A stretch of DNA of 64,000 bases from Shinella lacus (GCF_010994755.1 NZ_WHSB02000010.1:1-64000), one strand, 5' to 3'; positions 1-64,000 are shown, counted from the first letter of the stretch. Notes: generated from the letters alone by a model not told the origin. Numbers and translations are program-made.

Positions 1-26
1 AACCCCTCAGGTTCATCGCACCGGTA

Positions 27-43
27 TTTTGCCGAAGGCAAAA
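27..43. repeat. Short perfect hairpin just upstream of tRNA-fMet
   Basis: TTTTGCC and GGCAAAA form a perfect 7-bp stem around a 3-nt GAA loop, ending 7 nt before the tRNA. With A and T tracts at its ends it could be a weak terminator of whatever lies to the left, or a processing signal. The left neighbour is outside the window, so its role is not decidable here. Confidence 0.4.
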
Positions 44-50
44 ACCTTGG

Positions 51-127
<77 letters not shown>

Positions 128-136
128 AATCATAAC

Positions 137-165
137 AAAAAGCCCTCCAAACATGGAGGGCTTTT
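137..165 (+). terminator. Rho-independent terminator after tRNA-fMet
   Basis: AGCCCTCC and GGAGGGCT form an 8-bp stem with a 6-nt loop, preceded by A residues and followed by TTT. It starts 10 nt after the tRNA CCA end. The A/T flanks would let it also end transcripts of the oxidase operon arriving on the minus strand. Confidence 0.85.
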
Positions 166-240
166 GACGTTTCTAGGGGTGGGGAAAATCAGCCGCTGTT
201 ATGTGCTGCTAATCAGGCGATCCGCGTGCGTCCCCTCCGC

Positions 241-1305
241 TCACTTCGCAACATTGGTCCCAGCCGCTTCCCGTATCGCGAAGTAGGCCGCCAATGCCGC
301 GATGTCGTTCGCTTCCAGGTTCGCGGCCGAGCGGATCATCAGCTCCTTGAAAGGGCCGCCCCCTCGCGTTTTCCCGATGAACAGCCGAAGCTGGTTTGCG
401 AGATAGGCAGCGGGTTGGCCGGATAGGCGGGGGTAACTGGGGTTTGCCTGGGCCTTGTCGTGGCACGAGAGGCATGCCGGAATGCCGCGGTCAGGATCGC
501 CTTTTGTCGCGAGCGTCTGGCCTCGTTCGAACAGGCCGCTCTCCGATAGGGGCCTTGAATCGGCGGGTTCCTCAGAAAAATGGCGCGCTAGTGCCTGCAA
601 CTCCGCTTCGGTCCGTGTCTCGATGGCCACGACCATGACGCCGCTGTGCCGCGTTCCGTCAGCATAGGCAAGAAGAGCCTGTTCAAGATAGGCCGCGGAT
701 TGCCCGGCAAGACGGGGAATGAGGCTGTCCGGCCCGAGCCGGGTCGGCGTATGGCAGCCGTTGCAGGTCTCGATGATCCGGTCCATCGCCTGCGACCGGG
801 TTGCACTGAAGCCCGCGAGCGTGCGGTATTGTTCGGCATCGAGTTCGCGATAGCGACGGAGAAAGGCGACCATCGCCCAGGCCTCGTCTTCACGGCCGGC
901 GACCGGCCAGGCTGGCATGCCGGTATAGCGAACGCCGTGCTGAACGATCTGGAAGAGTTCCGCGTCGCTCCAGGTGGCGATCTTGTCCTTGAGATCGGGC
1001 GGCGCGGGCAGCATCCTGCCGACACTATCGGGTCGTGGCATGGCCGGCGAGCCGTGGCAGATCGCACACCCGGTCTCGAAGTGTCCGGCCGCCATCGGCA
1101 GCATGCCCTCGGTAAAGGCCGGAACCGTCGTGCCGATCGCGGCTGTTCGGACCGACGACCGCATCACCCAGTGCAGGAAAATGTCCGTGACCTTCCAATG
1201 ACCGGTGCTTGCCTTGACGCTGATCAGGCCGCTCCATGCGACGAGAAATGCGACCGCGATGCCGGCGACGGGCAGAGCGGCGAGGTGTTTCCAGCCGATC
1301 CGCAT
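241..1305 (-). CDS. Membrane-anchored triheme c-type cytochrome
   Basis: A 354-residue protein with one N-terminal membrane anchor (about residues 8-30) and three CXXCH heme c sites in order: CAICH, CNGCH and CLSCH. It reads as three cytochrome c domains facing the periplasm, as in the cytochrome subunits of membrane dehydrogenases and c4-like electron donors. It is the last gene of the oxidase operon: its ATG overlaps the stop of the CtaG-like gene (TGATG), so translation is probably coupled. It likely passes electrons to the neighbouring oxidase, which has its own heme c on subunit II. The donor role is inference; the heme motifs are seen directly. Confidence 0.85.
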   Translation of the reverse strand: MRIGWKHLAALPVAGIAVAFLVAWSGLISVKASTGHWKVTDIFLHWVMRSSVRTAAIGTTVPAFTEGMLPMAAGHFETGCAICHGSPAMPRPDSVGRMLPAPPDLKDKIATWSDAELFQIVQHGVRYTGMPAWPVAGREDEAWAMVAFLRRYRELDAEQYRTLAGFSATRSQAMDRIIETCNGCHTPTRLGPDSLIPRLAGQSAAYLEQALLAYADGTRHSGVMVVAIETRTEAELQALARHFSEEPADSRPLSESGLFERGQTLATKGDPDRGIPACLSCHDKAQANPSYPRLSGQPAAYLANQLRLFIGKTRGGGPFKELMIRSAANLEANDIAALAAYFAIREAAGTNVAK

Positions 1306-1919
1306 CAGCGCTCCTCCACCATCTTTTCTTCACCGTCTCGAAGCAGGCCCGCAAGCAGGGCCACGCCGCCGGCGAGATAGGAGAGCGCCCCCACCATCAG
1401 CATGACCACGCCGCCGATCTGCTGGTCGACGGCCGCGGAAAGAGGGATACCGAAACAACTGACGGCGCCGTCGCCGTAGAGTGGGCGCGGCGCCAATGCC
1501 AGAAGCACGCCGAGCAGCGTCATGTGCATGGAGGTGAACAGCAGGCCGATCGTCCCGGCGAGCCGCCCGTCGCCCGGCCGCAGACAGGTGATCCACAGCA
1601 GCAGGCCGGCGGCGAGAAAACTCGCCTGCTCGAAGAGCGTCAGCGCCCGGCTCGCATCCGCCGTCGCGCGCAGAACCGGTACATGCCAGAACCAGACCAC
1701 AGCGAGTTCGACCAGCGAGGCCAGTATTGGCGTCACCCACGCTAAACCTGCCGGCGGATCACCCTGCGTGCCGACAAGGCCATAGGCGATCAGCGGCGCG
1801 GCCACCGCGACGATGCCCATATGCGCGACCATATGGACGGTGAAGGAGCCTGCGCCAAGACCGAGGACGAGGGCAAGGCCGAGAAGCGCAAGGCCGGCGG
1901 GGAGCGCGATCGTCCTCAT
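1305..1919 (-). CDS. CtaG-like cytochrome c oxidase assembly membrane protein (caa3_CtaG family)
   Basis: A 204-residue integral membrane protein with about five hydrophobic segments. Conserved-looking features are a HMVAHMG motif near residue 25, a W-F-W-H-V-P motif in a later helix and SMHMTLLG. These histidine-rich helices are typical of the caa3-type CtaG family proposed to help insert copper into CuA/CuB oxidases. It is unrelated to the Cox11 proteins that share the CtaG name. I chose the ATG at 1919, which overlaps the upstream stop as ATGA, over a GTG three codons earlier. Its place between oxidase and cytochrome genes supports an assembly role. Confidence 0.75.
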   Translation of the reverse strand: MRTIALPAGLALLGLALVLGLGAGSFTVHMVAHMGIVAVAAPLIAYGLVGTQGDPPAGLAWVTPILASLVELAVVWFWHVPVLRATADASRALTLFEQASFLAAGLLLWITCLRPGDGRLAGTIGLLFTSMHMTLLGVLLALAPRPLYGDGAVSCFGIPLSAAVDQQIGGVVMLMVGALSYLAGGVALLAGLLRDGEEKMVEER

Positions 1920-2296
1920 GGCTGGCACGCTCCGATGAACAGCAGCGGCACGGCGCCGAAAACCACCGCGACGAAGCTCAGGCCGGAGAGCAGCAGCGTC
2001 GCAAAGCCCTGGAAGAGCAAGCGGTCTTTGCGGGTCGGCTCGTCATGCGGCGGGTCGCCCGAGCCGAAACCCCATTGCCGCCAGGCAAGATAGGCCGAGA
2101 GGACGATGCCCGACAGCGCAACCAGCGTGACAACGCCGAGGGCCAACCGCATCGCCTCGAAGGAGAAGGGCGCAACGCCCGCCTTGGCACAGAAGACCGC
2201 GGCGGTCACATAACAGGCGAGAAAATGCAGCGCCCAGACGGTCGGTGCGGTGAAGAGCGTCCAGAGGCTTTCGACGTCCTTGGGGATGAGGCGCAT
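1916..2296 (-). CDS. Small membrane protein of the oxidase operon, function unknown
   Basis: A 126-residue protein with about three hydrophobic segments: around LFTAPTVWALHFLACYV, a middle helix ending in AYLAWRQWG, and a C-terminal helix. It starts 4 bp after the subunit I/III stop codon and overlaps the CtaG start, so it is embedded in the operon. An upstream extension in the same frame is possible, but it runs back into the oxidase gene; MRLIPKDVESLW is the natural start. I do not recognise a named family. Position and topology suggest an accessory or assembly factor for the oxidase, perhaps a subunit IV analogue; this is inference. Confidence 0.7.
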   Translation of the reverse strand: MRLIPKDVESLWTLFTAPTVWALHFLACYVTAAVFCAKAGVAPFSFEAMRLALGVVTLVALSGIVLSAYLAWRQWGFGSGDPPHDEPTRKDRLLFQGFATLLLSGLSFVAVVFGAVPLLFIGACQP

Positions 2297-2300
2297 CGCG

Positions 2301-4805
2301 TCACCTCGATCCCGGAAAGAGGCCGAGCACGCCGAAAGACGTGATCGCGGTGATGACGAGGAAATGCCAGTAGAGCACGACATTGCGCAGGTCCATGTCG
2401 TGGCGCGCGCTCATCCGCCCGGCGAGGTTCCGGGCGAGGCAGTAGAGTTGCATGATGATGGCGACGCCGCCATGCACGACGGTCCAGAGGGCGACGACCC
2501 AGACGATCGCCGGGTAGACATGTACGGTCGGGTCCATGCTGGTGAGATAGGGCCCGGCAAGCCCCGCGCAACAGGCGGCGAGCGTCAGGAGCATCGCGAC
2601 GGCGAGCGTGAGCCGGGTGAGGCCGCGCCGGTCGGTTTCATTGACCCATCGCGCGGCAAGCATGGCCGCCCAGGCGAGCGTGAAGAGACCGGCGGCGGTA
2701 AGCGGCCAGAGCATTCCGGGACCCGCATGGCCGGCGGTGAAATCCTCGTGGATCGTCCAGTAGAAGAAATAGCCGAACATCAGGCTGGCATAGGCCGTGC
2801 CGTCGCCCGCCATGGTGATGAACATCGCCCACCAGCCGACCGATTGCGGCCCCGACGTATAGAGCGGCAGCGTCTCGCCGAGGCCGACATCGCGCATCTC
2901 CTCCTTCGGGATGACGGCCGTGCCTGTCCAGAGCCAGGCAATGATCGCCGCGAGCGTCATGATCGCGCAGACGATCGTCGTGATCCACCAATGGAAGGTC
3001 AGCGCGATGAAGACACCGCCGAGCGAGAAGGCGGCAACGATGGTGAGGATCGATGTGCCGCCGACGCGCAGGCATTGGATGGGTTTTGCGTCAAGCACCG
3101 AGGTGACGAGCGTTTCACGCGCGCCGTCCTTGGCGTCGGGCAGATAACCGCGGCCAGCCTTGATGTCTTCGATCAGGCTGGGCTGGTCCCAGATCGGGTA
3201 GCGGCTCGTGATGATCGGGATGGAGCGCACGCCCCACTTTTCCTCCGGCTCGCTGATCCATTCCAGCGTGCCGGAATTCCAGGGGTTCTGCTCGCCCTTC
3301 GGCTGGCGGTGCTTTGGGCGCAGCACGTCGATCACCACAAGGGTGACGCCGGAGGCGAAGATGAAGGCGCCGATGGTCGAAATCAGGTTGAACCAGTCCC
3401 AGCCGATATCGGCGGGATAGGTGAAAACACGCCGCGGCATGCCCCGCAGGCCCGCGAGATGCATGGGGAAGAAGGCCACGTTGAAGCCGACGAACATCAG
3501 CCAGAAGGCGATTTTCCCGAGCCGGTCGGAGAGTTTTCGCGCATCCAGCAGCGGATAATAGTAGTAGATGCCGGCCACGATCGGGAAGAGCATGCCGCCG
3601 ATCAGCACATAATGCAGATGGGCGACGATGAAATAGGTATCGTGCGCCTGCCAGTCGAAGGGCACCAGCGCCACCATGACGCCGGTCAGTCCGCCGATGA
3701 TGAAGATGGCGAGCCCGCCGGCGCCAAACAGCATCGGAACGGAAAAGATGACGCGGCCGGCGAGCATGGTGGCGATGAAGACGAAGATCTGCACGCCGGT
3801 CGGGATCGCCACCGCCTCGGAGGCGGCGGAGAAGAAGGCGAGCGAGATCTGCGGCAGGCCGGTGGTGAACATGTGATGCACCCACAGGCCGAAACTCAGG
3901 AACCCGGTTCCGACGGCGGCGAGCACGATCCAGGAATAGCCGACGATCGGTCTTTGCGCGAAGGTCGGCACGATCATCGCCATCAGCGCGATTGCCGGCA
4001 GGAAGATGATGTAGACTTCCGGGTGGCCGAAGATCCAGAACAGGTGCTGCCACAGCAGCGGATCGCCGCCGCGCGCCGCGTCGAAGAACGGCCAGTCGAA
4101 CATCCGTTCCATCTCGAACAGGATGTCGCCGGCAATCAGCGGCGGGAAGGCGAAGAGGATCATGCCGGCCACGATCAAGAGATACCAGGCAAAGAGCGGC
4201 ATCATGTTGATGCGCATGCCGGGAGCGCGGCACTTCATGATACCGACGATCAGCTCCACCGCGGCGGCGATCGACGCGACCTCGATGAAGGAGAGACCGA
4301 GGAGCCAGATATCCGCGCCGATACCGGAATATTCCTTGTCGGTGGCGAGCGGCGGATACATGAACCACCCGGTGTTCGGCGCCGCGCCAAAAAAGATCGA
4401 GCCGCAGACGAAGACGCCGCCGAGCGCGAAACTCCAGAAGCCGAAGGCGGAAAGCCGGGGGAAGGGCAGTTCGCGCGCGCCGAGCATGGAAGGGAGCAGG
4501 AAGATCGCCACCGCCTCGAAGATCGGCACGGCGAAAAGGAACATCATCACCGTGCCGTGCAGGGTGAAGGCCTGGTTGAACATGTCGGCGGAGAGAAAAT
4601 CGTTTCCCGGCACGGCGAGCTGCACGCGCACGAGCAGGGCCAGAACACCGGCAAACAGCATGAAGACAAAGGCGGCCGCGCCGTACCACAGGCCGATCTC
4701 GGTGTTGTTGACGGAGGTCCAGTAGCGCCAGCCGGACGGCGTGCGCCAGACCTCGCGCAATCGTGCCTCCTGCGCTGTCCGGTCTTCGCTGGAGAGATCG
4801 GTCAT
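2301..4805 (-). CDS. ctaD: Cytochrome c oxidase, fused subunit I + subunit III (A-type heme-copper oxidase)
   Basis: An 834-residue protein. The N-terminal part (about 1-590) is subunit I: TLHGTVMMF carries the low-spin heme ligand, GHPEVYI carries the CuB histidine, the cross-linked tyrosine and the A1-type proton-channel glutamate, and AHLHYVLIGG carries the heme a3 and low-spin histidines. The C-terminal part (about 620-834) has the helices of subunit III, with GWWAMFITMAGDGTAYASL at its start. Such I/III fusions occur in caa3-like oxidases. The ATG at 4803-4805 overlaps the subunit II stop as ATGA; a longer frame upstream only mirrors the subunit II gene. It reduces oxygen to water with proton pumping in the inner membrane. 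Confidence 0.95.
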   Translation of the reverse strand: MTDLSSEDRTAQEARLREVWRTPSGWRYWTSVNNTEIGLWYGAAAFVFMLFAGVLALLVRVQLAVPGNDFLSADMFNQAFTLHGTVMMFLFAVPIFEAVAIFLLPSMLGARELPFPRLSAFGFWSFALGGVFVCGSIFFGAAPNTGWFMYPPLATDKEYSGIGADIWLLGLSFIEVASIAAAVELIVGIMKCRAPGMRINMMPLFAWYLLIVAGMILFAFPPLIAGDILFEMERMFDWPFFDAARGGDPLLWQHLFWIFGHPEVYIIFLPAIALMAMIVPTFAQRPIVGYSWIVLAAVGTGFLSFGLWVHHMFTTGLPQISLAFFSAASEAVAIPTGVQIFVFIATMLAGRVIFSVPMLFGAGGLAIFIIGGLTGVMVALVPFDWQAHDTYFIVAHLHYVLIGGMLFPIVAGIYYYYPLLDARKLSDRLGKIAFWLMFVGFNVAFFPMHLAGLRGMPRRVFTYPADIGWDWFNLISTIGAFIFASGVTLVVIDVLRPKHRQPKGEQNPWNSGTLEWISEPEEKWGVRSIPIITSRYPIWDQPSLIEDIKAGRGYLPDAKDGARETLVTSVLDAKPIQCLRVGGTSILTIVAAFSLGGVFIALTFHWWITTIVCAIMTLAAIIAWLWTGTAVIPKEEMRDVGLGETLPLYTSGPQSVGWWAMFITMAGDGTAYASLMFGYFFYWTIHEDFTAGHAGPGMLWPLTAAGLFTLAWAAMLAARWVNETDRRGLTRLTLAVAMLLTLAACCAGLAGPYLTSMDPTVHVYPAIVWVVALWTVVHGGVAIIMQLYCLARNLAGRMSARHDMDLRNVVLYWHFLVITAITSFGVLGLFPGSR

Positions 4806-5824
4806 TGGAGCCCCACCAGGTAAGTGGCGATGGCGGCGATGTCCTTTTCCGGCAGCATGTCGAAGGCCGGCATTTTCGCGCCGGGTTTCACCGCGCCTGG
4901 GTCGCGGATGAAACGGGCGACATTCTGCGCCGTGTTGGCAAGCGTGCCGGCGCCGACCGTCTGGCGCTGGCCGAAGAAGGTGAGGTCCGGGCCGAGGGTT
5001 GCCGGCCCCGTCACGCCGCGCACGCCATGACAACCGGCGCAGCCGTGATAGGCAAAAAGCCGCTTTCCTTCGCCGGTACCCGGCCGGTTGCCGCCCGCCT
5101 GTGCCCGGCGCCAGGTGGCATAGTCGTCCGGCTCCATGACGACGACCGAAAAGGCCATGAGCGTATGCGACGTGCCGCAGAATTCCGCGCAGGGCGCGCG
5201 AAAAAGCCCGGTGCGCGTGGGCTCCAGCGACAGCATGTTGGTGCGGCCGGGGATCATGTCCATCTTGCCGCCAAGCGCCGGGATCCAGAAGGAATGGATG
5301 ACATCGGCCGCCTTCAGCGAAAAGGCGGTGCGCGTGCCGACCGGCAGCCGCAGCTCGTTTGCCGTCTCGAAACCCGGCATACCGTCGCTGGCCGGATAGC
5401 GGATGCGCCACCAGAATTGCTCCCCGGTGACCTCGATCGTTTCCGGTGCCGGGGCGACGCGCGCCAGCCATGGCCGGATCGCAGGCATCAGCCAGACCGC
5501 ATAGGCAAGCAGCGCCAGAAGCACCACGACGGGAAAGGCGACCCCGCCCCAGGCGATCAGCCGCCCGGCCTTCTCCGCCGACCAAGGCGTTTCGCGCCGC
5601 CGCCCGGCATGGATCAGCAGGCCGACCACGGCGATCCAGATCAGCGCGCCACCCACCACCATGACAAGAAAGAGCTGAAAAACCGCCGCGGCCTCCTCTC
5701 CCGCCGGGTCGAGCGCCGACTGCGCGCCGGTACAGCCGCTCAGCGGGATCAGCAGGATGGGGAGGGCGCGTCGGGAAATCGATCTTGCTCCTGAGGGACT
5801 TACTTTGAGCGATATGGCTCGCAT
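4802..5824 (-). CDS. coxB: Cytochrome c oxidase subunit II with C-terminal cytochrome c domain
   Basis: A lipoprotein-type start (lipobox-like LIPLSGC) is followed by two transmembrane helices and the CuA domain, with C-A-E-F-C-G-T-S-H-T-L-M supplying the copper ligands. A fused heme c domain with CAGCH near residue 250 follows. This is the caa3-type layout, in which subunit II takes electrons directly through its own heme c. I place the start at the ATG at 5824 (340 residues); another ATG 16 codons upstream at 5872 is possible, and the signal sequence begins later than both. It is the first gene of the operon, so the promoter should lie in 5825-6020, where I see no clear motif. Confidence 0.92.
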   Translation of the reverse strand: MRAISLKVSPSGARSISRRALPILLIPLSGCTGAQSALDPAGEEAAAVFQLFLVMVVGGALIWIAVVGLLIHAGRRRETPWSAEKAGRLIAWGGVAFPVVVLLALLAYAVWLMPAIRPWLARVAPAPETIEVTGEQFWWRIRYPASDGMPGFETANELRLPVGTRTAFSLKAADVIHSFWIPALGGKMDMIPGRTNMLSLEPTRTGLFRAPCAEFCGTSHTLMAFSVVVMEPDDYATWRRAQAGGNRPGTGEGKRLFAYHGCAGCHGVRGVTGPATLGPDLTFFGQRQTVGAGTLANTAQNVARFIRDPGAVKPGAKMPAFDMLPEKDIAAIATYLVGLQ

Positions 5825-6020
5825 CCTGCGGCGGGCAAGGGGTAAACCTGCACCGGCGCCGATCTTCCTCATTTGCTGCCGGGACGGGATTTGCTGCGAC
5901 GCTGAGCCACTAGATTAGCCACGAACATCGCCTTTTCATACGCGGGACGTCCGAATGCTTTTGCTTGCCCTACTCAAGCACTTTACGTCCGGATCTAGGA
6001 TTGTTTGGCGCCTTTAGGCA

Positions 6021-6170
6021 CTAGTGCGCCTCTTGCTTTGCGAGGGCCTCGACGCTCATTGTCGTTGGAGCCGTTCCTGCCGAGAACAGCACCATACTGA
6101 TAATCGATCCGAAGATGAGGACGAAGGTGGCGAGCAAACAAATGCCCATGACATTGGCTTTCAGTCTCAC
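6021..6170 (-). CDS. 49-residue single-helix membrane protein, unknown function
   Basis: A short frame starts with GTG and encodes one strong hydrophobic helix (MGICLLATFVLIFGSIIS), then a polar tail ending in EALAKQEAH. An AGGAG ribosome site lies 8 nt before the GTG, which decides this start over an internal ATG 7 codons later. The gene begins 14 nt after the stop of the preceding small gene, so the two form a mini-operon. I know no function. The size, helix and location beside a stress island suggest a membrane-stress small protein; that is a guess. Confidence 0.6.
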   Translation of the reverse strand: MRLKANVMGICLLATFVLIFGSIISMVLFSAGTAPTTMSVEALAKQEAH

Positions 6171-6184
6171 AGCGTTGACTCCTA

Positions 6185-6430
6185 TCAGAACGGCGCGAGC
6201 GGAAATGGGCTGGGTTTATGGCCCTCGGCAGGCCGCGGGTGTTTCGCGTAGGCATGCGTCTGATCCTCCAGCACTCTTTTGACTGCCGCAAAGGCAATCT
6301 CCGGCGCGCAGCCTGCTTGAGTGATTTTGTCGATCAATTCGCACACTGGTCGTGCAAAAGCGTTCTCACAGTCGCTCTGCGCGGAGGCGTCACTCGTTGG
6401 TTTGGGTGGCGAGGTGATAAGCGTCGTCAT
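6185..6430 (-). CDS. Small hypothetical soluble protein (81 aa)
   Basis: It starts MTTLITSPPKPTSDASAQ and ends SPFPLAPF. The centre (ARPVCELIDKITQAGCAPEIAFAAVKRVLED) looks like an amphipathic two-helix segment with two cysteines. AGGAG sits about 6 nt before the ATG at 6430, so that start is preferred over an upstream in-frame ATG at 6508. An 11-bp hairpin lies in its 5' leader, and a tiny membrane protein follows 14 nt downstream. I do not recognise a family. Confidence 0.6.
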   Translation of the reverse strand: MTTLITSPPKPTSDASAQSDCENAFARPVCELIDKITQAGCAPEIAFAAVKRVLEDQTHAYAKHPRPAEGHKPSPFPLAPF

Positions 6431-6446
6431 GGTGTCTCCTTTCGAA

Positions 6447-6476
6447 CGAGGCCAGTCGGGGCTTTGACTGGCCTCG
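6447..6476 (-). promoter_or_regulatory. Perfect 11-bp stem-loop in the 5' leader of the 6185-6430 gene
   Basis: CGAGGCCAGTC and GACTGGCCTCG pair perfectly around an 8-nt loop that reads AAAGCCCC on the transcribed minus strand. The stem ends about 7 nt before the AGGAG ribosome site. It is not followed by a T-run, so it is more likely an mRNA leader element (stability, sRNA contact or translation control) than a terminator. The function is not shown by sequence. Confidence 0.5.
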
Positions 6477-6706
6477 CGCCTCGCCTCGTCCTCTTGGAAT
6501 AAATCCAATACGGATAGCGTAGCGCACCAGTAACGCAGTTCACTGGCTTTGGTTCGAGCGGCTCCGAGCCTCGCATCGACGGCAAGACAAATTTGGAAGT
6601 TGCTTGAAGCCTGAAACGTCCGAGAGCGCTATCTTGGTGAGGTCTCGCGAATGAACACGCCAACCTATTCAGGGGGTCATTCTGCGCTTTCGGCTCCAGC
6701 TCTTGG

Positions 6707-6943
6707 CTAGCGCCGTGCCAGTTTGGTGCGGCCGGCTTCCCTAATTGAGAACGACGAGTCTGAGCCGATCGAGATCAATCCCGCGCTTATGGCCGCTTCG
6801 ATGGTCTCGGAAAAGTCCGAGCCGGCCAACCCATGTTTTCTGGAGTAGTTTTCTACCGTGCCGCGGGGGGTAGACGGCGAGACGCCGTAGCGCGGGCTAA
6901 GGAAGGCGCCGAGAATGATTTTGAATTTTTCGTTGAGGGTCAC
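6707..6943 (-). CDS. Small hypothetical protein (78 aa)
   Basis: It starts VTLNEKFKIILGAFLSPRYG and ends AGRTKLARR. GGAG lies about 7 nt before the GTG at 6943, which I prefer over a TTG four codons upstream. The sequence looks soluble, with a central segment (GTVENYSRKHGLAGSDFSETIEAAISAGLISIG) that could be a small winged-helix-like fold. I recognise no family. It is divergent from the BON-domain gene across 175 bp that contain that gene's promoter. Confidence 0.5.
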   Translation of the reverse strand: MTLNEKFKIILGAFLSPRYGVSPSTPRGTVENYSRKHGLAGSDFSETIEAAISAGLISIGSDSSFSIREAGRTKLARR

Positions 6944-7051
6944 GGCTTTCTCCAATGTTGCCCAATGGTGCTAACAGCATCCGCACCATCAAGATAGGGC
7001 GCAAGGTGATTGCCGCATAAGCGCACAGACCCTGCGCAGCAGGGCAAGCAG

Positions 7052-7076
7052 GGAACAAAGTGCGTCATGATCGGTT
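7052..7076 (+). promoter_or_regulatory. EcfG-type (general stress response) promoter for the BON-domain gene
   Basis: GGAAC at 7052-7056, a 16-nt spacer, then GGTT at 7073-7076. This matches the alphaproteobacterial EcfG/RpoE2 consensus GGAAC-N16/17-cGTT except for G in place of the first C. It ends 42 nt before the ATG at 7119, leaving room for a short leader. Confidence 0.7.
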
Positions 7077-7118
7077 CGATCTTCCCAATGCAGCAGGAAT
7101 AATGAAGTGGAGAAAGCG

Positions 7119-7613
7119 ATGGCCGACCGCAAGCAAGTCTCACGTGAAGACGATTTTCGTGACTTCGAGCAACGGGACATCCGCGATGGATGGCCCTATG
7201 CCGACAAGGACGCCGATCCGCGCGAAGCGCGGAACGCACCCTATGGCGCCCCTGACGCAAACTTCGACCAGTTGGACAATGAGGGTGTCGAGGTGTCGCT
7301 CGATCCGGTGGCGACCGACGTGAGCGGCGCTCCCCTGCCATTTTCCGACGGGACGGAAGATGTGATCGCGGACGACGAACTGGAAGAGCGCATAACGCTA
7401 GCACTTGAAGGCGACAAGCAGATCGACCTTGCCTCCCTGGAGATCAACGTCCGCGACGGCGTGGTCGACATCGATGGCAGTATCGACAGCGAGGACGATC
7501 GTCGCCATCTCATTGGCTCGATCCGCGCAGTCAAGGGCGTTCGCAATGTGCATGCGCGGGAGCTGCTGACACGGGGCGTCGATAGCCATATTCCGAACGA
7601 TAGCGAAGAATAG
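7119..7613 (+). CDS. BON-domain protein (164 aa), stress-associated
   Basis: The N-terminal half is very acidic and polar (ADRKQVSREDDFRDFEQRD...) with no signal peptide. The C-terminal half (about residues 90-155) is a BON domain: ERITLALEGDKQIDLASLEINVRDGVVDIDGSIDSEDDRRHLIGSI with the conserved V-x-D-G strand-turn. BON domains are linked to osmotic protection and membrane binding. The ATG at 7119 is preferred over a GTG at 7107 because the GGAG ribosome site lies between them. The promoter upstream is of EcfG type, which fits a general-stress role. Confidence 0.8.
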   Translation: MADRKQVSREDDFRDFEQRDIRDGWPYADKDADPREARNAPYGAPDANFDQLDNEGVEVSLDPVATDVSGAPLPFSDGTEDVIADDELEERITLALEGDKQIDLASLEINVRDGVVDIDGSIDSEDDRRHLIGSIRAVKGVRNVHARELLTRGVDSHIPNDSEE

Positions 7614-7681
7614 GATCCAACGGCGACGGCGCCTTCGTTCCAGGGAACGGGGCGGACGACGCTGGAGCGACGTGGCCGGCA

Positions 7682-7717
7682 GGACGCGCCTTCCTAATAG
7701 GGGCGGCGCGTCCCTTT
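7682..7717 (+). terminator. Hairpin terminator after the BON-domain gene
   Basis: GGACGCGCC (7682-7690) pairs with GGCGCGTCC (7705-7713), followed by CTTT. It lies 69 nt after the stop codon. The short T-run makes it a moderate terminator. The rest of 7614-7923 holds only a second small hairpin (CGTTC/GAACG at 7636-7649) and the next promoter. Confidence 0.55.
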
Positions 7718-7866
7718 GCCGAGATCCAACCGGAAATGATGTGGTGAGGCTCGGAAAGCCGGTGGAGTCGATGCGAAGACTGCACTCGACGCCGTCTCTT
7801 CGATCATAGCTGACTACAGGGGGCTGTCGTTGCGCTGAGAACCGCAAAATCGCAGGTCGTCCTCGC

Positions 7867-7891
7867 GGAACAAAGAGGAGCCATGCGGGTT
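7867..7891 (+). promoter_or_regulatory. EcfG-type promoter for the PRC-barrel gene
   Basis: GGAAC at 7867-7871, 16-nt spacer, GGTT at 7888-7891: identical core and spacing to the promoter at 7052. The PRC-barrel ATG is at 7924, 32 nt downstream, so the leader would be short. Confidence 0.72.
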
Positions 7892-7923
7892 TCCCAAACT
7901 CCTATTCAATGGAGGAAACCGAC

Positions 7924-8220
7924 ATGGACCACACAAATCACGTACGTCTAACCGCTGCCGAAATGACGCCTGACGTTCTGGAAGGCGCAACCATTTATGG
8001 GGCGGACGACCACAAGGTCGGCACCCTTGACCATGTCCACGGCGCTGGCTCCGGAAGCACAGCTGTGATCGACGTCGGCGGGTTCCTTGGCATCGGTGCG
8101 AAGCCGGTCGGCGTTCCGCTGACCGATCTCGAGTTCATGCGCGACGAGGACGGCGACGTTCACGCGGTGACGAGCTGGACCAAGGACCAGCTCAAGGAAA
8201 TGCCCGAACACCATCACTGA
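7924..8220 (+). CDS. PRC-barrel domain protein (98 aa)
   Basis: Nearly the whole protein is one PRC-barrel: a GATIYGADDHKVGTLDHVHG strand pair, STAVIDVGGFLGIGAKPVGVP in the middle and a C-terminal strand around DGDVHAVTSWTKDQLKEMPEH. PRC-barrel proteins of this short free-standing type are common in rhizobial stress regulons. GGAGG lies about 8 nt before the ATG at 7924, favouring it over an ATG five codons upstream. EcfG-type promoter upstream, terminator downstream: it is probably a single-gene unit. Confidence 0.85.
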   Translation: MDHTNHVRLTAAEMTPDVLEGATIYGADDHKVGTLDHVHGAGSGSTAVIDVGGFLGIGAKPVGVPLTDLEFMRDEDGDVHAVTSWTKDQLKEMPEHHH

Positions 8221-8241
8221 CAGGTATTTCAGCAGACCTGA

Positions 8242-8265
8242 AGCCCGGCTCGATGCCGGGCTTTT
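8242..8265 (+). terminator. Rho-independent terminator after the PRC-barrel gene
   Basis: AGCCCGGC and GCCGGGCT form an 8-bp stem with a TCGAT loop, followed by TTT. It begins 21 nt after the stop codon. Confidence 0.8.
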
Positions 8266-8300
8266 GGTCGTGGATCGGCTCAAAAATCGCGGAGACTGAA

Positions 8301-8540
8301 ATGGTGGATAAGGAGCAGCAGCACCGTGAGCGCGCCTATAAAATCTGGGAGGACGAATGCCGTCCGTACGGCCAACACGCCGACCATTGGAGGCGCGCCG
8401 GAGAGGAAGTGGAGTTGAGTGAGCAGGAGTCGGATGACGTGACTCGGGTCAATCAGCAAGCCGACGACGAATTCGCGCGCGGCGGCGGGGAAAGCGAGCC
8501 CGCAAACATCAGGCCTCCCTCAGTGGCGAGCCCCGATTGA
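8301..8540 (+). CDS. DUF2934 family small protein (79 aa)
   Basis: It contains RERAYKIWEDECRPYGQHADHWRRAGEE near the N-terminus, the pattern of DUF2934 (AYxIWExEGRPxGxxxxHWxxA). The remainder is acidic and probably disordered. GGAG lies 7 nt before the ATG at 8301. The next gene starts 17 nt after this stop, so the two are probably cotranscribed. Function is unknown; the family is frequent among stress-induced rhizobial proteins. Confidence 0.75.
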   Translation: MVDKEQQHRERAYKIWEDECRPYGQHADHWRRAGEEVELSEQESDDVTRVNQQADDEFARGGGESEPANIRPPSVASPD

Positions 8541-8557
8541 CGTTGCTGGAGGCCAAG

Positions 8558-8767
8558 ATGAGCGACAAGTTCAAAAAAGGCGACAAGGTGAACTGGGAGA
8601 CCAGCCAGGGCGAAACCGAAGGCAAGGTCGTAAGGAAGCAGACCAGCGAAACAAAGATCAAGGGCCATACCGTCAAGGCCACGAAAGATGATCCTCAGTT
8701 CATCGTCGAAAGCGACAAATCGGGCAAGCGGGCAGCGCACAAGCCAGAGGCGCTCAAGAAGGCCTAG
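8558..8767 (+). CDS. DUF2945 / HVA1-TUDOR family protein (69 aa)
   Basis: A basic small protein: KFKKGDKVNWETSQGETEGKVV then TSETKIKGHTVKATKDDPQFIVESDKSGKRAAHKPEALKK. This is the DUF2945 (hypervirulence-associated TUDOR-like) pattern, a small beta barrel with G-D-x-V-x-W at the start and a lysine-rich end. GGAGG lies about 5 nt before the ATG at 8558; the TTG upstream is less likely. No catalytic role is known. Confidence 0.8.
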   Translation: MSDKFKKGDKVNWETSQGETEGKVVRKQTSETKIKGHTVKATKDDPQFIVESDKSGKRAAHKPEALKKA

Positions 8768-8978
8768 ACCCTTTGTCGGATGTGAGCCTCGAATACGGCC
8801 GGCAAGATGGACATTGACGATTTCGGATGACGCGTGGTGCAGCTGGCCTCGCCGCCGATCCAGCCCTTCGCTCTCGGAATTGTAACGGGCGGACCGTCGG
8901 TCTCTTGCCAGAACAACGACGGAGCGACGTGCTCCGCCGACCATCTATATGTGGCGTGTCAGGTGAGCCACGGTGCCA

Positions 8979-10058
8979 TCATTTCATCAGCCCGGCCGAG
9001 CGCAGTGCATTCTCGATGACGGATTGGATCTTGTTTCCAGCACCGCCGCTCGGGTGTATGGCGGGACGCTCGTCGATGACTTCGGCCTTCGGACGCTCGC
9101 GGCGCTCGAAGGAGGCCGCAAGTCCCCACGTCCTTGCGATCTCCACGGTGGAGGAAACGCCGACATCGAGCATGAAGGGCGCGCCGTGGCCATAGCCGGT
9201 GGAGGAATCGATGGGTGTGCCGTGGGCCATGCCGGGGATCCGGTAGAGTTCGATGGCATCCGTGCCGCGTTCGTCGCGCCAGGCCGACCGGGAATATTTG
9301 GCGAATGTCTCTGAGGATGTCGGCTGTTCCGGCAATGCATGCACGCCACGCCACTGCGCGACGACCGCGGCCGCATTTTCCGGCACGACCGTGTTGTCAC
9401 CCGTTCCGTGCCAGACGGAAACCGTCGGCCACGCGCCCTCATGCCGTGAGGCGGCGCGCAGGCTTGCCTGCAGGGCGTTCGTTTTGGGAAGCCCTTGCCC
9501 GCGCATGCGATCGAATGCTTCCGGCACGGTTGACGCGGCAGAGTAGGGGAGGCCGGCGATGATGGCGCCGCCGGCAAAAACATCCGGGTAACAGGCCAGC
9601 ATCGCATTCGCCATGGCGCCGCCGGCCGAGAGGCCGGTGATGTAGACCCGGCGCTCATCGATGCGGTGTTCGGCGACCATCGTGGCAATCATCTGCCGGA
9701 TGGACATGGCCTCGCCCTCATCGCGCCGCGTGTCGGCGGCATTGAACCAGTTGAAGCACAGGTTCGCATTGTTCTGTCTGACCTGTTCGGGAAAAAGGAC
9801 GACGAAACCGTAATCCTCGGCGAGCGCCGACCAGCCGGAGCCGGCATCGTAGCCGGCGGCGGTTTGGGTGCAGCCGTGCAGCACGACCACCAGGGCCGGC
9901 GCGGTCGGCAGATGCTTGGGCACATGGTGCCATGAGGTCAGAGCACCAGGGTTGCTTCCGAATTGATCGAGTTTCCTGAGAATGGAGCCCGTCGGGGCGG
10001 CGGGCTTCACCGCGCGCAACCGGGCGAGGCGTTCGAGCGTATCGGACAGGGATCTCAT
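8979..10058 (-). CDS. PHB depolymerase family esterase (alpha/beta hydrolase, 359 aa)
   Basis: An intracellular-looking esterase of the PHB depolymerase/LpqC family. VVVLHGCTQTAAGYDAGSGW near residue 60 gives the oxyanion region, GLSAGGAMA is the nucleophile elbow with the catalytic serine, WHGTGDNTVVP carries the likely acid and MAHGTPID the histidine. No signal peptide is seen, so it is unlikely to degrade external polymer; it may act on short polyesters or acetylated sugars. The ATG at 10058 with GGAG upstream is preferred to an ATG 25 codons earlier. A GCAAC-N16-GGTT match upstream on the minus strand is one base off an EcfG promoter. Confidence 0.82.
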   Translation of the reverse strand: MRSLSDTLERLARLRAVKPAAPTGSILRKLDQFGSNPGALTSWHHVPKHLPTAPALVVVLHGCTQTAAGYDAGSGWSALAEDYGFVVLFPEQVRQNNANLCFNWFNAADTRRDEGEAMSIRQMIATMVAEHRIDERRVYITGLSAGGAMANAMLACYPDVFAGGAIIAGLPYSAASTVPEAFDRMRGQGLPKTNALQASLRAASRHEGAWPTVSVWHGTGDNTVVPENAAAVVAQWRGVHALPEQPTSSETFAKYSRSAWRDERGTDAIELYRIPGMAHGTPIDSSTGYGHGAPFMLDVGVSSTVEIARTWGLAASFERRERPKAEVIDERPAIHPSGGAGNKIQSVIENALRSAGLMK

Positions 10059-10154
10059 GGGGTGCTCCAGGGGCGCGCCGGATTGGCGCATACACCCTAA
10101 CCCATCAGTAGCGATATGGTTGCTGCACTGCACAATAAATCTGCTTTGAGGAAA

Positions 10155-10178
10155 GAAGCCGCCCCGGGAGGCGGCTTC
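10155..10178 (-). terminator. Terminator of the 11173-10187 operon
   Basis: GAAGCCGCC and GGCGGCTTC form a perfect 9-bp stem around a 6-nt loop. On the minus strand it is followed by TTTCC. It lies 8 nt after the stop of the 299-residue membrane protein gene. Confidence 0.7.
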
Positions 10179-10186
10179 GATCAGGT

Positions 10187-11086
10187 CTAGCGCTTGACAA
10201 TCAATGCGGCTTCTTCGTCGTCACGCTGACGTCCACCGAGGGCGGCGGCAGCGGACGCGATGAACGCGCCGACGAGCAGCGACAGGGCACCGAGCATCGC
10301 CACCGTCGCGGCGGAGTTGCGCGCCTCATCGGCGGCTTTCAGCGCGGCATTCTTCGCATCCTCGACCTGCTGAAGAACCTGGTCAACCCGGGCACGCGCT
10401 TCCTCCGGGGTCACGCCGGCGCGCGATGCGACGATGGCGGACATATAGGCCCGGTCGGCTTCCGGCACACCATCGTTGACCGCGCCTTGCAACAGGATGC
10501 GGGAAATCTCGGCGGTGGCCGATGCGTCATCGCCCTGCGCCCGCGTTGTCAGATCCTGCGGGCGAAGCAGAAGGTCCGTAAAGTAGCCGGTGGCCGCGTC
10601 GGGCGACGCATCGCTGTTTGCTGCCGCGGCCGAGCCTGCAACTGTCGCGGTTGCTGCGACCGTCGAGGCGGCCTGCACGCCCGTCCCGGCAAGCGACGTG
10701 AAGGCGGAACCGGCCAGGCCTGCAACGACAACTGTCGCCAAGGCCCAGCTGAGAAAGCCATGCGCCGTATCGCGGAAGAAGACCTCATCCGTATGGATGC
10801 CGGCCCATTTGGTGCGAAGGCGACCGGTGAGATAGCCGCCAAGCGCCGAAGCGAGCCATTGCACGACGACGAACCAGATCGCCGCCGTCACGCTGACCGC
10901 CGTAAAGGACGCGCTTTCCCCCGCCCAGGGCGAGACCATCGTGAGGCCGACCCCGGAACCCAGAAGGAGGAGGATGATCGTCGTGGCGGCTGCCGCGACC
11001 GAACCGCCGATTACGGGACCCCAGGCGAGCGCGGGCGTGCTGGATTCAACGCCGACGCCGGAGACGTCAGAACTGTAAAGGGACAT
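10187..11086 (-). CDS. Membrane protein of unknown function (299 aa, often labelled PhnA-like in rhizobia)
   Basis: At least four hydrophobic segments: two in the first 75 residues, one around LSWALATVVVAGLAG and one near the C-terminus (VAMLGALSLLVGAFIASAAAALGG). A long Ala-rich, probably periplasmic region lies between, with a predicted helical part (ARVDQVLQQVEDAKNAALKAADEARN). It ends in a short charged cytoplasmic tail. A good AGGAGGCGGAC ribosome site precedes the ATG, 9 nt after the stop of the upstream 25-residue peptide gene. I recall such proteins labelled PhnA-like in rhizobial genomes, but nothing here shows phosphonate chemistry. Probable role: envelope stress; inference. Confidence 0.7.
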   Translation of the reverse strand: MSLYSSDVSGVGVESSTPALAWGPVIGGSVAAAATTIILLLLGSGVGLTMVSPWAGESASFTAVSVTAAIWFVVVQWLASALGGYLTGRLRTKWAGIHTDEVFFRDTAHGFLSWALATVVVAGLAGSAFTSLAGTGVQAASTVAATATVAGSAAAANSDASPDAATGYFTDLLLRPQDLTTRAQGDDASATAEISRILLQGAVNDGVPEADRAYMSAIVASRAGVTPEEARARVDQVLQQVEDAKNAALKAADEARNSAATVAMLGALSLLVGAFIASAAAALGGRQRDDEEAALIVKR

Positions 11087-11095
11087 GTCCGCCTC

Positions 11096-11173
11096 CTATC
11101 GCAGGAAGAGAACGAGCAGGATGACAATCGGCAGGGGAATGCCCAGAAGCCAGAGAAGAATACCGCGACCCAT
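11096..11173 (-). CDS. 25-residue hydrophobic peptide (MGRGILLWLLGIPLPIVILL type)
   Basis: A complete mini-gene: ATG at 11173 with GGAGGT 7 nt upstream, one continuous membrane helix with a proline kink (GIPLPI), ending FLR-stop. It is followed after 9 nt by the 299-residue membrane protein, so they form an operon. Near-identical peptides are widespread in Rhizobiales by my recollection. With an EcfG-like promoter on its upstream side, it is a stress-induced membrane micropeptide candidate. Confidence 0.72.
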   Translation of the reverse strand: MGRGILLWLLGIPLPIVILLVLFLR

Positions 11174-11223
11174 TTTGAAGACCTCCAATTGCCTGCGAGC
11201 GAATGTTCGCAGCATGTCGCGTC

Positions 11224-11248
11224 AACTCTTTGAAACGGCTGATGTTCC
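11224..11248 (-). promoter_or_regulatory. EcfG-like promoter for the micropeptide operon
   Basis: Read on the minus strand: GGAAC (11248-11244), a 16-nt spacer, then AGTT (11227-11224). It matches GGAAC-N17-GTT. The start codon at 11173 is about 50 nt downstream. It is divergent from a similar promoter at 11286. Confidence 0.55.
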
Positions 11249-11285
11249 ACGGATTATCATCACCATTTTCTATTTTTTTCTTCGT

Positions 11286-11310
11286 GGAACCATGCGCCTG
11301 GCACGGTGTT
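11286..11310 (+). promoter_or_regulatory. EcfG-like promoter for the PepSY-like / YflT-like operon
   Basis: GGAAC at 11286-11290, 16-nt spacer, TGTT at 11307-11310. The ATG at 11351 lies 40 nt downstream. Together with the 11248 site it makes a divergent pair of stress-type promoters in a 177-bp intergenic region. Confidence 0.6.
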
Positions 11311-11350
11311 CTTGTGGAGCCTGCTCTCAGGCCTCAACGAGGAAATAATC

Positions 11351-11668
11351 ATGAAAAAACTTCTCCTAGCCGCAGCGCTTGTGGGCGCCTCGACTTTTGG
11401 CGCCTTTGCTCAGACGTCCACGACCCCGACGACTGATGGCGACACACCCGCGGTTGCCACGCCCGACAGCATGAATGCGACAGCGCCTGTTGAGGGTGCC
11501 AACAGCTTCACCGAGGACCAGGCGAAGGAACGCATCGCAGAAGCCGGCTATGCTGAGGTCACCGACCTTGCCTTGGACGACAAGGGCATCTGGCAGGCCA
11601 AGGCGATGAAAGACGGCAAGGCCGTGACCGTCGCGCTCGACTACCAGGGCAACATCGTCGCCAAGTAA
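11351..11668 (+). CDS. Secreted PepSY-like small protein (105 aa)
   Basis: A clear Sec signal peptide (MKKLLLAAALVGASTFGAFAQ) with an AFA-Q cleavage site is followed by a Thr/Pro-rich linker. The C-terminal domain runs EDQAKERIAEAGYAEVTDLALDDKGIWQAKAMKDGKAVTVALDYQGNIVAK. That last part is the PepSY-type alpha-beta fold seen in small periplasmic proteins. GAGGAAATAATC precedes the ATG at 11351, so the longer upstream frame is not used. The next gene follows after 22 nt with its own AGGAG site, so both are one operon. Confidence 0.8.
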   Translation: MKKLLLAAALVGASTFGAFAQTSTTPTTDGDTPAVATPDSMNATAPVEGANSFTEDQAKERIAEAGYAEVTDLALDDKGIWQAKAMKDGKAVTVALDYQGNIVAK

Positions 11669-11690
11669 TTTCAGACTTCAGGAGATTCCC

Positions 11691-12284
11691 ATGAAAACTG
11701 TTACCGGACTGTTCGACGATTACTCCGATGCCAGCGCCGCCGTCAGCGCCCTGGAGGCACGTGGTGTGCCCTCCAGCGATATCAGCATCGTTTCCAACAA
11801 TGCGGACGAACGCCACGGCAAGGAAACCAATGCCGCTGAAGGTGCCGGAACCGGCGCGGGCATCGGTGCTGCCGTTGGCGGCGTCGGCGGCCTCCTGACC
11901 GGACTGGGCATCATGGCCATCCCCGGTGTCGGGCCGGTCGTCGCCGCCGGGTGGCTCGCTGCCACGGCAGCAGGTGCTGTCGCCGGTGCCGTGGCAGGCG
12001 GTGCGGCCGGCGGGCTGATCGGCGCTTTGACCGAATCCGGCGTGTCCGAAGAACACGCGCATGTCTATGCCGAGGGCGTGCGCCGCGGCGGCACGCTGGT
12101 GACCGCGAAGGTCGACGACAACCTGCAGGCCGAAGCCGAGGCCATCCTTCGCAAGTCGAATTGGGTGGACCCCGAGCAGAGGCGCGCGGCTTATGCCGAA
12201 GGCGGCTGGACAAGCTTCGACGACACGCAGAAGCCGTATGGTACGGCCGAAATCGAACAGGAACGTCTGCGCTACAGGCGCTGA
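11691..12284 (+). CDS. General stress protein 17M / YflT-domain protein (197 aa)
   Basis: The N-terminus (KTVTGLFDDYSDASAAVSALEARGVPSSDISIVSNN) is the YflT-type ferredoxin-like domain. A Gly/Ala-rich double membrane-type hairpin follows (GAGIGAAVGGVGGLLTGLGIMAIPGVGPVVAAGW...GAAGGLIGAL). The second half of the domain follows: VYAEGVRRGGTLVTAKVDDNLQAEAEAILR. The C-terminal tail is polar. Such proteins are induced by heat, osmotic and desiccation stress. The good ribosome site AGGAGATTCCC precedes the ATG. Confidence 0.85.
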   Translation: MKTVTGLFDDYSDASAAVSALEARGVPSSDISIVSNNADERHGKETNAAEGAGTGAGIGAAVGGVGGLLTGLGIMAIPGVGPVVAAGWLAATAAGAVAGAVAGGAAGGLIGALTESGVSEEHAHVYAEGVRRGGTLVTAKVDDNLQAEAEAILRKSNWVDPEQRRAAYAEGGWTSFDDTQKPYGTAEIEQERLRYRR

Positions 12285-12294
12285 TGGACCAAGG

Positions 12295-12323
12295 AAAAGG
12301 CCGGCACCCGCCGGCCTTTTTTT
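12295..12323 (+). terminator. Strong rho-independent terminator after the YflT-like gene
   Basis: AAAAGGCCGG and CCGGCCTTTT pair around a 6-nt loop, followed by more T residues. It starts 11 nt after the stop codon. Confidence 0.9.
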
Positions 12324-12374
12324 GATTGGTGAGGGAAGGTGTGGCCAATTGTTGCACCAACCGTAAAAACAACA

Positions 12375-13424
12375 TCAGGTCGCCTCTAGAACCATATTAA
12401 GGGGCGTCTCGGCGGCGCGCCGAACGCGAGTGAAGCCACCGGATCGGATCACTTCGGCGAGCCGTTTCTCCCCCGCCTGAGCACCGAGCGCGAGCCCCGT
12501 CTCCTGCGCCAGCGATGTGGGAATGCAGATCATCGTCGACGCTGAGTAGTAGAGCCGGCCGACGGGATTGATGTTGTCTTCCAGCTTGTCCCCGGCCATG
12601 GGCTCGACCACCATCCATGTCCCATCGTGCTTCAGTGCCTGGCGAATATGCGTTGCCGCTGCCTTGGGGTCGCCCATGTCGTGCAGGCAATCGAAGCAGG
12701 TGATCAGATCGAAATCGCGCCCATTGAAGTCCTGGGCTCGGCCGACTTCGAAGCGCACGTTCGCCAAGTCATGCGATCTGGCGTGCGCGGTTGCAGCGGC
12801 GATCGAGTCCGGATGGAAATCATAGCCCGTGAACCGAGAGTGCGGGAAGGCCTGGGCCATTAGGATCGTCGACAGTCCGTGGCCGCATCCGACATCCGCT
12901 ACGGTCGCTCCTGCCTTCAGTTTGTCGACGACACCATCCATCGCGGGAAGCCAATCCTGCACGAGGGCATTGACGTAGCCCGGGCGGAAAAGTCGTGCCA
13001 CGGCGCAGAACATGCAGCCGGCCTGGTCGCCCCAGGCGACGCCCCTTCCGGTCTTGAAGGCGGCTTGCACCTTCGGCTGGTTTTCAGCCATTGCAGCAGC
13101 GGTATCGAATGCGCCGATCAGATTGACGGGGCTGTCGGGCTCCGCAAACACGAAAGCCTGCTCGGGGGTGAGCGAGAACCGGCCGTTCTCGTAGCGCACG
13201 TAACCCGAAGCCGCTTGCGCTGCGAGCCACTCCCGCACGTATCGAGGCGAGCATCCCGCAGCATCTGCGAATTCATCGGCCGTCGACGGCCCGATCTCCT
13301 TGAGCGTCTTGTAGAGGTCGAGAGCATCGCCGATCCGCACCAGCGGCACGCTGACGGCTCCGCCAAGATCGCCAAGCACGCGGCCCACGAGTTCATTGAG
13401 CGCTGTTTCATTGAGTTCCGTCAT
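12375..13424 (-). CDS. SAM-dependent methyltransferase with N-terminal winged helix (349 aa)
   Basis: Residues about 20-100 form a winged-helix/dimerisation-type domain (LYKTLKEIGPSTADEFADAAGCSPRYVREWLAAQAASGYV), as in small-molecule O-methyltransferases and the Rv2258c type. The catalytic Rossmann domain follows with motif I VADVGCGHGLSTILMA, an acidic position in GYDFHPDSI, and FDLITCFDCLHDMGDP as motif IV. The substrate is unknown. The ATG at 13424 has AGGAGGAAA upstream, so the longer frame is rejected. It lies 157 bp downstream of the hydrolase-LuxR fusion, on the same strand, and may be its target. Confidence 0.82.
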   Translation of the reverse strand: MTELNETALNELVGRVLGDLGGAVSVPLVRIGDALDLYKTLKEIGPSTADEFADAAGCSPRYVREWLAAQAASGYVRYENGRFSLTPEQAFVFAEPDSPVNLIGAFDTAAAMAENQPKVQAAFKTGRGVAWGDQAGCMFCAVARLFRPGYVNALVQDWLPAMDGVVDKLKAGATVADVGCGHGLSTILMAQAFPHSRFTGYDFHPDSIAAATAHARSHDLANVRFEVGRAQDFNGRDFDLITCFDCLHDMGDPKAAATHIRQALKHDGTWMVVEPMAGDKLEDNINPVGRLYYSASTMICIPTSLAQETGLALGAQAGEKRLAEVIRSGGFTRVRRAAETPLNMVLEAT

Positions 13425-13581
13425 GTGGGTTTCCTCCTGTTCCGGACGACATGCCGCCGCCCACGACGAGAGAGGATGGGCTTCGTCCCTAGGGATGGCA
13501 TGAGGCGCAAGTCCCGGACCGGCGAGGAAATATAACAATGCAGGGGACAGATGTCCCGTTTCGCCCCGGCTCACGGCGCGG

Positions 13582-14640
13582 CTATCGAGACAGCGCGATG
13601 ACGATCGCTTGCGAGCGGCTGTGTACGTCGAGTTTGCCGAAGAGCACCGACAACTGGTTGCGCACGGTCTTCACGCTCTTGCCGAGACGTTCCGCAATCT
13701 CGCGGTTGTCGAGCCCCTCTGCGACGAGGTCGAGAAGTGCCGCCTCCACGGGCGTCAAACCGGCTTCGCGGACCGCAAGCGGCCGCATGGGCCGATCCTG
13801 CCCCAGGAAGGTGGCCAGTTCGGACAGGAAGACGGGCCAGGCGGGTTCATCGGGCAGCAAGACATGGTTCTTGCTCTCGAGCGGTACGAAGCGTGCGCCC
13901 GGAATTGCCGCTGCAAGCTTGCAGCCCTGGTCGAACGGCACGCGCATGTCACCGCGGCTATGGGCGATCAATGTCGGCACGCGCAGCGTCGCCGCGAGCT
14001 CCAGCACATCGATGCCCTGCATGTTCCATAGCAGTTGCGCGGCGACGTCGCCTGCCGCCGTCAGGCGTTCGAGATCGCCCCACCAGCGATGCTGCTCCGG
14101 TGTGCCATCCGGGATGAAGAGATTGGTGAAGAACTGGGCAAATGCCGGGTTGTCGCGTCCCCAGCCCACGCGGATGAAGTTGACGAGTGTCTCGGCTTCC
14201 AGTCGCTCCGCATCGGTCTGCGCCCGGACCCGGGCGCCCTGGCCGTAGGCGTTCAGAAGCACCAGTCGGGAGACACGCTCGGGATGCCTCGCGGCATAGG
14301 CGATGGCAAGAGCGCCGCCCTGCGAAAGGCCGAGGAGGACGAATTGCGGTTCCTCGATCGTTTCGGCCACGGCCTCCAGATCCGCATGCCACGCATCGAC
14401 CGAGAGGTCGGCAACGTAGCGATCCGACAGACCGCAGCCGCGTGGATCGTAGCGCACGAACCGGTTGCGGGCCGAAAGCGCCTGGAGCCATGGCCGCCAG
14501 ACGGGGCTCTGGAGATCATAGTCGACATGACTGAGCCAGTGGGCCGCGCGCAGGAGTACCTGTCCCTTCCCGCAGGACGCGAGGGCGATACGGGTGCCAT
14601 CTGCCGAGCTGCAGAACCGTATGGTCTGGTCGAGTTTCAT
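13582..14640 (-). CDS. Alpha/beta hydrolase fused to a LuxR-type DNA-binding domain (352 aa)
   Basis: The first about 270 residues are an alpha/beta hydrolase: YDPRGCGLSD at the oxyanion loop, LLGLSQGGALA as nucleophile elbow with serine, HSRGDMRVP with the acid and ESKNHVLL with the histidine. Residues about 290-352 are a LuxR helix-turn-helix: LTPVEAALLDLVAEGLDNREIAERLGKSVKTVRNQLSVLFGKLDVHSRSQAI. The hydrolase part probably works as a ligand sensor or a catalytic switch for a transcription factor. All triad residues appear present, so catalysis is possible. No adjacent kinase or quorum synthase is visible. Confidence 0.85.
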   Translation of the reverse strand: MKLDQTIRFCSSADGTRIALASCGKGQVLLRAAHWLSHVDYDLQSPVWRPWLQALSARNRFVRYDPRGCGLSDRYVADLSVDAWHADLEAVAETIEEPQFVLLGLSQGGALAIAYAARHPERVSRLVLLNAYGQGARVRAQTDAERLEAETLVNFIRVGWGRDNPAFAQFFTNLFIPDGTPEQHRWWGDLERLTAAGDVAAQLLWNMQGIDVLELAATLRVPTLIAHSRGDMRVPFDQGCKLAAAIPGARFVPLESKNHVLLPDEPAWPVFLSELATFLGQDRPMRPLAVREAGLTPVEAALLDLVAEGLDNREIAERLGKSVKTVRNQLSVLFGKLDVHSRSQAIVIALSR

Positions 14641-14730
14641 GGGCCAAGACTATCGCAGTGGAAAGTCGCGTGACAGGTTTATGTTACAGCCCGGCCGGGC
14701 CCCCTCGGAAGGTCGAATTTCGCCCGGGCC

Positions 14731-16917
14731 TCACGGAATTTCATTGTAAGCCAGCGCGCCGGCATCAGCCTCCGCCTTTTGTTCCGCCGTCAGTCTCGAT
14801 CGTGCCGCCTCAGCGACCGTGAGGGTGCCCGCCGGCCGCCACCATACGTCGTGGGTCAGCGTGGACATGTCGTTGTCGAGAAGAATGTAGTCGGCAAATT
14901 TCTCGCCGAATTTCCGGAAGGCGGCCGGCACAGTATAGGCATAATCCGTGATCTCGCTCACGCGTTCGCCATTTCTCGCGGAGAAAATCGTGGCACCTCC
15001 TTCATGAACGACGGAGTAGAGGTCGCCTTCCGGGGAGAAAGACGAATAGAGCCCTTTCGTCACGTCTCCGATCTTTTGCCCGGTCTGTGTATCCAGGACG
15101 GTTATTTGGTACGAGCCGCCATTGTCGAGTTCCTGGACAGTCATCCGCGTCCCGTCGGGGCTGAAACCGAATCCGATCGGATAAATCTCGTCCGGGACCG
15201 GTAAGACACCGGAGCCGATCATGGCGTTCTGCGACAATGACCATCGGCCGACGACGATCGCCTTTCCTATTTTGGGGGAATTGTTGGTGCAAACGAAGGA
15301 AAGGGATGCGCCGTCGGCGTTCAGCACGGCAAAACCCCTGTCCAGGCTCCAGCCGGCTATCTTGACCAGCCCGTTGCACCGGGAGCCGAGATCAAACTCG
15401 AAACGCTTTGCACCGCTCGCCACATCCCAGCCCTGCGCCAGCGCCATGCCCTTCTTGTGGAGCGTGCCGACAAGAACCGTTCCATCCTGGCTGAACACCA
15501 AGATCGGGGGATTGAGGGCGCCATGGGCTGGGCCGAGATTGTCTCCAGAGAGTGCGATCGTCGCGACGGTCTCGCCCGTGATGGCGTCGGAGATTTTTGT
15601 GATTCCCTTGCCAAGATAGGCTGCCACGCGCGATCCGTCCGCAGAGAATTTTGCGCTGGGGACTGCGGTGCCCAAATCTCCCAGAGTGCCGATCACCTTC
15701 TTGGTGGTAGTATCCCAGATTTCCAGCGTGCCCTTGCCAGTTCCGCGATATTCGCGGTCGACGGAAGCGACAACGGCCCGGCTGCCGCTCGCATTGACGA
15801 TGACGACGTGAATGTTGTTTGCAGGAACGGGAAGAACGATGCTGCTGGACCGTGCAGCAGCTGTCAGCGCCTGATAGGCGTGTGGATATTGTGCTGCGGC
15901 CGTCTCGTCTATTTTCTGCGGAAGCCCGCGAAAGGCTTCGACGATCGCACCCTGGACATCGCCGGTTCCCAAGAGACGCTTCGACGTCGCCGCATGATTT
16001 TGGGAGACCGCAATCGCCTCCTCAAGCGTCAGGACGCCGTTCAAAAGGATCTCGGCGGTGAGCGAGGATTTTATCCATGGTGTCTGAGACCAGTCCGTCG
16101 CCTCACCGACACTGCGAGAAACCTCGCTCAGAGCACGCTGAACCGAGACGCCGGGGGTCTTTACGGCTTTGACGAAGGCGGCGGTGAAGGGGCTGAGGTC
16201 TCCCTCGCCATCTGTCGCCGTTGCATTCGGCGATGTTGAATAGGCAACGAAAATGCCGCGCGCTTCCTTTCTCGCGTCCGAAGTCCCTGGGTCGACCTTC
16301 GCCAACCCTCTGTCGAGGCCGCGGCCGGTCGACACCGACAAACCCTGGTTGCCTTCGCCCGCAAAGGGGTTGTTCCGGCAAGCATCAAGGAAGACGAGGG
16401 TCGCTGCCGATTTTTCCTTCATGCCGTCGATGATCTCATCGATGTAGAGGAAGGCATCGGAAAGGCCGTCGCCGGCCTTGGCGTCGGTTGCAACCAGGTA
16501 GTTGCGATCGTCGATCTGGATGCCGTGGCCGGAATAATAGATGAGTGCGATATCGTCACCCAAAAGGGCGGCCTTCATACGCGCGACGCAGTCACGTATC
16601 GTTGCCCCTCGCGCGTCGATCGCCAAGAACACCGTGAAGTTCAGCTTTCGAAGGACGTCGCTCACGGCGGTGGCATCATGCGCCGGGTTGCGAAGCGGTG
16701 GTATTCCTCCGCTATAGGCCGCGTTTCCGATCACAAGGGCGAGCTTGCCCGCCTTGCTTTGAATTGCATCGCTTGAAACGGCTGCATCGGCAGTCGCTAT
16801 CTCGTGGCACGTATCGGAGGGAACCTCTTGCGTTGCCGCCCGTGCGTCGGCGAAGCCGTGCGAAAATACCGAGCCGAGCGCAACCATCGCACAGGCGAGC
16901 AGACTTTTCACAAGCAT
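14731..16917 (-). CDS. Secreted caspase-like peptidase (C14) with C-terminal beta-propeller (728 aa)
   Basis: A signal peptide covers about residues 1-28 (MLVKSLLACAMVALGSVFSHGFADARA). A caspase-like domain spans about 55-290: KLALVIGNAAY, catalytic-type His131 in LIYYSGHG and Cys180 in VFLDACRNNPF. A helical linker follows (about 300-370), then a repeat-rich region (about 375-728) with WD-like strands such as GTLEIWDTTTKKVIGTL and ITVLDTQTGQKIGDV, read as a beta-propeller. Bacterial metacaspase-like proteins cleave after basic residues; the target here is unknown. The ATG at 16917 has GAGG 8 nt upstream and is preferred to a TTG two codons earlier. Confidence 0.85.
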   Translation of the reverse strand: MLVKSLLACAMVALGSVFSHGFADARAATQEVPSDTCHEIATADAAVSSDAIQSKAGKLALVIGNAAYSGGIPPLRNPAHDATAVSDVLRKLNFTVFLAIDARGATIRDCVARMKAALLGDDIALIYYSGHGIQIDDRNYLVATDAKAGDGLSDAFLYIDEIIDGMKEKSAATLVFLDACRNNPFAGEGNQGLSVSTGRGLDRGLAKVDPGTSDARKEARGIFVAYSTSPNATATDGEGDLSPFTAAFVKAVKTPGVSVQRALSEVSRSVGEATDWSQTPWIKSSLTAEILLNGVLTLEEAIAVSQNHAATSKRLLGTGDVQGAIVEAFRGLPQKIDETAAAQYPHAYQALTAAARSSSIVLPVPANNIHVVIVNASGSRAVVASVDREYRGTGKGTLEIWDTTTKKVIGTLGDLGTAVPSAKFSADGSRVAAYLGKGITKISDAITGETVATIALSGDNLGPAHGALNPPILVFSQDGTVLVGTLHKKGMALAQGWDVASGAKRFEFDLGSRCNGLVKIAGWSLDRGFAVLNADGASLSFVCTNNSPKIGKAIVVGRWSLSQNAMIGSGVLPVPDEIYPIGFGFSPDGTRMTVQELDNGGSYQITVLDTQTGQKIGDVTKGLYSSFSPEGDLYSVVHEGGATIFSARNGERVSEITDYAYTVPAAFRKFGEKFADYILLDNDMSTLTHDVWWRPAGTLTVAEAARSRLTAEQKAEADAGALAYNEIP

Positions 16918-17097
16918 GTTCAATTCCTCGGAGGAAAATCCAACGGCGAATATATTGGCAATGCCTGCAACGGATGGTCATGTGAGTAGCATGACTATTA
17001 GAAAAAGTAAATATTACAACACATGACGGGCCTGCGGTTCTTGGGTAAATGCGGGTCTGATCTGCCGGGATTTTTTGCGATCCGGTCAGGCTCAGCT

Positions 17098-18558
17098 TTA
17101 TTGCTGCATTTCCCTGATGGGCTCGTGTCGAGGAACGAGCAGGCAGGCAGGGACGATCAGTGCGGCGATCAAAAGCATGGCGACGAAGGTGGAATGCAGA
17201 GCATGCTGCAATGCAAGCCGGATGGTTTCTCCATCGGCCATGATGGTGCCGGTGCCGTTCAGCAGGGCTCGCAGTTGTTCTGGCGTAATCGGCTGGCCGT
17301 TGGTGGAATGCGCCAGTCCGTAGGTCAGCACCGCACCCAGCACGGCGGCGCCGAGCGTGCTGCCGAGATTGCGCGAAAAAACATTGGATGCTGTGGCGCT
17401 GCCGCGCTCAGTCCAACTCACGCTATCCTGCGTCAGAATCAGGGCGCTGATATTCAGCAGGCCCATGCCGAAACCCATTATCAGCGAGCCGGCGCCTGCC
17501 AATATCGCGGAGCTCGACGGCGTGAGCAGGACGAGGAGACATGTGCCGACCGGAATGCAGATGCTACCAGTGATCATAATGGGGCGCAGGCCGAACCGAG
17601 CAAACTGTCGCGACGCGATCGTTGCACCGCAGGGCCAGCCCAGGAGCAGCATGGTCAGGGCGAAACCCGCCACCAATGGTGAGCCGTTGAGAACGGTCTG
17701 CACATACATCGGCAGGAACGTCGTCAGCCCCATGATCGACATGCTTGCGAAGAAGACAGCCAGGTTCGAAAACGCGATGGGTCGCTTCAGCCACAAATCT
17801 GGAGCGACCATGGGCGCCTCGGCGCGCCGCTCCTGCCAGATGAACGCGACAAGGGCTACGATGGCGATGGCCAGGGCCACCATAGCGGTGCTGGAGATCG
17901 TGGTCTCCATTTCCGTCAGAGCAATCATCAGCGCGGAAATGGACACTGCAAAAAGGGAAGCGCCAAGGATATCGATGGAGACGACGCGTGTCCGTTTCTC
18001 TTCATGCAGGAACAGAACGAACCCGAGTGCCGCAAGAAGCCCAACCGGCACATTGATCCAGAAGATCCACGCCCATGGGAGGTTATGAATGATGAGGCTA
18101 CCGAGAAGCGGTCCGACAACGGCAGACAACGCCCAGACGCTTGCCAGGTAACCTTGGACCTTGCCACGCTGATTGCCGGGAAACAGGTCAGCGACCACCG
18201 TCATTGCCACGGGTTGAATCGCCCCTGCGCCAATCCCCTGCAAAAGACGAAAGGCGATCATCGACGGCATCGACCATGCGAAGCCCGCGAGCACGGAGGC
18301 GAACAGGAAAAGCGCGATACCGATCAGGATCATCGGCTTGCGGCCATAAATATCCGCGAGCTTGCCGAAGACCACCGTCGTCGCCGTCTGGGTCAAAAGG
18401 AAGGACGAAAAGACCCAGGAATACAGATTGATTTGTCCGAGCTGGGCGGCGATCTGCGGCATTGCGGTCGAAACGATCGTTGCCTCGATGGCGATCATTG
18501 CCATGCTTGCCATGATCGCGGCGACGACGAGCCCGCGATGGGAGCTTCTTTCCGACAT
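17098..18558 (-). CDS. MFS drug exporter, DHA2 / EmrB-QacA family (486 aa)
   Basis: Fourteen hydrophobic segments can be traced. GKLADIYGRKP is the loop 2-3 motif A, LLQGIGAGAIQPVAMTVVADLFPGNQRGK is motif B/C-like, and LASVWALSAVVGPLLGS follows, all hallmarks of proton-driven DHA2 exporters. It ends in a short basic tail (RHEPIREMQQ). No EmrA-type partner or TetR/MarR regulator is next to it; the only neighbour upstream is a decayed AraC remnant. The substrate cannot be read from the sequence. Confidence 0.88.
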   Translation of the reverse strand: MSERSSHRGLVVAAIMASMAMIAIEATIVSTAMPQIAAQLGQINLYSWVFSSFLLTQTATTVVFGKLADIYGRKPMILIGIALFLFASVLAGFAWSMPSMIAFRLLQGIGAGAIQPVAMTVVADLFPGNQRGKVQGYLASVWALSAVVGPLLGSLIIHNLPWAWIFWINVPVGLLAALGFVLFLHEEKRTRVVSIDILGASLFAVSISALMIALTEMETTISSTAMVALAIAIVALVAFIWQERRAEAPMVAPDLWLKRPIAFSNLAVFFASMSIMGLTTFLPMYVQTVLNGSPLVAGFALTMLLLGWPCGATIASRQFARFGLRPIMITGSICIPVGTCLLVLLTPSSSAILAGAGSLIMGFGMGLLNISALILTQDSVSWTERGSATASNVFSRNLGSTLGAAVLGAVLTYGLAHSTNGQPITPEQLRALLNGTGTIMADGETIRLALQHALHSTFVAMLLIAALIVPACLLVPRHEPIREMQQ

Positions 18559-18780
18559 GGATGGCTTTCAGGCTGAGGCGCGGGCCTGGAGAAGGGCAGT
18601 CGGCGCCGATGGTGAGGTCATTGCATGAAGCTTTCACTACTCCTCGCTCCCCATGCGTCAAGCACCGATGCAGTTTTTATAAGGTAAGGACACGAAGGGC
18701 GCTTCGCCTGTTTCGTTGAGGGAGGTAGGCATCAGCGCCGCGAGCAATGATCTCGTCTTCGCTGAGCGCGCGTTTCTCGC

Positions 18781-18960
18781 TTAATCAGCACGTCGCGACG
18801 GCCCTGCGGGCGAATTCGCTTGGGGGCAGCCGACTTTTTGGCTGAAGGCGCTGGCGGATTTGCAACCCACCTTTTCGGCGATTTCTTCAAGGCTGCCGCG
18901 TGAGTGGAGAAGGGTGTCCTTGGCAAGCGCAGCCACGCCATCCACTCTTCGAGCGCAGCC
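18781..18960 (-). pseudogene. AraC-family regulator remnant (C-terminal helix-turn-helix only)
   Basis: On the minus strand, LAKDTLLHSRGSLEEIAEKVGCKSASAFSQ is clearly the second helix-turn-helix of an AraC regulator. The usual next stretch (xAFxRxxGxxPxxFRR) is shortened and scrambled to QKVGCPQANSPAGPSRRAD. Upstream, WMAWLRLPRTPF in another frame matches the preceding helix, showing a frameshift near 18930. No cupin domain remains. The gene has lost most of its 5' part and cannot be functional. Confidence 0.65.
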
Positions 18961-18979
18961 GTGCCCCGCGTTTGTATCG

Positions 18980-19656
18980 AGGCAACATTGTTGCGTGGGC
19001 CGAAGAGCGGACGGAGGCGAATGCGGGTGCCGGCCGCGTGATCGGGCAAATCCGCGCCCTAGCCGATGGTCTGCTTGCCGCGTCCAACCCCTCCCGCGTC
19101 CGTGGGCATCGTCGCCGATGGTCGGGTACTTCGCGGACGCAAGGGCATGGCGGCTCACATCGGCCATATGTCCGTGGTGCCGAACAGCGAGCTTTGCCCC
19201 TGCGGAAACAGGGGGTGCTTCAAGGCATACGGCTCCGGCACGGCGTTTACGAAGCGCGCCCGCGCCTGTGCAATCGTCAGCGAGGAGACCACTTTCGGAA
19301 AAAGCGGAAGCCCCGTCCACAGCCGCGACGTGTTCGCTGCGGGAAGGAGTGGCGACGTTCTTGCCAACCGTCTGATAGACGAGGAGGCGGAGATATTGGG
19401 GTGGGGTTTCGTCAGCTTGGTTCAGATTTTCAGCCGCGACGTCGTGATCATGGGCGGCGGCCTTTCCCATGAATTCGACCGTCTTCGCCCTGGAATCCAG
19501 GACTATATTGCTCGCTGGGCCATGCCCGCCTTCAAGGACTTGACTGTCGTTCGGGCGGCGCTCGGTCAAAATTCCGGTCTGGTCGGCGCGGCGGCTCTGG
19601 CATTTCTTGCCGACAGACCGCAAGAGAGCGCATCTGCGCTCGCCGCGCGTCGTTGA
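18980..19656 (+). pseudogene. ROK-family sugar kinase/regulator, frameshifted and internally deleted
   Basis: The frame from about 18987 gives IVAWAEERTEANAGAGRVIGQIRALADGLLA, the N-terminal lobe of a ROK protein after its first strand. Around 19080-19095 the frame shifts and continues as VGIVADGRVLRGRKGMAAHIGHMSVV. It then has the ROK zinc motif CPCGNRGCFKAYGSG and ends normally (VRAALGQNSGLVGAAALAF). The ATP-binding DxGxT start and the middle catalytic segment are missing. It was probably a glucokinase or N-acylmannosamine-kinase-like protein. Confidence 0.75.
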
Positions 19657-19676
19657 AAATCGAAAGGGAGCCTACC

Positions 19677-20117
19677 GTGCTGACAATCCAGAGACTGAGC
19701 CTTGCCGACGCCCGCACCCTGATCGAGGGCGCCCGCGTTCGCGCCGCGGAAATCGGCGTGCCCATGTGCATCGCCGTGACCGATGAATCGGGTCAGCTGA
19801 TCGCGTTCGAGCGCATGGACGGCGGAAAGGTCACGAGCACCACGATCGCCCAGGACAAGGCCTTCACGGCCGCCGGCGCCAAGCGCACCACCGAGAGCTA
19901 TTGGGAAGCGAGCCAGCCCGGCAAGCCCGCTTACGGCATCAACTCGGCCATCGGCGGGCGTCTGCTGGTCGTGGCCGGCGGTATTCCCGTCATCGTGGAC
20001 GGGCAGGTCGTCGGCGCGGTCGGCGTCAGTTCGGGAACGCCCGCGCAGGACAGCGATTGCGCGCAGGCAGGCATCGATCTTTTTCTCGCCGGCCTGAGCG
20101 CTTCCGAAAAGTCCTGA
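19677..20117 (+). CDS. GlcG/HbpS-family protein (146 aa)
   Basis: A single-domain protein of the GlcG/HbpS (Haem_degrading) family: LADARTLIEGARVRAAEIGVPMCIAVTDESGQLIAFERMDG, then SAIGGRLLVVAGGIPVIVDGQVVGAVGVSSGTPAQDSDCAQAGI. Family members bind heme or cobalamin-like ligands or sit next to glycolate and sugar oxidation genes; no single role is established. GGGAG lies about 8 nt before the GTG at 19677, which I choose over a TTG eight codons upstream. It lies 20 nt after the ROK remnant and may be a leftover of that sugar operon. Confidence 0.8.
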   Translation: MLTIQRLSLADARTLIEGARVRAAEIGVPMCIAVTDESGQLIAFERMDGGKVTSTTIAQDKAFTAAGAKRTTESYWEASQPGKPAYGINSAIGGRLLVVAGGIPVIVDGQVVGAVGVSSGTPAQDSDCAQAGIDLFLAGLSASEKS

Positions 20118-20124
20118 CGGGCAG

Positions 20125-20150
20125 GACGGGCCGGTCTGCTCCGGCCCGTC
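20125..20150. terminator. Bidirectional hairpin between convergent genes
   Basis: GACGGGCCGG and CCGGCCCGTC form a perfect 10-bp GC-rich stem around TCTGCT. It lies between the GlcG-like gene and the stop of the hydratase/dehydrogenase gene, which is 6 nt away. There is no T-run, so termination strength is uncertain. Confidence 0.55.
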
Positions 20151-20155
20151 ATCGA

Positions 20156-22102
20156 TCAGTGTTCGGCGGCGAACATCGGCCCGCCCTTGTGCGCGGGGAA
20201 GCCGTAGCCGTTGATCATCACCAGGTCGATGTCGCCGGGGCGGGCGGCGATGCCCTCCGCGAGTAGCACCGTTCCTTCATCGACCATCGCCTTGAGAAGA
20301 CGCTCCATGATCTCCTGCGCGGTGAACGCGCGGGGCGCGATGTTTTTCGCGGCCCGTGCCGCTTCGATCGCTGCGGTCACGGCGGGATCGATGATGCGCT
20401 CGCCATTGGGGTAGGCGTACCAGCCGAGGCCGGTCTTGCGGCCGAGGCGGCCGGCTTCGCAGAGCCGGTCGGCGATTTCGACATAGCGCTCGGCGGGATC
20501 ACGCGTTGCGGCCTGCCGCTTGCGCCGTGCCCAGGCGATTTCGAGGCCCGCCATGTCGTTGACGGCGAAGATGCCCATCGGAAAACCGTAGGCTTCCAGC
20601 GCGGCATCGATCTCGTGCGGCAGGGCACCATCCTCCAGCATGAACTCCGCCGCGCGGCGATAGGCGGAGAAGATGCGGTTGCCGATAAAACCTTCGGTGA
20701 CGCCGCAAACGATGGGAAGCTTGCCGAGGCGTTTGACGAAGGAAAGCGCGCTCGCCAGCACGTCGGGCGCGGTCTTGGCGCAATCGACGACTTCCACCAG
20801 CCGCATGACATGGGCGGGCGAGAAGAAATGCAGGCCGACCACGCGGGATGGATCGGCCGTCGCGGCGGCGATCGCATCGGGATCGAGATAGCTCGTATTG
20901 GTCGCCAGAATGGCGTCTGGTCCGACGATGGCGTCGAGCCTGCGAAACAGCTCCGTCTTGACGGAGAGGTCGTCGAAGACGGCTTCCAAGACGAGGTCGG
21001 CTGCCGCAAGGTCTGTCGCCTCGGTCGTTGTTCCGAGCCGGGCAAGGCAGGCCTCGCGCGCCTCCGTGCTCAGTCGCCCGGACTGAGCGGCCTTGTCGAG
21101 GATGCCGGCGATGCGCGCGCGCCCGGCGGCGGCGGCCTCCTGCGTCTGTTCCAGCGCGATGACGCGGTAACCGCTGGTAAGCGCCGAGACCGCGATGCCG
21201 GAGCCCATCAGCCCAGTGCCGACGATCCCGACGGTTTCGATCCGGCGTGGCGAGACGTCAGTGAGTTTTTCGACCTTGCCGGCAGCGCGCTCGGCAAAGA
21301 AGACATGCCGCAGGGCCGCGGATTCTGAGGAGTCGCGCAAACGCAGAAACGTGGCGCGTTCCTCCGCCAAACCCTTGTCAAGGTCGAGTTGGCTCGCCGC
21401 CCTGACGAGGCGGGCGGCCTCCGCGGGCGCCAGCTGGCCGCGGCTTCTGGCAAGCACCTTTGCTTCCGCGGCGTCGATGGCGGCGGCATCCGCGGCGGGA
21501 ACATCGATGCTGCCGGTCCGGCGCAGCGGCTGCCCGGCGCGTAGAACCGTGACGGCTGCGGCGACAGGGTCGGCGACGACGGTATCGGCAAGGCCGAGCG
21601 CGACGGCTTCGCGCGCCTTGACCGCGCGTCCCGTTCCGATGAGATCGATGGCGGCGATCGGGCCGATCAGGCGGGGCAGGCGCTGTGTCCCGCCGGCGCC
21701 CGGAACGATGCCGAGTTTCACCTCCGACAGGCCGAACGAGGCGTTCTCGCCGGCAATGCGGCCATGGCAGGCAAGGGCCACTTCGCAGCCGCCGCCAAGT
21801 GCCGCGCCGTCGACGGCGCAGACGACCGGTTTTTCGAAGGCTTCGATACGCTCGACCACTTGGGGAAGTGTCGGCTCGACCATCGGCTGGCCGAACTCCT
21901 TGATATCCGCCCCGCCGATGAAGGTGCGGCCGGTGCCGGAGATGACCATGCCCGTAATGTGTGCGGTCGCCGCGGCATGATCCAGCGCCGCCAGCAGGCC
22001 GGCCCTGACATGCGCCGACAGGGCGTTGACGGGCGGATTGTCGATGGTGAGGACGAGCACGCCCCCCTCAAGGCGGGCGGAAACGCTTTGCGAAAAACGC
22101 AT
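20156..22102 (-). CDS. Enoyl-CoA hydratase / 3-hydroxyacyl-CoA dehydrogenase fusion, C-terminally short (648 aa)
   Basis: A crotonase domain (about 1-190) has GADIKEFG, ALGGGCEVALACHGRI and SEVKLGIVPGAGGTQRL, so both catalytic glutamates are present. Residues about 285-648 are 3-hydroxyacyl-CoA dehydrogenase with NAD motif VGIVGTGLMGSGIA, catalytic-type VVGLHFFSPAHVM, and the two C-terminal helical domains. The protein stops at GYGFPAHKGGPMFAAEH, where relatives continue for some tens of residues. The ATG at 22102 has GAGG upstream; a GTG five codons earlier overlaps the RidA stop. It is the last gene of the anthranilate operon and probably hydrates and oxidises ring-derived CoA esters. Confidence 0.85.
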   Translation of the reverse strand: MRFSQSVSARLEGGVLVLTIDNPPVNALSAHVRAGLLAALDHAAATAHITGMVISGTGRTFIGGADIKEFGQPMVEPTLPQVVERIEAFEKPVVCAVDGAALGGGCEVALACHGRIAGENASFGLSEVKLGIVPGAGGTQRLPRLIGPIAAIDLIGTGRAVKAREAVALGLADTVVADPVAAAVTVLRAGQPLRRTGSIDVPAADAAAIDAAEAKVLARSRGQLAPAEAARLVRAASQLDLDKGLAEERATFLRLRDSSESAALRHVFFAERAAGKVEKLTDVSPRRIETVGIVGTGLMGSGIAVSALTSGYRVIALEQTQEAAAAGRARIAGILDKAAQSGRLSTEAREACLARLGTTTEATDLAAADLVLEAVFDDLSVKTELFRRLDAIVGPDAILATNTSYLDPDAIAAATADPSRVVGLHFFSPAHVMRLVEVVDCAKTAPDVLASALSFVKRLGKLPIVCGVTEGFIGNRIFSAYRRAAEFMLEDGALPHEIDAALEAYGFPMGIFAVNDMAGLEIAWARRKRQAATRDPAERYVEIADRLCEAGRLGRKTGLGWYAYPNGERIIDPAVTAAIEAARAAKNIAPRAFTAQEIMERLLKAMVDEGTVLLAEGIAARPGDIDLVMINGYGFPAHKGGPMFAAEH

Positions 22103-22113
22103 TTCGGAAAGCC

Positions 22114-22509
22114 TCACGCGGGAATGACGGCCGTGGCCTGGATCTCGATCTTGGCGCGGTCCTCGACAAGCGCCACCACCTGCATGGCCGCCATGGCGGG
22201 ATAATGCCGGCCGATCGTATCGCGATAGGCCTGGCCGATGCCGCGCAGGTTGCCGAGATATTCCTGCTTGTCGGTGAAATACCAGGTCATCGTCGTGATG
22301 TGGTGCGGTTCGCCGCCGCCTGCCGCGAGCACGGCCACGACGTTCTTCAGCGTCTGGTGCACCTGCTCAACGAAATCGTCGGTTTCGAACTCGCAGCGTT
22401 CGTTCCAGCCGATCTGGCCGCCGACGAAGAGCGTGCGACCGGTCGCCGCCACGCCGTTGGCATAGCCGATAGGTTTTGCCCAGCCTTCAGGTTGCAGGAT
22501 GGTGTGCAT
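22114..22509 (-). CDS. RidA family protein (131 aa), candidate enamine/imine deaminase of the anthraniloyl-CoA pathway
   Basis: A RidA/YjgF-type trimeric fold: GVAATGRTLFVGGQIGWN at the start, QVHQTLKNVVAVLAAGGGEPHHITTMTWYFTD in the middle and AMAAMQVVALVEDRAKIEIQATAV at the end. The usual RidA arginine position is replaced by MQVVALVEDRAKIEIQATA, so substrate choice may differ from canonical RidA. GGAG precedes the ATG at 22509. It lies inside the operon for 2-aminobenzoyl-CoA dearomatisation, whose first product carries a 2-amino-ene group. A dedicated enamine-hydrolysing role is therefore attractive; this is inference. Confidence 0.8.
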   Translation of the reverse strand: MHTILQPEGWAKPIGYANGVAATGRTLFVGGQIGWNERCEFETDDFVEQVHQTLKNVVAVLAAGGGEPHHITTMTWYFTDKQEYLGNLRGIGQAYRDTIGRHYPAMAAMQVVALVEDRAKIEIQATAVIPA

Positions 22510-22579
22510 GAGGCGTCTCCAGCTTTTGTGTCTGTGCGGCGCGGATGTCGTCCGGCCTGGCAAGTAACTTGGCGTGTGG

Positions 22580-22618
22580 TCAGTTGCGCTTGCGAAGCGA
22601 ACGGAGCCTGAAATGCAT
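22580..22618 (-). CDS. Possible 12-residue basic micro-ORF between operon genes
   Basis: ATG at 22618 preceded by a near-perfect GGGAGGT ribosome site 7 nt away, then MHFRLRSLRKRN and TGA. It fills part of the 123-bp gap between the acyl-CoA dehydrogenase stop and the RidA start, the only sizeable gap in this tight operon. It could be translated, be a leader controlling RidA, or be the relic of a longer gene. No homologue is known to me. Confidence 0.35.
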   Translation of the reverse strand: MHFRLRSLRKRN

Positions 22619-22632
22619 GTCGGCACCTCCCG

Positions 22633-23808
22633 TTATCGTGCGGCGTCCTTCATCAGTTCGCGGCCGATGATGAGCTTTTGAACCTCCGTCGCGCCCTCGT
22701 AGATGCGCAGCGCCCGGATTTCGCGGTAAAGCCGCTCCGTGATCTCTCCGGTGCGCACGCCCCGGCCGCCGAAAAGCTGGAGCGCCTGGTCGATGACCCA
22801 TTGGGCGTTTTCCGTTGCGGTCATCTTCGCCATCGCGGCTTCGCACGTCGTCGGCAGCTTCTGCACGTCGCGCCTCCAGGCGGTGCGGCAGGTGAGGAGG
22901 GCTGCGGCGTCGATGGCGGTCGCCATTTCGCCAAGCGTGCTTTGCGCCGTCGGTAGATCGGCCAGCGTCGCGCCGAACATCTTGCGGCTTTTGGCATGCG
23001 CGACGGCTTCATCGAGCGCCCGGCGGGCAAAGCCGGTGGCGGCCGCGGCGACGGAGGGGCGGAAGATATCGAGCGTGCGCATAGCGATCTTGAAGCCTTC
23101 GCCGGAGCTGCCGAGACGCTGCGCGGCGAGGATGCGGCAGTTTTCGAAGCGGATGCGGGCCAGCGGATGCGGCGCGATCGTCTCGATGCGCTCGGCAATC
23201 GTAAAGCCTGGCGTATCTGCGAAGACGACGAAGGCGGAAATGCCGCGCGTGCCGGGTGCCTCGCCGGTGCGGGCGAAGACCGTGTAGACGTCGGCGATGC
23301 CGCCGTTGGAAATCCAGGTCTTTTCGCCATCGAGCACGAAATCGTCGCCGTCGCGCCGGGCGGCGCAGGCCATGGCGGCGACGTCCGATCCCGCATCGGG
23401 TTCGGAAAGGGCGAAGGCGGATATCCATTCACCGGCCGCGACCTTGGGTAGGATGCGTTCCTTCAGTGCCTGCGAACCGGACAGGCTGATCGCGCCGGTG
23501 CCGAGGCCCTGCATGGCGAAGGCGAAGTCGGCGAGGCCATCGGCATAGGCCAGCGTCTCGCGCACGAGGCAAAGCGCCCGGCTGTCGATCTCTTCGCTCG
23601 CGCCGCCGAACGCTTTTGGCACGCAGTGGCGAAGTAGGCCGGCGGTGCCGAGTGCTGCGACCAGACGCCGGCAGGCGGCGTCGACATTGCCGTGATCGAC
23701 GCCGTCGAGGCCGCCCTTGGCTACGAAGCTGTCGAGGTCTTTTGCAAGCGCGCGATGGCTCTCGTCGAAGAACGGCCAGTCGAGATGGTCGCGGGTGGGC
23801 GCGCGCAT
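22633..23808 (-). CDS. Acyl-CoA dehydrogenase (391 aa)
   Basis: Standard ACAD layout: a helical N-terminal domain, then the beta domain with [18 protein letters not shown] and [21 protein letters not shown]. The C-terminal helices have [43 protein letters not shown], in which the glutamate of YEGATE is the usual catalytic base. FAD-dependent alpha,beta-dehydrogenation of a CoA ester. The ATG at 23808 is at the family start; a 45-residue upstream extension only mirrors the neighbouring gene. Two nucleotides separate it from the crotonase gene, so they are cotranscribed. The likely substrate is an alicyclic CoA ester of the anthranilate route. Confidence 0.87.
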
Positions 23809-23810
23809 GG

Positions 23811-24653
23811 TCAGTTTCCCTGGAAGGCGGGTTTCGCCTTGGTGGCAAAGGCTTCGAAGGCGCGCTGGAAATCGCCCGTCGCCATGCAGATCGCCTGGGC
23901 CTGCGCCTCCGCCTCGATCATCTGGTCGATGCCCATCGCCCATTCCTGGTCGAGCATCTTCTTCGTCATCGCATGGGCGAACCAGGGGCCGTCGGCGACG
24001 GTGCGGGCGAATTGTTGTGCTTCGGCCAGCAGCGCGGGACGCTCGTGCAGGGCGTTGTAGAAACCCCAGTTCAGACCTTCCGCCGCGCTCATGACGCGGC
24101 CGGTAAAAAGCAGTTCGGCGGCGCGGCCCTGGCCGATGATGCGGGGAAGGATGCCGCAGGCGCCCATATCCGCGCCGGCTAGCCCGACGCGGGTGAAGAG
24201 GAAGGCGGTCTTGGCTTCCGGCGTCGCGACGCGGAAATCGGCGGCCATGGCCAGGATGGCGCCGGCGCCGGCGCAGATGCCGTCGACGGCGGCGATGATC
24301 GGCTGCGGGCAGGCGCGCATCTGGCGCACCAGCTCGCCCGTCATGCGGGTGAAGTCGAGGAGGTCCGGCATTTCCATGCGCGTCAGCGGCTCGATGATCT
24401 CGAACACGTCCCCGCCGGAGGAAAAGTTGTCCTTCGCGCCGGCCAGCACCACGGCGCGCACGTCGCTGGCGCGCGTCAGCGAGCGGAAAAGATCGCCGAG
24501 CTCTTCATAGCTTTCGAAGGTCAGCGGGTTCTTCTTGTCCGGGCGGTTGAGCGTGATCGTCGCGACGCGGCCGTCGGCATCCGTTTCGAACAGGAAGTGC
24601 TTTGCTGCGTGGTCCTTGAAGGGGCGTTTCTTGGCCTGCATGGGGTTCGTCAT
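23811..24653 (-). CDS. Crotonase (enoyl-CoA hydratase/isomerase family) lacking both canonical glutamates (280 aa)
   Basis: The crotonase fold is clear: [39 protein letters not shown] for the CoA/oxyanion loop, and [47 protein letters not shown]. Where hydratases have GGGCELA and PEI/PEV-x-LG, this protein has GAGAILA and [13 protein letters not shown], so both hydratase glutamates are absent by eye alignment. An aspartate (GADMG) could act instead. It may therefore be a hydrolase, ring-opening enzyme or isomerase rather than a hydratase. It is encoded between SDR and acyl-CoA dehydrogenase genes of the anthranilate operon. Confidence 0.82.
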
Positions 24654-24664
24654 GTCTGATATCC

Positions 24665-25435
24665 CTAGAGAACTTCGCCGCCGGCGACCGCAATGGCCTG
24701 GCCGGTGATTGCTGTCGCCTTTTCCGAGACGAGCCAGGAGACGGTGTGGGCCACCTCGCCGGGCGTCACCAGCCGGCCCTGCGGGTTGGCGCGGGCGAGG
24801 CTGGCGCGGGCGTCCTCGCGCGTGCGGCCGGTCTTCTGGCTGATCGTGTCGAGCGCGCCGTCGATGAGCGGCGTGTCGGTGAAACCGGGGCAGACGGCGT
24901 TGACGGTGACATCGGTGCGCGCAAGCTCAAGTGCCAGCGCCCGTGTCAGGCCAATGACGCCATGTTTGGAGGCGCAATAGGCGGACACATAGGCATAGCC
25001 GGTGAGGCCCGCCGTGCTCGCGACATTGACGATCCGGCCGTTTCCGGCCCGACGCACGGAGGCGAGGGCCGCATGCGTGACCAGGTAGACGCCCGTCAGG
25101 TTGATGGTGAGGACCCGCTGCCAGAGCGCGAGATCGGTCTTTTCGAACGGTGCCGAGGGCGCCTCGCCGGCGCAATTGACGAGGACGGCGATGTCGCCGG
25201 CTTCAGCGATGGCGGCCGCAAGGCCGCGCTCAACGGAAGCAGCGTCGCTAACGTCGAATCCTTCATGCACGAAGGCTTCCCCGCCCGCCGCGCGGACCTC
25301 GTCCCGCAAGGCCTGCAAGGGGGCTGTGCGCCGCCCGGCGAGGCTTACGACATGACCGTCGGCCGCCAAGGCGAGCGCGATCGCTTTTCCGATGCCGCTT
25401 CCGGCGCCTGTGACGAGGGCGTGCCGCTTGCTCAT
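24665..25435 (-). CDS. Short-chain dehydrogenase/reductase (256 aa), 3-hydroxyacyl-CoA or alicyclic alcohol type
   Basis: Classical SDR: nucleotide motif TGAGSGIG at residues 10-17, VNCAGEAP for NNAG, a serine in VNVASTAG, catalytic YCASK, and PGFTDTP after it. It resembles acetoacetyl-CoA reductase and 3-hydroxybutyrate dehydrogenase types. The ATG overlaps the upstream stop as ATGA, so it is translationally coupled to the monooxygenase/reductase gene. It probably oxidises or reduces the ring 5-oxo/hydroxy group after dearomatisation; the substrate is inferred from context. Confidence 0.85.
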
Positions 25436-27753
25436 GGCTTGCCCGCCGTCGTTGCTGCGCGGGCGAGGTTGTTGACATATTGCGCCCGGGCGGAGTGGTA
25501 TTGTTTCGGCCAGGGCTGGCCGTCATAGCCAATTCGCGCCGCTTCGTGCAGCACGAAGGACGGATCCGCCAGATGCGGGCGGGCGACGGCGCAGAGGTCC
25601 GCCCGGCCGGCCGCGATGATCGAATTGGCGTGGTCGGCCTCGGAAATCGCACCCACGGCGATGGTCGGCACCTGGATTTCGTTGCGGATCTTGTCGGAGA
25701 AGGGTGTCTGGAACAGGCGGCCGTAGACCGGCCTCTCCTCCTTCACCACCTGGCCGGACGAGCAGTCGATCAGGTCAGCGCCGGCCTCCTTGTACAGACG
25801 GGCGAAAATGGCGGCATCCTCGGGCGTATTGCCGCTCTCGTGCCAATCATGGGTCGACAGGCGTACCGAGATCGGTTTGTCTTCGGGCCAAATCTTGCGG
25901 ATGGCGTGGAACACTTCGAGCGGGAAGCGGGCGCGGGCCGCATGGTCGCCGCCGTAGTCGTCGGTGCGCGTGTTGGTCAATGGCGACAGGAAGCTCGACA
26001 GCAGGTAGCCGTGCGCCGCGTGCAGTTCGAGGATGTCGAAGCCGATGTCGCGGGCTCGTTCGGTGGCTCGCACGAAGTCCTGAATGACGCGGTCCATGTC
26101 CGCCCGGGTCATTTCGCGCGGCGTTTGCGAATGCGGGAGATAGGGCAGGGCCGAAGCCGAGATCAGCGGCCAGCCTCCTTCGGCGAGCGGCTGATCGATG
26201 CCTTCCCAGGCGAGTTTCGTGGCGCCTTTGCGCCCGGCATGGCCAAGCTGGAGGCCGATCTTGGCCGGCGTCTGGTGATGGACGAAATCGACGATGCGCT
26301 TGAAGGCCTGCGCCTGTTCGTCGTTCCACAGGCCAAGGCAGCCGGGCGTGATGCGCGCATCGGCCGACACGCAGGTCATTTCCGGAAACACGAGCGCGGC
26401 ACCGCCCATGGCGCGGGAGCCGAGATGCACCAGATGGAAATCACCCGCCAGCCCGTCCGTCGCCGAATACATCGCCATTGGCGAGACCACGATGCGATTG
26501 CGGAGCGTCAGGCCGCGGATCTTGAAGGGCGTGAACATCGGCGGCGGGACCGCGCCGTTTGCCATGGGTTCGGCGCCGGCCCGTTCGGCGAACCAGCGCT
26601 CGAAACCTTCCAGCCAGTCCTTGTCGCGCAGGCGAAGATTCTCGTGGCTGATGCGCTGCGAGCGGGTCAGCATCGAATACATGAACTGCTCGGGCTCCAG
26701 GGTATCGGCATAGCGCGTGCCGACGACCTCGAACCATTCCATGGCGTTGCGCGCCGCATTCTGGATGCGCGCCACGTCGATGCGGCGCACGTCCTCGTAG
26801 GCGGCAAGCACGGCGGGGATGTTGGCCTTGTCATGGCCGAGGATGTCGAACTGCCGGGTCAGCTCGATCGCATCGTCGATGGCGAGCTTGGTTCCCGAGC
26901 CGATGGCGAAATGGGCGGTGTGGGCGCTGTCGCCCATCAGCACGACATGGCTGCGGCCGTTGAAATGGCTCCACTTGTCGCAGATCAGCCGGCCGAAATT
27001 AAGCCAGGCGGAGCCGCGCATGTGCCGCGCATTGGTCATCAGGCTTTGGCCGTCGAGGGTTTCCGCAAAAAGCTTTTCGCAGAAGGCGATGGACTGATCC
27101 TGGTCCATCTGGTCGAGCCCGTGTGCCTTGAAAACCTCGTCCGTGGTCTCGACGATGAAGGTCGAGGTCGTGTCGTCGAAGCGGTAGATATGTGACTGGA
27201 ACCAGCCGTGTTCGGTGCGCTGGAAATCGAAGGTGAAGGCGTCGAACAGCTTGTTGGTGCCGAGCCAGATATAGCGGTTCGGCCGCATGACCATGTCGGG
27301 TCGGAAGACCTCGGCATATTTGTTGCGGATGCGCGAATTGACGCCGTCGGAGGCGATGATGAGGTCGGCATCGGCGAATTCCGCGTCGCTTTCCACGTCG
27401 CGCTCGAAGAGCAGTTCGACGCCGAGTTCCAGGCAGCGTTCCTGCAGGATGTTGAGCATCTTGCGGCGGCCGATGCCGACGAAGCCGTGGCCCGAGGTGC
27501 GGATCTTGCGGCCCTTGAACACCAGCTCGATATCGTCCCAATGGTTGAAGGAGACTTCGATGGCTTCCGCCGTCTCCGGATCCCATCGGCGCATCGACTG
27601 CATGGTGGCGTCGGAAAACACGACGCCCCAGCCGAACGTGTCGAAAGCCCGGTTGCGCTCGACGACAGTGACGTGATGGTCCGGATGCTGGCGCTTCATC
27701 AGCAGCGCAAAGTAGAGCCCGGCAGGCCCGCCGCCGATACAGACAATCCGCAT
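25432..27753 (-). CDS. 2-aminobenzoyl-CoA monooxygenase/reductase (bifunctional, 773 aa)
   Basis: The N-terminal part (about 1-385) is an FAD aromatic hydroxylase: [20 protein letters not shown], then [14 protein letters not shown] and [20 protein letters not shown]. The C-terminal part (about 405-773) is an Old Yellow Enzyme-type FMN barrel: [51 protein letters not shown], and [28 protein letters not shown]. This fusion distinguishes it from salicylyl-CoA 5-hydroxylase, which lacks the reductase. The known reaction hydroxylates anthraniloyl-CoA and reduces the ring to 2-amino-5-oxocyclohex-1-ene-carbonyl-CoA. The ATG at 27753 has GGGAGGA upstream. It is the first gene of the operon. Confidence 0.92.
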
Positions 27754-27810
27754 GTCGTTCTCCTCCCGAGGTCCGGCTGCGTCGAAGGCAAGGTGGACCC
27801 GTTCGGAAGA

Positions 27811-27828
27811 AATTTCAAGCTTAAAATT
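27811..27828. promoter_or_regulatory. Candidate MarR-type operator upstream of the anthraniloyl-CoA operon
   Basis: AATTTCAAGCTTAAAATT, an 18-bp near-palindrome (one mismatched pair), lies 58 bp upstream of the monooxygenase/reductase ATG and 80 bp from the stop of the MarR gene. A 15-of-18 match occurs at 41693-41710 in the CoA ligase/formamidase divergent promoter. Size and symmetry suit a MarR dimer; the assignment to this MarR is inference. Confidence 0.6.
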
Positions 27829-27908
27829 GTTTTTGGCGCGAAGACGCAAAAATGGGCACGCGCCGAATAGGTCGCACCGCAAGGAATGTCAGAAAAGGAA
27901 GGTGCGTC

Positions 27909-28433
27909 TCAGGCGCCCTTGGCGAGGGACGCGATGATGGAGCGCTTGAGCTTGGCAAGCTCGTCCATCAATACGCCGCTGTCCTTCGGGGCGAGGCCGG
28001 CGAAGAGGTCGGAGATCCAGTCGGCGTGATGGGCCGCCATCTTCTCGAATTCGGCGCGGCCAAAGGGGGTGAGCGCGATGATCTGCACGCGCCGGTCCGT
28101 CGCGAGCGTCGTGCGGCTGATATGTCCGCTCTCGGTGAGCCGCTCCACCAGCACCGTGATATTGCCGGGCGAAACCATCATGCGCTTGGAGACTTCGCCG
28201 AGCACCATGCCGTCCGGCGCGCGTTCGAGCTGCGCCATCAGGTCGAAGCGCGGCAGTGTTGAGTCGAACTCTTCCCGAAGCCGCCGCCGGACCTCGCTCT
28301 CCACCAGGGTCGAGCAGGTCAGGAGGCGCAGCCAGAGCCGGAGCTCGGCGCGGTGATCGTGCGGCGCCTCAAGGACCTTGGTCTCGCCATCCAGCCATTC
28401 CGGCGAGATGTCGAACTTGTCTTCACCCGTCAT
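27909..28433 (-). CDS. MarR-family transcriptional regulator (174 aa)
   Basis: Winged helix: STLPRFDLMAQLERAPDGMVLGEVSKRMMVSPGNITVLVERLTESGHISRTTLATDRRVQIIALTPFGR, with the D-x-R wing motif and flanking helices for dimerisation. MarR proteins with aromatic CoA ligands control box, paa, bad and abm-type pathways. Here it stands directly upstream of the anthraniloyl-CoA operon, on the same strand, so a CoA thioester such as anthraniloyl-CoA is the likely ligand. The ATG at 28433 is preferred to a GTG three codons earlier. Confidence 0.87.
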   Translation of the reverse strand: MTGEDKFDISPEWLDGETKVLEAPHDHRAELRLWLRLLTCSTLVESEVRRRLREEFDSTLPRFDLMAQLERAPDGMVLGEVSKRMMVSPGNITVLVERLTESGHISRTTLATDRRVQIIALTPFGRAEFEKMAAHHADWISDLFAGLAPKDSGVLMDELAKLKRSIIASLAKGA

Positions 28434-28500
28434 TGCCAACACCCGCTTTCATGTCGCCTAGCCTTTTAGAGATGTTTCGGGCTCTTGGACAGGCCGTGCG

Positions 28501-29265
28501 TCATTTGGAAGACGCTTGCAGGGGTGCCGACAGCACGGTGCCGGTGCCGTCCTTGGATTGGTCGTAGACATGGACCGTAATGCCGATGTGGTCGGCCATC
28601 AGCGCCTTGGCGCGCTCCACGTTCCGGTCGAGCGCCGCCTCCATCAATTCGGTATGATGCGCGATGGACATGGCGTCGTGCAGCGCTGCGATCGCTTCCT
28701 GGTAGCCCTCGCTCATGCCTTCGGCGGCGCGCAAGGTGGGCGCGAGGCCGAGGAAACGATGGTGGCGGCGAAGCTGGTCGGAAATCGTTGCCTGGAAACG
28801 AGAAAGCCAGGTCGAACGGGCTGCGCTGATCAGCGCCGCATGGAAGGCCGTGTGCTTCTCGTCCCACTCGTCGATCTCGCTTTCGGAGGCGTTCTCGACG
28901 GCGATCTTGCAGCGCGACAGCCGGTAATGCGCCGTGACGACGGCGGATTCCCAGTCGCTGCCGCCATTCTCGATCGATTCGAGCAGAAGCGGGATTTCGA
29001 CGACCAGACGCGCGCGGGTGAGATCCTCCAGCGCCTCGCGCGAAACCGGGGCGACGGCAAAACCGCGATTGCTGATGGCGGTGACGAGGCCCTCGGCCTC
29101 AAGCCGCGACAGCGCTTCGCGCAGCGGCGTCCAGCCGAGTTCATAGCGGTCGCGCAACGCGCTTAGCTTCATCGGCGCACCCGGCAGGAGCCGCGTCGTG
29201 AGGATGTCGCGCCGCAGCAGCCGGTAGGCCGATTCCGTTTTGGTCGATTGCTCAAGGTCTTGCAT
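28501..29265 (-). CDS. GntR-family regulator with FCD ligand domain (254 aa)
   Basis: N-terminal winged helix: AYRLLRRDILTTRLLPGAPMKLSALRDRYELGWTPLREALSRLEAEGLVTAISNRGFAVAPVS. The all-helical FCD domain follows with ARLVVEIPLLLESIENG, DEKHTAFHAALISAA and HTELMEAALDRNVERAKALMADHI, whose Asp/His residues usually bind a metal and a carboxylate ligand. It is divergent from the importer-kynureninase operon, with a long perfect inverted repeat between. It is therefore the probable controller of tryptophan or kynurenine uptake. ATG at 29265; a TTG one codon earlier is less likely. Confidence 0.88.
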   Translation of the reverse strand: MQDLEQSTKTESAYRLLRRDILTTRLLPGAPMKLSALRDRYELGWTPLREALSRLEAEGLVTAISNRGFAVAPVSREALEDLTRARLVVEIPLLLESIENGGSDWESAVVTAHYRLSRCKIAVENASESEIDEWDEKHTAFHAALISAARSTWLSRFQATISDQLRRHHRFLGLAPTLRAAEGMSEGYQEAIAALHDAMSIAHHTELMEAALDRNVERAKALMADHIGITVHVYDQSKDGTGTVLSAPLQASSK

Positions 29266-29296
29266 CAAGTTCCCTTAGCGTCTCCCTGTGATGCAG

Positions 29297-29343
29297 ACAA
29301 ATATATATAGTTCTGCGCGTTACGCAAAACTATATATATTTGT
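29297..29343. promoter_or_regulatory. 47-bp palindromic operator between the GntR gene and the importer operon
   Basis: Arms ACAAATATATATAGTT (29297-29312) and AACTATATATATTTGT (29328-29343) are perfect inverted repeats of 16 bp. The 15-bp centre adds TGCG/CGCA pairing around CGTTA. The right arm touches the -35 box of the importer promoter. The near-complete symmetry suggests a GntR operator, perhaps for two dimers, controlling both directions. Confidence 0.75.
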
Positions 29344-29372
29344 TTGACAAGAAAGCGCGCCGTCGCCATGAT
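29344..29372 (+). promoter_or_regulatory. Sigma70-type promoter of the importer-kynU operon
   Basis: TTGACA (29344-29349), 17-nt spacer, CATGAT (29367-29372). The -35 overlaps the end of the palindromic operator, as expected for repression. The first gene starts at 29426 after TGGGAGGATTTC. Confidence 0.6.
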
Positions 29373-29425
29373 CCCTGCCAAGCCGCTGAGGAACGGCGGC
29401 CGCTTATCGTATCTGGGAGGATTTC

Positions 29426-30412
29426 ATGGGCAGGCTTACAAAGACGTGGTTTTCGGGATTGGTCGTCGCCGGTGCGCTCGCATTGGGCGCCACGACGGCA
29501 TCCGCCGAGCCGATCCGCATCGGCATCGCTAATTTCGGCGAACATCCGCAGCTCTCCGCATCGATCGCCGGCTTCAAGAAGGCGATGGCGGAGAACGGTT
29601 TCGTCGAGGGCACCGACGTCGTCTACACCGAGAGCCACACCAATTTTGACGCGTCGCTGGTGCCGCAGATGATCGCCAAGCTCCAGGCCGAGCAGCCGAA
29701 GCTGATCTACACGATCACGACGCCCGTCTCGCAGATCGCCAAAAAGGCGCTAGCCGGCTCCGGGATTCCGGTCGTCTTTTCCGCTGTCACCGATCCGGTG
29801 GCCGCAAAGCTGGTGCCCTCCTGGGACGCCGGCGACGAGGGCATGACCGGAGCGACGGACCTTCAGGACGTCGCCGCCGTGATGGAATTCACCCACAAGC
29901 TGCTGCCGAATGCCAAGCGCTTCGGCGTGCCCTACAATCCCGGCGAGGCCAACGACGCGGCGCTGCTCGACAAGATCAAGGAAGCGGCGCCCGCCGCCGG
30001 GTTCGAGGTCGTGGATGTCGGCGTGGATAACGTCAACGACATCCAGCAGCGCATCGCCTCCTTCGCCGGCAAGGCCGACGTGATCTATACGCCGGCCTCC
30101 AACCTGCTCCAGCCGGCCATCGCCGCCGTCTCGGCCGCGGCGCGCCAGGCGGGCATCCCGATCGTCAACTCCGACGACGGTGCCGTGCGCGACGGTGTCG
30201 TTCCGGCGAGCTTTGCCGTGAACTACGAACAGGTCGGCCTTGCTGCCGGCCGGATCGCCGCGGAAATCCTCAAGGGCAAGGACCCGAAGTCCATTGCTCC
30301 GTGGCGTCCGGCCTATGAGGATCACAAGCCGTTGATCTCGAAGAAGACGCTCGCTGCCTTCGGCGTTGAACTGCCGGCGTCGCTCGCCGATTGTGGTTGC
30401 CTGATCGACTGA
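29426..30412 (+). CDS. ABC importer substrate-binding protein, TrpX-like (ABC_sub_bind family, 328 aa)
   Basis: A signal peptide (MGRLTKTWFSGLVVAGALALGATTASA) is followed by a two-lobed type I binding fold: IRIGIANFGEHPQLSASIAGFKKAMAENGFVEGTDVVYTE, VYTITTPVSQIAKKALAGSGIPVVFSAVTDPVAAKLV and NSDDGAVRDGVVPASFAVNYEQVGLAAGRIAAEILKGKDP. This is the family that includes the streptococcal tryptophan-binding TrpX. With kynureninase in the same operon, tryptophan or kynurenine is the likely ligand. The protein ends in DCGCLID. GGGAGGA precedes the ATG. Confidence 0.87.
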   Translation: MGRLTKTWFSGLVVAGALALGATTASAEPIRIGIANFGEHPQLSASIAGFKKAMAENGFVEGTDVVYTESHTNFDASLVPQMIAKLQAEQPKLIYTITTPVSQIAKKALAGSGIPVVFSAVTDPVAAKLVPSWDAGDEGMTGATDLQDVAAVMEFTHKLLPNAKRFGVPYNPGEANDAALLDKIKEAAPAAGFEVVDVGVDNVNDIQQRIASFAGKADVIYTPASNLLQPAIAAVSAAARQAGIPIVNSDDGAVRDGVVPASFAVNYEQVGLAAGRIAAEILKGKDPKSIAPWRPAYEDHKPLISKKTLAAFGVELPASLADCGCLID

Positions 30413-30423
30413 TCTCCAAACCG

Positions 30424-30448
30424 GTGGCGGCGCGACAAGCGCCGTCAC
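30424..30448 (+). repeat. Intercistronic hairpin after the binding-protein gene
   Basis: GTGGCGGCGC and GCGCCGTCAC pair with one mismatch around a 5-nt loop, 11 nt after the stop codon and before the ATPase gene. Such hairpins often protect binding-protein mRNA and lower downstream expression. No T-run follows, so full termination is unlikely. Confidence 0.5.
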
Positions 30449-30473
30449 TCAACAATAAAATGGGGGGAAGCCA

Positions 30474-31253
30474 ATGCTGGAAATCAGGTCGGCCCGCAAG
30501 ATGTTCTACAAGGGGCAGGCGGATGAGAAGACCGCGCTGAACGATCTCAGCCTGCGCCTCGAAACAGGAGACTTCGGCGTCGTCATCGGCTCGAACGGCG
30601 CCGGCAAGAGCAGCATGCTCAATGCCATTTCCGGGGCGCTCGTCCTCGACAGCGGCAAGGTCCTCATCAACGGCGACGACGTGACGGCCATGCCCGTGCA
30701 CAAGCGCGCCATGCGCCTTGCCCGCGTGTTCCAGGACCCGATGAAGGGCACTGCTGCCTCGATGACCGTGGCGGAGAACATGCTGCTGGCGGAACTGCGG
30801 GCCGCCCGGCGGACGCTGCGCCGCGGGCTGAACCCGACGCGGCTTGCGGCCTACAAGGAGCGCCTGTCTCTGCTGGGTCTCGGCCTCGAAAACCGTCTCG
30901 ATACGCGGGTGGAACTGCTCTCCGGCGGGCAGCGGCAATCGCTGTCGCTGATCATGGCGGTCGGCGGTTCGCCGGAACTGCTGCTGCTCGACGAACACAC
31001 CGCGGCGCTCGATCCGCGCACCGCCGACATCGTCATGCAGGCGACGATCCGCGCCGTCGAAGCCCTGAAGCTGACGACGCTGATGGTGACGCACAACATG
31101 CAGCATGCCGTGGATTTCGGAAACCGGGTCATCATGCTCGATGCCGGTCGCGTGCGCCTCGAAATCGCCGGCAGGGAAAAGGCGGCCATCACGGTGCCGG
31201 ACCTGATCGGCCATTTCTCCGTCAAAACCGACCGCATGTTTCTGGCGAGCTGA
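30474..31253 (+). CDS. ABC importer ATP-binding protein, TrpY/Z-type (259 aa)
   Basis: Walker A GSNGAGKSS, Q-loop in RVFQDPMKG, signature LSGGQRQSLSL, Walker B LLLLDEHTAALDP and H-loop VTHNMQHA are all present. The LDEHTAAL variant is typical of the subfamily linked to TrpX-like binding proteins. It energises the permease encoded 5 nt downstream. GGGGGGAAGCC precedes the ATG. Confidence 0.92.
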   Translation: MLEIRSARKMFYKGQADEKTALNDLSLRLETGDFGVVIGSNGAGKSSMLNAISGALVLDSGKVLINGDDVTAMPVHKRAMRLARVFQDPMKGTAASMTVAENMLLAELRAARRTLRRGLNPTRLAAYKERLSLLGLGLENRLDTRVELLSGGQRQSLSLIMAVGGSPELLLLDEHTAALDPRTADIVMQATIRAVEALKLTTLMVTHNMQHAVDFGNRVIMLDAGRVRLEIAGREKAAITVPDLIGHFSVKTDRMFLAS

Positions 31254-31258
31254 CGACC

Positions 31259-32182
31259 ATGGATCTGCTTCAAAACACCGTCTCGAGCTTCATCGCGCTC
31301 GTTCCCGTCACGCTCGCGCAGAGCCTGATCCTCGCCTTCGTCGTGCTGGGGATCATGATCCCCTTCCGCATGCTAAGCTTTCCGGACCTGACCAGCGAGG
31401 GCGCGTTCCCGCTCGGCGGCTGCGTCTGCGGCGTGCTGATGGCCGCCGGCATGTCGCCGCTCGCGGCGATCCTCATCGCGCTCCTCGCCGGCTTCGTCGC
31501 CGGCTGCTGCACGGCCTTCATCCACCTGCGCTTCCGCATCCATACCCTGCTCGCCGGCATCCTGATGATGACGATGCTCTATTCGATCAACCTGCGCATC
31601 ATGGGCCGCTCGAACCTCTCGGTCTTCGGCTCGACGACCATCTTCGACTGGGTGCCGTTCCTGCAGCCGGGCTTTCCGGCGAGCAAGATCGTCATGGCCG
31701 GCGCCTTCGGTCTCCTCGTCTTCGCGCTGCTGCTGCATTATTTCCGCACCGAAAAAGGCACGGCCGTGCGCGCCGTTGGGGCCAATCCCGACATGGCGGA
31801 GGCGCAGGGCATCAATGTGTGGCTGGCGACGATCGGCGGCGTCGGGCTTGCGGGCGCGTTTTCGGCGGCCGGTGGTGCGCTGATGGTGCAGTCGCAGGGT
31901 TTTGCCGACGTCAATATGGGCCTCGGCATCCTGATCAACGGGCTTGCGGCCCTGATGATCGGCGAGGCGATCGTCGGCAAGAGCAGCGTGCCGCGCCAGC
32001 TCGCCGCCCCTTTCGTCGGTGCGATCGTCTATTACCAGCTCGTCTCCTTCTGCCTTGCCGCCGGCATGCCGCCGCCGGATCTGAAGCTGGCGACGGGCCT
32101 GTTCGTGCTCGCCATGCTCGCCCTGCCGAGCCTCAAGCGAAGCCGCGGGCCGGCCGCGGCCCGCGAAACCATTCGAGAATAA
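31259..32182 (+). CDS. ABC importer permease, TrpX-associated (BPD_transp_2 family, 307 aa)
   Basis: About eight to nine hydrophobic helices. The start LAFVVLGIMIPFRMLSFPDLTSEGAFPLGGCVCGVLM and the EAA-like loop YFRTEKGTAVRAVGANPDMAEAQGINV mark the branched-chain/ribose-type permease family as found beside TrpX proteins. Only one permease gene is present, so the transporter probably uses a homodimer. It starts 5 nt after the ATPase gene and is followed after 15 nt by kynureninase. Confidence 0.9.
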   Translation: MDLLQNTVSSFIALVPVTLAQSLILAFVVLGIMIPFRMLSFPDLTSEGAFPLGGCVCGVLMAAGMSPLAAILIALLAGFVAGCCTAFIHLRFRIHTLLAGILMMTMLYSINLRIMGRSNLSVFGSTTIFDWVPFLQPGFPASKIVMAGAFGLLVFALLLHYFRTEKGTAVRAVGANPDMAEAQGINVWLATIGGVGLAGAFSAAGGALMVQSQGFADVNMGLGILINGLAALMIGEAIVGKSSVPRQLAAPFVGAIVYYQLVSFCLAAGMPPPDLKLATGLFVLAMLALPSLKRSRGPAAARETIRE

Positions 32183-32197
32183 TCCAAGGACGACCTT

Positions 32198-33445
32198 ATG
32201 ACTGCACTTCCCGATTTCGCTGCAATCGAGGCTATGGATGCGGCCGATGGCCTGCGGCCCCTGCGCGAGCGCTTCATCCTGCCAACGGGGCTCATCTATC
32301 TCGACGGCAATTCGCTCGGTGTCGCCTCGCATGCCGCCTTCGCGGAGCTTCAGAAGGCGGCCATGCAGGAATGGGGGCAGGACCTCATCCGCAGCTGGAA
32401 CACGGCAGGCTGGTTCGACATGCCGCTCTCGCTCGGTGACCGCGTCGGGCGGCTGATCGGGGCCGCTGCCGGCCAGACGGTCGTCTGCGACACGACGTCG
32501 ATCAACATCTACAAGACTCTTCACGCGGCGATGGCGCTGAAGCCCGATCGGTCGGTCATCGTCAGCGAGGGCGGCAGCTTCCCGACGGATATCTACATGG
32601 CCGAAGGCGTGATCTCGACGCGTCCGGGAGCATCGCTGCGCCTTGAAGGCGTCGATGCGCCTGACATCGAGGACCTGATCGACGGCGATGTTGCCGTGGT
32701 TCTGGTCAACCACGTCAACTACAAGTCGGGCGAACTGCGCGACATGGCGGTGCTGACGAAGAAAGCCCACGAAAACGGCGCGCTCGTCATTTGGGACCTC
32801 TGCCACACGGCGGGCGCCCTGCCGGTCGATCTCGACGGCGCGAATGTCGATTTCGCGGTCGGCTGCACCTACAAATACCTGAATGGCGGCCCCGGCGCGC
32901 CGGCCTTCATCTATGCGGCCGCACGCCACCACGGCGCCATCAGCCAACCGCTCAGCGGCTGGTGGGGCCATGCACGGCCCTTCGCCTTCGAAAAGCATTA
33001 TGCGGCCGGCGAAGGCATCCGCCGGTTCCTGTGCGGCACGCAGCCGATCCTGTCGCTGCGCGCGCTGAAGGGCGCGCTCGACATCTGGGACGAGGTCGAC
33101 ATGGCGGCGCTGCGCGAAAAGAGCCTCGGCCTCACCGACCTCTTCATAGCGCTCGTCGAGGCGAAATGCGGGGCTTACGGCCTGGAGCTGGAAAGCCCGC
33201 GCGAACGGGTAAAACGCGGCAGCCAGGTCTCGTTCCGCCATCCGAACGCCTATGCGGTCATGCAGGCGCTGATCGCCCGCGGCGTCATCGGCGATTTCCG
33301 CGCCCCGTCCACCATGCGCTTCGGCTTCACGCCGCTTTACGTCAGCTACGCGGACGTATGGCAGGCGGTGGTGATCCTGGAGGATATCCTGCGCACAGGT
33401 TCATGGCAGGACGCACGCTTTGCCGTGCGCGCCGCCGTGACCTGA
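32198..33445 (+). CDS. kynU: Kynureninase (415 aa)
   Basis: A PLP fold-type I enzyme. LIYLDGNSLG at the start is the kynureninase signature, DTTSINIYK is the phosphate-binding region, WDLCHTAGALPVDL binds the cofactor ring, and GCTYKYLNGGPG contains the Schiff-base lysine (Lys226). The length of 415 matches bacterial kynureninases. It cleaves kynurenine to anthranilate and alanine, giving the substrate for the CoA ligase encoded at 39866-41485. Being in the importer operon, it is likely under the same GntR control. Confidence 0.95.
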   Translation: MTALPDFAAIEAMDAADGLRPLRERFILPTGLIYLDGNSLGVASHAAFAELQKAAMQEWGQDLIRSWNTAGWFDMPLSLGDRVGRLIGAAAGQTVVCDTTSINIYKTLHAAMALKPDRSVIVSEGGSFPTDIYMAEGVISTRPGASLRLEGVDAPDIEDLIDGDVAVVLVNHVNYKSGELRDMAVLTKKAHENGALVIWDLCHTAGALPVDLDGANVDFAVGCTYKYLNGGPGAPAFIYAAARHHGAISQPLSGWWGHARPFAFEKHYAAGEGIRRFLCGTQPILSLRALKGALDIWDEVDMAALREKSLGLTDLFIALVEAKCGAYGLELESPRERVKRGSQVSFRHPNAYAVMQALIARGVIGDFRAPSTMRFGFTPLYVSYADVWQAVVILEDILRTGSWQDARFAVRAAVT

Positions 33446-33460
33446 TCCGGGACTTTCGCC

Positions 33461-34429
33461 ATGACCGCATCACGCCGTCCGACGCTGGATGAGATCGCCG
33501 AGGCGCGTGAGCGCATCGCACCGCATCTTGCACGCACGCCGCTGGTGAAACTCGATCTCGGGCTGCCGGACCGGCAGATCTTCCTGAAGCTGGAGACGCT
33601 GTCTCCGATCGGCGCCTTCAAGCTTCGCCCGGCGCTGAACGCCGTGTTGTCCCGCGATCCCGCGATGCTCAAGAAGGGCGTCGCGGTCACCAGTTCCGGC
33701 AACATGGCCTATGGCATGGCCTTCGCCGCGCGCCTCGCCGGCGTGCCGATGGTGGCCTACATGTATCGCGGCGCGCCACAGACCAAGATCGATGGTGTGC
33801 GGAACCTCGGGGGCGCGGTGCGCTTCGTCAGCGCAGAGACCTGGTGGGACTACATCATCGGCGCGGACCGGCCGGATGCGCCGGAACTGCTGATCAACCC
33901 GGTGACCGACCAGGCGGTGCTCAACGGCAACGGTTCCATCGGCATGGAAATCGTCGAGGATCTGCCCGGCGTCGACGTGGTGCTGACACCCTATGGCGGC
34001 GGCAGCATGACCACTGGCCTCGCCAGCGCGGTCAAGGCCGTTTCCCCGCGGGTGCGCGTCTTCGCCGTCGAGGACGACAGCGCCGCCCCGGTCACCGCGG
34101 CTCTTGCAGCCGGGAAAATCGTGACGATCGAAACCCGGCCGTCCTTCATCAAGAGCATCGGCGGCCCCTCGCTGGTGCCGCAACTCTGGCCCGTCGCCCA
34201 GGATCTGATCGACGGTGCCATCGCCGTCAGCCCCGCCGAGGTGACGGAGGCGATGCGGCTCTTGTTCAGCAAGGCCAAGATCGTTGCCGAGGGTGCGGGT
34301 GCCGCCTCGCTCGCCGCCGCGATTGCGCGACCCGACCTGACGGGCAATATCGTCTGCGTGATTTCCGGCGGCAATGTCGACGCGCTGGCCTATTCCGTGG
34401 TGCTCGCGGGCGGCATTCCGGCCGCTTGA
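33461..34429 (+). CDS. Threonine/serine dehydratase-like PLP enzyme (322 aa)
   Basis: PLP fold-type II: LEARERIAPHLARTPLVKL at the N-terminus, the lysine-containing segment KLETLSPIGAFKLRPALNAVL (canonical SFKxRGA is replaced by AFKLRPA), VTSSGNMAYGMAFAARLAGV, the Gly-rich phosphate loop YGGGSMTTGLA and an ending with VISGGNVD. It lacks a C-terminal ACT domain, so it is a catabolic-type enzyme. Threonine/serine deamination is the family default. Its place as last gene of the kynU operon suggests a substrate tied to tryptophan breakdown, perhaps an amino acid by-product; that is open. Confidence 0.8.
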   Translation: MTASRRPTLDEIAEARERIAPHLARTPLVKLDLGLPDRQIFLKLETLSPIGAFKLRPALNAVLSRDPAMLKKGVAVTSSGNMAYGMAFAARLAGVPMVAYMYRGAPQTKIDGVRNLGGAVRFVSAETWWDYIIGADRPDAPELLINPVTDQAVLNGNGSIGMEIVEDLPGVDVVLTPYGGGSMTTGLASAVKAVSPRVRVFAVEDDSAAPVTAALAAGKIVTIETRPSFIKSIGGPSLVPQLWPVAQDLIDGAIAVSPAEVTEAMRLLFSKAKIVAEGAGAASLAAAIARPDLTGNIVCVISGGNVDALAYSVVLAGGIPAA

Positions 34430-34432
34430 GGA

Positions 34433-35119
34433 TCAGACGCCGAGATAGCGGTCCTGAAGCTCCGGTGTCAGGGCCGTCGGCGCGCCTACGAAAACCGTCG
34501 TGCCCTTCTCCAGCACGAAGCATCTGTCCGCGACGGGCAGCAATTCAGAGAGCGTCTTGTCGACGACGAGGATCGACTGGCCGGCGGCCTTCAGCTTGCG
34601 GATCGCCGACCAGATGTCCTGCCGGATGACCGGCGCCAGACCTTCGGTCGCCTCGTCGAGAATGAGGAGGCGCGGGTTTGTCATCAGCGCGCGGCCGATG
34701 GCGAGCATCTGCTGTTCGCCGCCGGAGAGCGTCCTGGCATATTGGTCGCGCCGCTCGCCGAGGCGAGGAAAGAGATCGACGACCTTGTCGAAGGTCCACT
34801 CGCTGCCGCGGGCCGTGGCGATGAGGTTCTCCAGGACCGTCAGGTTGGGAAAGCAGCGCCGTCCCTCCGGCACCAGGCCGAGGCCGAGCCTGGCGATACG
34901 GTAGGGTCGCATGCCGAAGATCGCCTTGCCGGAAAAGCGGATCACGCCGGAGCGCGGGCGCACGAGGCCAATGATCGAGTTGATCGTCGTCGTCTTGCCC
35001 ATGCCGTTGCGCCCCATCAGCGCGACCACTTCGCCCTCGCGAATATCGAGATCGACGCCGAACAGCGCCTGCGAGGCGCCGTAGAAGGTTTCAAGGCCTT
35101 TCAGGTCGAGGAGGGTCAC
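34433..35119 (-). CDS. livF: Branched-chain-type ABC importer ATP-binding protein LivF-like (228 aa)
   Basis: Walker A GRNGMGKTT, signature TLSGGEQQMLAIGRAL, Walker B LLILDEATEGLAP and LSELLPVADRCFVLEKG for the H-loop region (here VDKTL, so the H-loop histidine appears replaced). LivF type by length and by GLVPEGRRCFPNLTVLENL. The GTG start overlaps the LivG stop. Last gene of the minus-strand operon; its stop lies 3 bp from the end of the converging dehydratase gene, with no room for a terminator. Confidence 0.9.
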   Translation of the reverse strand: MTLLDLKGLETFYGASQALFGVDLDIREGEVVALMGRNGMGKTTTINSIIGLVRPRSGVIRFSGKAIFGMRPYRIARLGLGLVPEGRRCFPNLTVLENLIATARGSEWTFDKVVDLFPRLGERRDQYARTLSGGEQQMLAIGRALMTNPRLLILDEATEGLAPVIRQDIWSAIRKLKAAGQSILVVDKTLSELLPVADRCFVLEKGTTVFVGAPTALTPELQDRYLGV

Positions 35120-35865
35120 GCGGCTTCTCCGAGATAGGCGCGGCGCACTTCGGGGTCGCTGCGGATTTCATCGACCGTGCCCGTCGCGATGATGCGGCCA
35201 TAGACGAGCACAGATATGCGGTCTGCCAGCGCAAAGACCGCATCCATGTCATGCTCCACCAGCAGCATCGGTGTCTCGTGGCGCAAGCCGTCGAGGAACG
35301 AGGTCAACTGCTTGGAGCTTTCCGGCCCCATGCCCGCCATGGGCTCGTCGAAGAGAAAGGCTTTTGGCGAAAGCGCGAGCGCGATGGCGATTTCGAGCTG
35401 CCGGCGCTCGCCGTGGGAAAGTTCCGCCGCCGGCACATGGGCGCGGGCGGCAAGGCCGACACGCTCCAGCATGGCCATGGCGGGATCGATCAGGCTGCGG
35501 TCGCTCGCCACCTGCCGGAAGAACCGGAAGCTGCTGCCCTGCCTGGACTGCACCGCCAGCATAACGTTGCGAAGCGCGGAGAACTCCTGCGCGAGCGACG
35601 AAATCTGGAAGCTGCGCGCAAGGCCGAGCCGCGCACGCGCCGCCATGTCGAGCCCGCCGATGTCCTGCCCCAAGAAGCGGATCGTACCGCTGTCGGCCGC
35701 AAGCGAGCCGGCGATCTGGTGGATGAGCGTGCTTTTGCCCGCACCATTCGGGCCGATCAGGGCGTGGATCTGGCCGGGATAGAGGTCGAGGCTCACCCCG
35801 TCCGTGGCCTTCAGCGCGTTGAAGGATTTGCGCAAATCGCGGATTTCGAGAATGGGCTCAGGCAT
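35116..35865 (-). CDS. livG: Branched-chain-type ABC importer ATP-binding protein LivG-like (249 aa)
   Basis: Walker A GPNGAGKST, signature ELSHGERRQLEIAIALAL, Walker B FLFDEPMAGMGP and H-loop LVEHDMDAVFALADRI. The LSHGERRQLE form is typical of LivG. The ATG at 35865 lies within the end of the LivM gene (8-bp overlap); the 38-residue upstream extension is out of family. Confidence 0.92.
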   Translation of the reverse strand: MPEPILEIRDLRKSFNALKATDGVSLDLYPGQIHALIGPNGAGKSTLIHQIAGSLAADSGTIRFLGQDIGGLDMAARARLGLARSFQISSLAQEFSALRNVMLAVQSRQGSSFRFFRQVASDRSLIDPAMAMLERVGLAARAHVPAAELSHGERRQLEIAIALALSPKAFLFDEPMAGMGPESSKQLTSFLDGLRHETPMLLVEHDMDAVFALADRISVLVYGRIIATGTVDEIRSDPEVRRAYLGEAA

Positions 35866-36829
35866 GACGCGGCTTTCCCGAGAGCAGGCCCAAAAGCCCG
35901 CCGCGTGCGAAGAGCACGATGCCGAGCAGGATGAGGCCGAGGAAGAACTGCCAGCGCTCGGTGATGCCGCCGAGCACATATTCGAGGCAGACGAAGATCA
36001 TCGCGCCGGCGACGGGCCCGAACAGCCGCCCCTTGCCGCCGAGGATGATGAGCACGATCAGCTCGCCCGACATGTGCCAGGAAAACATGGAGGGGCCGAC
36101 GAACCGGTTGAGATCGGCATAGAGCGCGCCGGCAAAACCGGTGATCATCGCGGAGAGAACGAAGGCGACAAGCCAGATGTTGAAGGGCGCGATGCCGACC
36201 GCGGCAAGCCGCGTGCCGTTCTGCCGCGCCGCCTGCAGGGCGCTGCCGAAGCGCGAGCCTTCGACAAGCCGGAACAGCAGCAGCGTCGCCATCAGGACGG
36301 TAAAGCAGGCCAGGAAATACGGCAGGGGCTGCGTGGTGTTGATGCCGGGGAAGGCGTTGCGCACGTAAATCGACAGGCCGTCCTCGCCGCCATAGGCCGG
36401 CCAGGAGATGGCGAAGTAGTAGATCATCTGCGCGAAGGCGAGCGTGATCATGATGAAGTAGATGCCGGTGGTGCGCAGGCTGATGATGCCGATGGGCAGC
36501 GCGACGAGCCCGGCGATGACCACGGCCGTCAGCCAGATGATGGGCATCGACGTCGTGCCGGGAATGCCGGCCACCAGCGGCTCGGCGTTGAAGGCGTGCG
36601 TCGCCAGGATGCCCGCGACATAGCCGCCGAGGCCGAAGAACGCAGCATGACCGAAGGAAATCAGCCCGCCGAGCCCGAGCGCCAGGTTGAGGCCGGTGGC
36701 GGCGAGTGCCAGCACGACGACGCGGGTCGCGAGCGTGACGTAGAAGGGTTCTCCCAGCCCCGCGGCCGCTAGCGGCATGGCGAGCAGGAGGAGGGCGAGC
36801 AGCAGGTTGATCGTGGTTTCGCGAGTCAT
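35858..36829 (-). CDS. livM: Branched-chain-type ABC importer permease LivM-like (323 aa)
   Basis: About nine to ten helices, with LNLALGLGGLISFGHAAFFGLGGYVAGIL near the N-terminus and SRFGSALQAARQNGTRLAAVGIAPFNIWLVAFVLSAMITGFAGAL as the EAA-type ATPase-coupling loop. The ATG at 36829 has GAGGACAAG upstream, so the 23-residue extension is not used. Partner of the LivH-like permease encoded 7 nt upstream. Confidence 0.9.
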   Translation of the reverse strand: MTRETTINLLLALLLLAMPLAAAGLGEPFYVTLATRVVVLALAATGLNLALGLGGLISFGHAAFFGLGGYVAGILATHAFNAEPLVAGIPGTTSMPIIWLTAVVIAGLVALPIGIISLRTTGIYFIMITLAFAQMIYYFAISWPAYGGEDGLSIYVRNAFPGINTTQPLPYFLACFTVLMATLLLFRLVEGSRFGSALQAARQNGTRLAAVGIAPFNIWLVAFVLSAMITGFAGALYADLNRFVGPSMFSWHMSGELIVLIILGGKGRLFGPVAGAMIFVCLEYVLGGITERWQFFLGLILLGIVLFARGGLLGLLSGKPRHA

Positions 36830-36836
36830 CTTGTCC

Positions 36837-37796
36837 TCACGACTGCGCCGCGAACAGGCCGCTCGGCCTGAAGGCGAGGATGAGTGCCATGACGACATAG
36901 ATCAGCATCGAGGCCAGGGCCGCGCCGATCGTGGTGGCCTGCGCGGCGGGCATCGTCAGCGCGAGAAGCGAGGGCAGCAGGAAGCGGCCCATCGTGTCGA
37001 CGACGCCGACGATCATCGCGCCGACGAGGGCGCCCTTGATCGAGCCGATGCCGCCGATGACGATGACCACGAAGGCGAGGATGAGCACGGGTTCACCCAT
37101 GCCGACCTGGACCGACTGGAGGGCGCCGACCAGCGCGCCGGCAAAACCCGCCAGTGCGGCGCCGAGCGCGAAGACCACAGTATAGAGCGTGCTGATATCG
37201 ACGCCGAGCGCCGCGATCATCTCGCGGTCGGATTCGCCGGCGCGAATGCGCATGCCGAGCCGGGTTTTCGAGATGAGGAGATAGAGCCCCGCCGCAACCG
37301 CGATGCCGACGGCGATGATCGCCAGGCGGTAGAGCTGGTACTGGCCGCCGCCCGGCAGGGGCACTGCGCCCTGAAGCTGCGGGGGAATGTCAAGATAGAG
37401 CGGGAACGAGCCGAAGACCCAGCGTGCGCCTTCCGAGAGGATCAGGATCAGCGCGAAGGTGGCGAGCACCTGGTCGAGATGGTCGCGGTCGTAGAGCCGG
37501 CGGATGACGGCGACCTCGATGAGGGCGCCGACGCCGGCTGCGGCGGCGAGGCTCGCGATCAGGCCGAGCCAGAACGAGCCGGTGGCCGCGGCGACCGTCG
37601 CGCAGGCAAAGGCGCCGATCATGTAGAGCGAGCCATGCGCCAGGTTGATGAGGCCCATGACGCCGAAGATCAGCGTCAGGCCGGCGGCCATCAGAAACAG
37701 CATCACGCCGAGCTGAAGCCCATTGAGCAATTGTTCGATCAGGAGTGCGGTGAACACGGCGTCGGTCCAAGCTTCAGGTCGGGATCGCGTGGGCAT
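36837..37796 (-). CDS. livH: Branched-chain-type ABC importer permease LivH-like (319 aa)
   Basis: About eight helices: IEQLLNGLQLGVMLFLMAAGLTLIFGVMGLINLAHGSLYMIGAF is the classical LivH start, and SKTRLGMRIRAGESDREMIAALGVDISTLYTVVFALGAALAGFAGAL is the coupling loop. The annotated ATG lies 2 nt beyond a strong hairpin and has no clear ribosome site. A GTG at 37757 (VFTALLIEQLLNG) fits the family start better and may be the real one. Confidence 0.88.
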   Translation of the reverse strand: MPTRSRPEAWTDAVFTALLIEQLLNGLQLGVMLFLMAAGLTLIFGVMGLINLAHGSLYMIGAFACATVAAATGSFWLGLIASLAAAAGVGALIEVAVIRRLYDRDHLDQVLATFALILILSEGARWVFGSFPLYLDIPPQLQGAVPLPGGGQYQLYRLAIIAVGIAVAAGLYLLISKTRLGMRIRAGESDREMIAALGVDISTLYTVVFALGAALAGFAGALVGALQSVQVGMGEPVLILAFVVIVIGGIGSIKGALVGAMIVGVVDTMGRFLLPSLLALTMPAAQATTIGAALASMLIYVVMALILAFRPSGLFAAQS

Positions 37797-37797
37797 C

Positions 37798-37831
37798 GTC
37801 CGGGCGCCGGCAGAAAAGCCGGACGCCGGAC
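37798..37831 (-). repeat. Intercistronic hairpin between livK-like and livH-like genes
   Basis: GTCCGGGCGCCGGC and GCCGGACGCCGGAC form a 14-nt stem with a 3-base internal mismatch around AGAAAA. It directly follows the binding-protein gene. Like the hairpin at 30424, it probably raises binding-protein mRNA over permease mRNA. Confidence 0.55.
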
Positions 37832-37850
37832 AACAGGACGTGCGAGGGCG

Positions 37851-38987
37851 TTACAGGCCGCACTGTTCGGCGTAGGCGTCCTTGTGGTTTTCGAAGGCGG
37901 TCGCGACGATCTTGTTGGTCAGCACGTCGCCATCCTTCACCACCTCGCGCACATAGATGTTCTGGATCGGGTGCTGGTTGGTGTTGAAGGAAAACGTGCC
38001 GCGCACGGACTTGAAGTCCGCGGCCTTCAGCGCCGCCTTGAAGGCGTCCTTGTCCTTGGCGCTCGCCTTGGAAAGCGCCGACAGGATCAGGTTTGCCGTG
38101 TCCCAGCTCTGCGCGGCGTAGATCGACGGCAGGCGGTTATATTCGGCCTTGAAGCTTTCGACGAAGGCCTTGCTGGCCTCGTTTTCGAGGTCCGGCGACC
38201 AGCTGGCGGAGTTCTTCACGCCGAGTGCCGCGTCGCCGACGGCTGGCAGCACGTCCTGGTCGAAGGAGAAGCTCGGCCCCATGACCGGAATGCCGACGCC
38301 GGACTGGGCATATTGTTTCATGAAGGCGATGCCCATGCCGCCGGGCAGGAAGAAATAGACGGAATCGGCGCCGGATGCGCGGATCTGCGCGATCTCCGCC
38401 GCATAGTCCGTCTGGCCGACTTGGGTATAGACCTCGCCGGCGAGACTGCCCTTGTAGAAGCGCTTGAAGCCGGTCAGCGCATCCTTGCCGGCGGGATAGT
38501 TCGGCGCGAGGATGAACGAGTTCTTGTAGTCCTGGTTGGCGTACTGGCCCATCGCCTCGTGGAAGTTGTCGTTCTGGTAGGCGACGTTGAAGTAGTTCGC
38601 ATTGCAGTTCGCACCGGCCAGCGCCGACGGGCCGGCATTGGGCGAGAGGTAGATCACATCCTGCGCCACCGCATTCGGCACCACGGCCATGGCAAGGTTC
38701 GACCAGATGATCCCCGTCATGAGATCGACCTTGTCGCCCTGGATCATCTTTTCCGCGATCTGCACCGCAAGTTCCGGCTTCTGGGCATCGTCCTCGATCA
38801 CCAGTTCCACGTCCTTGTTGCCCGACTGTTTGATCGCCAGCGTAAAGGCGTCGCGCATGTCGATGCCGAGGCCGGCGCCGCCGCCGGAAAGCGTGGTAAT
38901 CACGCCGATCTTCACCGGCTCGGCATGGGCGAGGCCGGATGTCGCGAGCGAGAGGCCGAAGAGGCTTGCTGCCAGAATGCGGTTCAT
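37851..38987 (-). CDS. Branched-chain-type substrate-binding protein, probable aromatic/kynurenine ligand (378 aa)
   Basis: Signal peptide MNRILAASLFGLSLATSGLAHA, then a Peripla_BP_6 fold: VKIGVITTLSGGGAGLGIDMRDAFTLAIKQSG, VQIAEKMIQGDKVDLMTG, ILAPNYPAGKDALTGFKRFYKG and AAQSWDTANLILSALSK. Type I binding proteins of this group next to aromatic degradation genes usually bind aromatic acids rather than leucine. It is encoded 40 nt downstream of tryptophan dioxygenase, so anthranilate, kynurenine or tryptophan are candidates. TGAGGAGAACAGC precedes the ATG. Confidence 0.88.
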   Translation of the reverse strand: MNRILAASLFGLSLATSGLAHAEPVKIGVITTLSGGGAGLGIDMRDAFTLAIKQSGNKDVELVIEDDAQKPELAVQIAEKMIQGDKVDLMTGIIWSNLAMAVVPNAVAQDVIYLSPNAGPSALAGANCNANYFNVAYQNDNFHEAMGQYANQDYKNSFILAPNYPAGKDALTGFKRFYKGSLAGEVYTQVGQTDYAAEIAQIRASGADSVYFFLPGGMGIAFMKQYAQSGVGIPVMGPSFSFDQDVLPAVGDAALGVKNSASWSPDLENEASKAFVESFKAEYNRLPSIYAAQSWDTANLILSALSKASAKDKDAFKAALKAADFKSVRGTFSFNTNQHPIQNIYVREVVKDGDVLTNKIVATAFENHKDAYAEQCGL

Positions 38988-39027
38988 GCTGTTCTCCTCA
39001 TTATGGTTCGATTTTTATCGTGTTCTA

Positions 39028-39864
39028 TCAAAGATCCGTACGCACATGCCATAGTTCGGGGAAGAGCTCCACCTCGAGCATCTTCTTGAGATAGGAGGCG
39101 CCGGACGTTCCGCCCGTGCCGCGCTTGAAGCCGATGATGCGTTCGACTGTCGTGACGTGGTTGAAGCGCCAGCGCCGGAAATAGTCCTCGAAGTCAACCA
39201 GCTTCTCCGCAAGCTCGTAGAGCATCCAGTAGCGCTCCGGATTGCGATAGACGGTCTGCCAGGCCGCAAAGACCTTGTCGTTCTCGCTGCGCGTCTCGCG
39301 CCAATCGCTGCGCCCGGCCTCGTCGCCGACATCGAAGCCGTTGCGTGCCAGAAGCCGGATCGCCTCGTCATAGAGCGACGGGGCGGCGAGGATCGCCTCC
39401 AGCTTTTCCAGGATTTCGGGGCGATGGGCGTGCGGGCGCAGCATGGCGAGGTTGCGATTGCCGGCCGAAAATTCGATCGCCCGATACTGCCAGGACTGGA
39501 AGCCGGACGACTGTCCGAGCGAATCCCGGAACTCGGTATATTCGCTGGGCGTCATCGTGCGCAGCACGTCCCAGGCATTGTTCAACTGCTCGAAAATGCG
39601 CGCGACCCGCGACAGCATCTTGAAGGCCGGCTCCAGCCGGTCCTCGCGGATCGAGCGGATCGCCGAGCTGATCTCGTGCAAGGCAAGCTTCATCCAGAGC
39701 TCGGAGGTCTGGTGCTGGATGATGAACAGCATCTCGTCATGCGCCTGCGAAAGCGGCGCCTGCGCGGTGAGGACCTTCTCCAGCTTGAGATAGTCGCTGT
39801 AGGACATGCGCCCCTCGAACGACATTTGTGCGCCTTCCTTCGAAGGGTCGTATGGGTCGCTCAT
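39028..39864 (-). CDS. kynA: Tryptophan 2,3-dioxygenase (278 aa)
   Basis: All-helical heme dioxygenase. [20 protein letters not shown], then [25 protein letters not shown] with the substrate-side histidine, [14 protein letters not shown], the heme-ligand histidine in [34 protein letters not shown], and [12 protein letters not shown] at the end. Length and ending are those of bacterial TDO. It opens the indole ring to N-formylkynurenine. One base separates it from the CoA ligase stop upstream, so they are cotranscribed. Confidence 0.96.
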
Positions 39865-39865
39865 G

Positions 39866-41485
39866 TCAGTGCTCCGCCCGCAAACGGAATCGCTGGATCT
39901 TGCCCGTCGCGGTCTTCGGCAGGGCCTCGACGAACTTCACCGAGCGGGGATATTTGAAGGGCGCGATCGTCGCTTTCACGTGATCCTGCAGGCGCTTGAT
40001 CGTCGCCTCGTCCGCGAGCACGCCGGCGGTCAGCACGACATAGGCTTCCACGATCTGGCCGCGCTCGGTGTCCGGCGCGCCCACCACCGCGCATTCCGCC
40101 ACTTCCGGGTGCGCGATCAGCGCCGCCTCGACCTCGGGGCCGGCGATGTTGTAGCCGGCGGTCACGATCATGTCGTCGGAGCGGGCCGCGAAATGGAAGA
40201 AGCCGTCCTCGTCCTGGAAGAAGGCGTCGCCGGTGATGTTCCAGCCGTCGCGGACATAGTCGCGCTGGCGGGAATCGGCCATGTAGCGGCAACCGGTCGG
40301 CCCGCGCACGGCGAGCTTGCCGACGGTGCCGCGCGGCACTTCGCGCATCTCGTCGTCGACGATCCTCGCCTCATAGCCGCCGACCGGTTTGCCGGTGGAG
40401 GCGGCCTTGCGGTCCTCGAAGCGGTTGGAAATGAAGATGTGCAGCATCTCGGTGGCGCCGATGCCGTCGAGGATCGGCTTGCCGGTCTTCTCGGTCCATT
40501 CCTCGAAGATCGGGCCGGGCAGCGTCTCGCCCGCCGAGATCGCGACGCGCAGCGACGACAGGTCCGCGCCGGCATCCATCGCCTTCAGCATGGCCCGGTA
40601 GGCCGTGGGCGCGGTGAACGAGATCGTCGCCTTGTAGGTCTCGATGATCTCCACCATCAGCGCCGGCGTCGCCTGTTCGAGCAGCGTCGCCGCCGCCCCG
40701 AAGCGCAGCGGGAAAATCGCAAGGCCACCCAGGCCGAAGGTGAAGGCGAGCGGCGGCGAACCGACGAAGACGTCCTCCGGCGTCACGCCGAGAACTTCCC
40801 GGGCGTAGCCGTCGGCGATCGCCATCAGGTCACGGTGGAAGTGCATGGTCGCCTTTGGCACGCCGGTCGTGCCGGAGGTGAAGCCGAGAAGCGCCACGTC
40901 GTCGCGGCCGGTCGGCACGGCGTCGAAGCGCACCGGTTTGTCGAGGGCGATCCGGTCGAGTTCGGCATCGTGGTTCGCGGTCCCGTCGAAGCCGACGACC
41001 TGCTTCAGATGGCGGCTGTCCTTGGCGCAGGCGATCATCTCGTCCATCAGGCGCGTGTCGCACAGCGCCAGGCTGATCTCGGCCTTGTCGACGATCTTGG
41101 TGAGTTCGCCGGCGCGCAGCATCGGCATCGTGTTGACGACGACGGCGCCGGCCTTGGTGGCGGCGAGCCAACAGGCGACCATGGCCGGGTTGTTGGCCGA
41201 GCGGATGAGAACGCGGTTGCCCGGCTTCACGCCGTAATTCTCGACCAGCGCATGGGCCAGCCGGTTGGTCCAGTCGGAGAGTTCCTTGTAGGTCCGGCGG
41301 CGCCCGTTGCCGATGAGCGCGGTGCGGTCGCCGACCCCCTTTGCGACCATCGCATCCGTCAGTTCGACGGCGGCGTTGAGGCGGTCGGGATAGTCGAAAC
41401 CGTCGAGCAGGAAATCCGGCCATTCCTGCGGTGGCGGCAGGTTGTCGCGTGTGAACGTGTCGACATGTGCGGTCGGTCCAAGCAT
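39866..41485 (-). CDS. 2-aminobenzoate (anthranilate)-CoA ligase, benzoate-CoA ligase family (539 aa)
   Basis: ANL-superfamily adenylating enzyme: P-loop [33 protein letters not shown] (A5), [40 protein letters not shown] (A7-A8) and [13 protein letters not shown] with the A10 lysine. The long N-terminus before the fold and the [10 protein letters not shown] core are of the benzoate/2-aminobenzoate-CoA ligase type. It should make anthraniloyl-CoA for the monooxygenase/reductase at 25432. The ATG at 41485 is preferred over one 16 codons upstream; neither has an ideal ribosome site. Confidence 0.9.
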
Positions 41486-41692
41486 GTGGCGGCCATCCCC
41501 CTGTTCGTGTCGCGCCTGTTGTTCAGGCTGCATCGGCTAGATTTTTTACGGTCGCGTTGGCGCGGGCGGCCAGGCGCGGCTTCGCCGAGCCGACGGGCCA
41601 TGTCGTCGCGGAAATGTCATCGATTGTGATGGGCACAGCGAAGACCTCCACTTCTGCGCTGAACATGGTGCAGCATCGCATCAGTCAAAAAT

Positions 41693-41710
41693 TATTTCAA
41701 GCCTAAAGTT
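41693..41710. promoter_or_regulatory. Second copy of the candidate MarR operator, in the ligase/formamidase divergent promoter
   Basis: TATTTCAAGCCTAAAGTT matches the 27811 site at 15 of 18 positions and keeps the central TTTCAAGCNTAAA. It lies about 80 bp before the formamidase-like ATG and about 208 bp before the ligase ATG. The region 41486-41789 has no other gene. Confidence 0.55.
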
Positions 41711-41789
41711 TTTTGCTGACGGCATTGCCTTTGGCCGCCGTCCGGGTGATTTCTATGTCGTCGGCCACATCAACGGGAGGGATGCAACG

Positions 41790-42620
41790 ATGCTGGAATA
41801 CCGCATTTCGGACTGGGACAACGCCTATGCAAACGGGGTGAACATCCCGCGCGGCGATCGATGGCCGGAGGCCTGGGTCACGCCCGCCGAGACATTCCGA
41901 AGCGCGCTGCTGTCGGCCGGCCGCGCAAAACTCGACCTTGCCTATGGCGAGCGCCCGAGAAACCGCATGGACCTCTTTCTCCCGGAAGGTCCGGCCAAGG
42001 GCTTGGTCGTCTTCGTGCATGGCGGATTCTGGCTGCAGCTCGACAAGAGCTTCTGGTCGCATCTGGCCGCAGGCGCCGTCGCCAGCGGTTATGCGGTCGC
42101 CATGCCCTCCTACACGCTGTGCCCGGAGGTTCGCATCGCGGAAATCGTCAGGGAGGTCGCGGCGGCCATCACCGAAGCAGCAGGACTGGTCGAGGGACCG
42201 CTGATCCTGACCGGGCATTCGGCCGGCGGCCATCTCGCCAGCCGGATGATCACCACGACGGCGCCGCTGGCGCCACAGGTTCAGCAACGCATCCGCAACG
42301 TCGTCTCGATTTCAGGCCTGCACGACCTGCGCCCCCTCCTGTCGACCGCCATGAACGAAAGGCTCGCCATCGACGAAGCGGAGGCGCTTGCGGAAAGCCC
42401 GGCGCTGCTGCGGCCTATGAGAGACGCCCGCATCACCTGCTGGGTGGGCGGAAGCGAGCGCCCGGAATTCCTGCGCCAGAACGCCCTGCTCGCCAATATC
42501 TGGACGGGACTGGGCGCCACAACAGCGACGATCGTCGAGCCGGACAGGCACCACTTCACCATCAACGACGGCCTCGCCGACCCGGCACATGCCCTGACGC
42601 GAACCCTGCTGTCGGTGTGA
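41790..42620 (+). CDS. Alpha/beta hydrolase, probable kynurenine formamidase of the AFMID type (276 aa)
   Basis: HGGFWLQLDKSFW (HGGxW oxyanion motif), LTGHSAGGHLA with the nucleophile serine, GSERPEF in the acid loop and DRHHFTI with the histidine. The HGGxW plus GHSAGxHL combination is that of animal and bacterial arylformamidases rather than the metal-dependent KynB. It is divergent from the ligase-TDO operon and supplies the only missing step between N-formylkynurenine and kynurenine. GGGAGGGATGCAACG precedes the ATG. Confidence 0.8.
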   Translation: MLEYRISDWDNAYANGVNIPRGDRWPEAWVTPAETFRSALLSAGRAKLDLAYGERPRNRMDLFLPEGPAKGLVVFVHGGFWLQLDKSFWSHLAAGAVASGYAVAMPSYTLCPEVRIAEIVREVAAAITEAAGLVEGPLILTGHSAGGHLASRMITTTAPLAPQVQQRIRNVVSISGLHDLRPLLSTAMNERLAIDEAEALAESPALLRPMRDARITCWVGGSERPEFLRQNALLANIWTGLGATTATIVEPDRHHFTINDGLADPAHALTRTLLSV

Positions 42621-42674
42621 GCACCGAAACGACAGGTCAGACCTGCTGCCACTCGGCTGGTGGCTCCGACAGCC

Positions 42675-45991
<3,317 letters not shown>

Positions 45992-46042
45992 GCGTTTTCC
46001 CACTTGCAGCCGCGCGGCACTCCGCTTCCGGCACGCTAAATG

Positions 46043-46056
46043 AGTTTTGCAAAACT
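46043..46056. promoter_or_regulatory. Perfect 14-bp palindrome upstream of aspT
   Basis: AGTTTTGCAAAACT is its own reverse complement, 51 bp upstream of the aspT ATG. It is a candidate repressor site. The half AGTT-N-TGC also occurs at the edge of the GntR operator (AGTTCTGC at 29309). The region 45992-46302 otherwise shows no gene. Confidence 0.45.
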
Positions 46057-46302
46057 GCAACTACAACTCGTATGTGTTGTTTCGGCTGGAACGCCAGGGT
46101 TAATGAATTTAGGCGCGACCTGCGGAAAATGTGCCGTTTTTGAACGCCGCCGTCGTCGGCCGAATGAACGGCCTGGCTGGTACGTTAGAAGAATTGAGTA
46201 TACCTGGCCCCGCCAGCGCAGGAATTCAGCAATTGTCAGTGAAGCCGAGTGGTGAGGCCTGCTTCCGGACAGGGGAGCACGCCCTATGCGGAGGGGGACG
46301 GC

Positions 46303-49300
46303 ATGACCGGTTCCGGCACGCGACTGCATGTTCTGATGATGGCGGCTGTTTGCACCGTCCTCTTGCTGCTGGGCGCCGGATCGGCACCCGCGCAGCCCAG
46401 TTTCGATTGCACCAAGGCCTCCAATGCGGTGGAACATGCGATATGCGGCGATCCGGCTTTGGCGGCGCTCGACGCCGAAATGGCCGCCGTCTATTCGCAG
46501 CAACGCTCCGCGGCTGAAGGCAAGACGGCCGAAAAGCTGGTGGCGGACCAGCGCGCCTGGATGCGCAAGCGAAGCCGATGCCGCGGCGATGTGGCCTGTC
46601 TTGCAAAACAGATGCGCGAGCGCATCGCCGAACTTCGGCAGATGCCCGTGATGCAGACCGTGGCGCTTGCCTGTCCCGAGGCGCTCAATGAGGCGCGGGC
46701 GATGGTCGCCGGCATCCAGTTTACCATCGGCATGACGCAGAAACTGACGCCGGGCACGGGCTTCCTATTGGGTTATCAGCTCCGGGCGGCAAAACCCGCA
46801 CCCCTGCCGCTTTTCATCGTCGCCGATTTCCCGGTGGCCACGCGCTTCAAGGGAAAGGGTTTCCTGCCGCTGACAGCGGGGGCGAAGGGGCCGGATGGTC
46901 TGAAACATGCCGAAGAGCGCACGCGCGCCATCATTCCGCTGCATGGGCGCATGCCTGCGGCAAGCGGTGCCATCACGGTCTTCCTGCTTTCCTCCGGCCA
47001 ACAGGATATCGGCGTCAGCCTCGTGACGGGTGGCGCCTGCGGCGAGCATGTGCTGCGCACGGAGCGCTCGCCGCGTCTTACGGTGGAACTCGGGCTGCCG
47101 GAAATCGTCGTGCAGGACCGCTTCACAAGCGATGCGCCGGACGAGGTTCTGGCCGATCCGTCCGGGCGCTACGAGATGAAGGTCTACAAGGACCGATACG
47201 ATGTGTTCGACCGCGAGATGGGTGCGTTGCTGTTCTCGCGCGCAGGGTTGCAGCCGCGCTTCTCGCCGACAGGACGTTTCGTGGCAGCGGTGCGTTCGAT
47301 CGACAGGCGGCTGGAGGTCATCGACCTTGCTGATGGCGCCGTCGTCCAGAACCTGCGCCATGGGCTGCTCGCCTGGACGCGCAACGACAGTTTCATCGTG
47401 CTCGGGGCAGAAATCCGGCAGATGGAGAATTCCGTCGTCTCCACTCTCAACGCCGATATCGGCACCGGAACCTACATGCGGAACATGGGGGTCGGCTGGC
47501 GCACCGAAATCGTGCTCGATGTCGATCGCATGTTCGCGGCGATGACCGGCCCGAGCGCTGACGGCACCAAGGACGGCGGACGGTTCTGGGACATCGTCTC
47601 CGGCGAGGTTTACGACCTGGAGGAAAGCGGGCCGGGTTACTACTTGTCGGCCTCGCAAGGGAATTTCGACGACTTCGACCCGGACGGCGCGCGAAAAGCG
47701 CTTCGCCAGCTCGTCCGGACCCATCGCGGCATCGATATCCCTCTGGAAAAACACCTTTGGCTTTTCGGCGAGCCGATACGCGTCACGCATGGCATGGAGA
47801 GCTATCTTATCAATGCATCCGCGCCGGACGAGCAGCTGTTCGTGCCCGTCGACAAGCTCATTCGCAAGCCCCTGATGGAGGGCACGGCAGTCGTAGCTGC
47901 AGACGACCGGTGCGGGAATGTCGGCGATGGGCGGGGTCTGGCGCGCGCCGAGGGCGGCGTGTTTTGCGGGGTCCAGATCGCCGGGCGCGGCCTTGGGCGC
48001 CTGCCGCAATCGTCGTTCCAGCCCTCCGAGGCGACGGTGTTCGACCGGATCGGCGCCGTCATCGGCGCGATCGACCGGGTGTCGTCGGTCGCTCACAGCA
48101 CCTATGGTCACTACATGGATGTGAATGCCGATCGAAAGGCGAAGATCGATACGCTCATCGATGCCGTGGCGCGGACCGCTCCCACCATCCGCAAGCGCTT
48201 CAGCACCGTCGCCCCGGAAAACATCGCCTTCGAATGCAAGACCTCCGCCGAGGCGTTCGACCCGGCTTCGATCGAACAGGTCTGGCGCTGGGGCGAGGGG
48301 GAACAGGCCCATGCGCTGCTGTTTGCCAATTGTTATGCTGGCAGCTCCAGGGTCAGCATGGCGGGCCTCATTCTGGTTTCGCCCGACCTCATCGTGAACA
48401 TCGACCGGGAACTCGTGCCGGAAAACGCACCTGACGATGCCAGCGCGTTTGGGTGGAGCTCCACGGATGCGAGCGAAATCCGGGTCTTTGCAGTGCGCGA
48501 AGACCGGATTCTCGTCTCCGCCAGCTATATCGGACAGGCCGCCTTCATCGACACGCGCACCGGCAAGCGCGTCGGAAACCTCGTTCCGCTTGCCGATCCG
48601 ACGCTGGTGCGCGCCATGCGCCTCACGCGGGACGGCCGGTTTTTGGTGCAGCTCAACCATGATGGTCGCTTCACCGTGTTTCGCGCCGGGACGGGCGAGC
48701 AGATCCTGGGGGGAGCACATATCGATGATGAGATCGTCGTCATGCTGCCCGATGGTCGGTTCGACACGACTTACGAAGGGGCGCACGCGCTCAATGTGCG
48801 CTTTGCCGGCATGCCCGCATTGCAGACCGTGCACCAGTTCGGGGCGGCCCTCCACCGGCCGGGCCTTGCGCAGGCGGTGCTCGAAGGGCGGGAGATCGCC
48901 GCGCGGCCGGAAACGCTGGGTTCGCCGCCGCTGGTTTCCTTCACGGCGAGCGTGGCCGAGGCTGGAAAACGCCGCCTGGCCGTAAGCGCCACCGACGATA
49001 CCGGGCTCGCGCGGCTTCGTGTGTTCGTCGACGGCCGGCTGATCGACGAGCGGAATGTGCAGGGACAGGCGGCCGAAGAGGTCTTCGACATTGCCGATCC
49101 CGGCGGCAGCCGGTGGATCACCGTGCTTGCCGACGACGCCGACGGCCTGGTCAGCACCCCTAAAGGTCTGCTCCTGCCGCCGCCATCGCGCGGTGAGGGG
49201 CGCCTTCGCGCGGTGCTAGTCGGGATAGACGCCTATGCCGGCGATCCGGGCATTCCCGCGCTGTCCTTCGCGCGCAGCGATGCGGAGCGCCTGAAGGCGG

Positions 49301-49950
49301 TTCTGGCGGGCGTTGGCGGCCATCGCGCGGCGTCGCCGGAGCTGACCGTGCTGAGCGACCGTGCGGCGACGGGCGCAACGATCCTCAAGGCGGTGGCCGA
49401 TGCCGTCGCCGCCACGGGGCCGGACGACACGTTGCTCTTCTCTTTTGCCGGCCATGCCGTCGGTTCCGGTGGCACGGGCACGACCGGCGACCTGCTGCTC
49501 GCCCTGCCGGATACGCGCACCGGCGCGCTGCGCGAGACCGCGCTTGCCTGGAGTGACGTCGCGGCTGTGCTATCCAAGGCGAAGGGAACGGTGGTGATCC
49601 TGCTCGACGCCTGTCACACCGGCCTTGCCGGCAGCAGCGCCTTTGCCACGAACGACGATGTCGCTGGTGCCTTACTGACGTCGGCCGGCGCGCCCATGGT
49701 CGTGCTCGCCGCCTCGAAGGGGCGGCAGGTGGCGCTGGAAAGTGCCGGAAAGGGCGGCGGCGTCTTCACCTCGGCCATCGTCGAGGTGCTCGGGACCGGC
49801 CGCGGCACGGCCGACGTCGATGCCAACGGCGTCATCGATCTCGGCGAATTCTATTCCGCCGTCAAATCCCGCGTGCTGCGCGACACCGAGGGCCGGCAGA
49901 GCCCGTGGCTCGCGCGAAACCTCCTGGTCGGCGACATGAGTTTGTTTTGA
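46303..49950 (+). CDS. Large secreted protein: LprI-like domain, beta-propeller region and C-terminal caspase-like domain (1215 aa)
   Basis: A signal peptide covers about residues 1-30. Residues about 33-110 resemble LprI/DUF1311 (FDCTKASNAVEHAICGDPALAALDAEMAAVY). A long region (about 260-850) has propeller-like strands such as LQPRFSPTGRFVAAVRS and FIDTRTGKRVGNLVPLAD. An Ig-like stretch follows (about 890-955). The C-terminus is caspase-like: LRAVLVGIDAYAGDPGIPALSFARSDAERLKAVL, His1051 in LLFSFAGHAVG and Cys1104 in VVILLDACHTGLAG. The ATG at 46303 follows GCGGAGGGGGACGGC. It reverses the domain order of the 14731 protein. Targets are unknown. Confidence 0.85.
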   Translation: MTGSGTRLHVLMMAAVCTVLLLLGAGSAPAQPSFDCTKASNAVEHAICGDPALAALDAEMAAVYSQQRSAAEGKTAEKLVADQRAWMRKRSRCRGDVACLAKQMRERIAELRQMPVMQTVALACPEALNEARAMVAGIQFTIGMTQKLTPGTGFLLGYQLRAAKPAPLPLFIVADFPVATRFKGKGFLPLTAGAKGPDGLKHAEERTRAIIPLHGRMPAASGAITVFLLSSGQQDIGVSLVTGGACGEHVLRTERSPRLTVELGLPEIVVQDRFTSDAPDEVLADPSGRYEMKVYKDRYDVFDREMGALLFSRAGLQPRFSPTGRFVAAVRSIDRRLEVIDLADGAVVQNLRHGLLAWTRNDSFIVLGAEIRQMENSVVSTLNADIGTGTYMRNMGVGWRTEIVLDVDRMFAAMTGPSADGTKDGGRFWDIVSGEVYDLEESGPGYYLSASQGNFDDFDPDGARKALRQLVRTHRGIDIPLEKHLWLFGEPIRVTHGMESYLINASAPDEQLFVPVDKLIRKPLMEGTAVVAADDRCGNVGDGRGLARAEGGVFCGVQIAGRGLGRLPQSSFQPSEATVFDRIGAVIGAIDRVSSVAHSTYGHYMDVNADRKAKIDTLIDAVARTAPTIRKRFSTVAPENIAFECKTSAEAFDPASIEQVWRWGEGEQAHALLFANCYAGSSRVSMAGLILVSPDLIVNIDRELVPENAPDDASAFGWSSTDASEIRVFAVREDRILVSASYIGQAAFIDTRTGKRVGNLVPLADPTLVRAMRLTRDGRFLVQLNHDGRFTVFRAGTGEQILGGAHIDDEIVVMLPDGRFDTTYEGAHALNVRFAGMPALQTVHQFGAALHRPGLAQAVLEGREIAARPETLGSPPLVSFTASVAEAGKRRLAVSATDDTGLARLRVFVDGRLIDERNVQGQAAEEVFDIADPGGSRWITVLADDADGLVSTPKGLLLPPPSRGEGRLRAVLVGIDAYAGDPGIPALSFARSDAERLKAVLAGVGGHRAASPELTVLSDRAATGATILKAVADAVAATGPDDTLLFSFAGHAVGSGGTGTTGDLLLALPDTRTGALRETALAWSDVAAVLSKAKGTVVILLDACHTGLAGSSAFATNDDVAGALLTSAGAPMVVLAASKGRQVALESAGKGGGVFTSAIVEVLGTGRGTADVDANGVIDLGEFYSAVKSRVLRDTEGRQSPWLARNLLVGDMSLF

Positions 49951-50081
49951 GCCGGTAAAATCCACCCGCGCCGATCTCGGCAAGGGGTAGGAGAACAAGA
50001 TATCGTCGGTTATGCTCCGAGCAAATTGGCAGAGCAGCGTGTCCGAGCGCACCACGCGCCGGTCCGAAAAGGGGGGAAAGC

Positions 50082-50978
50082 ATGGCTGACGCAAAAATGA
50101 TGGCGCAGATGTCCGGCAAGGAGGGCTTTATTGCCGCCCTCGACCAGAGCGGTGGTTCCACCCCCGGTGCCTTGCGTCTCTATGGCATTGCCGACACCGA
50201 CTATAGCGGTGACGAGGCGATGTTCCGCCTGATGCACGAGATGCGCGTGCGCATCATGACGGCGCCCGCTTTCTCCGGCGACAAGGTGATCGGCGCCATC
50301 CTGTTCGAAAAGACCATGGATGGCGAAGCCAAGGGCAAGCCGGTTCCCTCCTATCTGTGGGAAGACCGCGGCGTCGTGCCCTTCCTCAAGGTCGACAAGG
50401 GGCTCGCCGCCGAGGAGAACGGCGCGCAGGTGATGAAGCCGATGCCTGATCTCGACGCGCTGCTCGCCCGCGCGGTGAAGAAGGGCATTTTCGGCACCAA
50501 GATGCGCTCGGTGATCGCCCATGCCGACAAGGCCGGCATCGCCGCCGTGGTGAAGCAGCAGTTCGAGGTGGGACGCCAGATCCTTGGCCACGGCCTCGTT
50601 CCGATCATCGAGCCGGAAGTCTCGATCAAGAGTGCGACGAAAGAGGAGGCCGAGGCGATCCTGCGCGACGAGATCGCCAGCCAGCTCGATGCCGTGCCGG
50701 CGGGCGAGCAGGTCATGCTCAAGCTCACCATCCCGACGGTCGCGGATTTCTACAAGCCGCTGATTGCCCACAAGGCGGTTGCCCGCGTCGTGGCCCTTTC
50801 GGGCGGCTACAGCCGCGCCGACGCCTGCGAAAAACTCAGCCGCAACCACGGCATGATCGCCAGCTTCTCGCGTGCGCTCACGGAAGACCTGCGCCTGCAA
50901 ATGAGCGATGCCGAGTTCGATGCCAGCCTCGGCCGGACGATCGACGAGATCTACACCGCGAGCGCCGTGAAGGTCTGA
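50082..50978 (+). CDS. Class I fructose-bisphosphate aldolase (298 aa)
   Basis: IAALDQSGGSTPGALRLYGI at the N-terminus and VIGAILFEKTMDG (Schiff-base region), with VPFLKVDKGL, HGLVPIIEPEVSI and VVALSGGYSRADAC, are those of the class I aldolase family common in rhizobia. The lysine in FLKVDKGL or MLKLTIP is the likely Schiff-base former. It cleaves fructose-1,6-bisphosphate to triose phosphates in the cytosol. AAGGGGGGAAAGC precedes the ATG. It appears to be a single-gene unit. Confidence 0.92.
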   Translation: MADAKMMAQMSGKEGFIAALDQSGGSTPGALRLYGIADTDYSGDEAMFRLMHEMRVRIMTAPAFSGDKVIGAILFEKTMDGEAKGKPVPSYLWEDRGVVPFLKVDKGLAAEENGAQVMKPMPDLDALLARAVKKGIFGTKMRSVIAHADKAGIAAVVKQQFEVGRQILGHGLVPIIEPEVSIKSATKEEAEAILRDEIASQLDAVPAGEQVMLKLTIPTVADFYKPLIAHKAVARVVALSGGYSRADACEKLSRNHGMIASFSRALTEDLRLQMSDAEFDASLGRTIDEIYTASAVKV

Positions 50979-50988
50979 TCGAGCGAAG

Positions 50989-51912
50989 CTAGGCGGCCGC
51001 GCCGCGGTGCAGGCTGCGGTAGCGGGCGGGCGATTGGCCGAGGACACGGCGGAAGGTGGCGGCGAAGGCGCTGTCCGAGGCATAGCCCAGCGATTGGGCG
51101 ATGCGCGGCAGCGGTTCGTCGCCGCGCCGCAACCGGGCGGCCGCAAGCCGCATGCGCCATGCCGCAAGATAATCGATCGGCGAGGCGCCGACGGTGTCGC
51201 GGAACCGCTCGGCAAAGGCCGAGCGTGACTGGCCGGCGATGCCGGCGAGTTCGTCCACCGTCCAGCGGCGCGCCGGATCGGCATGGATGGCCCGCAGCGC
51301 CGGGGCAAGGCGACGGTCGGTGAGGCCGGCCAGCCAGCCCGGATGCCGCGACGTCTCGCGGGCGAGATAGGCGCGCAGCACATGGATGAAGATCAGGCGC
51401 AGGAGGTCGTTGCAGGCAATGCGCGACCCCGGTGCCGTGCTGTTCCACTCCGCATCCAGCTGTTCCAGCAGCCAGGCGATCGGCCCGGCCTCTTCGCGCG
51501 CGATGACGACGACCGGCGGCAAGGCGTCGGTCAGGAGCGTGCCGTCCACCGTATCGAGGTTCACGCTGCCGCCGAGAAGCACGAAATCCTGGCCGTCGCC
51601 GACCATCACATCGAGGTTGCCGCCGATGAAGATGTCGCGCGCCGGGATGGGTTTCATCCGCGGATCGCTGCAAAGCGTAAAGGCCTTGCCGCTGACCACC
51701 AGGCAATCTCCCGCCTCGATGCGCATCGGCGCCTCGCCTTCCGGGATGACCCAGGCGCCGCCGTGGCGGATGGCGTTGAACTTCACATAGGACGGCGGCG
51801 GGAAGGCGACCGCCCACGGGCCGCCGGCCGCGAAGCGCACGGAGAAGAGCGCGCGCGCATCGATGGCGCTCAGCACGTCGGACAGGGCATCCTGTGCATT
51901 CTGGACGATCAC
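50989..51912 (-). CDS. AraC-family regulator with cupin_6 domain (307 aa)
   Basis: N-terminal cupin (about 15-185): RFAAGGPWAVAFPPPSYVKFNAIRHGGAWV and MRIEAGDCLVVSGKAFTL. The C-terminus has two helix-turn-helix units: RRWTVDELAGIAGQSRSAFAERFRDTVGASPIDYLAAWRM and LPRIAQSLGYASDSAFAATFRRVLGQSPARYR. Such regulators usually activate a divergent oxidoreductase; the SDR gene at 52005 is divergent with a 92-bp promoter region. The same family is represented by the decayed remnant at 18781. Confidence 0.9.
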   Translation of the reverse strand: MIVQNAQDALSDVLSAIDARALFSVRFAAGGPWAVAFPPPSYVKFNAIRHGGAWVIPEGEAPMRIEAGDCLVVSGKAFTLCSDPRMKPIPARDIFIGGNLDVMVGDGQDFVLLGGSVNLDTVDGTLLTDALPPVVVIAREEAGPIAWLLEQLDAEWNSTAPGSRIACNDLLRLIFIHVLRAYLARETSRHPGWLAGLTDRRLAPALRAIHADPARRWTVDELAGIAGQSRSAFAERFRDTVGASPIDYLAAWRMRLAAARLRRGDEPLPRIAQSLGYASDSAFAATFRRVLGQSPARYRSLHRGAAA

Positions 51913-52004
51913 GACAAAAACCTGGAGTTTGCAAGCTGGAGACGCCGAAACTGTACCCGATATGAAGCACGGACACCAGCACGAGAGAACGAAGGAGTGA
52001 CGAC

Positions 52005-52982
52005 ATGTCCGAGCAAAAACCTATCGGGTCCCGTTTCAATGCCGCCAGCACCGCCGAGGAGGTGGTCGCGGGGATCGACCTTTCCGGCAAGACGGCGATC
52101 GTGACCGGCGGCTATTCCGGCCTCGGCGTCGAGACGACGCGCGCACTCGCCGGCGCCGGCGCCACGATCATCGTGCCGGCGCGCGACCGCGCCAAGGCGG
52201 AGCGCACGCTGGCCGGCATCGAAAATGTGCGCATCGAGGCGATGGATCTTTCGGACCCCGCGTCCATCGCCGCCTTCGCGGACAGGATCGTCGCGGCCGG
52301 CACGCCGATATCGATCCTCGTCAACAGCGCGGGCATCATGGCAACGCCGCTGGCGCGCGATGCAGACGGGCACGAGAGCCAGTTCTCGACCAACCATCTC
52401 GGCCATTTCCGGCTGGTGGCGGGGCTTTGGCCGGCGCTGGTTGCGGCCGGCGGCGCGCGGGTCGTGTCGGTCTCCTCGCGCGGGCACCAGATCGGTCCGG
52501 TCGATTTCGACGATATCGATTTCCACACGCGCGCCTATGACAAGTGGCAGGCCTATGGCCAGGCGAAGACGGCGAATGCGCTCTTTGCGCTGGGGCTCGA
52601 CCGGCGCGGGGCGGAGCATGGCGTGCGCGCCTTCTCGCTGCATCCGGGCGTCATCCTCACCGATCTTGCCCGCCATCTCAGCGAAGACGAGATCAATGCC
52701 TTCGACGTGTATGACGAGAACGGCAACCGCCGTGTCGACCCCGCACGCGATCTGAAGAGCCCGCAGCAGGGGGCCGCAACCAGTGTCTGGGCGGCGGCAC
52801 GCCCCGAACTCGACGGCATCGGCGGCGTCTATTGCGAGGATTGCGAGGTGGCACTTCCGCAGGGCGAGGCGGCAGGCAACAAGGGCGTGGCGCCCTGGGC
52901 GATGGATCCGGACGCGGCGGAGCGTCTCTGGGTGCTGTCCGAGCGGCTGACGGGTGTTTCCCTGGCTAGTGCAGCGAACTGA
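52005..52982 (+). CDS. Short-chain dehydrogenase, retinol-dehydrogenase-like (325 aa)
   Basis: Extended-loop SDR: TAIVTGGYSGLGVETTRAL as nucleotide motif, NSAGIMATPL, SVSSRGHQ with the serine, and YGQAKTANALFALGLDRR with the Y-x-x-x-K pair. Such 320-residue SDRs next to cupin-AraC regulators are frequent; substrates are mostly unknown aldehydes or ketones. GAAGGAGTGACGAC precedes the ATG. Regulated probably by the divergent AraC protein. Confidence 0.87.
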   Translation: MSEQKPIGSRFNAASTAEEVVAGIDLSGKTAIVTGGYSGLGVETTRALAGAGATIIVPARDRAKAERTLAGIENVRIEAMDLSDPASIAAFADRIVAAGTPISILVNSAGIMATPLARDADGHESQFSTNHLGHFRLVAGLWPALVAAGGARVVSVSSRGHQIGPVDFDDIDFHTRAYDKWQAYGQAKTANALFALGLDRRGAEHGVRAFSLHPGVILTDLARHLSEDEINAFDVYDENGNRRVDPARDLKSPQQGAATSVWAAARPELDGIGGVYCEDCEVALPQGEAAGNKGVAPWAMDPDAAERLWVLSERLTGVSLASAAN

Positions 52983-53004
52983 GCCGCTTTTGCCTGAAGC
53001 TAGA

Positions 53005-53031
53005 ATTGGCGCCCGCGAAAGGGGCGCCAAT
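53005..53031 (+). terminator. Hairpin after the SDR gene
   Basis: ATTGGCGCCC and GGGCGCCAAT form a perfect 10-bp stem around GCGAAAG, 22 nt after the stop codon. There is no T-run afterwards, so it may be a weak terminator or stability element. Confidence 0.5.
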
Positions 53032-53122
53032 CACAAAACCGTGTCGGGGAAGAAAAATTTTGCGACCTGTGGGATGAGACGCAGTAGTTGATCGTCTTAG
53101 CAATAAGACCGATATCGAAAGC

Positions 53123-54889
53123 ATGCCGTTCATGTCCGACCATCTGAAGCGCTTCGCCGCCTATTACCGTCCGCACCGGGGCCTGTTTGCGCTGGATTTC
53201 GGCAGCGCCGTCGCCGCCGGCCTGCTGGAACTGGCCTTTCCCGTCGCGGTGACGCTCTTCATCGACCGGCTGCTGCCGACCGGTCGGCTCGATCTCATCG
53301 CGCTCGCCGCCGTCGGCCTGTTCCTGATCTATCTTATCAATGCCGGCCTGCAGGTCATCGTCACCTATTGGGGCCACATGCTCGGCGTGCGCATCGAGGC
53401 CGAGATGCGCCGCAAGGCCTTCGACCACCTGCAAAAGCTCTCCTTCGGCTTCTTCGACAACCAGAAGACCGGCCATCTCGTCGCAAGGCTGACCAAGGAC
53501 CTCGAAGAGATCGGCGAGGTCGCCCATCACGGGCCGGAAGACCTGTTCATCGCGATCATGACGCTGATCGGCGCTTTCCTGCTGATGCTCTGGGTGCATG
53601 TGCCGCTGGCGCTGATCACCGCCGTCATCGTGCCGCTGACGGCCTGGGTCACCACGCATTATGGCGCGCGCATGACCTCAAACTGGCACGCGCTTTACGG
53701 CCGCGTCGCCGATTTCAACGCCCGCATCGAGGAAAATGTCGGCGGCATCCGCGTCGTGCAGGCCTTTGCCAACGAAGATCACGAGCGCAAGCTTTTTGCC
53801 GAGAGCAACCGCAACTACCTCGTTACCAAGCTCGAAGCCTACAAGGTGATGGCGGCGTCCATGTCGCTGTCCTACCTTTCGATGCGCTTCGTGCAGGTGG
53901 TGGTGATGCTGGCCGGCGCCTGGTTCGTGACGCGCGGCGAGCTTTCCGCCGGTGGCTTCGTCGGTTTCCTGCTTCTGGTCAACGTGTTCTTCCGGCCCAT
54001 CGACAAGATCAACTCGATCATCGAGACCTATCCGAAGGGCATTGCGGGCTTTGCGCGGTATACGCAGTTCCTCGACACGCAGCCTGACATCATGGACCGC
54101 GACAGCGCCCGGGAGGCCGGCCGGCTGAAGGGCGATATCGCATATCGCGGCGTGCGCTTCGGCTACAGCGCCGAAAGGCCGGTCTTCGACGGGCTGGACC
54201 TCGCAATCCAGGCGGGCGAGACCATCGCCTTCGTCGGCCCCTCGGGGGCGGGCAAGACGACGATCTGCTCGCTGCTGCCGCGCTTCTACGAAATCACCGC
54301 CGGCGCGATCACCGTCGACGGCATCGACATCCGCGACATGACGCTGAAATCGCTGCGCTCCAATATCGGCATCGTACAGCAGGACGTCTTCCTCTTCGCC
54401 GGCACGATCCGCGAGAACATCGCCTATGGAAGGCTCGACGCCACGGAAGCGGAGATTCTGGACGCCGCGAAGCGCGCCCGGCTCGACGATGTGATCGCCA
54501 ACCTGCCGGACGGGCTCGACACGATGATCGGCGAGCGCGGCGTGAAACTCTCCGGCGGGCAAAAGCAGCGTCTCGCCATTGCCCGCATCTTCCTGAAGAA
54601 CCCGCCGATCCTCATCCTCGACGAGGCGACCTCGGCGCTCGACACGGAGACCGAACGCGCCATCCAGCAGTCGCTCGCCGAGCTTTCGGCCGGTCGCACG
54701 ACGCTGGTCATCGCCCACCGGCTCGCCACCATTGCCAACGCCGACCGCATCCTCGTCGTCGACGATGGCCGCATCGTCGAGAGCGGCAACCATGCCGACC
54801 TTATCGCCCGCAAGAACGGACGCTACAAGAACCTCCAGGCCGCGCAGACCGCCAGCGATCCCGTGCATTATCTGAATCTGAAGCGGTAG
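53123..54889 (+). CDS. ABC exporter, fused membrane and ATPase domains (588 aa)
   Basis: A six-helix ABC_membrane domain covers about residues 10-310 and the nucleotide-binding domain about 340-580. The ATPase part has Walker A GPSGAGKTT, Q-loop IVQQDVFLFAGTIRENI, signature KLSGGQKQRLAIARIF, Walker B ILILDEATSALD and H-loop VIAHRLATI, all intact. This is the MsbA/multidrug half-transporter type that works as a homodimer. The substrate is unknown; no accessory gene is adjacent. No strong ribosome site precedes either the ATG at 53123 or the one three codons later. Confidence 0.9.
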   Translation: MPFMSDHLKRFAAYYRPHRGLFALDFGSAVAAGLLELAFPVAVTLFIDRLLPTGRLDLIALAAVGLFLIYLINAGLQVIVTYWGHMLGVRIEAEMRRKAFDHLQKLSFGFFDNQKTGHLVARLTKDLEEIGEVAHHGPEDLFIAIMTLIGAFLLMLWVHVPLALITAVIVPLTAWVTTHYGARMTSNWHALYGRVADFNARIEENVGGIRVVQAFANEDHERKLFAESNRNYLVTKLEAYKVMAASMSLSYLSMRFVQVVVMLAGAWFVTRGELSAGGFVGFLLLVNVFFRPIDKINSIIETYPKGIAGFARYTQFLDTQPDIMDRDSAREAGRLKGDIAYRGVRFGYSAERPVFDGLDLAIQAGETIAFVGPSGAGKTTICSLLPRFYEITAGAITVDGIDIRDMTLKSLRSNIGIVQQDVFLFAGTIRENIAYGRLDATEAEILDAAKRARLDDVIANLPDGLDTMIGERGVKLSGGQKQRLAIARIFLKNPPILILDEATSALDTETERAIQQSLAELSAGRTTLVIAHRLATIANADRILVVDDGRIVESGNHADLIARKNGRYKNLQAAQTASDPVHYLNLKR

Positions 54890-55101
54890 CGGATCCGGAA
54901 AAATCGCGGAGGACGAGTCCGATTGGACCGCGTCGATCGTCCGTGAATTGGAATCTGTTTGGGCCGGCGGCGCACGGTGCGCCACCTGCGCGGCCAGCCC
55001 TTATCGGGCCGGTGGTCATCGTGCGCTGGCAAGAAAATTATGGCATCCGCCGGAAACTCGTGCTGATCTGCCGGGCCAATACCCCTACCGTGGGAGCCGG
55101 A

Positions 55102-55500
55102 ATGAAGCACAGCATCGCGCATATCGCGCTCGTCGTCCGCGACTACGACGAGGCCATCGCCTTCTATGTCGAAAAGCTCGGCTTCGAGCTGGTCGAGGAC
55201 AGCTACCAGCCCGAGCAGGACAAGCGCTGGGTGGTGGTGCGGCCGCGCGGCGGCAACACGTCGCTGCTTTTGGCGCGCGCCTCTGCCGCCAACCAGGAGG
55301 CCTTCATCGGAAACCAGGCGGGCGGACGGGTCTTCCTCTTCCTCTCGACCGATGATTTCTGGCGCGATCACGCGCTCTATACCGAGCGGGGCATCCGCTT
55401 CGTGCGCGAGCCAAAGCAGGCCGGCTACGGCACGGTGGCGGTCTTCGAGGATCTCTACGGCAATCTCTGGGATCTCGTGCAGTTCAGCGGCGGGCGGTGA
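55102..55500 (+). CDS. VOC-family (glyoxalase-like) protein (132 aa)
   Basis: Two beta-alpha-beta-beta-beta units: MKHSIAHIALVVRDYDEAIAFYVEKLGFELVED and AGGRVFLFLSTDDFWRDHALYTERGIRFVREPKQAGYGTVAVFEDLYGNLWDLVQ. His at residue 7 and Glu in VFEDLYGN are the likely metal ligands. Bleomycin-resistance or glyoxalase-type proteins of this size have varied roles. GGGAGCCGGA precedes the ATG at 55102, so the long upstream frame is rejected. The stretch 54890-55101 shows no gene. Confidence 0.85.
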   Translation: MKHSIAHIALVVRDYDEAIAFYVEKLGFELVEDSYQPEQDKRWVVVRPRGGNTSLLLARASAANQEAFIGNQAGGRVFLFLSTDDFWRDHALYTERGIRFVREPKQAGYGTVAVFEDLYGNLWDLVQFSGGR

Positions 55501-55504
55501 GGCG

Positions 55505-55526
55505 AGGGCCGCACTTCTGCGGCCCT
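55505..55526. terminator. Bidirectional hairpin between VOC and LysR genes
   Basis: AGGGCCGCA and TGCGGCCCT form a perfect 9-bp stem with a CTTC loop, followed by TT on the plus strand. It lies 4 nt after the VOC stop and touches the LysR stop, and so can serve both convergent genes. Confidence 0.65.
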
Positions 55527-56419
55527 TATCCCGGCGTGGCGTTGATGCGGGTGGAGGCGAAGCGCTCGCGCAGCCATTCGGCGGCCGGGCCGCTTGGTTT
55601 CTGCTTGTGCCAGACCATTTCCAGGGCGACCGGCCAGTCTGCGTCGTCGAACTGGAGGGCGGGCGTCACGAGATCGTCGATGACCGGGGAGTAGTCGATG
55701 ATATGGTCCGGCACCAGCGCCCAGCCGATGCCCTGCTTGACCATTTGCAGGATCACCCAGTGGCTTTCCACCCACCAGACTTCGGCGGCGGTGCGCAGGC
55801 GCTGTTTTTCCGGGCCTTCGCTGCGCACGGCGACCATCAGCTGCCGATGGCGCTTCAGCTCCTCCCAGTCGACCGCCGTGCCGGCGAGCGGATGGTTCCG
55901 GCCGCAGACCAGTTTCAGCGGCACCCAGCCGATCGTGTGGAAGGCGAGGGCCGCCGGCAGCGTCTCCTGCCGCCACATCACGCCGATATCGGCCTTGCCG
56001 TCGAGCACCAGCCGACTGACATCCTCCATCATCGGAAAGAGCAGCTCCAGTTCCACATGGGGAAACCGCTCGGCGAATTCGGCAAAGAGCGTGCCCAGCG
56101 CGCGCTCCGGATAGAGCTCGTCGATGGCGACGACCAGGCGTTTTTCCACATGCGCCTCGAAACTGGCCGCGACGCCGATCAGGTGCTCGCGGCGATCGAG
56201 GATGACCTTCGCTTCCGCCAGTAGGCGCTCACCGGCCGGCGTGAGGGCGGGATTGCGCGAGGCGCGGCTGAAGAGCTGGACGCCGAGATCGTCCTCCAGG
56301 CTCGACACCAGCACGCTGATCGCCGACTGCGCCTTGCGCAGCGCCCGGCCGGCTGCGGAGAAGGAGCCGTGCTCGGCGGCCGCAGCGAAGGCCTCCAGCT
56401 GTTCCATGGAAACGGTCAT
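55526..56419 (-). CDS. LysR-family regulator (297 aa)
   Basis: N-terminal winged helix: MEQLEAFAAAAEHGSFSAAGRALRKAQSAISVLVSSLEDDLGVQLFSRASRNPALTPAGERLL. A two-lobed effector domain follows (LVVAIDELYPERALGTLFAEF; VAVRSEGPEKQRLRTAAEVWWVESHWVILQMVKQGIGWALVPDHI). It is divergent from the PACE efflux gene, the usual arrangement in which the LysR protein senses the drug or amine and activates the pump. Start at 56419 or four codons later at the MEQLEAF methionine. Confidence 0.9.
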   Translation of the reverse strand: MTVSMEQLEAFAAAAEHGSFSAAGRALRKAQSAISVLVSSLEDDLGVQLFSRASRNPALTPAGERLLAEAKVILDRREHLIGVAASFEAHVEKRLVVAIDELYPERALGTLFAEFAERFPHVELELLFPMMEDVSRLVLDGKADIGVMWRQETLPAALAFHTIGWVPLKLVCGRNHPLAGTAVDWEELKRHRQLMVAVRSEGPEKQRLRTAAEVWWVESHWVILQMVKQGIGWALVPDHIIDYSPVIDDLVTPALQFDDADWPVALEMVWHKQKPSGPAAEWLRERFASTRINATPG

Positions 56420-56472
56420 CTATCTCAAATCCGGATAGTAGCTAACTTTGTAATCGGCGATATTGAGATAGA
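56419..56472. promoter_or_regulatory. Inverted repeat in the LysR/PACE divergent promoter
   Basis: TCTATCTCAA (56419-56428) and TTGAGATAGA (56463-56472) are perfect inverted repeats separated by 34 bp. They span the promoter region between the two genes, as expected for a looping or two-site LysR operator. The left arm overlaps the LysR ribosome site. Inside lies AAATCCGGAT (56427-56436), which recurs in the putA promoter. Confidence 0.6.
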
Positions 56473-56512
56473 AAGCGTGCAAGTCAACGAAAACAACAAA
56501 AGGATAGACATC

Positions 56513-56947
56513 ATGTCCATGCGCACTTTCCCCGACCGCGTCCGTCATGCGGTCCTCTTCGAGGCGTTCGGCCTCGCGATCTTCGTTCCCGTGGCGGCGG
56601 CGCTGTTCAACCAGCCGGTCGGCCATATGGGCGTCGTCGGCGTTGTCTCGGCGACCATCGCGACGCTGTGGAACTTCGTCTACAATCTCGGCTTCGACCA
56701 CGCGATGCTGCGGCTCGTCGGCCATACGCGCAAGAGCCTGAAGGCGCGCGTGGTGCATGTGCTGCTGTTCGAGGGCGGCCTGCTCGCCATCCTCATTCCG
56801 CCGATCGCCTGGTATCTCGGCATCACCGTGTGGCAGGCGCTGATGATGGACATGGCGATCGTCGGCTTCTACGTGGTCTACACCTTCGCCTACAACCTCG
56901 CCTATGACCGGGTCTTCCCGGTGCCGCAGGCCGCACAACCGGCCTGA
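56513..56947 (+). CDS. PACE-family efflux transporter (144 aa)
   Basis: Two tandem BTP domains, each of two helices: RVRHAVLFEAFGLAIFVPVAAALFNQPVGHMGVVGVVSATIATLWNFVYNLGFDHAML, then RVVHVLLFEGGLLAILIPPIAWYLGITVWQALMMDMAIVGFYVVYTFAYNLAYDRVFP. The repeated LFE-x-x-G, W-N-x-x-Y-N and Y-D-x-x-F-P features define the proteobacterial antimicrobial compound efflux family, whose members export chlorhexidine and short diamines. AGGATAGACATC precedes the ATG. Physiological substrates are probably polyamines such as cadaverine. Confidence 0.93.
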   Translation: MSMRTFPDRVRHAVLFEAFGLAIFVPVAAALFNQPVGHMGVVGVVSATIATLWNFVYNLGFDHAMLRLVGHTRKSLKARVVHVLLFEGGLLAILIPPIAWYLGITVWQALMMDMAIVGFYVVYTFAYNLAYDRVFPVPQAAQPA

Positions 56948-56953
56948 CGGATA

Positions 56954-57427
56954 TCAGCGGCCGCTTTCCTTGATGGATTCCATCGCGACGGAAGTGGAGG
57001 TGCTTGCGACATTCGGGAGGCTCGAAATCTTCTCGCCCAGCACCTCCCGGTATCTGCGGATATCGGAGGTGCGGATTTTTATCAGGTAGTCGAAGCGGCC
57101 GGCAATCATGTGGCACTCCTCGACTTCCTTGATCTTGCGCACCGCATTGTTAAAGGCGATGAGTGCTGCCTCCTTCGTATCGGACAACTTGACCTCGGCG
57201 AAGGCGACATGGTCCAGTCCGAGCTTCTTCGGATTGAGCACGGCGCGGAAGCCGTCGATATAGCCGTCGTTGATCAATCGCTGCAGGCGCAACGTGCACG
57301 GGGTCTTCGAAAGGCCGACGATTTCCGACATTTCGGTGATGGAAATGCGTGCATTTTCAACGAGAAGATCGAGGATCTTCCGGTCGATCGCATCGATTTC
57401 ACTAAAAACTTGCTTTGTCTTGGACAT
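56954..57427 (-). CDS. putR: Lrp/AsnC-family regulator of proline catabolism, PutR-like (157 aa)
   Basis: An N-terminal helix-turn-helix (EIDAIDRKILDLLVENARISITEMSEIVGLSKTPCTLRLQRLINDGYIDGFRAVLNPKKLG) is followed by a RAM domain (VAFAEVKLSDTKEAALIAFNNAVRKIKEVEECHMIAGRFDYLIKIRTSDIRRYREVLGEKI). Divergent from putA, as PutR is in agrobacteria and rhizobia, where it activates putA in response to proline. The ATG at 57427 is four codons inside the longest frame. Confidence 0.87.
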   Translation of the reverse strand: MSKTKQVFSEIDAIDRKILDLLVENARISITEMSEIVGLSKTPCTLRLQRLINDGYIDGFRAVLNPKKLGLDHVAFAEVKLSDTKEAALIAFNNAVRKIKEVEECHMIAGRFDYLIKIRTSDIRRYREVLGEKISSLPNVASTSTSVAMESIKESGR

Positions 57428-57435
57428 TAAGACCA

Positions 57436-57455
57436 CCAAATCCGGATTTATTTGG
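57436..57455. promoter_or_regulatory. Candidate PutR operator
   Basis: CCAAATCCGGATTTATTTGG contains the perfect 12-bp palindrome AAATCCGGATTT and outer CCAAAT/ATTTGG arms. It lies 8 bp upstream of the putR ATG and about 140 bp from putA. Lrp-type autoregulation and putA activation could both use it. Confidence 0.55.
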
Positions 57456-57593
57456 AGATAGTTCTCGTTTGAAGCCTTATATTGGTGAGAAAGTCCCGTA
57501 GCAATCCACTATGTTCCCGGCCAGCGCCACGAGGGTGGAATGCGCCGGCAGGCGATGTATTCTGCGCTCGGATGGAATGGCCGATAGCCCGAG

Positions 57594-60500
57594 ATGGTGA
57601 TGAAAATGGTCCAGTCTGCAAACGAACATAATGCTCCCGCTTTCGCCGATTTCGCACCGCCCATCCGGGCGCAGAGCGAGCTCCGGCAGCGCATCACCGC
57701 CGCCTATCGCATTCCCGAAGTGGAGGCCGTGCGGCCGCTTCTCGACCAGGCGACGCTGCCGGACGAGGTGACCGCCCGCATCCGCGAGACGGCCCGCAAG
57801 CTGATCGTCGCGCTGCGCGCCAAGCACAAGGGCTCCGGCGTCGAGGGGCTGGTGCATGAATATTCGCTCTCCAGCCAGGAGGGCGTCGCGCTGATGTGCC
57901 TTGCCGAAGCGCTGCTGCGCATTCCCGATAACGCCACCCGCGACGCGCTGATCCGTGACAAGATTTCCGAAGGCGATTGGAAGTCGCATATGGGGGGCGG
58001 TCGTTCGCTCTTCGTTAACGCGGCCACATGGGGCCTGGTGGTCACCGGCAAGCTGACCTCGACGGTCAACGACCGCGGCCTTTCCGCCGCACTCACGCGC
58101 CTCATCGCCCGCTGCGGCGAGCCGGTCATCCGCCGCGGCGTCGACATGGCGATGCGCATGATGGGCGAGCAGTTCGTCACCGGCGAGACGATCGACGAGG
58201 CGTTGCGCAACTCGCGCGCCATGGAGCGCAAGGGTTTCCGCTACTCCTACGATATGCTCGGCGAGGCGGCGACGACGGCTGCCGATGCGGAGCGCTACTA
58301 CCGTGACTACGAGAACGCCATCCATGCCATCGGCAAGGCGTCCGCCGGCCGCGGCATCTATGAAGGCCCCGGCATCTCGATCAAGCTTTCGGCGCTGCAT
58401 CCGCGCTACGTGCGGGCGCAGGCCGGGCGCGTGATGAGCGAACTGCTGCCCAAGGTGAAGGCGCTGGCGGCGATTGCGAAATCCTACAATATCGGCCTCA
58501 ATATCGATGCCGAAGAGGCCGACCGGCTGGAACTGTCGCTCGACCTGCTGGAAGAGCTTTGCCACGATCCCGCTTTGACGGGCTGGGATGGCGTTGGCTT
58601 CGTGGTTCAGGCCTATGGCAAGCGCTGCCCCTTCGTGCTCGATTTCATCATCGATCTCGCCCGCCGCTCCAGCCGCCGCATCATGGTGCGCCTCGTCAAG
58701 GGCGCCTATTGGGATGCCGAGATCAAGCGCGCGCAGCTCGACGGCCTGGAGGAGTTCCCGGTCTATACGCGCAAGATCCACACGGACGTCTCCTATATCG
58801 CCTGCGCGAAAAAGCTGCTGGCGGCGACGGATGCGGTCTTTCCGCAGTTCGCCACGCACAATGCCCAGTCGCTCGCCACGATCTACCAGCTCGCCGGCCC
58901 GGATTTCCGCGTCGGGCAATATGAGTTCCAGTGCCTGCACGGCATGGGCGAGCCGCTCTATGACGAAGTGGTCGGCTCGGAAAAGCTCAACCGGCCGTGC
59001 CGCATCTATGCGCCGGTCGGCACGCATGAGACGCTGCTTGCCTATCTCGTCCGCCGCCTGCTCGAAAACGGTGCGAACTCCTCCTTCGTCAACCGCATCG
59101 CCGATCCGGCCATCTCGGTCGATGAGCTGATCGCCGATCCCGCCGCCGTCGTGCGCTCCATGCCGGTGCCGGGCGGAAAACACGACCGGATCGCGCTTCC
59201 GGCAGAGCTTTACGGCAAGGGCCGGCTGAACTCCGCCGGTCTCGACCTGTCGAACGAGACGGTGCTCGCAGCGCTGGCGCAGGACCTCGCCAAGACCGCT
59301 GCCGTCGAATGGCAGGCCGTGCCGCGGATCGCGGATGGTTCCAGCGATGGCGAAAAGCGGGCGGTGCTGAACCCGGCCGACCAGTCCGATGTCGTCGGCT
59401 ATGTGACGGAAACCTCCAGCGAGGGCGTGGCGAAGGCCGCGAAACTGGCGCTGGCGGCCGCGTCCGAATGGGCTGCCGTGCCGCCGCGCGAGCGTGGCGA
59501 CCGCCTCGACCGCGCCGCCGACCTGATGCAGGCGAAGATTTCGACGCTGATCGGCCTTGCCATCCGCGAGGCCGGCAAGTCGGCGGCCAATGCCATTGCC
59601 GAAGTGCGCGAGGCGATCGACTTCCTGCGTTATTATGCGGAACAGGCGCGCCGCACGCTCGGCGCCGCCCACCAGCCGCTCGGCCCCATCGTCTGCATCA
59701 GCCCGTGGAATTTCCCGCTGGCCATCTTCTCCGGCCAGATTGCCGCCGCCCTCGTCGCCGGCAATCCTGTGCTGGCGAAGCCTGCGGAAGAGACGCCGCT
59801 GATCGCTGCCGAAGCCGTGCGCATCCTGCACGAGGCCGGCATTCCAATCGGCGCGCTGCAATTGCTGCCGGGTGATGGCCGCGTGGGCGCCGCCCTCGTT
59901 GGTGCGCCGGAGACGGCGGGCGTCATGTTCACCGGCTCGACGGAAGTAGCCCGCCTTATCCAGAAGGAGCTTGCGGGGCGCCTGTCGTCCTCGGGCAAGC
60001 CCATTCCGCTGATCGCCGAAACCGGCGGGCAGAATGCGATGATCGTCGATTCGTCTGCGCTCGCCGAACAGGTGGTGGCGGATGTCATCGCATCCGCCTT
60101 CGACAGCGCCGGCCAGCGCTGCTCGGCGCTGCGCGTGCTCTGCCTCCAAGAAGACGTCGCCGACCGCACGCTGACCATGCTGAAGGGGGCGCTCGCGGAA
60201 CTCAAGATCGGCCGCACCGATCGGTTGAACGTCGATACCGGCCCGGTCATCACGGCGGAAGCCAAGCAGACGATCGAGGGGCATATCGAAAAGATGCGCG
60301 CCCGCGGCCGCAAGGTCGAGCAGGTGGCTCTGCCGGCGGAAGCCGCGCGCGGCACCTTCGTCTCGCCCACCATCATCGAGCTGCAATCGCTCGCCGACCT
60401 GGAGCGCGAGGTGTTTGGCCCGGTCCTGCATGTCATCCGCTTCAAGCGCGAAGACGTCGATCGCCTGATCGACGACATCAACGCCACCGGCTACGGCCTG

Positions 60501-61292
60501 ACCTTCGGCCTGCACACGCGTCTCGACGAGACGATCGCCCATGTCACCAGCCGGGTGAAGGCGGGCAATATCTATGTGAACCGCAACATTATCGGCGCCA
60601 TTGTTGGCGTGCAGCCGTTCGGCGGTCGGGGGCTTTCCGGCACCGGCCCGAAGGCGGGCGGGCCGCTCTATATCGGCCGTCTCGTGCAGACGCCGCCGGT
60701 GCCGCCGCAGCATTCGTCCGTGCATCTCCAGCCGGCCGTGACCGATTTCGCGCAGTGGCTGCGCGGCAAGGGCAAGGCCGAACTGGCGGATCGCGTGCGT
60801 GATCTCGGCAGCAATTCGGCGCTCGGGCTCGATCTCGAACTTCCCGGCCCCGTCGGCGAACGCAACCTCTATTCCCTCCATTCGCGCGGCCGCATCCTTC
60901 TCGTTCCCGCAACGGAAGAGGGGCTGCTGGCCCAGCTCGGCGCCGTTCTCGCCACGGGCAACAAGGCGGTGGTCGATTCGGCCTCCGGCCTCAAGGCCAG
61001 CCTATCCAATCTGCCGGCCAACCTCGCCGCCCTCATCACCTGGTCCACCGATTGGGCGGCCGATGGTCCCTATGCGGGTGCGCTGATCGAAGGGGATGGC
61101 GATAGGGTCGTCGAGGCCGCGCGCCGCATCGCGACGCTGCCAGGGCCGCTCGTCCTGACGCAGGCTGCCTCCACGCAGGAAATCCAGGCGGGCAGCGAAG
61201 CCTATTGCCTGAACTGGCTGCTCGAAGAGGTCTCGACCTCGATCAACACGGCAGCCGCCGGCGGCAATGCCAGCCTGATGAGCATCGGCTAA
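57594..61292 (+). CDS. putA: Bifunctional proline dehydrogenase / L-glutamate-gamma-semialdehyde dehydrogenase PutA (1232 aa)
   Basis: There is no N-terminal ribbon-helix-helix, so this PutA does not bind DNA itself. The proline dehydrogenase barrel spans about 130-480 (GRGIYEGPGISIKLSALHPRY; RLVKGAYWDAEIKRAQ; YEFQCLHGMGEPLYDEV). The aldehyde dehydrogenase spans about 590-1020 with SPWNFPLAIFSGQIAAAL, Glu809 in IAETGGQNAM and catalytic Cys843 in FDSAGQRCSALRV. A C-terminal ALDH-like domain follows (about 1060-1232), as in long PutAs that need it for substrate channelling. It oxidises proline to glutamate with FAD and NAD. Regulated by the divergent PutR-like protein. Confidence 0.96.
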   Translation: MVMKMVQSANEHNAPAFADFAPPIRAQSELRQRITAAYRIPEVEAVRPLLDQATLPDEVTARIRETARKLIVALRAKHKGSGVEGLVHEYSLSSQEGVALMCLAEALLRIPDNATRDALIRDKISEGDWKSHMGGGRSLFVNAATWGLVVTGKLTSTVNDRGLSAALTRLIARCGEPVIRRGVDMAMRMMGEQFVTGETIDEALRNSRAMERKGFRYSYDMLGEAATTAADAERYYRDYENAIHAIGKASAGRGIYEGPGISIKLSALHPRYVRAQAGRVMSELLPKVKALAAIAKSYNIGLNIDAEEADRLELSLDLLEELCHDPALTGWDGVGFVVQAYGKRCPFVLDFIIDLARRSSRRIMVRLVKGAYWDAEIKRAQLDGLEEFPVYTRKIHTDVSYIACAKKLLAATDAVFPQFATHNAQSLATIYQLAGPDFRVGQYEFQCLHGMGEPLYDEVVGSEKLNRPCRIYAPVGTHETLLAYLVRRLLENGANSSFVNRIADPAISVDELIADPAAVVRSMPVPGGKHDRIALPAELYGKGRLNSAGLDLSNETVLAALAQDLAKTAAVEWQAVPRIADGSSDGEKRAVLNPADQSDVVGYVTETSSEGVAKAAKLALAAASEWAAVPPRERGDRLDRAADLMQAKISTLIGLAIREAGKSAANAIAEVREAIDFLRYYAEQARRTLGAAHQPLGPIVCISPWNFPLAIFSGQIAAALVAGNPVLAKPAEETPLIAAEAVRILHEAGIPIGALQLLPGDGRVGAALVGAPETAGVMFTGSTEVARLIQKELAGRLSSSGKPIPLIAETGGQNAMIVDSSALAEQVVADVIASAFDSAGQRCSALRVLCLQEDVADRTLTMLKGALAELKIGRTDRLNVDTGPVITAEAKQTIEGHIEKMRARGRKVEQVALPAEAARGTFVSPTIIELQSLADLEREVFGPVLHVIRFKREDVDRLIDDINATGYGLTFGLHTRLDETIAHVTSRVKAGNIYVNRNIIGAIVGVQPFGGRGLSGTGPKAGGPLYIGRLVQTPPVPPQHSSVHLQPAVTDFAQWLRGKGKAELADRVRDLGSNSALGLDLELPGPVGERNLYSLHSRGRILLVPATEEGLLAQLGAVLATGNKAVVDSASGLKASLSNLPANLAALITWSTDWAADGPYAGALIEGDGDRVVEAARRIATLPGPLVLTQAASTQEIQAGSEAYCLNWLLEEVSTSINTAAAGGNASLMSIG

Positions 61293-61339
61293 GGCCTCAT
61301 TTGCAAAGCCGCTACCACCACGAGAGGGCGGTAGCTGCC

Positions 61340-61813
61340 CTAGGCCGTCTGCCAGGCCTTCAGCACCCGCACGCCTTTCGCCTCCACCCCGGGCCAAAGC
61401 TGCAGGAGGTAACGGTCGTCGCCTTCCAGCCCGTCGGTGCTGAGCGTGTCGAGGCCGGCGAGGCTCGCCCGAATGCCGAGCGGCCCCGCCTTCACGGCAA
61501 GCCGGGGTGATTCCATTTCGTTTTCGGTCATGCCGGCAAGCACCAGTTGGCCCGACGGGCAGGTGATGCCCGCCTCCACGACGTGCTGGTGGCTGTCGAG
61601 ATCGAGGTCGGGGCGCTGCTGGTGCCATTCGACGTAGACCGGCACCATCATGTTGCGCACGGTATGAAGGATGACGGCATGCGGTCCGGCCATGAGGTGG
61701 CACGCGATCGTCTCTTCCGTGTAGTCGTCGGGCAGGTCCGCATGCGCTTCGTCGCGCAGGTAAATCTGGAAATAGTCGGCGAAAATGTCGCCCTGGTACA
61801 GAATCCGAAACAT
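61340..61813 (-). CDS. Hypothetical protein (157 aa)
   Basis: A soluble protein starting [63 protein letters not shown] and ending [29 protein letters not shown]. It looks like a compact beta-rich fold. I recognise no family. AGAGG lies 6 nt before the ATG at 61813, preferred over a GTG two codons earlier. It converges on putA, 47 nt beyond its stop. Confidence 0.7.
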
Positions 61814-62060
61814 GTGCACCTCTGCCGGCCCGGTGGAATGCGCCCTTGGACTTTGCCCGAAACGCGCAGACCTATCATAGAGACGGCCGAGACCCTGTCG
61901 AAATTCGCGAAATGTGGGCCACCGGGACGCGGCGGGCGCGGGGCGTCCGCGGGGGCACTAATCGACTATGTCGATTAATCGTGGCCTTCTGGTCATCTTG
62001 CCGGGAGGTTTTATCCTCTGGATACTGCCGCGAGAAAAAGCCATTGAGGGGTCCGCTGGT

Positions 62061-63302
62061 ATGGCACATATCGCCGAAGCCGTAATCGACAATATCGCCG
62101 ACCGTATCGACCGTCTTGTGGCAGACCATCGGCCGGGGCACGGCCTCGCCCGCGCGTTCTATCAGGATCCGGACATCTACCAGCGCGACATGGAGCGGGT
62201 GTTCCGCCGCCACTGGCACTGTATCGCGCATGAGAGCGTCATCCCGAACGTCAACGATTTCGAGGTTTTCCGCATCGATACCGAGCAGGTGATCGTCACC
62301 CGCGCGGCGAACGGGTCGATCAACGCAATCCTGAACGTCTGTCGCCATCGCGGCGCGGAAGTCTGCACCAAGCAGAAGGGCAATGCCCGCGTCTTCGTCT
62401 GTCCCTACCACGCCTGGACCTACGGCAATGACGGGAGCCTGCGGGCCGCCCGCCTGATGCCGAAGGATTTCAAGCGCGAGGACCATGGGCTGAAGACGCT
62501 GCATGTGCGCGTTGTCGAGGGACTGATCTTCATTTCCTTTGCCGATGAGCCGCTCGATTTTTCCGAGGTGGAGCGCCTGCTGCATGCGACCTGCGGGCAA
62601 TATGGCTGGGCGAGCGCGAAGATCGCGCACCGCGAAACCTATCCGGTCGATGCCAACTGGAAGCTCGCGGTGGAAAACTATGTCGAGTGTTACCATTGCG
62701 GCCCGGCGCATCCGGAATATTCGCAGACCCATGCGCTTGAGCAGCCGCTGCACATGATCGAGGCGCTGAATGCCGCGATGGAGGAGCGCACCTGTGCGCT
62801 CGGCATCGAGGTCGGCTCCGGCAACCATTGGCAGACGTCGCGCGAGGGCCGCGAGGCGATCCATGCCTTCCGCTATGCGCTGTATGACGGCGTGCAGAGT
62901 GGCAGCGAGGACGGCACGGCGGTCGCGCCGCTGATGGGTCGTTTCTCCGATTTCGACGGCGGCGTCACCTCCATCCATCTCGGCGGCACGACCTTCCTCG
63001 TCTGTTATCCCGACCACGGCATGATCTACCGCTTCATCCCCAAGACCGCGCAGAGCTGCGAGATGGAGCTGATCTGGCTCGTCGACGGCAAGGCGGAAGA
63101 GGGCGCGGATTACGACCTCGAAAAGCTCACCTGGCTCTGGAAGGTGACGACGGCGGAAGACAAGACGATCATCGAGCACACGGCGCGCGGCGTGCAGTCG
63201 CACTATTTCGTGCCCGGTCCCATCGCGCCGATGGAGCAGAACGAGTTGCGCTATATCGACTGGTATCTGGACGAGATCAGCCGGCCGACCGGCAAGGCGT
63301 GA
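62061..63302 (+). CDS. Rieske-type oxygenase alpha subunit, betaine/stachydrine demethylase-like (413 aa)
   Basis: Rieske cluster: C-R-H near residue 86 and CPYH about 20 residues later (VCRHRGAEVC...VFVCPYHAW). The catalytic domain has WKLAVENYVECYHCGPAHPEYSQTH with the two iron histidines and the bridging acidic residue. Closest by eye are stachydrine demethylase Stc2 and glycine betaine monooxygenase GbcA. The PutA neighbour favours proline betaine or N-methylproline, since demethylation would feed putA; choline-derived betaine remains possible. No reductase gene is adjacent. GAGGGG precedes the ATG at 62061. The 247 bp before it show nothing else. Confidence 0.82.
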   Translation: MAHIAEAVIDNIADRIDRLVADHRPGHGLARAFYQDPDIYQRDMERVFRRHWHCIAHESVIPNVNDFEVFRIDTEQVIVTRAANGSINAILNVCRHRGAEVCTKQKGNARVFVCPYHAWTYGNDGSLRAARLMPKDFKREDHGLKTLHVRVVEGLIFISFADEPLDFSEVERLLHATCGQYGWASAKIAHRETYPVDANWKLAVENYVECYHCGPAHPEYSQTHALEQPLHMIEALNAAMEERTCALGIEVGSGNHWQTSREGREAIHAFRYALYDGVQSGSEDGTAVAPLMGRFSDFDGGVTSIHLGGTTFLVCYPDHGMIYRFIPKTAQSCEMELIWLVDGKAEEGADYDLEKLTWLWKVTTAEDKTIIEHTARGVQSHYFVPGPIAPMEQNELRYIDWYLDEISRPTGKA

Positions 63303-63309
63303 GCCTTGG

Positions 63310-63332
63310 GCATGCCGAATTTTCCGGCATGC
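63310..63332 (+). terminator. Hairpin after the Rieske gene
   Basis: GCATGCCG and CGGCATGC form a perfect 8-bp stem around AATTTTC, 7 nt after the stop. No T-run follows, so it is a weak terminator candidate. Confidence 0.5.
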
Positions 63333-63377
63333 GCCTTCCTTATCCCCAAGCGATATTGCGGCCAGACATCATAGTTG

Positions 63378-63407
63378 TTGACGCATTTTTTACCTCGTCT
63401 ACTATAT
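63378..63407 (+). promoter_or_regulatory. Sigma70-type promoter of the riboswitch-nrdH transcript
   Basis: TTGACG (63378-63383), 18-nt spacer, CTATAT (63402-63407); ACTATA one base earlier would give a 17-nt spacer. It lies just before the riboswitch aptamer. Confidence 0.55.
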
Positions 63408-63415
63408 CTTGTGTT

Positions 63416-63601
63416 CGAGGTTCTTCCGATTCGAGAGGATCGGAAGCTAAGACGGGAATCCGGTGGGGCCATGATGGCCCTGTAAATCCGGAGCTGCCCC
63501 CGCAACTGTAAGCGGCGAGCGTTCGTTCGATAAGCCACTGGGGCGCAAATGCCTTGGGAAGGTGAACGGATGCGCCGACCCGCAAGCCAGGAGACCTGCC
63601 T
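63416..63601 (+). promoter_or_regulatory. Cobalamin (B12) riboswitch
   Basis: Conserved cobalamin-aptamer blocks appear in order: GGGAATCCGGTG, then AATCCGGAGCTGCCCCCGC with CAACTGTAAGCGG, GCCACTG, GGGAAGG and GACCCGCAAGCCAGGAGACC. Spacing and order match the family core and the B12 box. The downstream gene is nrdH, start of the class I ribonucleotide reductase operon. When B12 is present and the B12-dependent class II enzyme can work, this switch should lower nrd expression. The 297 nt from the aptamer end to nrdH hold the expression platform; I see no other gene there. Confidence 0.93.
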
Positions 63602-63898
63602 CGCGCATGAACGTCCACGGGCGGGGTGCCCGGCAGGCGAACGATGGGTTGCGGAATGATGCCGCCCTGTCGTTTCCCGAATGGCCCCCGCATGAATTGC
63701 TTCGGGGTGAAGTCCATGTCGATACAGTTTCCAGCATATCCGCGCGAGTAGGCGGTAATCCCGGCCGCGCGCCTGCGGCTGCCTGATCCATTTCCAATCC
63801 ATCGCACGGCCATCGGCGGATGACCGGACGATCTCCCATGCCCAATTGCTCAACGCCCAATTTGCCCCATGCTCAATTGCAAAGTCACGAGGAAAACC

Positions 63899-64000
63899 AT
63901 GTCCATCACCGTTTACAGCAAACCCGCCTGCGTCCAGTGCACCGCGACCACCCGCGCGCTCGACCGCCAGGGCATCGACTACAGCGTCGTTGACATTTCC
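63899..64000 (+). CDS. nrdH: Glutaredoxin-like NrdH, 5' part only (cut by window end)
   Basis: The frame MSITVYSKPACVQCTATTRALDRQGIDYSVVDIS continues to the window end. CVQC is the redox pair at the NrdH active-site position, and the sequence is that of NrdH redoxin, the electron donor of class Ib ribonucleotide reductase. GAGGAAAACC precedes the ATG. It follows a cobalamin riboswitch, and nrdI, nrdE and nrdF are expected beyond the window. Confidence 0.9.
   Translation, partial: MSITVYSKPACVQCTATTRALDRQGIDYSVVDIS

Follow-up and report, generated by a model that had tools for sequence, protein, structure and literature searches.

Bacterial kynurenine (kyn) operons encode tryptophan 2,3-dioxygenase (TDO), formamidase and kynureninase (KynU), which turn tryptophan into anthranilate. 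The abm clusters of Azoarcus (Aromatoleum) evansii were reportedly described by Schuhle et al. in 2001. Two similar abm clusters in one genome are mentioned in an account of A. evansii (PMC8388817). For Arthrobacter sp. Rue61a, entry of anthranilate through a CoA ligase and an enzyme of the type of the fused 2-aminobenzoyl-CoA monooxygenase/reductase (ACMR) is described and supported by LC-MS of CoA esters; a C7H8O4 CoA ester was found only in extracts of anthranilate-grown cells and, according to the authors, might be cyclohexanedione-carboxyl-CoA (PMC3534580). That pathway is fed by quinaldine breakdown, and kynurenine does not occur in the article's text (PMC3534580). Cupriavidus metallidurans CH34 has abm and kyn genes in its genome, yet does not grow on anthranilate, and the corresponding sections of that study report no joined block (PMC8879955).

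A block at positions 20156-42620 of a Shinella lacus sequence was delimited by open reading frames and family searches in a 64,000-nt window, the whole stretch of DNA analysed. Its gene families mark it as a kynurenine module joined to an anthraniloyl-CoA (abm) operon of the Azoarcus type. TDO, formamidase, KynU, a TrpX-type importer and a GntR regulator make up the former; ligase, Liv-type importer, MarR, ACMR, SDR, crotonase, acyl-CoA dehydrogenase, Rid and FadJ-like genes make up the latter. The genes and their order are:

20156..22117, minus strand: FadJ/FadB-like fusion of enoyl-CoA hydratase and 3-hydroxyacyl-CoA dehydrogenase (ECH_1, 3HCDH_N, 3HCDH)
22114..22509, minus strand: Rid-superfamily protein with Met at the Arg105 position (PF01042; alignment; AlphaFold model)
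22490..22564, minus strand: 25-residue 3' tail of a lost 4HBT thioesterase gene (tblastn, 72% identity to the twin-operon gene)
22633..23943, minus strand: acyl-CoA dehydrogenase (Acyl-CoA_dh_N/M/1), true start probably about 23808
23811..24653, minus strand: crotonase of PRK08258 type (NF006107, 467 bits, cut-off 330)
24665..25435, minus strand: SDR oxidoreductase (adh_short)
25432..27753, minus strand: ACMR (FAD_binding_3 and Oxidored_FMN in one chain; NF006101, 1347 bits, cut-off 1078)
27813..27826, no strand: candidate MarR operator, a conserved palindrome in front of ACMR (1 mismatch to TTTCAAGCTTGAAA)
27909..28442, minus strand: MarR-family regulator (PF12802/PF01047)
28501..29268, minus strand: GntR/FCD regulator (PF00392, PF07729)
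29300..29308, no strand: candidate GntR site 1, an AT palindrome whose TATATAT core is invariant (alignment of GntR-TrpX intergenic regions)
29328..29338, no strand: candidate GntR site 2, an AT palindrome whose TATATATA core is invariant (same alignment)
29426..30412, plus strand: TrpX-like ABC substrate-binding protein (PF04392)
30474..31253, plus strand: TrpZ-like ABC ATPase (Pfam)
31259..32182, plus strand: TrpY-like ABC permease (Pfam)
32198..33445, plus strand: KynU (TIGR01814, 364 bits, cut-off 246)
33461..34429, plus strand: PLP-dependent fold-II enzyme, threonine-dehydratase-like (PF00291)
34433..35119, minus strand: LivF-type ATPase (Pfam)
35116..35979, minus strand: LivG-type ATPase (Pfam), true start probably about 35865
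35858..36898, minus strand: LivM-type permease (Pfam), true start internal
36837..37796, minus strand: LivH-type permease (family searches)
37851..38987, minus strand: LivK-type substrate-binding protein (PF13458)
39028..39864, minus strand: TDO (TIGR03036, 432 bits, cut-off 391)
39866..41485, minus strand: anthranilate-type CoA ligase (TIGR02262, 383 bits, cut-off 375; nearest solved chain 4wv3)
41695..41708, no strand: second palindrome copy, between ligase and formamidase (motif search)
41790..42620, plus strand: alpha/beta hydrolase, probable kynurenine formamidase of AFMID type (NF058665, weak 4e11 match, neighbourhood)

Every gene named in an earlier note on this DNA was present as an open frame with a match to the named family, and the enzymes are of known kinds, as it had stated. 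The PLP-dependent gene at 33461-34429, absent from that note's list, also lies in the block; its product reached no NCBIfam cut-off among the 22 models listed. The most likely starts are 41485 for the ligase (ORF opening at 41533), 22509 for the Rid protein (ORF opening at 22626) and 27753 for ACMR, in an ORF reaching 27882. Two ORFs from a codon scan were rejected: family searches show TrpY/KynU at 31373-33241 (minus) and Liv genes at 36777-39089 (plus).

The anthranilate part resembles that of A. evansii KB740 (L081), with which it shares ACMR, SDR, crotonase, acyl-CoA dehydrogenase and RidA in the same order; MarR and the ligase are also present there, elsewhere in the cluster. Beta-oxidation genes, MarR and Rid accompany ACMR in kept order in both. 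ACMR fuses a flavin monooxygenase with an old-yellow-enzyme reductase and is 73% identical, over its full length, to the KB740 orthologue. The ligase scored 308 bits against the anthranilate-CoA ligase 4wv3 and 265 bits against the benzoate enzyme 2v7b, and the cluster contains, by sequence similarity, a predicted anthranilate-CoA ligase of the abm pathway. The crotonase is a candidate ring-opening (retro-Claisen) hydrolase or hydratase, and the FadJ/FadB-like fusion scored 409 bits with the FadJ model, under its cut-off of 869. TDO was the only ring-cleaving dioxygenase that family searches recovered in the block. Unlike the window, the L081 piece carries no TDO, KynU, TrpXYZ or formamidase, and TDO was not found in the L081 genome. 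Entry of anthranilate by way of CoA ligation and an enzyme of ACMR type, read here from genes, is shared with Arthrobacter sp. Rue61a, and the presence of kyn and abm genes in one genome with C. metallidurans CH34; the failure of that strain to grow on anthranilate counts against the catabolic reading. In contrast to kyn operons, the exit from anthranilate, CoA ligase and ACMR, lies in the same block, and the probable formamidase is of the alpha/beta-hydrolase type, not KynB. The claimed physical joining of the kynurenine route to the aerobic CoA-dependent anthranilate route is supported by the ACMR and ligase relationships.

The survey covered 151 genomes of the family, 81 with ACMR at at least 52% identity and 70 without. 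TDO was present in 65 of the 81 and in 8 of the 70 (Fisher p 2.8e-18, uncorrected for kinship). In 39 of the 81 genomes KynU and/or TDO lay no more than 15 kb from ACMR; the other 42 showed no such proximity, and 14 of these had neither gene. The joining, singled out earlier as the notable part, is real but common in the family, a recurrent arrangement that seems to have been little described. A search for the same gene order, which had been proposed as a check, found the block kept at 13 of 80 ACMR loci, in named Shinella, Ensifer/Sinorhizobium and Aminobacter, with the TDO-ligase-Liv part of one (L006) on another contig; this conservation is more than chance. Mesorhizobium L019 and L055 hold the block in a different order with another KynU lineage, and KynU/TDO were linked to ACMR or ligase in several KynU lineages. 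Phyllobacterium L018 has an uninterrupted anthranilate gene order. Compared with it, the block has two additional elements: TDO, which separates ligase from LivK, and a divergent GntR/TrpXYZ-KynU unit, which separates LivF from MarR/ACMR; for the direction of this rearrangement, we infer insertion of both into the anthranilate order.

The block had been described as one regulated unit but is probably two regulons, because the palindrome ATTTCAAGCYTAAARTT stands upstream of ACMR and in the ligase-formamidase gap but not in front of TrpXYZ-KynU. The latter promoter has a different pair of TATATAT cores, invariant in 11 aligned GntR-TrpX intergenic regions (the window and 10 of the 13 block-keeping loci). 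A related 17-base site lay upstream of ACMR at 57 of 80 loci and was lacking in 23 of the 80 upstream pieces at 4 mismatches; as the query was taken from the window, close relatives share the palindrome by descent. It was also found upstream of the ligase (36/48, 8 of the 36 being the ACMR site itself), MarR (18/48), LivK (2/26) and TDO (1/26), and was not found upstream of TrpX (0/19), KynU (0/36), GntR (0/23), SDR (0/67) or RidA (0/72). GntR accompanies TrpX/KynU in pieces without ACMR (L125, L129, L148) and likely governs the kynurenine module. The promoters of ACMR and of ligase/formamidase are most likely under a MarR-type box, and that of TrpXYZ-KynU under GntR. Of the two dedicated importers proposed earlier, both ABC systems are present, one PF04392-type and one Liv-type, but the TrpX-like protein scored 172 bits with the curated TrpX model NF041285 (cut-off 390), leaving PF04392 family membership only, and the importers are split by module. 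TrpXYZ accompanies KynU in pieces without ACMR, and Liv genes accompany ACMR in loci without kynurenine genes (L018, L022, L041 and others). By neighbourhood, the Liv-type importer would carry anthranilate.

Taken as a whole, the gene content makes it very probable that the block serves uptake of tryptophan (or kynurenine) and anthranilate, both burned via anthraniloyl-CoA. TDO, formamidase and KynU would convert tryptophan to anthranilate, formate and alanine, and the ligase would form anthraniloyl-CoA. ACMR would hydroxylate and reduce the ring to 2-amino-5-oxocyclohex-1-enecarbonyl-CoA, from which the Met-type Rid protein may release ammonia, turning the ring enamine into a dioxo thioester. 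SDR, crotonase, acyl-CoA dehydrogenase and FadJ-like protein would carry out reduction, ring opening and beta-oxidation, and a thiolase, for instance the PcaF-type enzyme of the twin operon, would complete the sequence.

It is very improbable that the fusion and the ligase serve salicylate, another ortho-substituted benzoate or benzoate, with the kynurenine genes as mere neighbours. NF006101 is named bifunctional salicylyl-CoA 5-hydroxylase/oxidoreductase, TIGR02262 is the benzoate-CoA ligase family, and a gene for the thioesterase needed from salicylyl-CoA to gentisate occurs in the twin as well as at 44 of the 80 ACMR loci, two of which are Shinella L005 and L014. However, the ligase is nearest to anthranilate-CoA ligase, TDO co-occurs with ACMR, KynU/TDO are linked to it or the ligase across several KynU lineages, the downstream genes are beta-oxidation-like, and the near-constant Rid partner is expected where ring nitrogen must leave. 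In the window, moreover, the thioesterase is reduced to the tail that overlaps the start of the Rid gene, while the twin holds the whole gene. The thioesterase has no role in the scheme proposed above. For the kynurenine steps, TDO and KynU both exceed curated cut-offs; the AFMID-type formamidase named earlier is probable only. The protein matches the kynurenine formamidase 4e11 (E 2.4e-15), but the NCBIfam model NF058665, 'hormone-sensitive lipase', fits better (367 bits, cut-off 320); the protein carries HGG[FYW]W and GHS motifs. That it is instead an N-acylanthranilate amidase or esterase appears unlikely. At L041, L054 and L056, genes of the same clade do adjoin ligase and ACMR although the piece shows neither TDO nor KynU, and TDO was not found in the L041 and L056 genomes, so the substrate could be another N-acyl-anthranilate. 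Against this, TDO or KynU is a neighbour of 26 of the 33 related genes (the window's gene is one of them), and in two cases, L129 and L143, the piece has neither ACMR nor ligase. No KynB exceeded its cut-off in the whole genome, which would leave TDO without a partner unless the hydrolase is the formamidase. No 3-hydroxyanthranilate dioxygenase exceeded its cut-off in the genome either, in keeping with the joined anthranilate route.

The window holds no thiolase, as had been noted, and none of the genome's 8 thiolase matches lies on contig C2. The expectation that the last steps are encoded elsewhere fits a twin block on contig C16, whose operon ends in a PcaF-type thiolase; as in A. evansii, the genome thus has two similar clusters. 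An origin of C16 from a contaminating strain, leaving one block and no linked thiolase, is improbable. Estimated contamination is 4.23%, and at E 1e-250 ACMR is seen in 8 of 21 genomes of the genus, with two copies in this one alone. Yet the G+C of the C16 pieces (0.652, 0.626) is close to that of the window (block 0.654; flanks 0.624, 0.646), a match also expected of a related contaminant, and a thiolase follows FadJ in 10 of 80 ACMR loci, so the operon type stands even if C16 is a contaminant. Rid is the commonest ACMR neighbour (Rid 73, SDR 67, ACAD 63 of 80 loci), not seen at 7 loci, 4 of them on pieces <16 kb; in a second ACMR clade SDR (15/15) exceeds Rid (12/15, not seen at 3). RidA genes often adjoin PLP enzymes releasing 2-aminoacrylate (PMC4433059), and the protein could be a general guard against 2-aminoacrylate from KynU and the threonine-dehydratase-like enzyme. 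This too has little probability, as Rid is kept in 57 of 65 ACMR loci without KynU, A. evansii L081 included (one more if a Rid cut by a contig end is counted), and its Arg105 position holds Met in 70 of 73 proteins and Ile in 2 (1 uncovered), with Met in 12 of 12 in the second clade.

The window's protein belongs to the Rid superfamily by PF01042 and fold (AlphaFold pLDDT 88; top structural matches Rid folds), but with Met it lacks the Arg105 equivalent expected of the RidA imine-deaminase subfamily. 2-Aminomuconate deaminase acts on a free acid, unlike the CoA thioester proposed as substrate here. That enzyme is described as a catabolic deaminase of the Rid superfamily (PMC4433059, PMC6449761), and the Met-type Rid protein, proposed as a likely deaminase of the CoA-bound ring enamine, would resemble it in being a deaminase dedicated to the breakdown of aromatics. 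The proposal is weakened because Arg105, which the protein lacks, is said to determine imine deaminase activity of RidA (PMC5619798), and hydrolysis of 2-aminoacrylate-type imines is held to need it (PMC4433059, PMC5619798). The chances are about even that the Rid proteins linked to ACMR constitute a subfamily of their own, with the substrate-binding Arg replaced by Met (rarely Ile), that hydrolyses a CoA-thioester ring enamine. If so, Rid would account for the release of nitrogen during aerobic breakdown of anthranilate, acting as a pathway enzyme rather than a damage-control factor.

The reading frames and family searches bore out every gene that the earlier note had listed between 20156 and 42620, and one further gene was found, encoding a PLP-dependent fold-II protein. 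Strand and spacing predict four transcription units.

Predicted transcription units and individually located genes of the block
Minus strand: predicted unit 1, the ACMR unit, preceded by the two regulator genes
25432-27753, minus strand: ACMR, fused 2-aminobenzoyl-CoA monooxygenase/reductase
22114-22509, minus strand: RidA, Rid-superfamily protein
27909-28442: MarR regulator
28501-29268: GntR regulator
Plus strand: predicted unit 2, TrpXZY, kynureninase (KynU) and the PLP gene
33461-34429, plus strand: PLP-dependent fold-II protein
Minus strand: predicted unit 3, ligase, tryptophan 2,3-dioxygenase (TDO) and LivKHMGF
Plus strand: predicted unit 4, formamidase

ACMR combined an FAD monooxygenase and an old-yellow-enzyme reductase in one fusion and scored above the NF006101 cut-off. 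Its orthologue in Aromatoleum evansii KB740 (L081) shared 73% identity with it, and there ACMR was followed by SDR, crotonase (ECH), acyl-CoA dehydrogenase (ACAD) and RidA in an order identical to that of the window. A. evansii is the organism of the characterised pathway (cited in PMC8388817). The closest solved relative of the ligase was an anthranilate-CoA ligase. TDO and KynU both exceeded curated cut-offs, TrpX fell below the tryptophan-importer cut-off, and the formamidase was of the alpha/beta-hydrolase type. Neither KynB nor 3-hydroxyanthranilate dioxygenase was found over cut-off in the genome. Among the 22 NCBIfam models listed, none gave a name to the PLP gene. A threonine-dehydratase-like PLP gene of this kind accompanied the kynurenine module in 11 of the best 80 of at least 583 ACMR loci, adjoining KynU in Shinella and Ensifer and lying between GntR and MarR in Aminobacter. 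Around the block, an aspartate 4-decarboxylase and aspartate-alanine antiporter pair, both above curated cut-offs, adjoined the formamidase (42675-46060), and two caspase-domain (Peptidase_C14) proteins flanked the block, one on each side (14731-16923 and 46249-49950). A ROK-family frame beside an HbpS-like gene (19066-19656) matched its profile in the C-terminal half alone (136-291 of 294).

Going by family chemistry, tryptophan would be converted via N-formylkynurenine and kynurenine to anthranilate plus alanine. Anthranilate would then yield anthraniloyl-CoA and 2-amino-5-oxocyclohex-1-enecarbonyl-CoA, from which 2,5-dioxocyclohexanecarbonyl-CoA and ammonia would be formed. Following ammonia release, a reduction by the SDR and a retro-Claisen opening by the crotonase would lead to a substituted pimelyl-CoA, to be processed by dehydrogenation, hydration, oxidation and thiolysis. 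The PLP enzyme and a thioesterase encoded at related loci have so far no place in the proposed route.

The earlier note had reported no thiolase in the window. This held, but the claim has to be corrected, as a PcaF-type thiolase (TIGR02430, 657 bits, cut-off 597) ended the operon of a second block in the same genome, at 22-54.5 kb of contig C16 (L085, L130). The kynurenine part of this twin comprised TrpXZY, formamidase, TDO and KynU, 52-76% identical to those of the window; an amine-oxidase-like gene, an AraC gene and a UbiX-type flavoprotein gene were also located there. It was followed by Liv-type genes other than those of the window, and then by ligase, MarR, ACMR, SDR, ECH and ACAD with 86-91% identity to the window copies. 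After ACAD came a second acyl-CoA dehydrogenase, a 4HBT thioesterase, Rid (94%), the hydratase/dehydrogenase fusion FadJ (79%) and the thiolase. The genome had a contamination estimate of 4.23% and was the single two-copy case among 21 genomes of the genus, so some doubt remains that C16 belongs to it.

Among the best 80 of at least 583 ACMR loci, a thiolase followed FadJ in 10 (L007, L008, L010-L013, L015, L016, L049 and L053), and a second dehydrogenase was present in 13 and a thioesterase in 44. The L049 record, named Bacillus subtilis SK6B4, had a cluster layout like that of Pseudochrobactrum L053 and is probably contaminated or misnamed. The window operon carried no thiolase, second dehydrogenase or whole thioesterase gene. 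No remnants of the thiolase or second dehydrogenase were found in the window, but a 25-residue thioesterase tail with 72% identity was preserved at 22490-22564, overlapping the RidA start. Since this tail survives and Shinella L005 and L014 retain the whole gene, the thioesterase gene was most likely lost from the window operon. The frequency of the thioesterase gene speaks slightly for salicylate as the substrate of ACMR and the ligase. The family matches and the A. evansii gene order point to anthraniloyl-CoA. The joining of the kynurenine route to the CoA-dependent anthranilate route had been interpreted correctly in substance, and salicylate appears quite improbable. Judged from sequence, the degradation of tryptophan and anthranilate via anthraniloyl-CoA is very probably the best explanation as a whole. 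If the assignment holds, annotators would have to call the NF006101 members of this clade ACMR instead of salicylyl-CoA hydroxylases.

Rid was encoded at 73 of the best 80 of at least 583 ACMR loci, more than SDR (67), ACAD (63), ECH (59) or FadJ (47). For a second ACMR clade, 20 regions were chosen, 15 from 52 genomes at 52-58% identity and five with relatives at 45-50%. Rid was present in 12 and SDR in all of the 15 blocks. The view of Rid as a weak partner in the 53-58% clade was dropped, the count having risen from 5/15 to 12/15 when nine of the 15 pieces were extended. No Rid was found in the five pieces with 45-50% relatives. Locus L041 retained Rid even though a cupin and a fumarylacetoacetate-hydrolase-like gene replaced ECH, ACAD and FadJ, apparently representing a different lower pathway. 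There (13539-16860), Rid was followed by the cupin, the fumarylacetoacetate-hydrolase-like gene, SDR and a formamidase-like hydrolase. ECH, ACAD and FadJ were also missing from the similarly laid out L024, L044, L050 and L059; of the five, only L041 was annotated.

The predicted model of the protein had the Rid fold. A Salmonella Rid sequence drew attention to the position of Arg105, a residue of imine-hydrolysing RidA; the residue test itself used alignments, counts and literature. The alignment comprised 20 proteins from 26 loci attempted, some of them without a clear start. Among the best 80 of at least 583 loci, the active-site Tyr and Glu were kept in 72/72 covered proteins, and the Arg105 position of the 73 Rid proteins held Met in 70 and Ile in two, with one uncovered. 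It was Met in 12/12 Rid proteins of the second clade. According to PMC5619798, Arg105 determines activity toward imino acids, and PMC4433059 describes it as not kept in subfamilies Rid4-7. The ACMR product, an enamine carried as a CoA thioester, offers no free carboxylate, so a deaminase dedicated to it might lack the arginine. The substitution might thus fit a deaminase for the CoA-bound enamine, and may equally mean that deaminase activity was lost. The CoA ester C7H8O4 of Arthrobacter, reported in PMC3534580, is the product that such a deaminase step would yield. That Rid serves as a guard for PLP enzymes is unlikely. A Met-type Rid deaminase is a good testable idea added to known pathways and would account for the loss of the amino group from the dearomatised ring.

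The block was composed of two modules. Phyllobacterium L018 held an unbroken anthranilate operon of ligase, LivKHMGF, ACMR, SDR, ECH, ACAD, RidA and FadJ. The window followed the same order, except that TDO stood between ligase and LivK, and the divergent GntR and TrpXZY-KynU-PLP unit between LivF and MarR/ACMR. Two dedicated importers had been claimed; both were present, but they were split by module. Liv genes occurred with ACMR in pieces without kynurenine genes (L018, L022, L025, L027, L028, L034, L041), and TrpXYZ with KynU in pieces without ACMR (L125, L129, L148). As each importer can occur with only its own module, anthranilate is the most likely cargo of the Liv importer, and tryptophan or kynurenine that of the TrpX-type one. 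A recurring unit of formamidase adjoining ligase-KynU-TDO was detected, with ACMR near in L133 and L135 and in pieces without ACMR in L139 and L145. In comparisons of formamidase hits longer than 180 residues, formamidase-like hydrolases also adjoined ligase and ACMR in pieces without TDO or KynU (L036, L041, L054, L056, L075, L076, L078) and are possibly N-acylanthranilate amidases.

The palindrome ATTTCAAGCYTAAARTT was located about 60 bases upstream of the ACMR start, with a second copy between ligase and formamidase. Allowing up to 4 mismatches in 17 and using non-duplicate upstream pieces longer than 150 bases, it preceded ACMR at 57 of the best 80 of at least 583 loci, the ligase in 36/48 (eight being a shared divergent site) and MarR in 18/48. 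It was rare before TDO (1/26) and LivK (2/26) and was not found before TrpX (0/19), KynU (0/36), SDR (0/67), RidA (0/72) or GntR (0/23). Shuffled ACMR upstream pieces gave a rate of 0.4%. The palindrome was also present in A. evansii, at 3 mismatches. In its bare 14-base form it occurred five times in the window when 3 mismatches were allowed (1.03 expected), a count reached by 3/100 shuffles, so the weight of the palindrome lies in its position and conservation. The GntR-TrpX region contained two invariant TATATAT cores in an alignment of the window with 10 of 13 loci. Because palindrome and cores mark different promoters, MarR and GntR are likely the regulators of two regulons, each protein being paired with its site on a predicted basis. 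A single regulon was rejected as improbable, since the palindrome was confined to the ACMR upstream region and the stretch separating ligase from formamidase. Of the one regulated block described earlier, the joining of the genes stands, but probably not the common regulation. The proposal predicts a shared regulatory site. A site common to all three promoters was looked for and not obtained.

A search for the same gene order in other genomes, suggested earlier, was successful: the window-type block was kept in 13 of the best 80 of at least 583 confirmed ACMR stretches (L005-L017), with the TDO part on a separate contig in L006. Two Mesorhizobium loci among these 80 showed a different assembly and a different KynU lineage. 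A quick tree of 37 KynU rows, excluding identical copies and with linkage labels assigned by hand, showed at least five switches of ACMR linkage, three of them forced by well-supported branches. ACMR at 52% identity or more was present in 81/151 sampled genomes of the family, of which 65 had KynU, 65 TDO, 63 both and 14 neither. TDO occurred in 65/81 genomes with ACMR versus 8/70 without (Fisher p 2.8e-18, kinship uncorrected). KynU and/or TDO lay within 15 kb of ACMR in 39/81 genomes, a count based on 81 of 89 ACMR-bearing genomes and leaving out eight at 45-50% identity. This ruled out the joining as a rarity, and the locus, tree and 151-genome counts together make it a recurrent family trait. 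Neither the joining of the two routes nor the deamination step was described in the titles and abstract openings of the literature searched, mostly outside subscription papers, or in the accessible parts of PMC8879955, PMC3534580, PMC4433059, PMC6449761, PMC8388817 and PMC5619798. The results suggest that tryptophan catabolism is organised around anthraniloyl-CoA in much of one family, including plant- and soil-associated genera.
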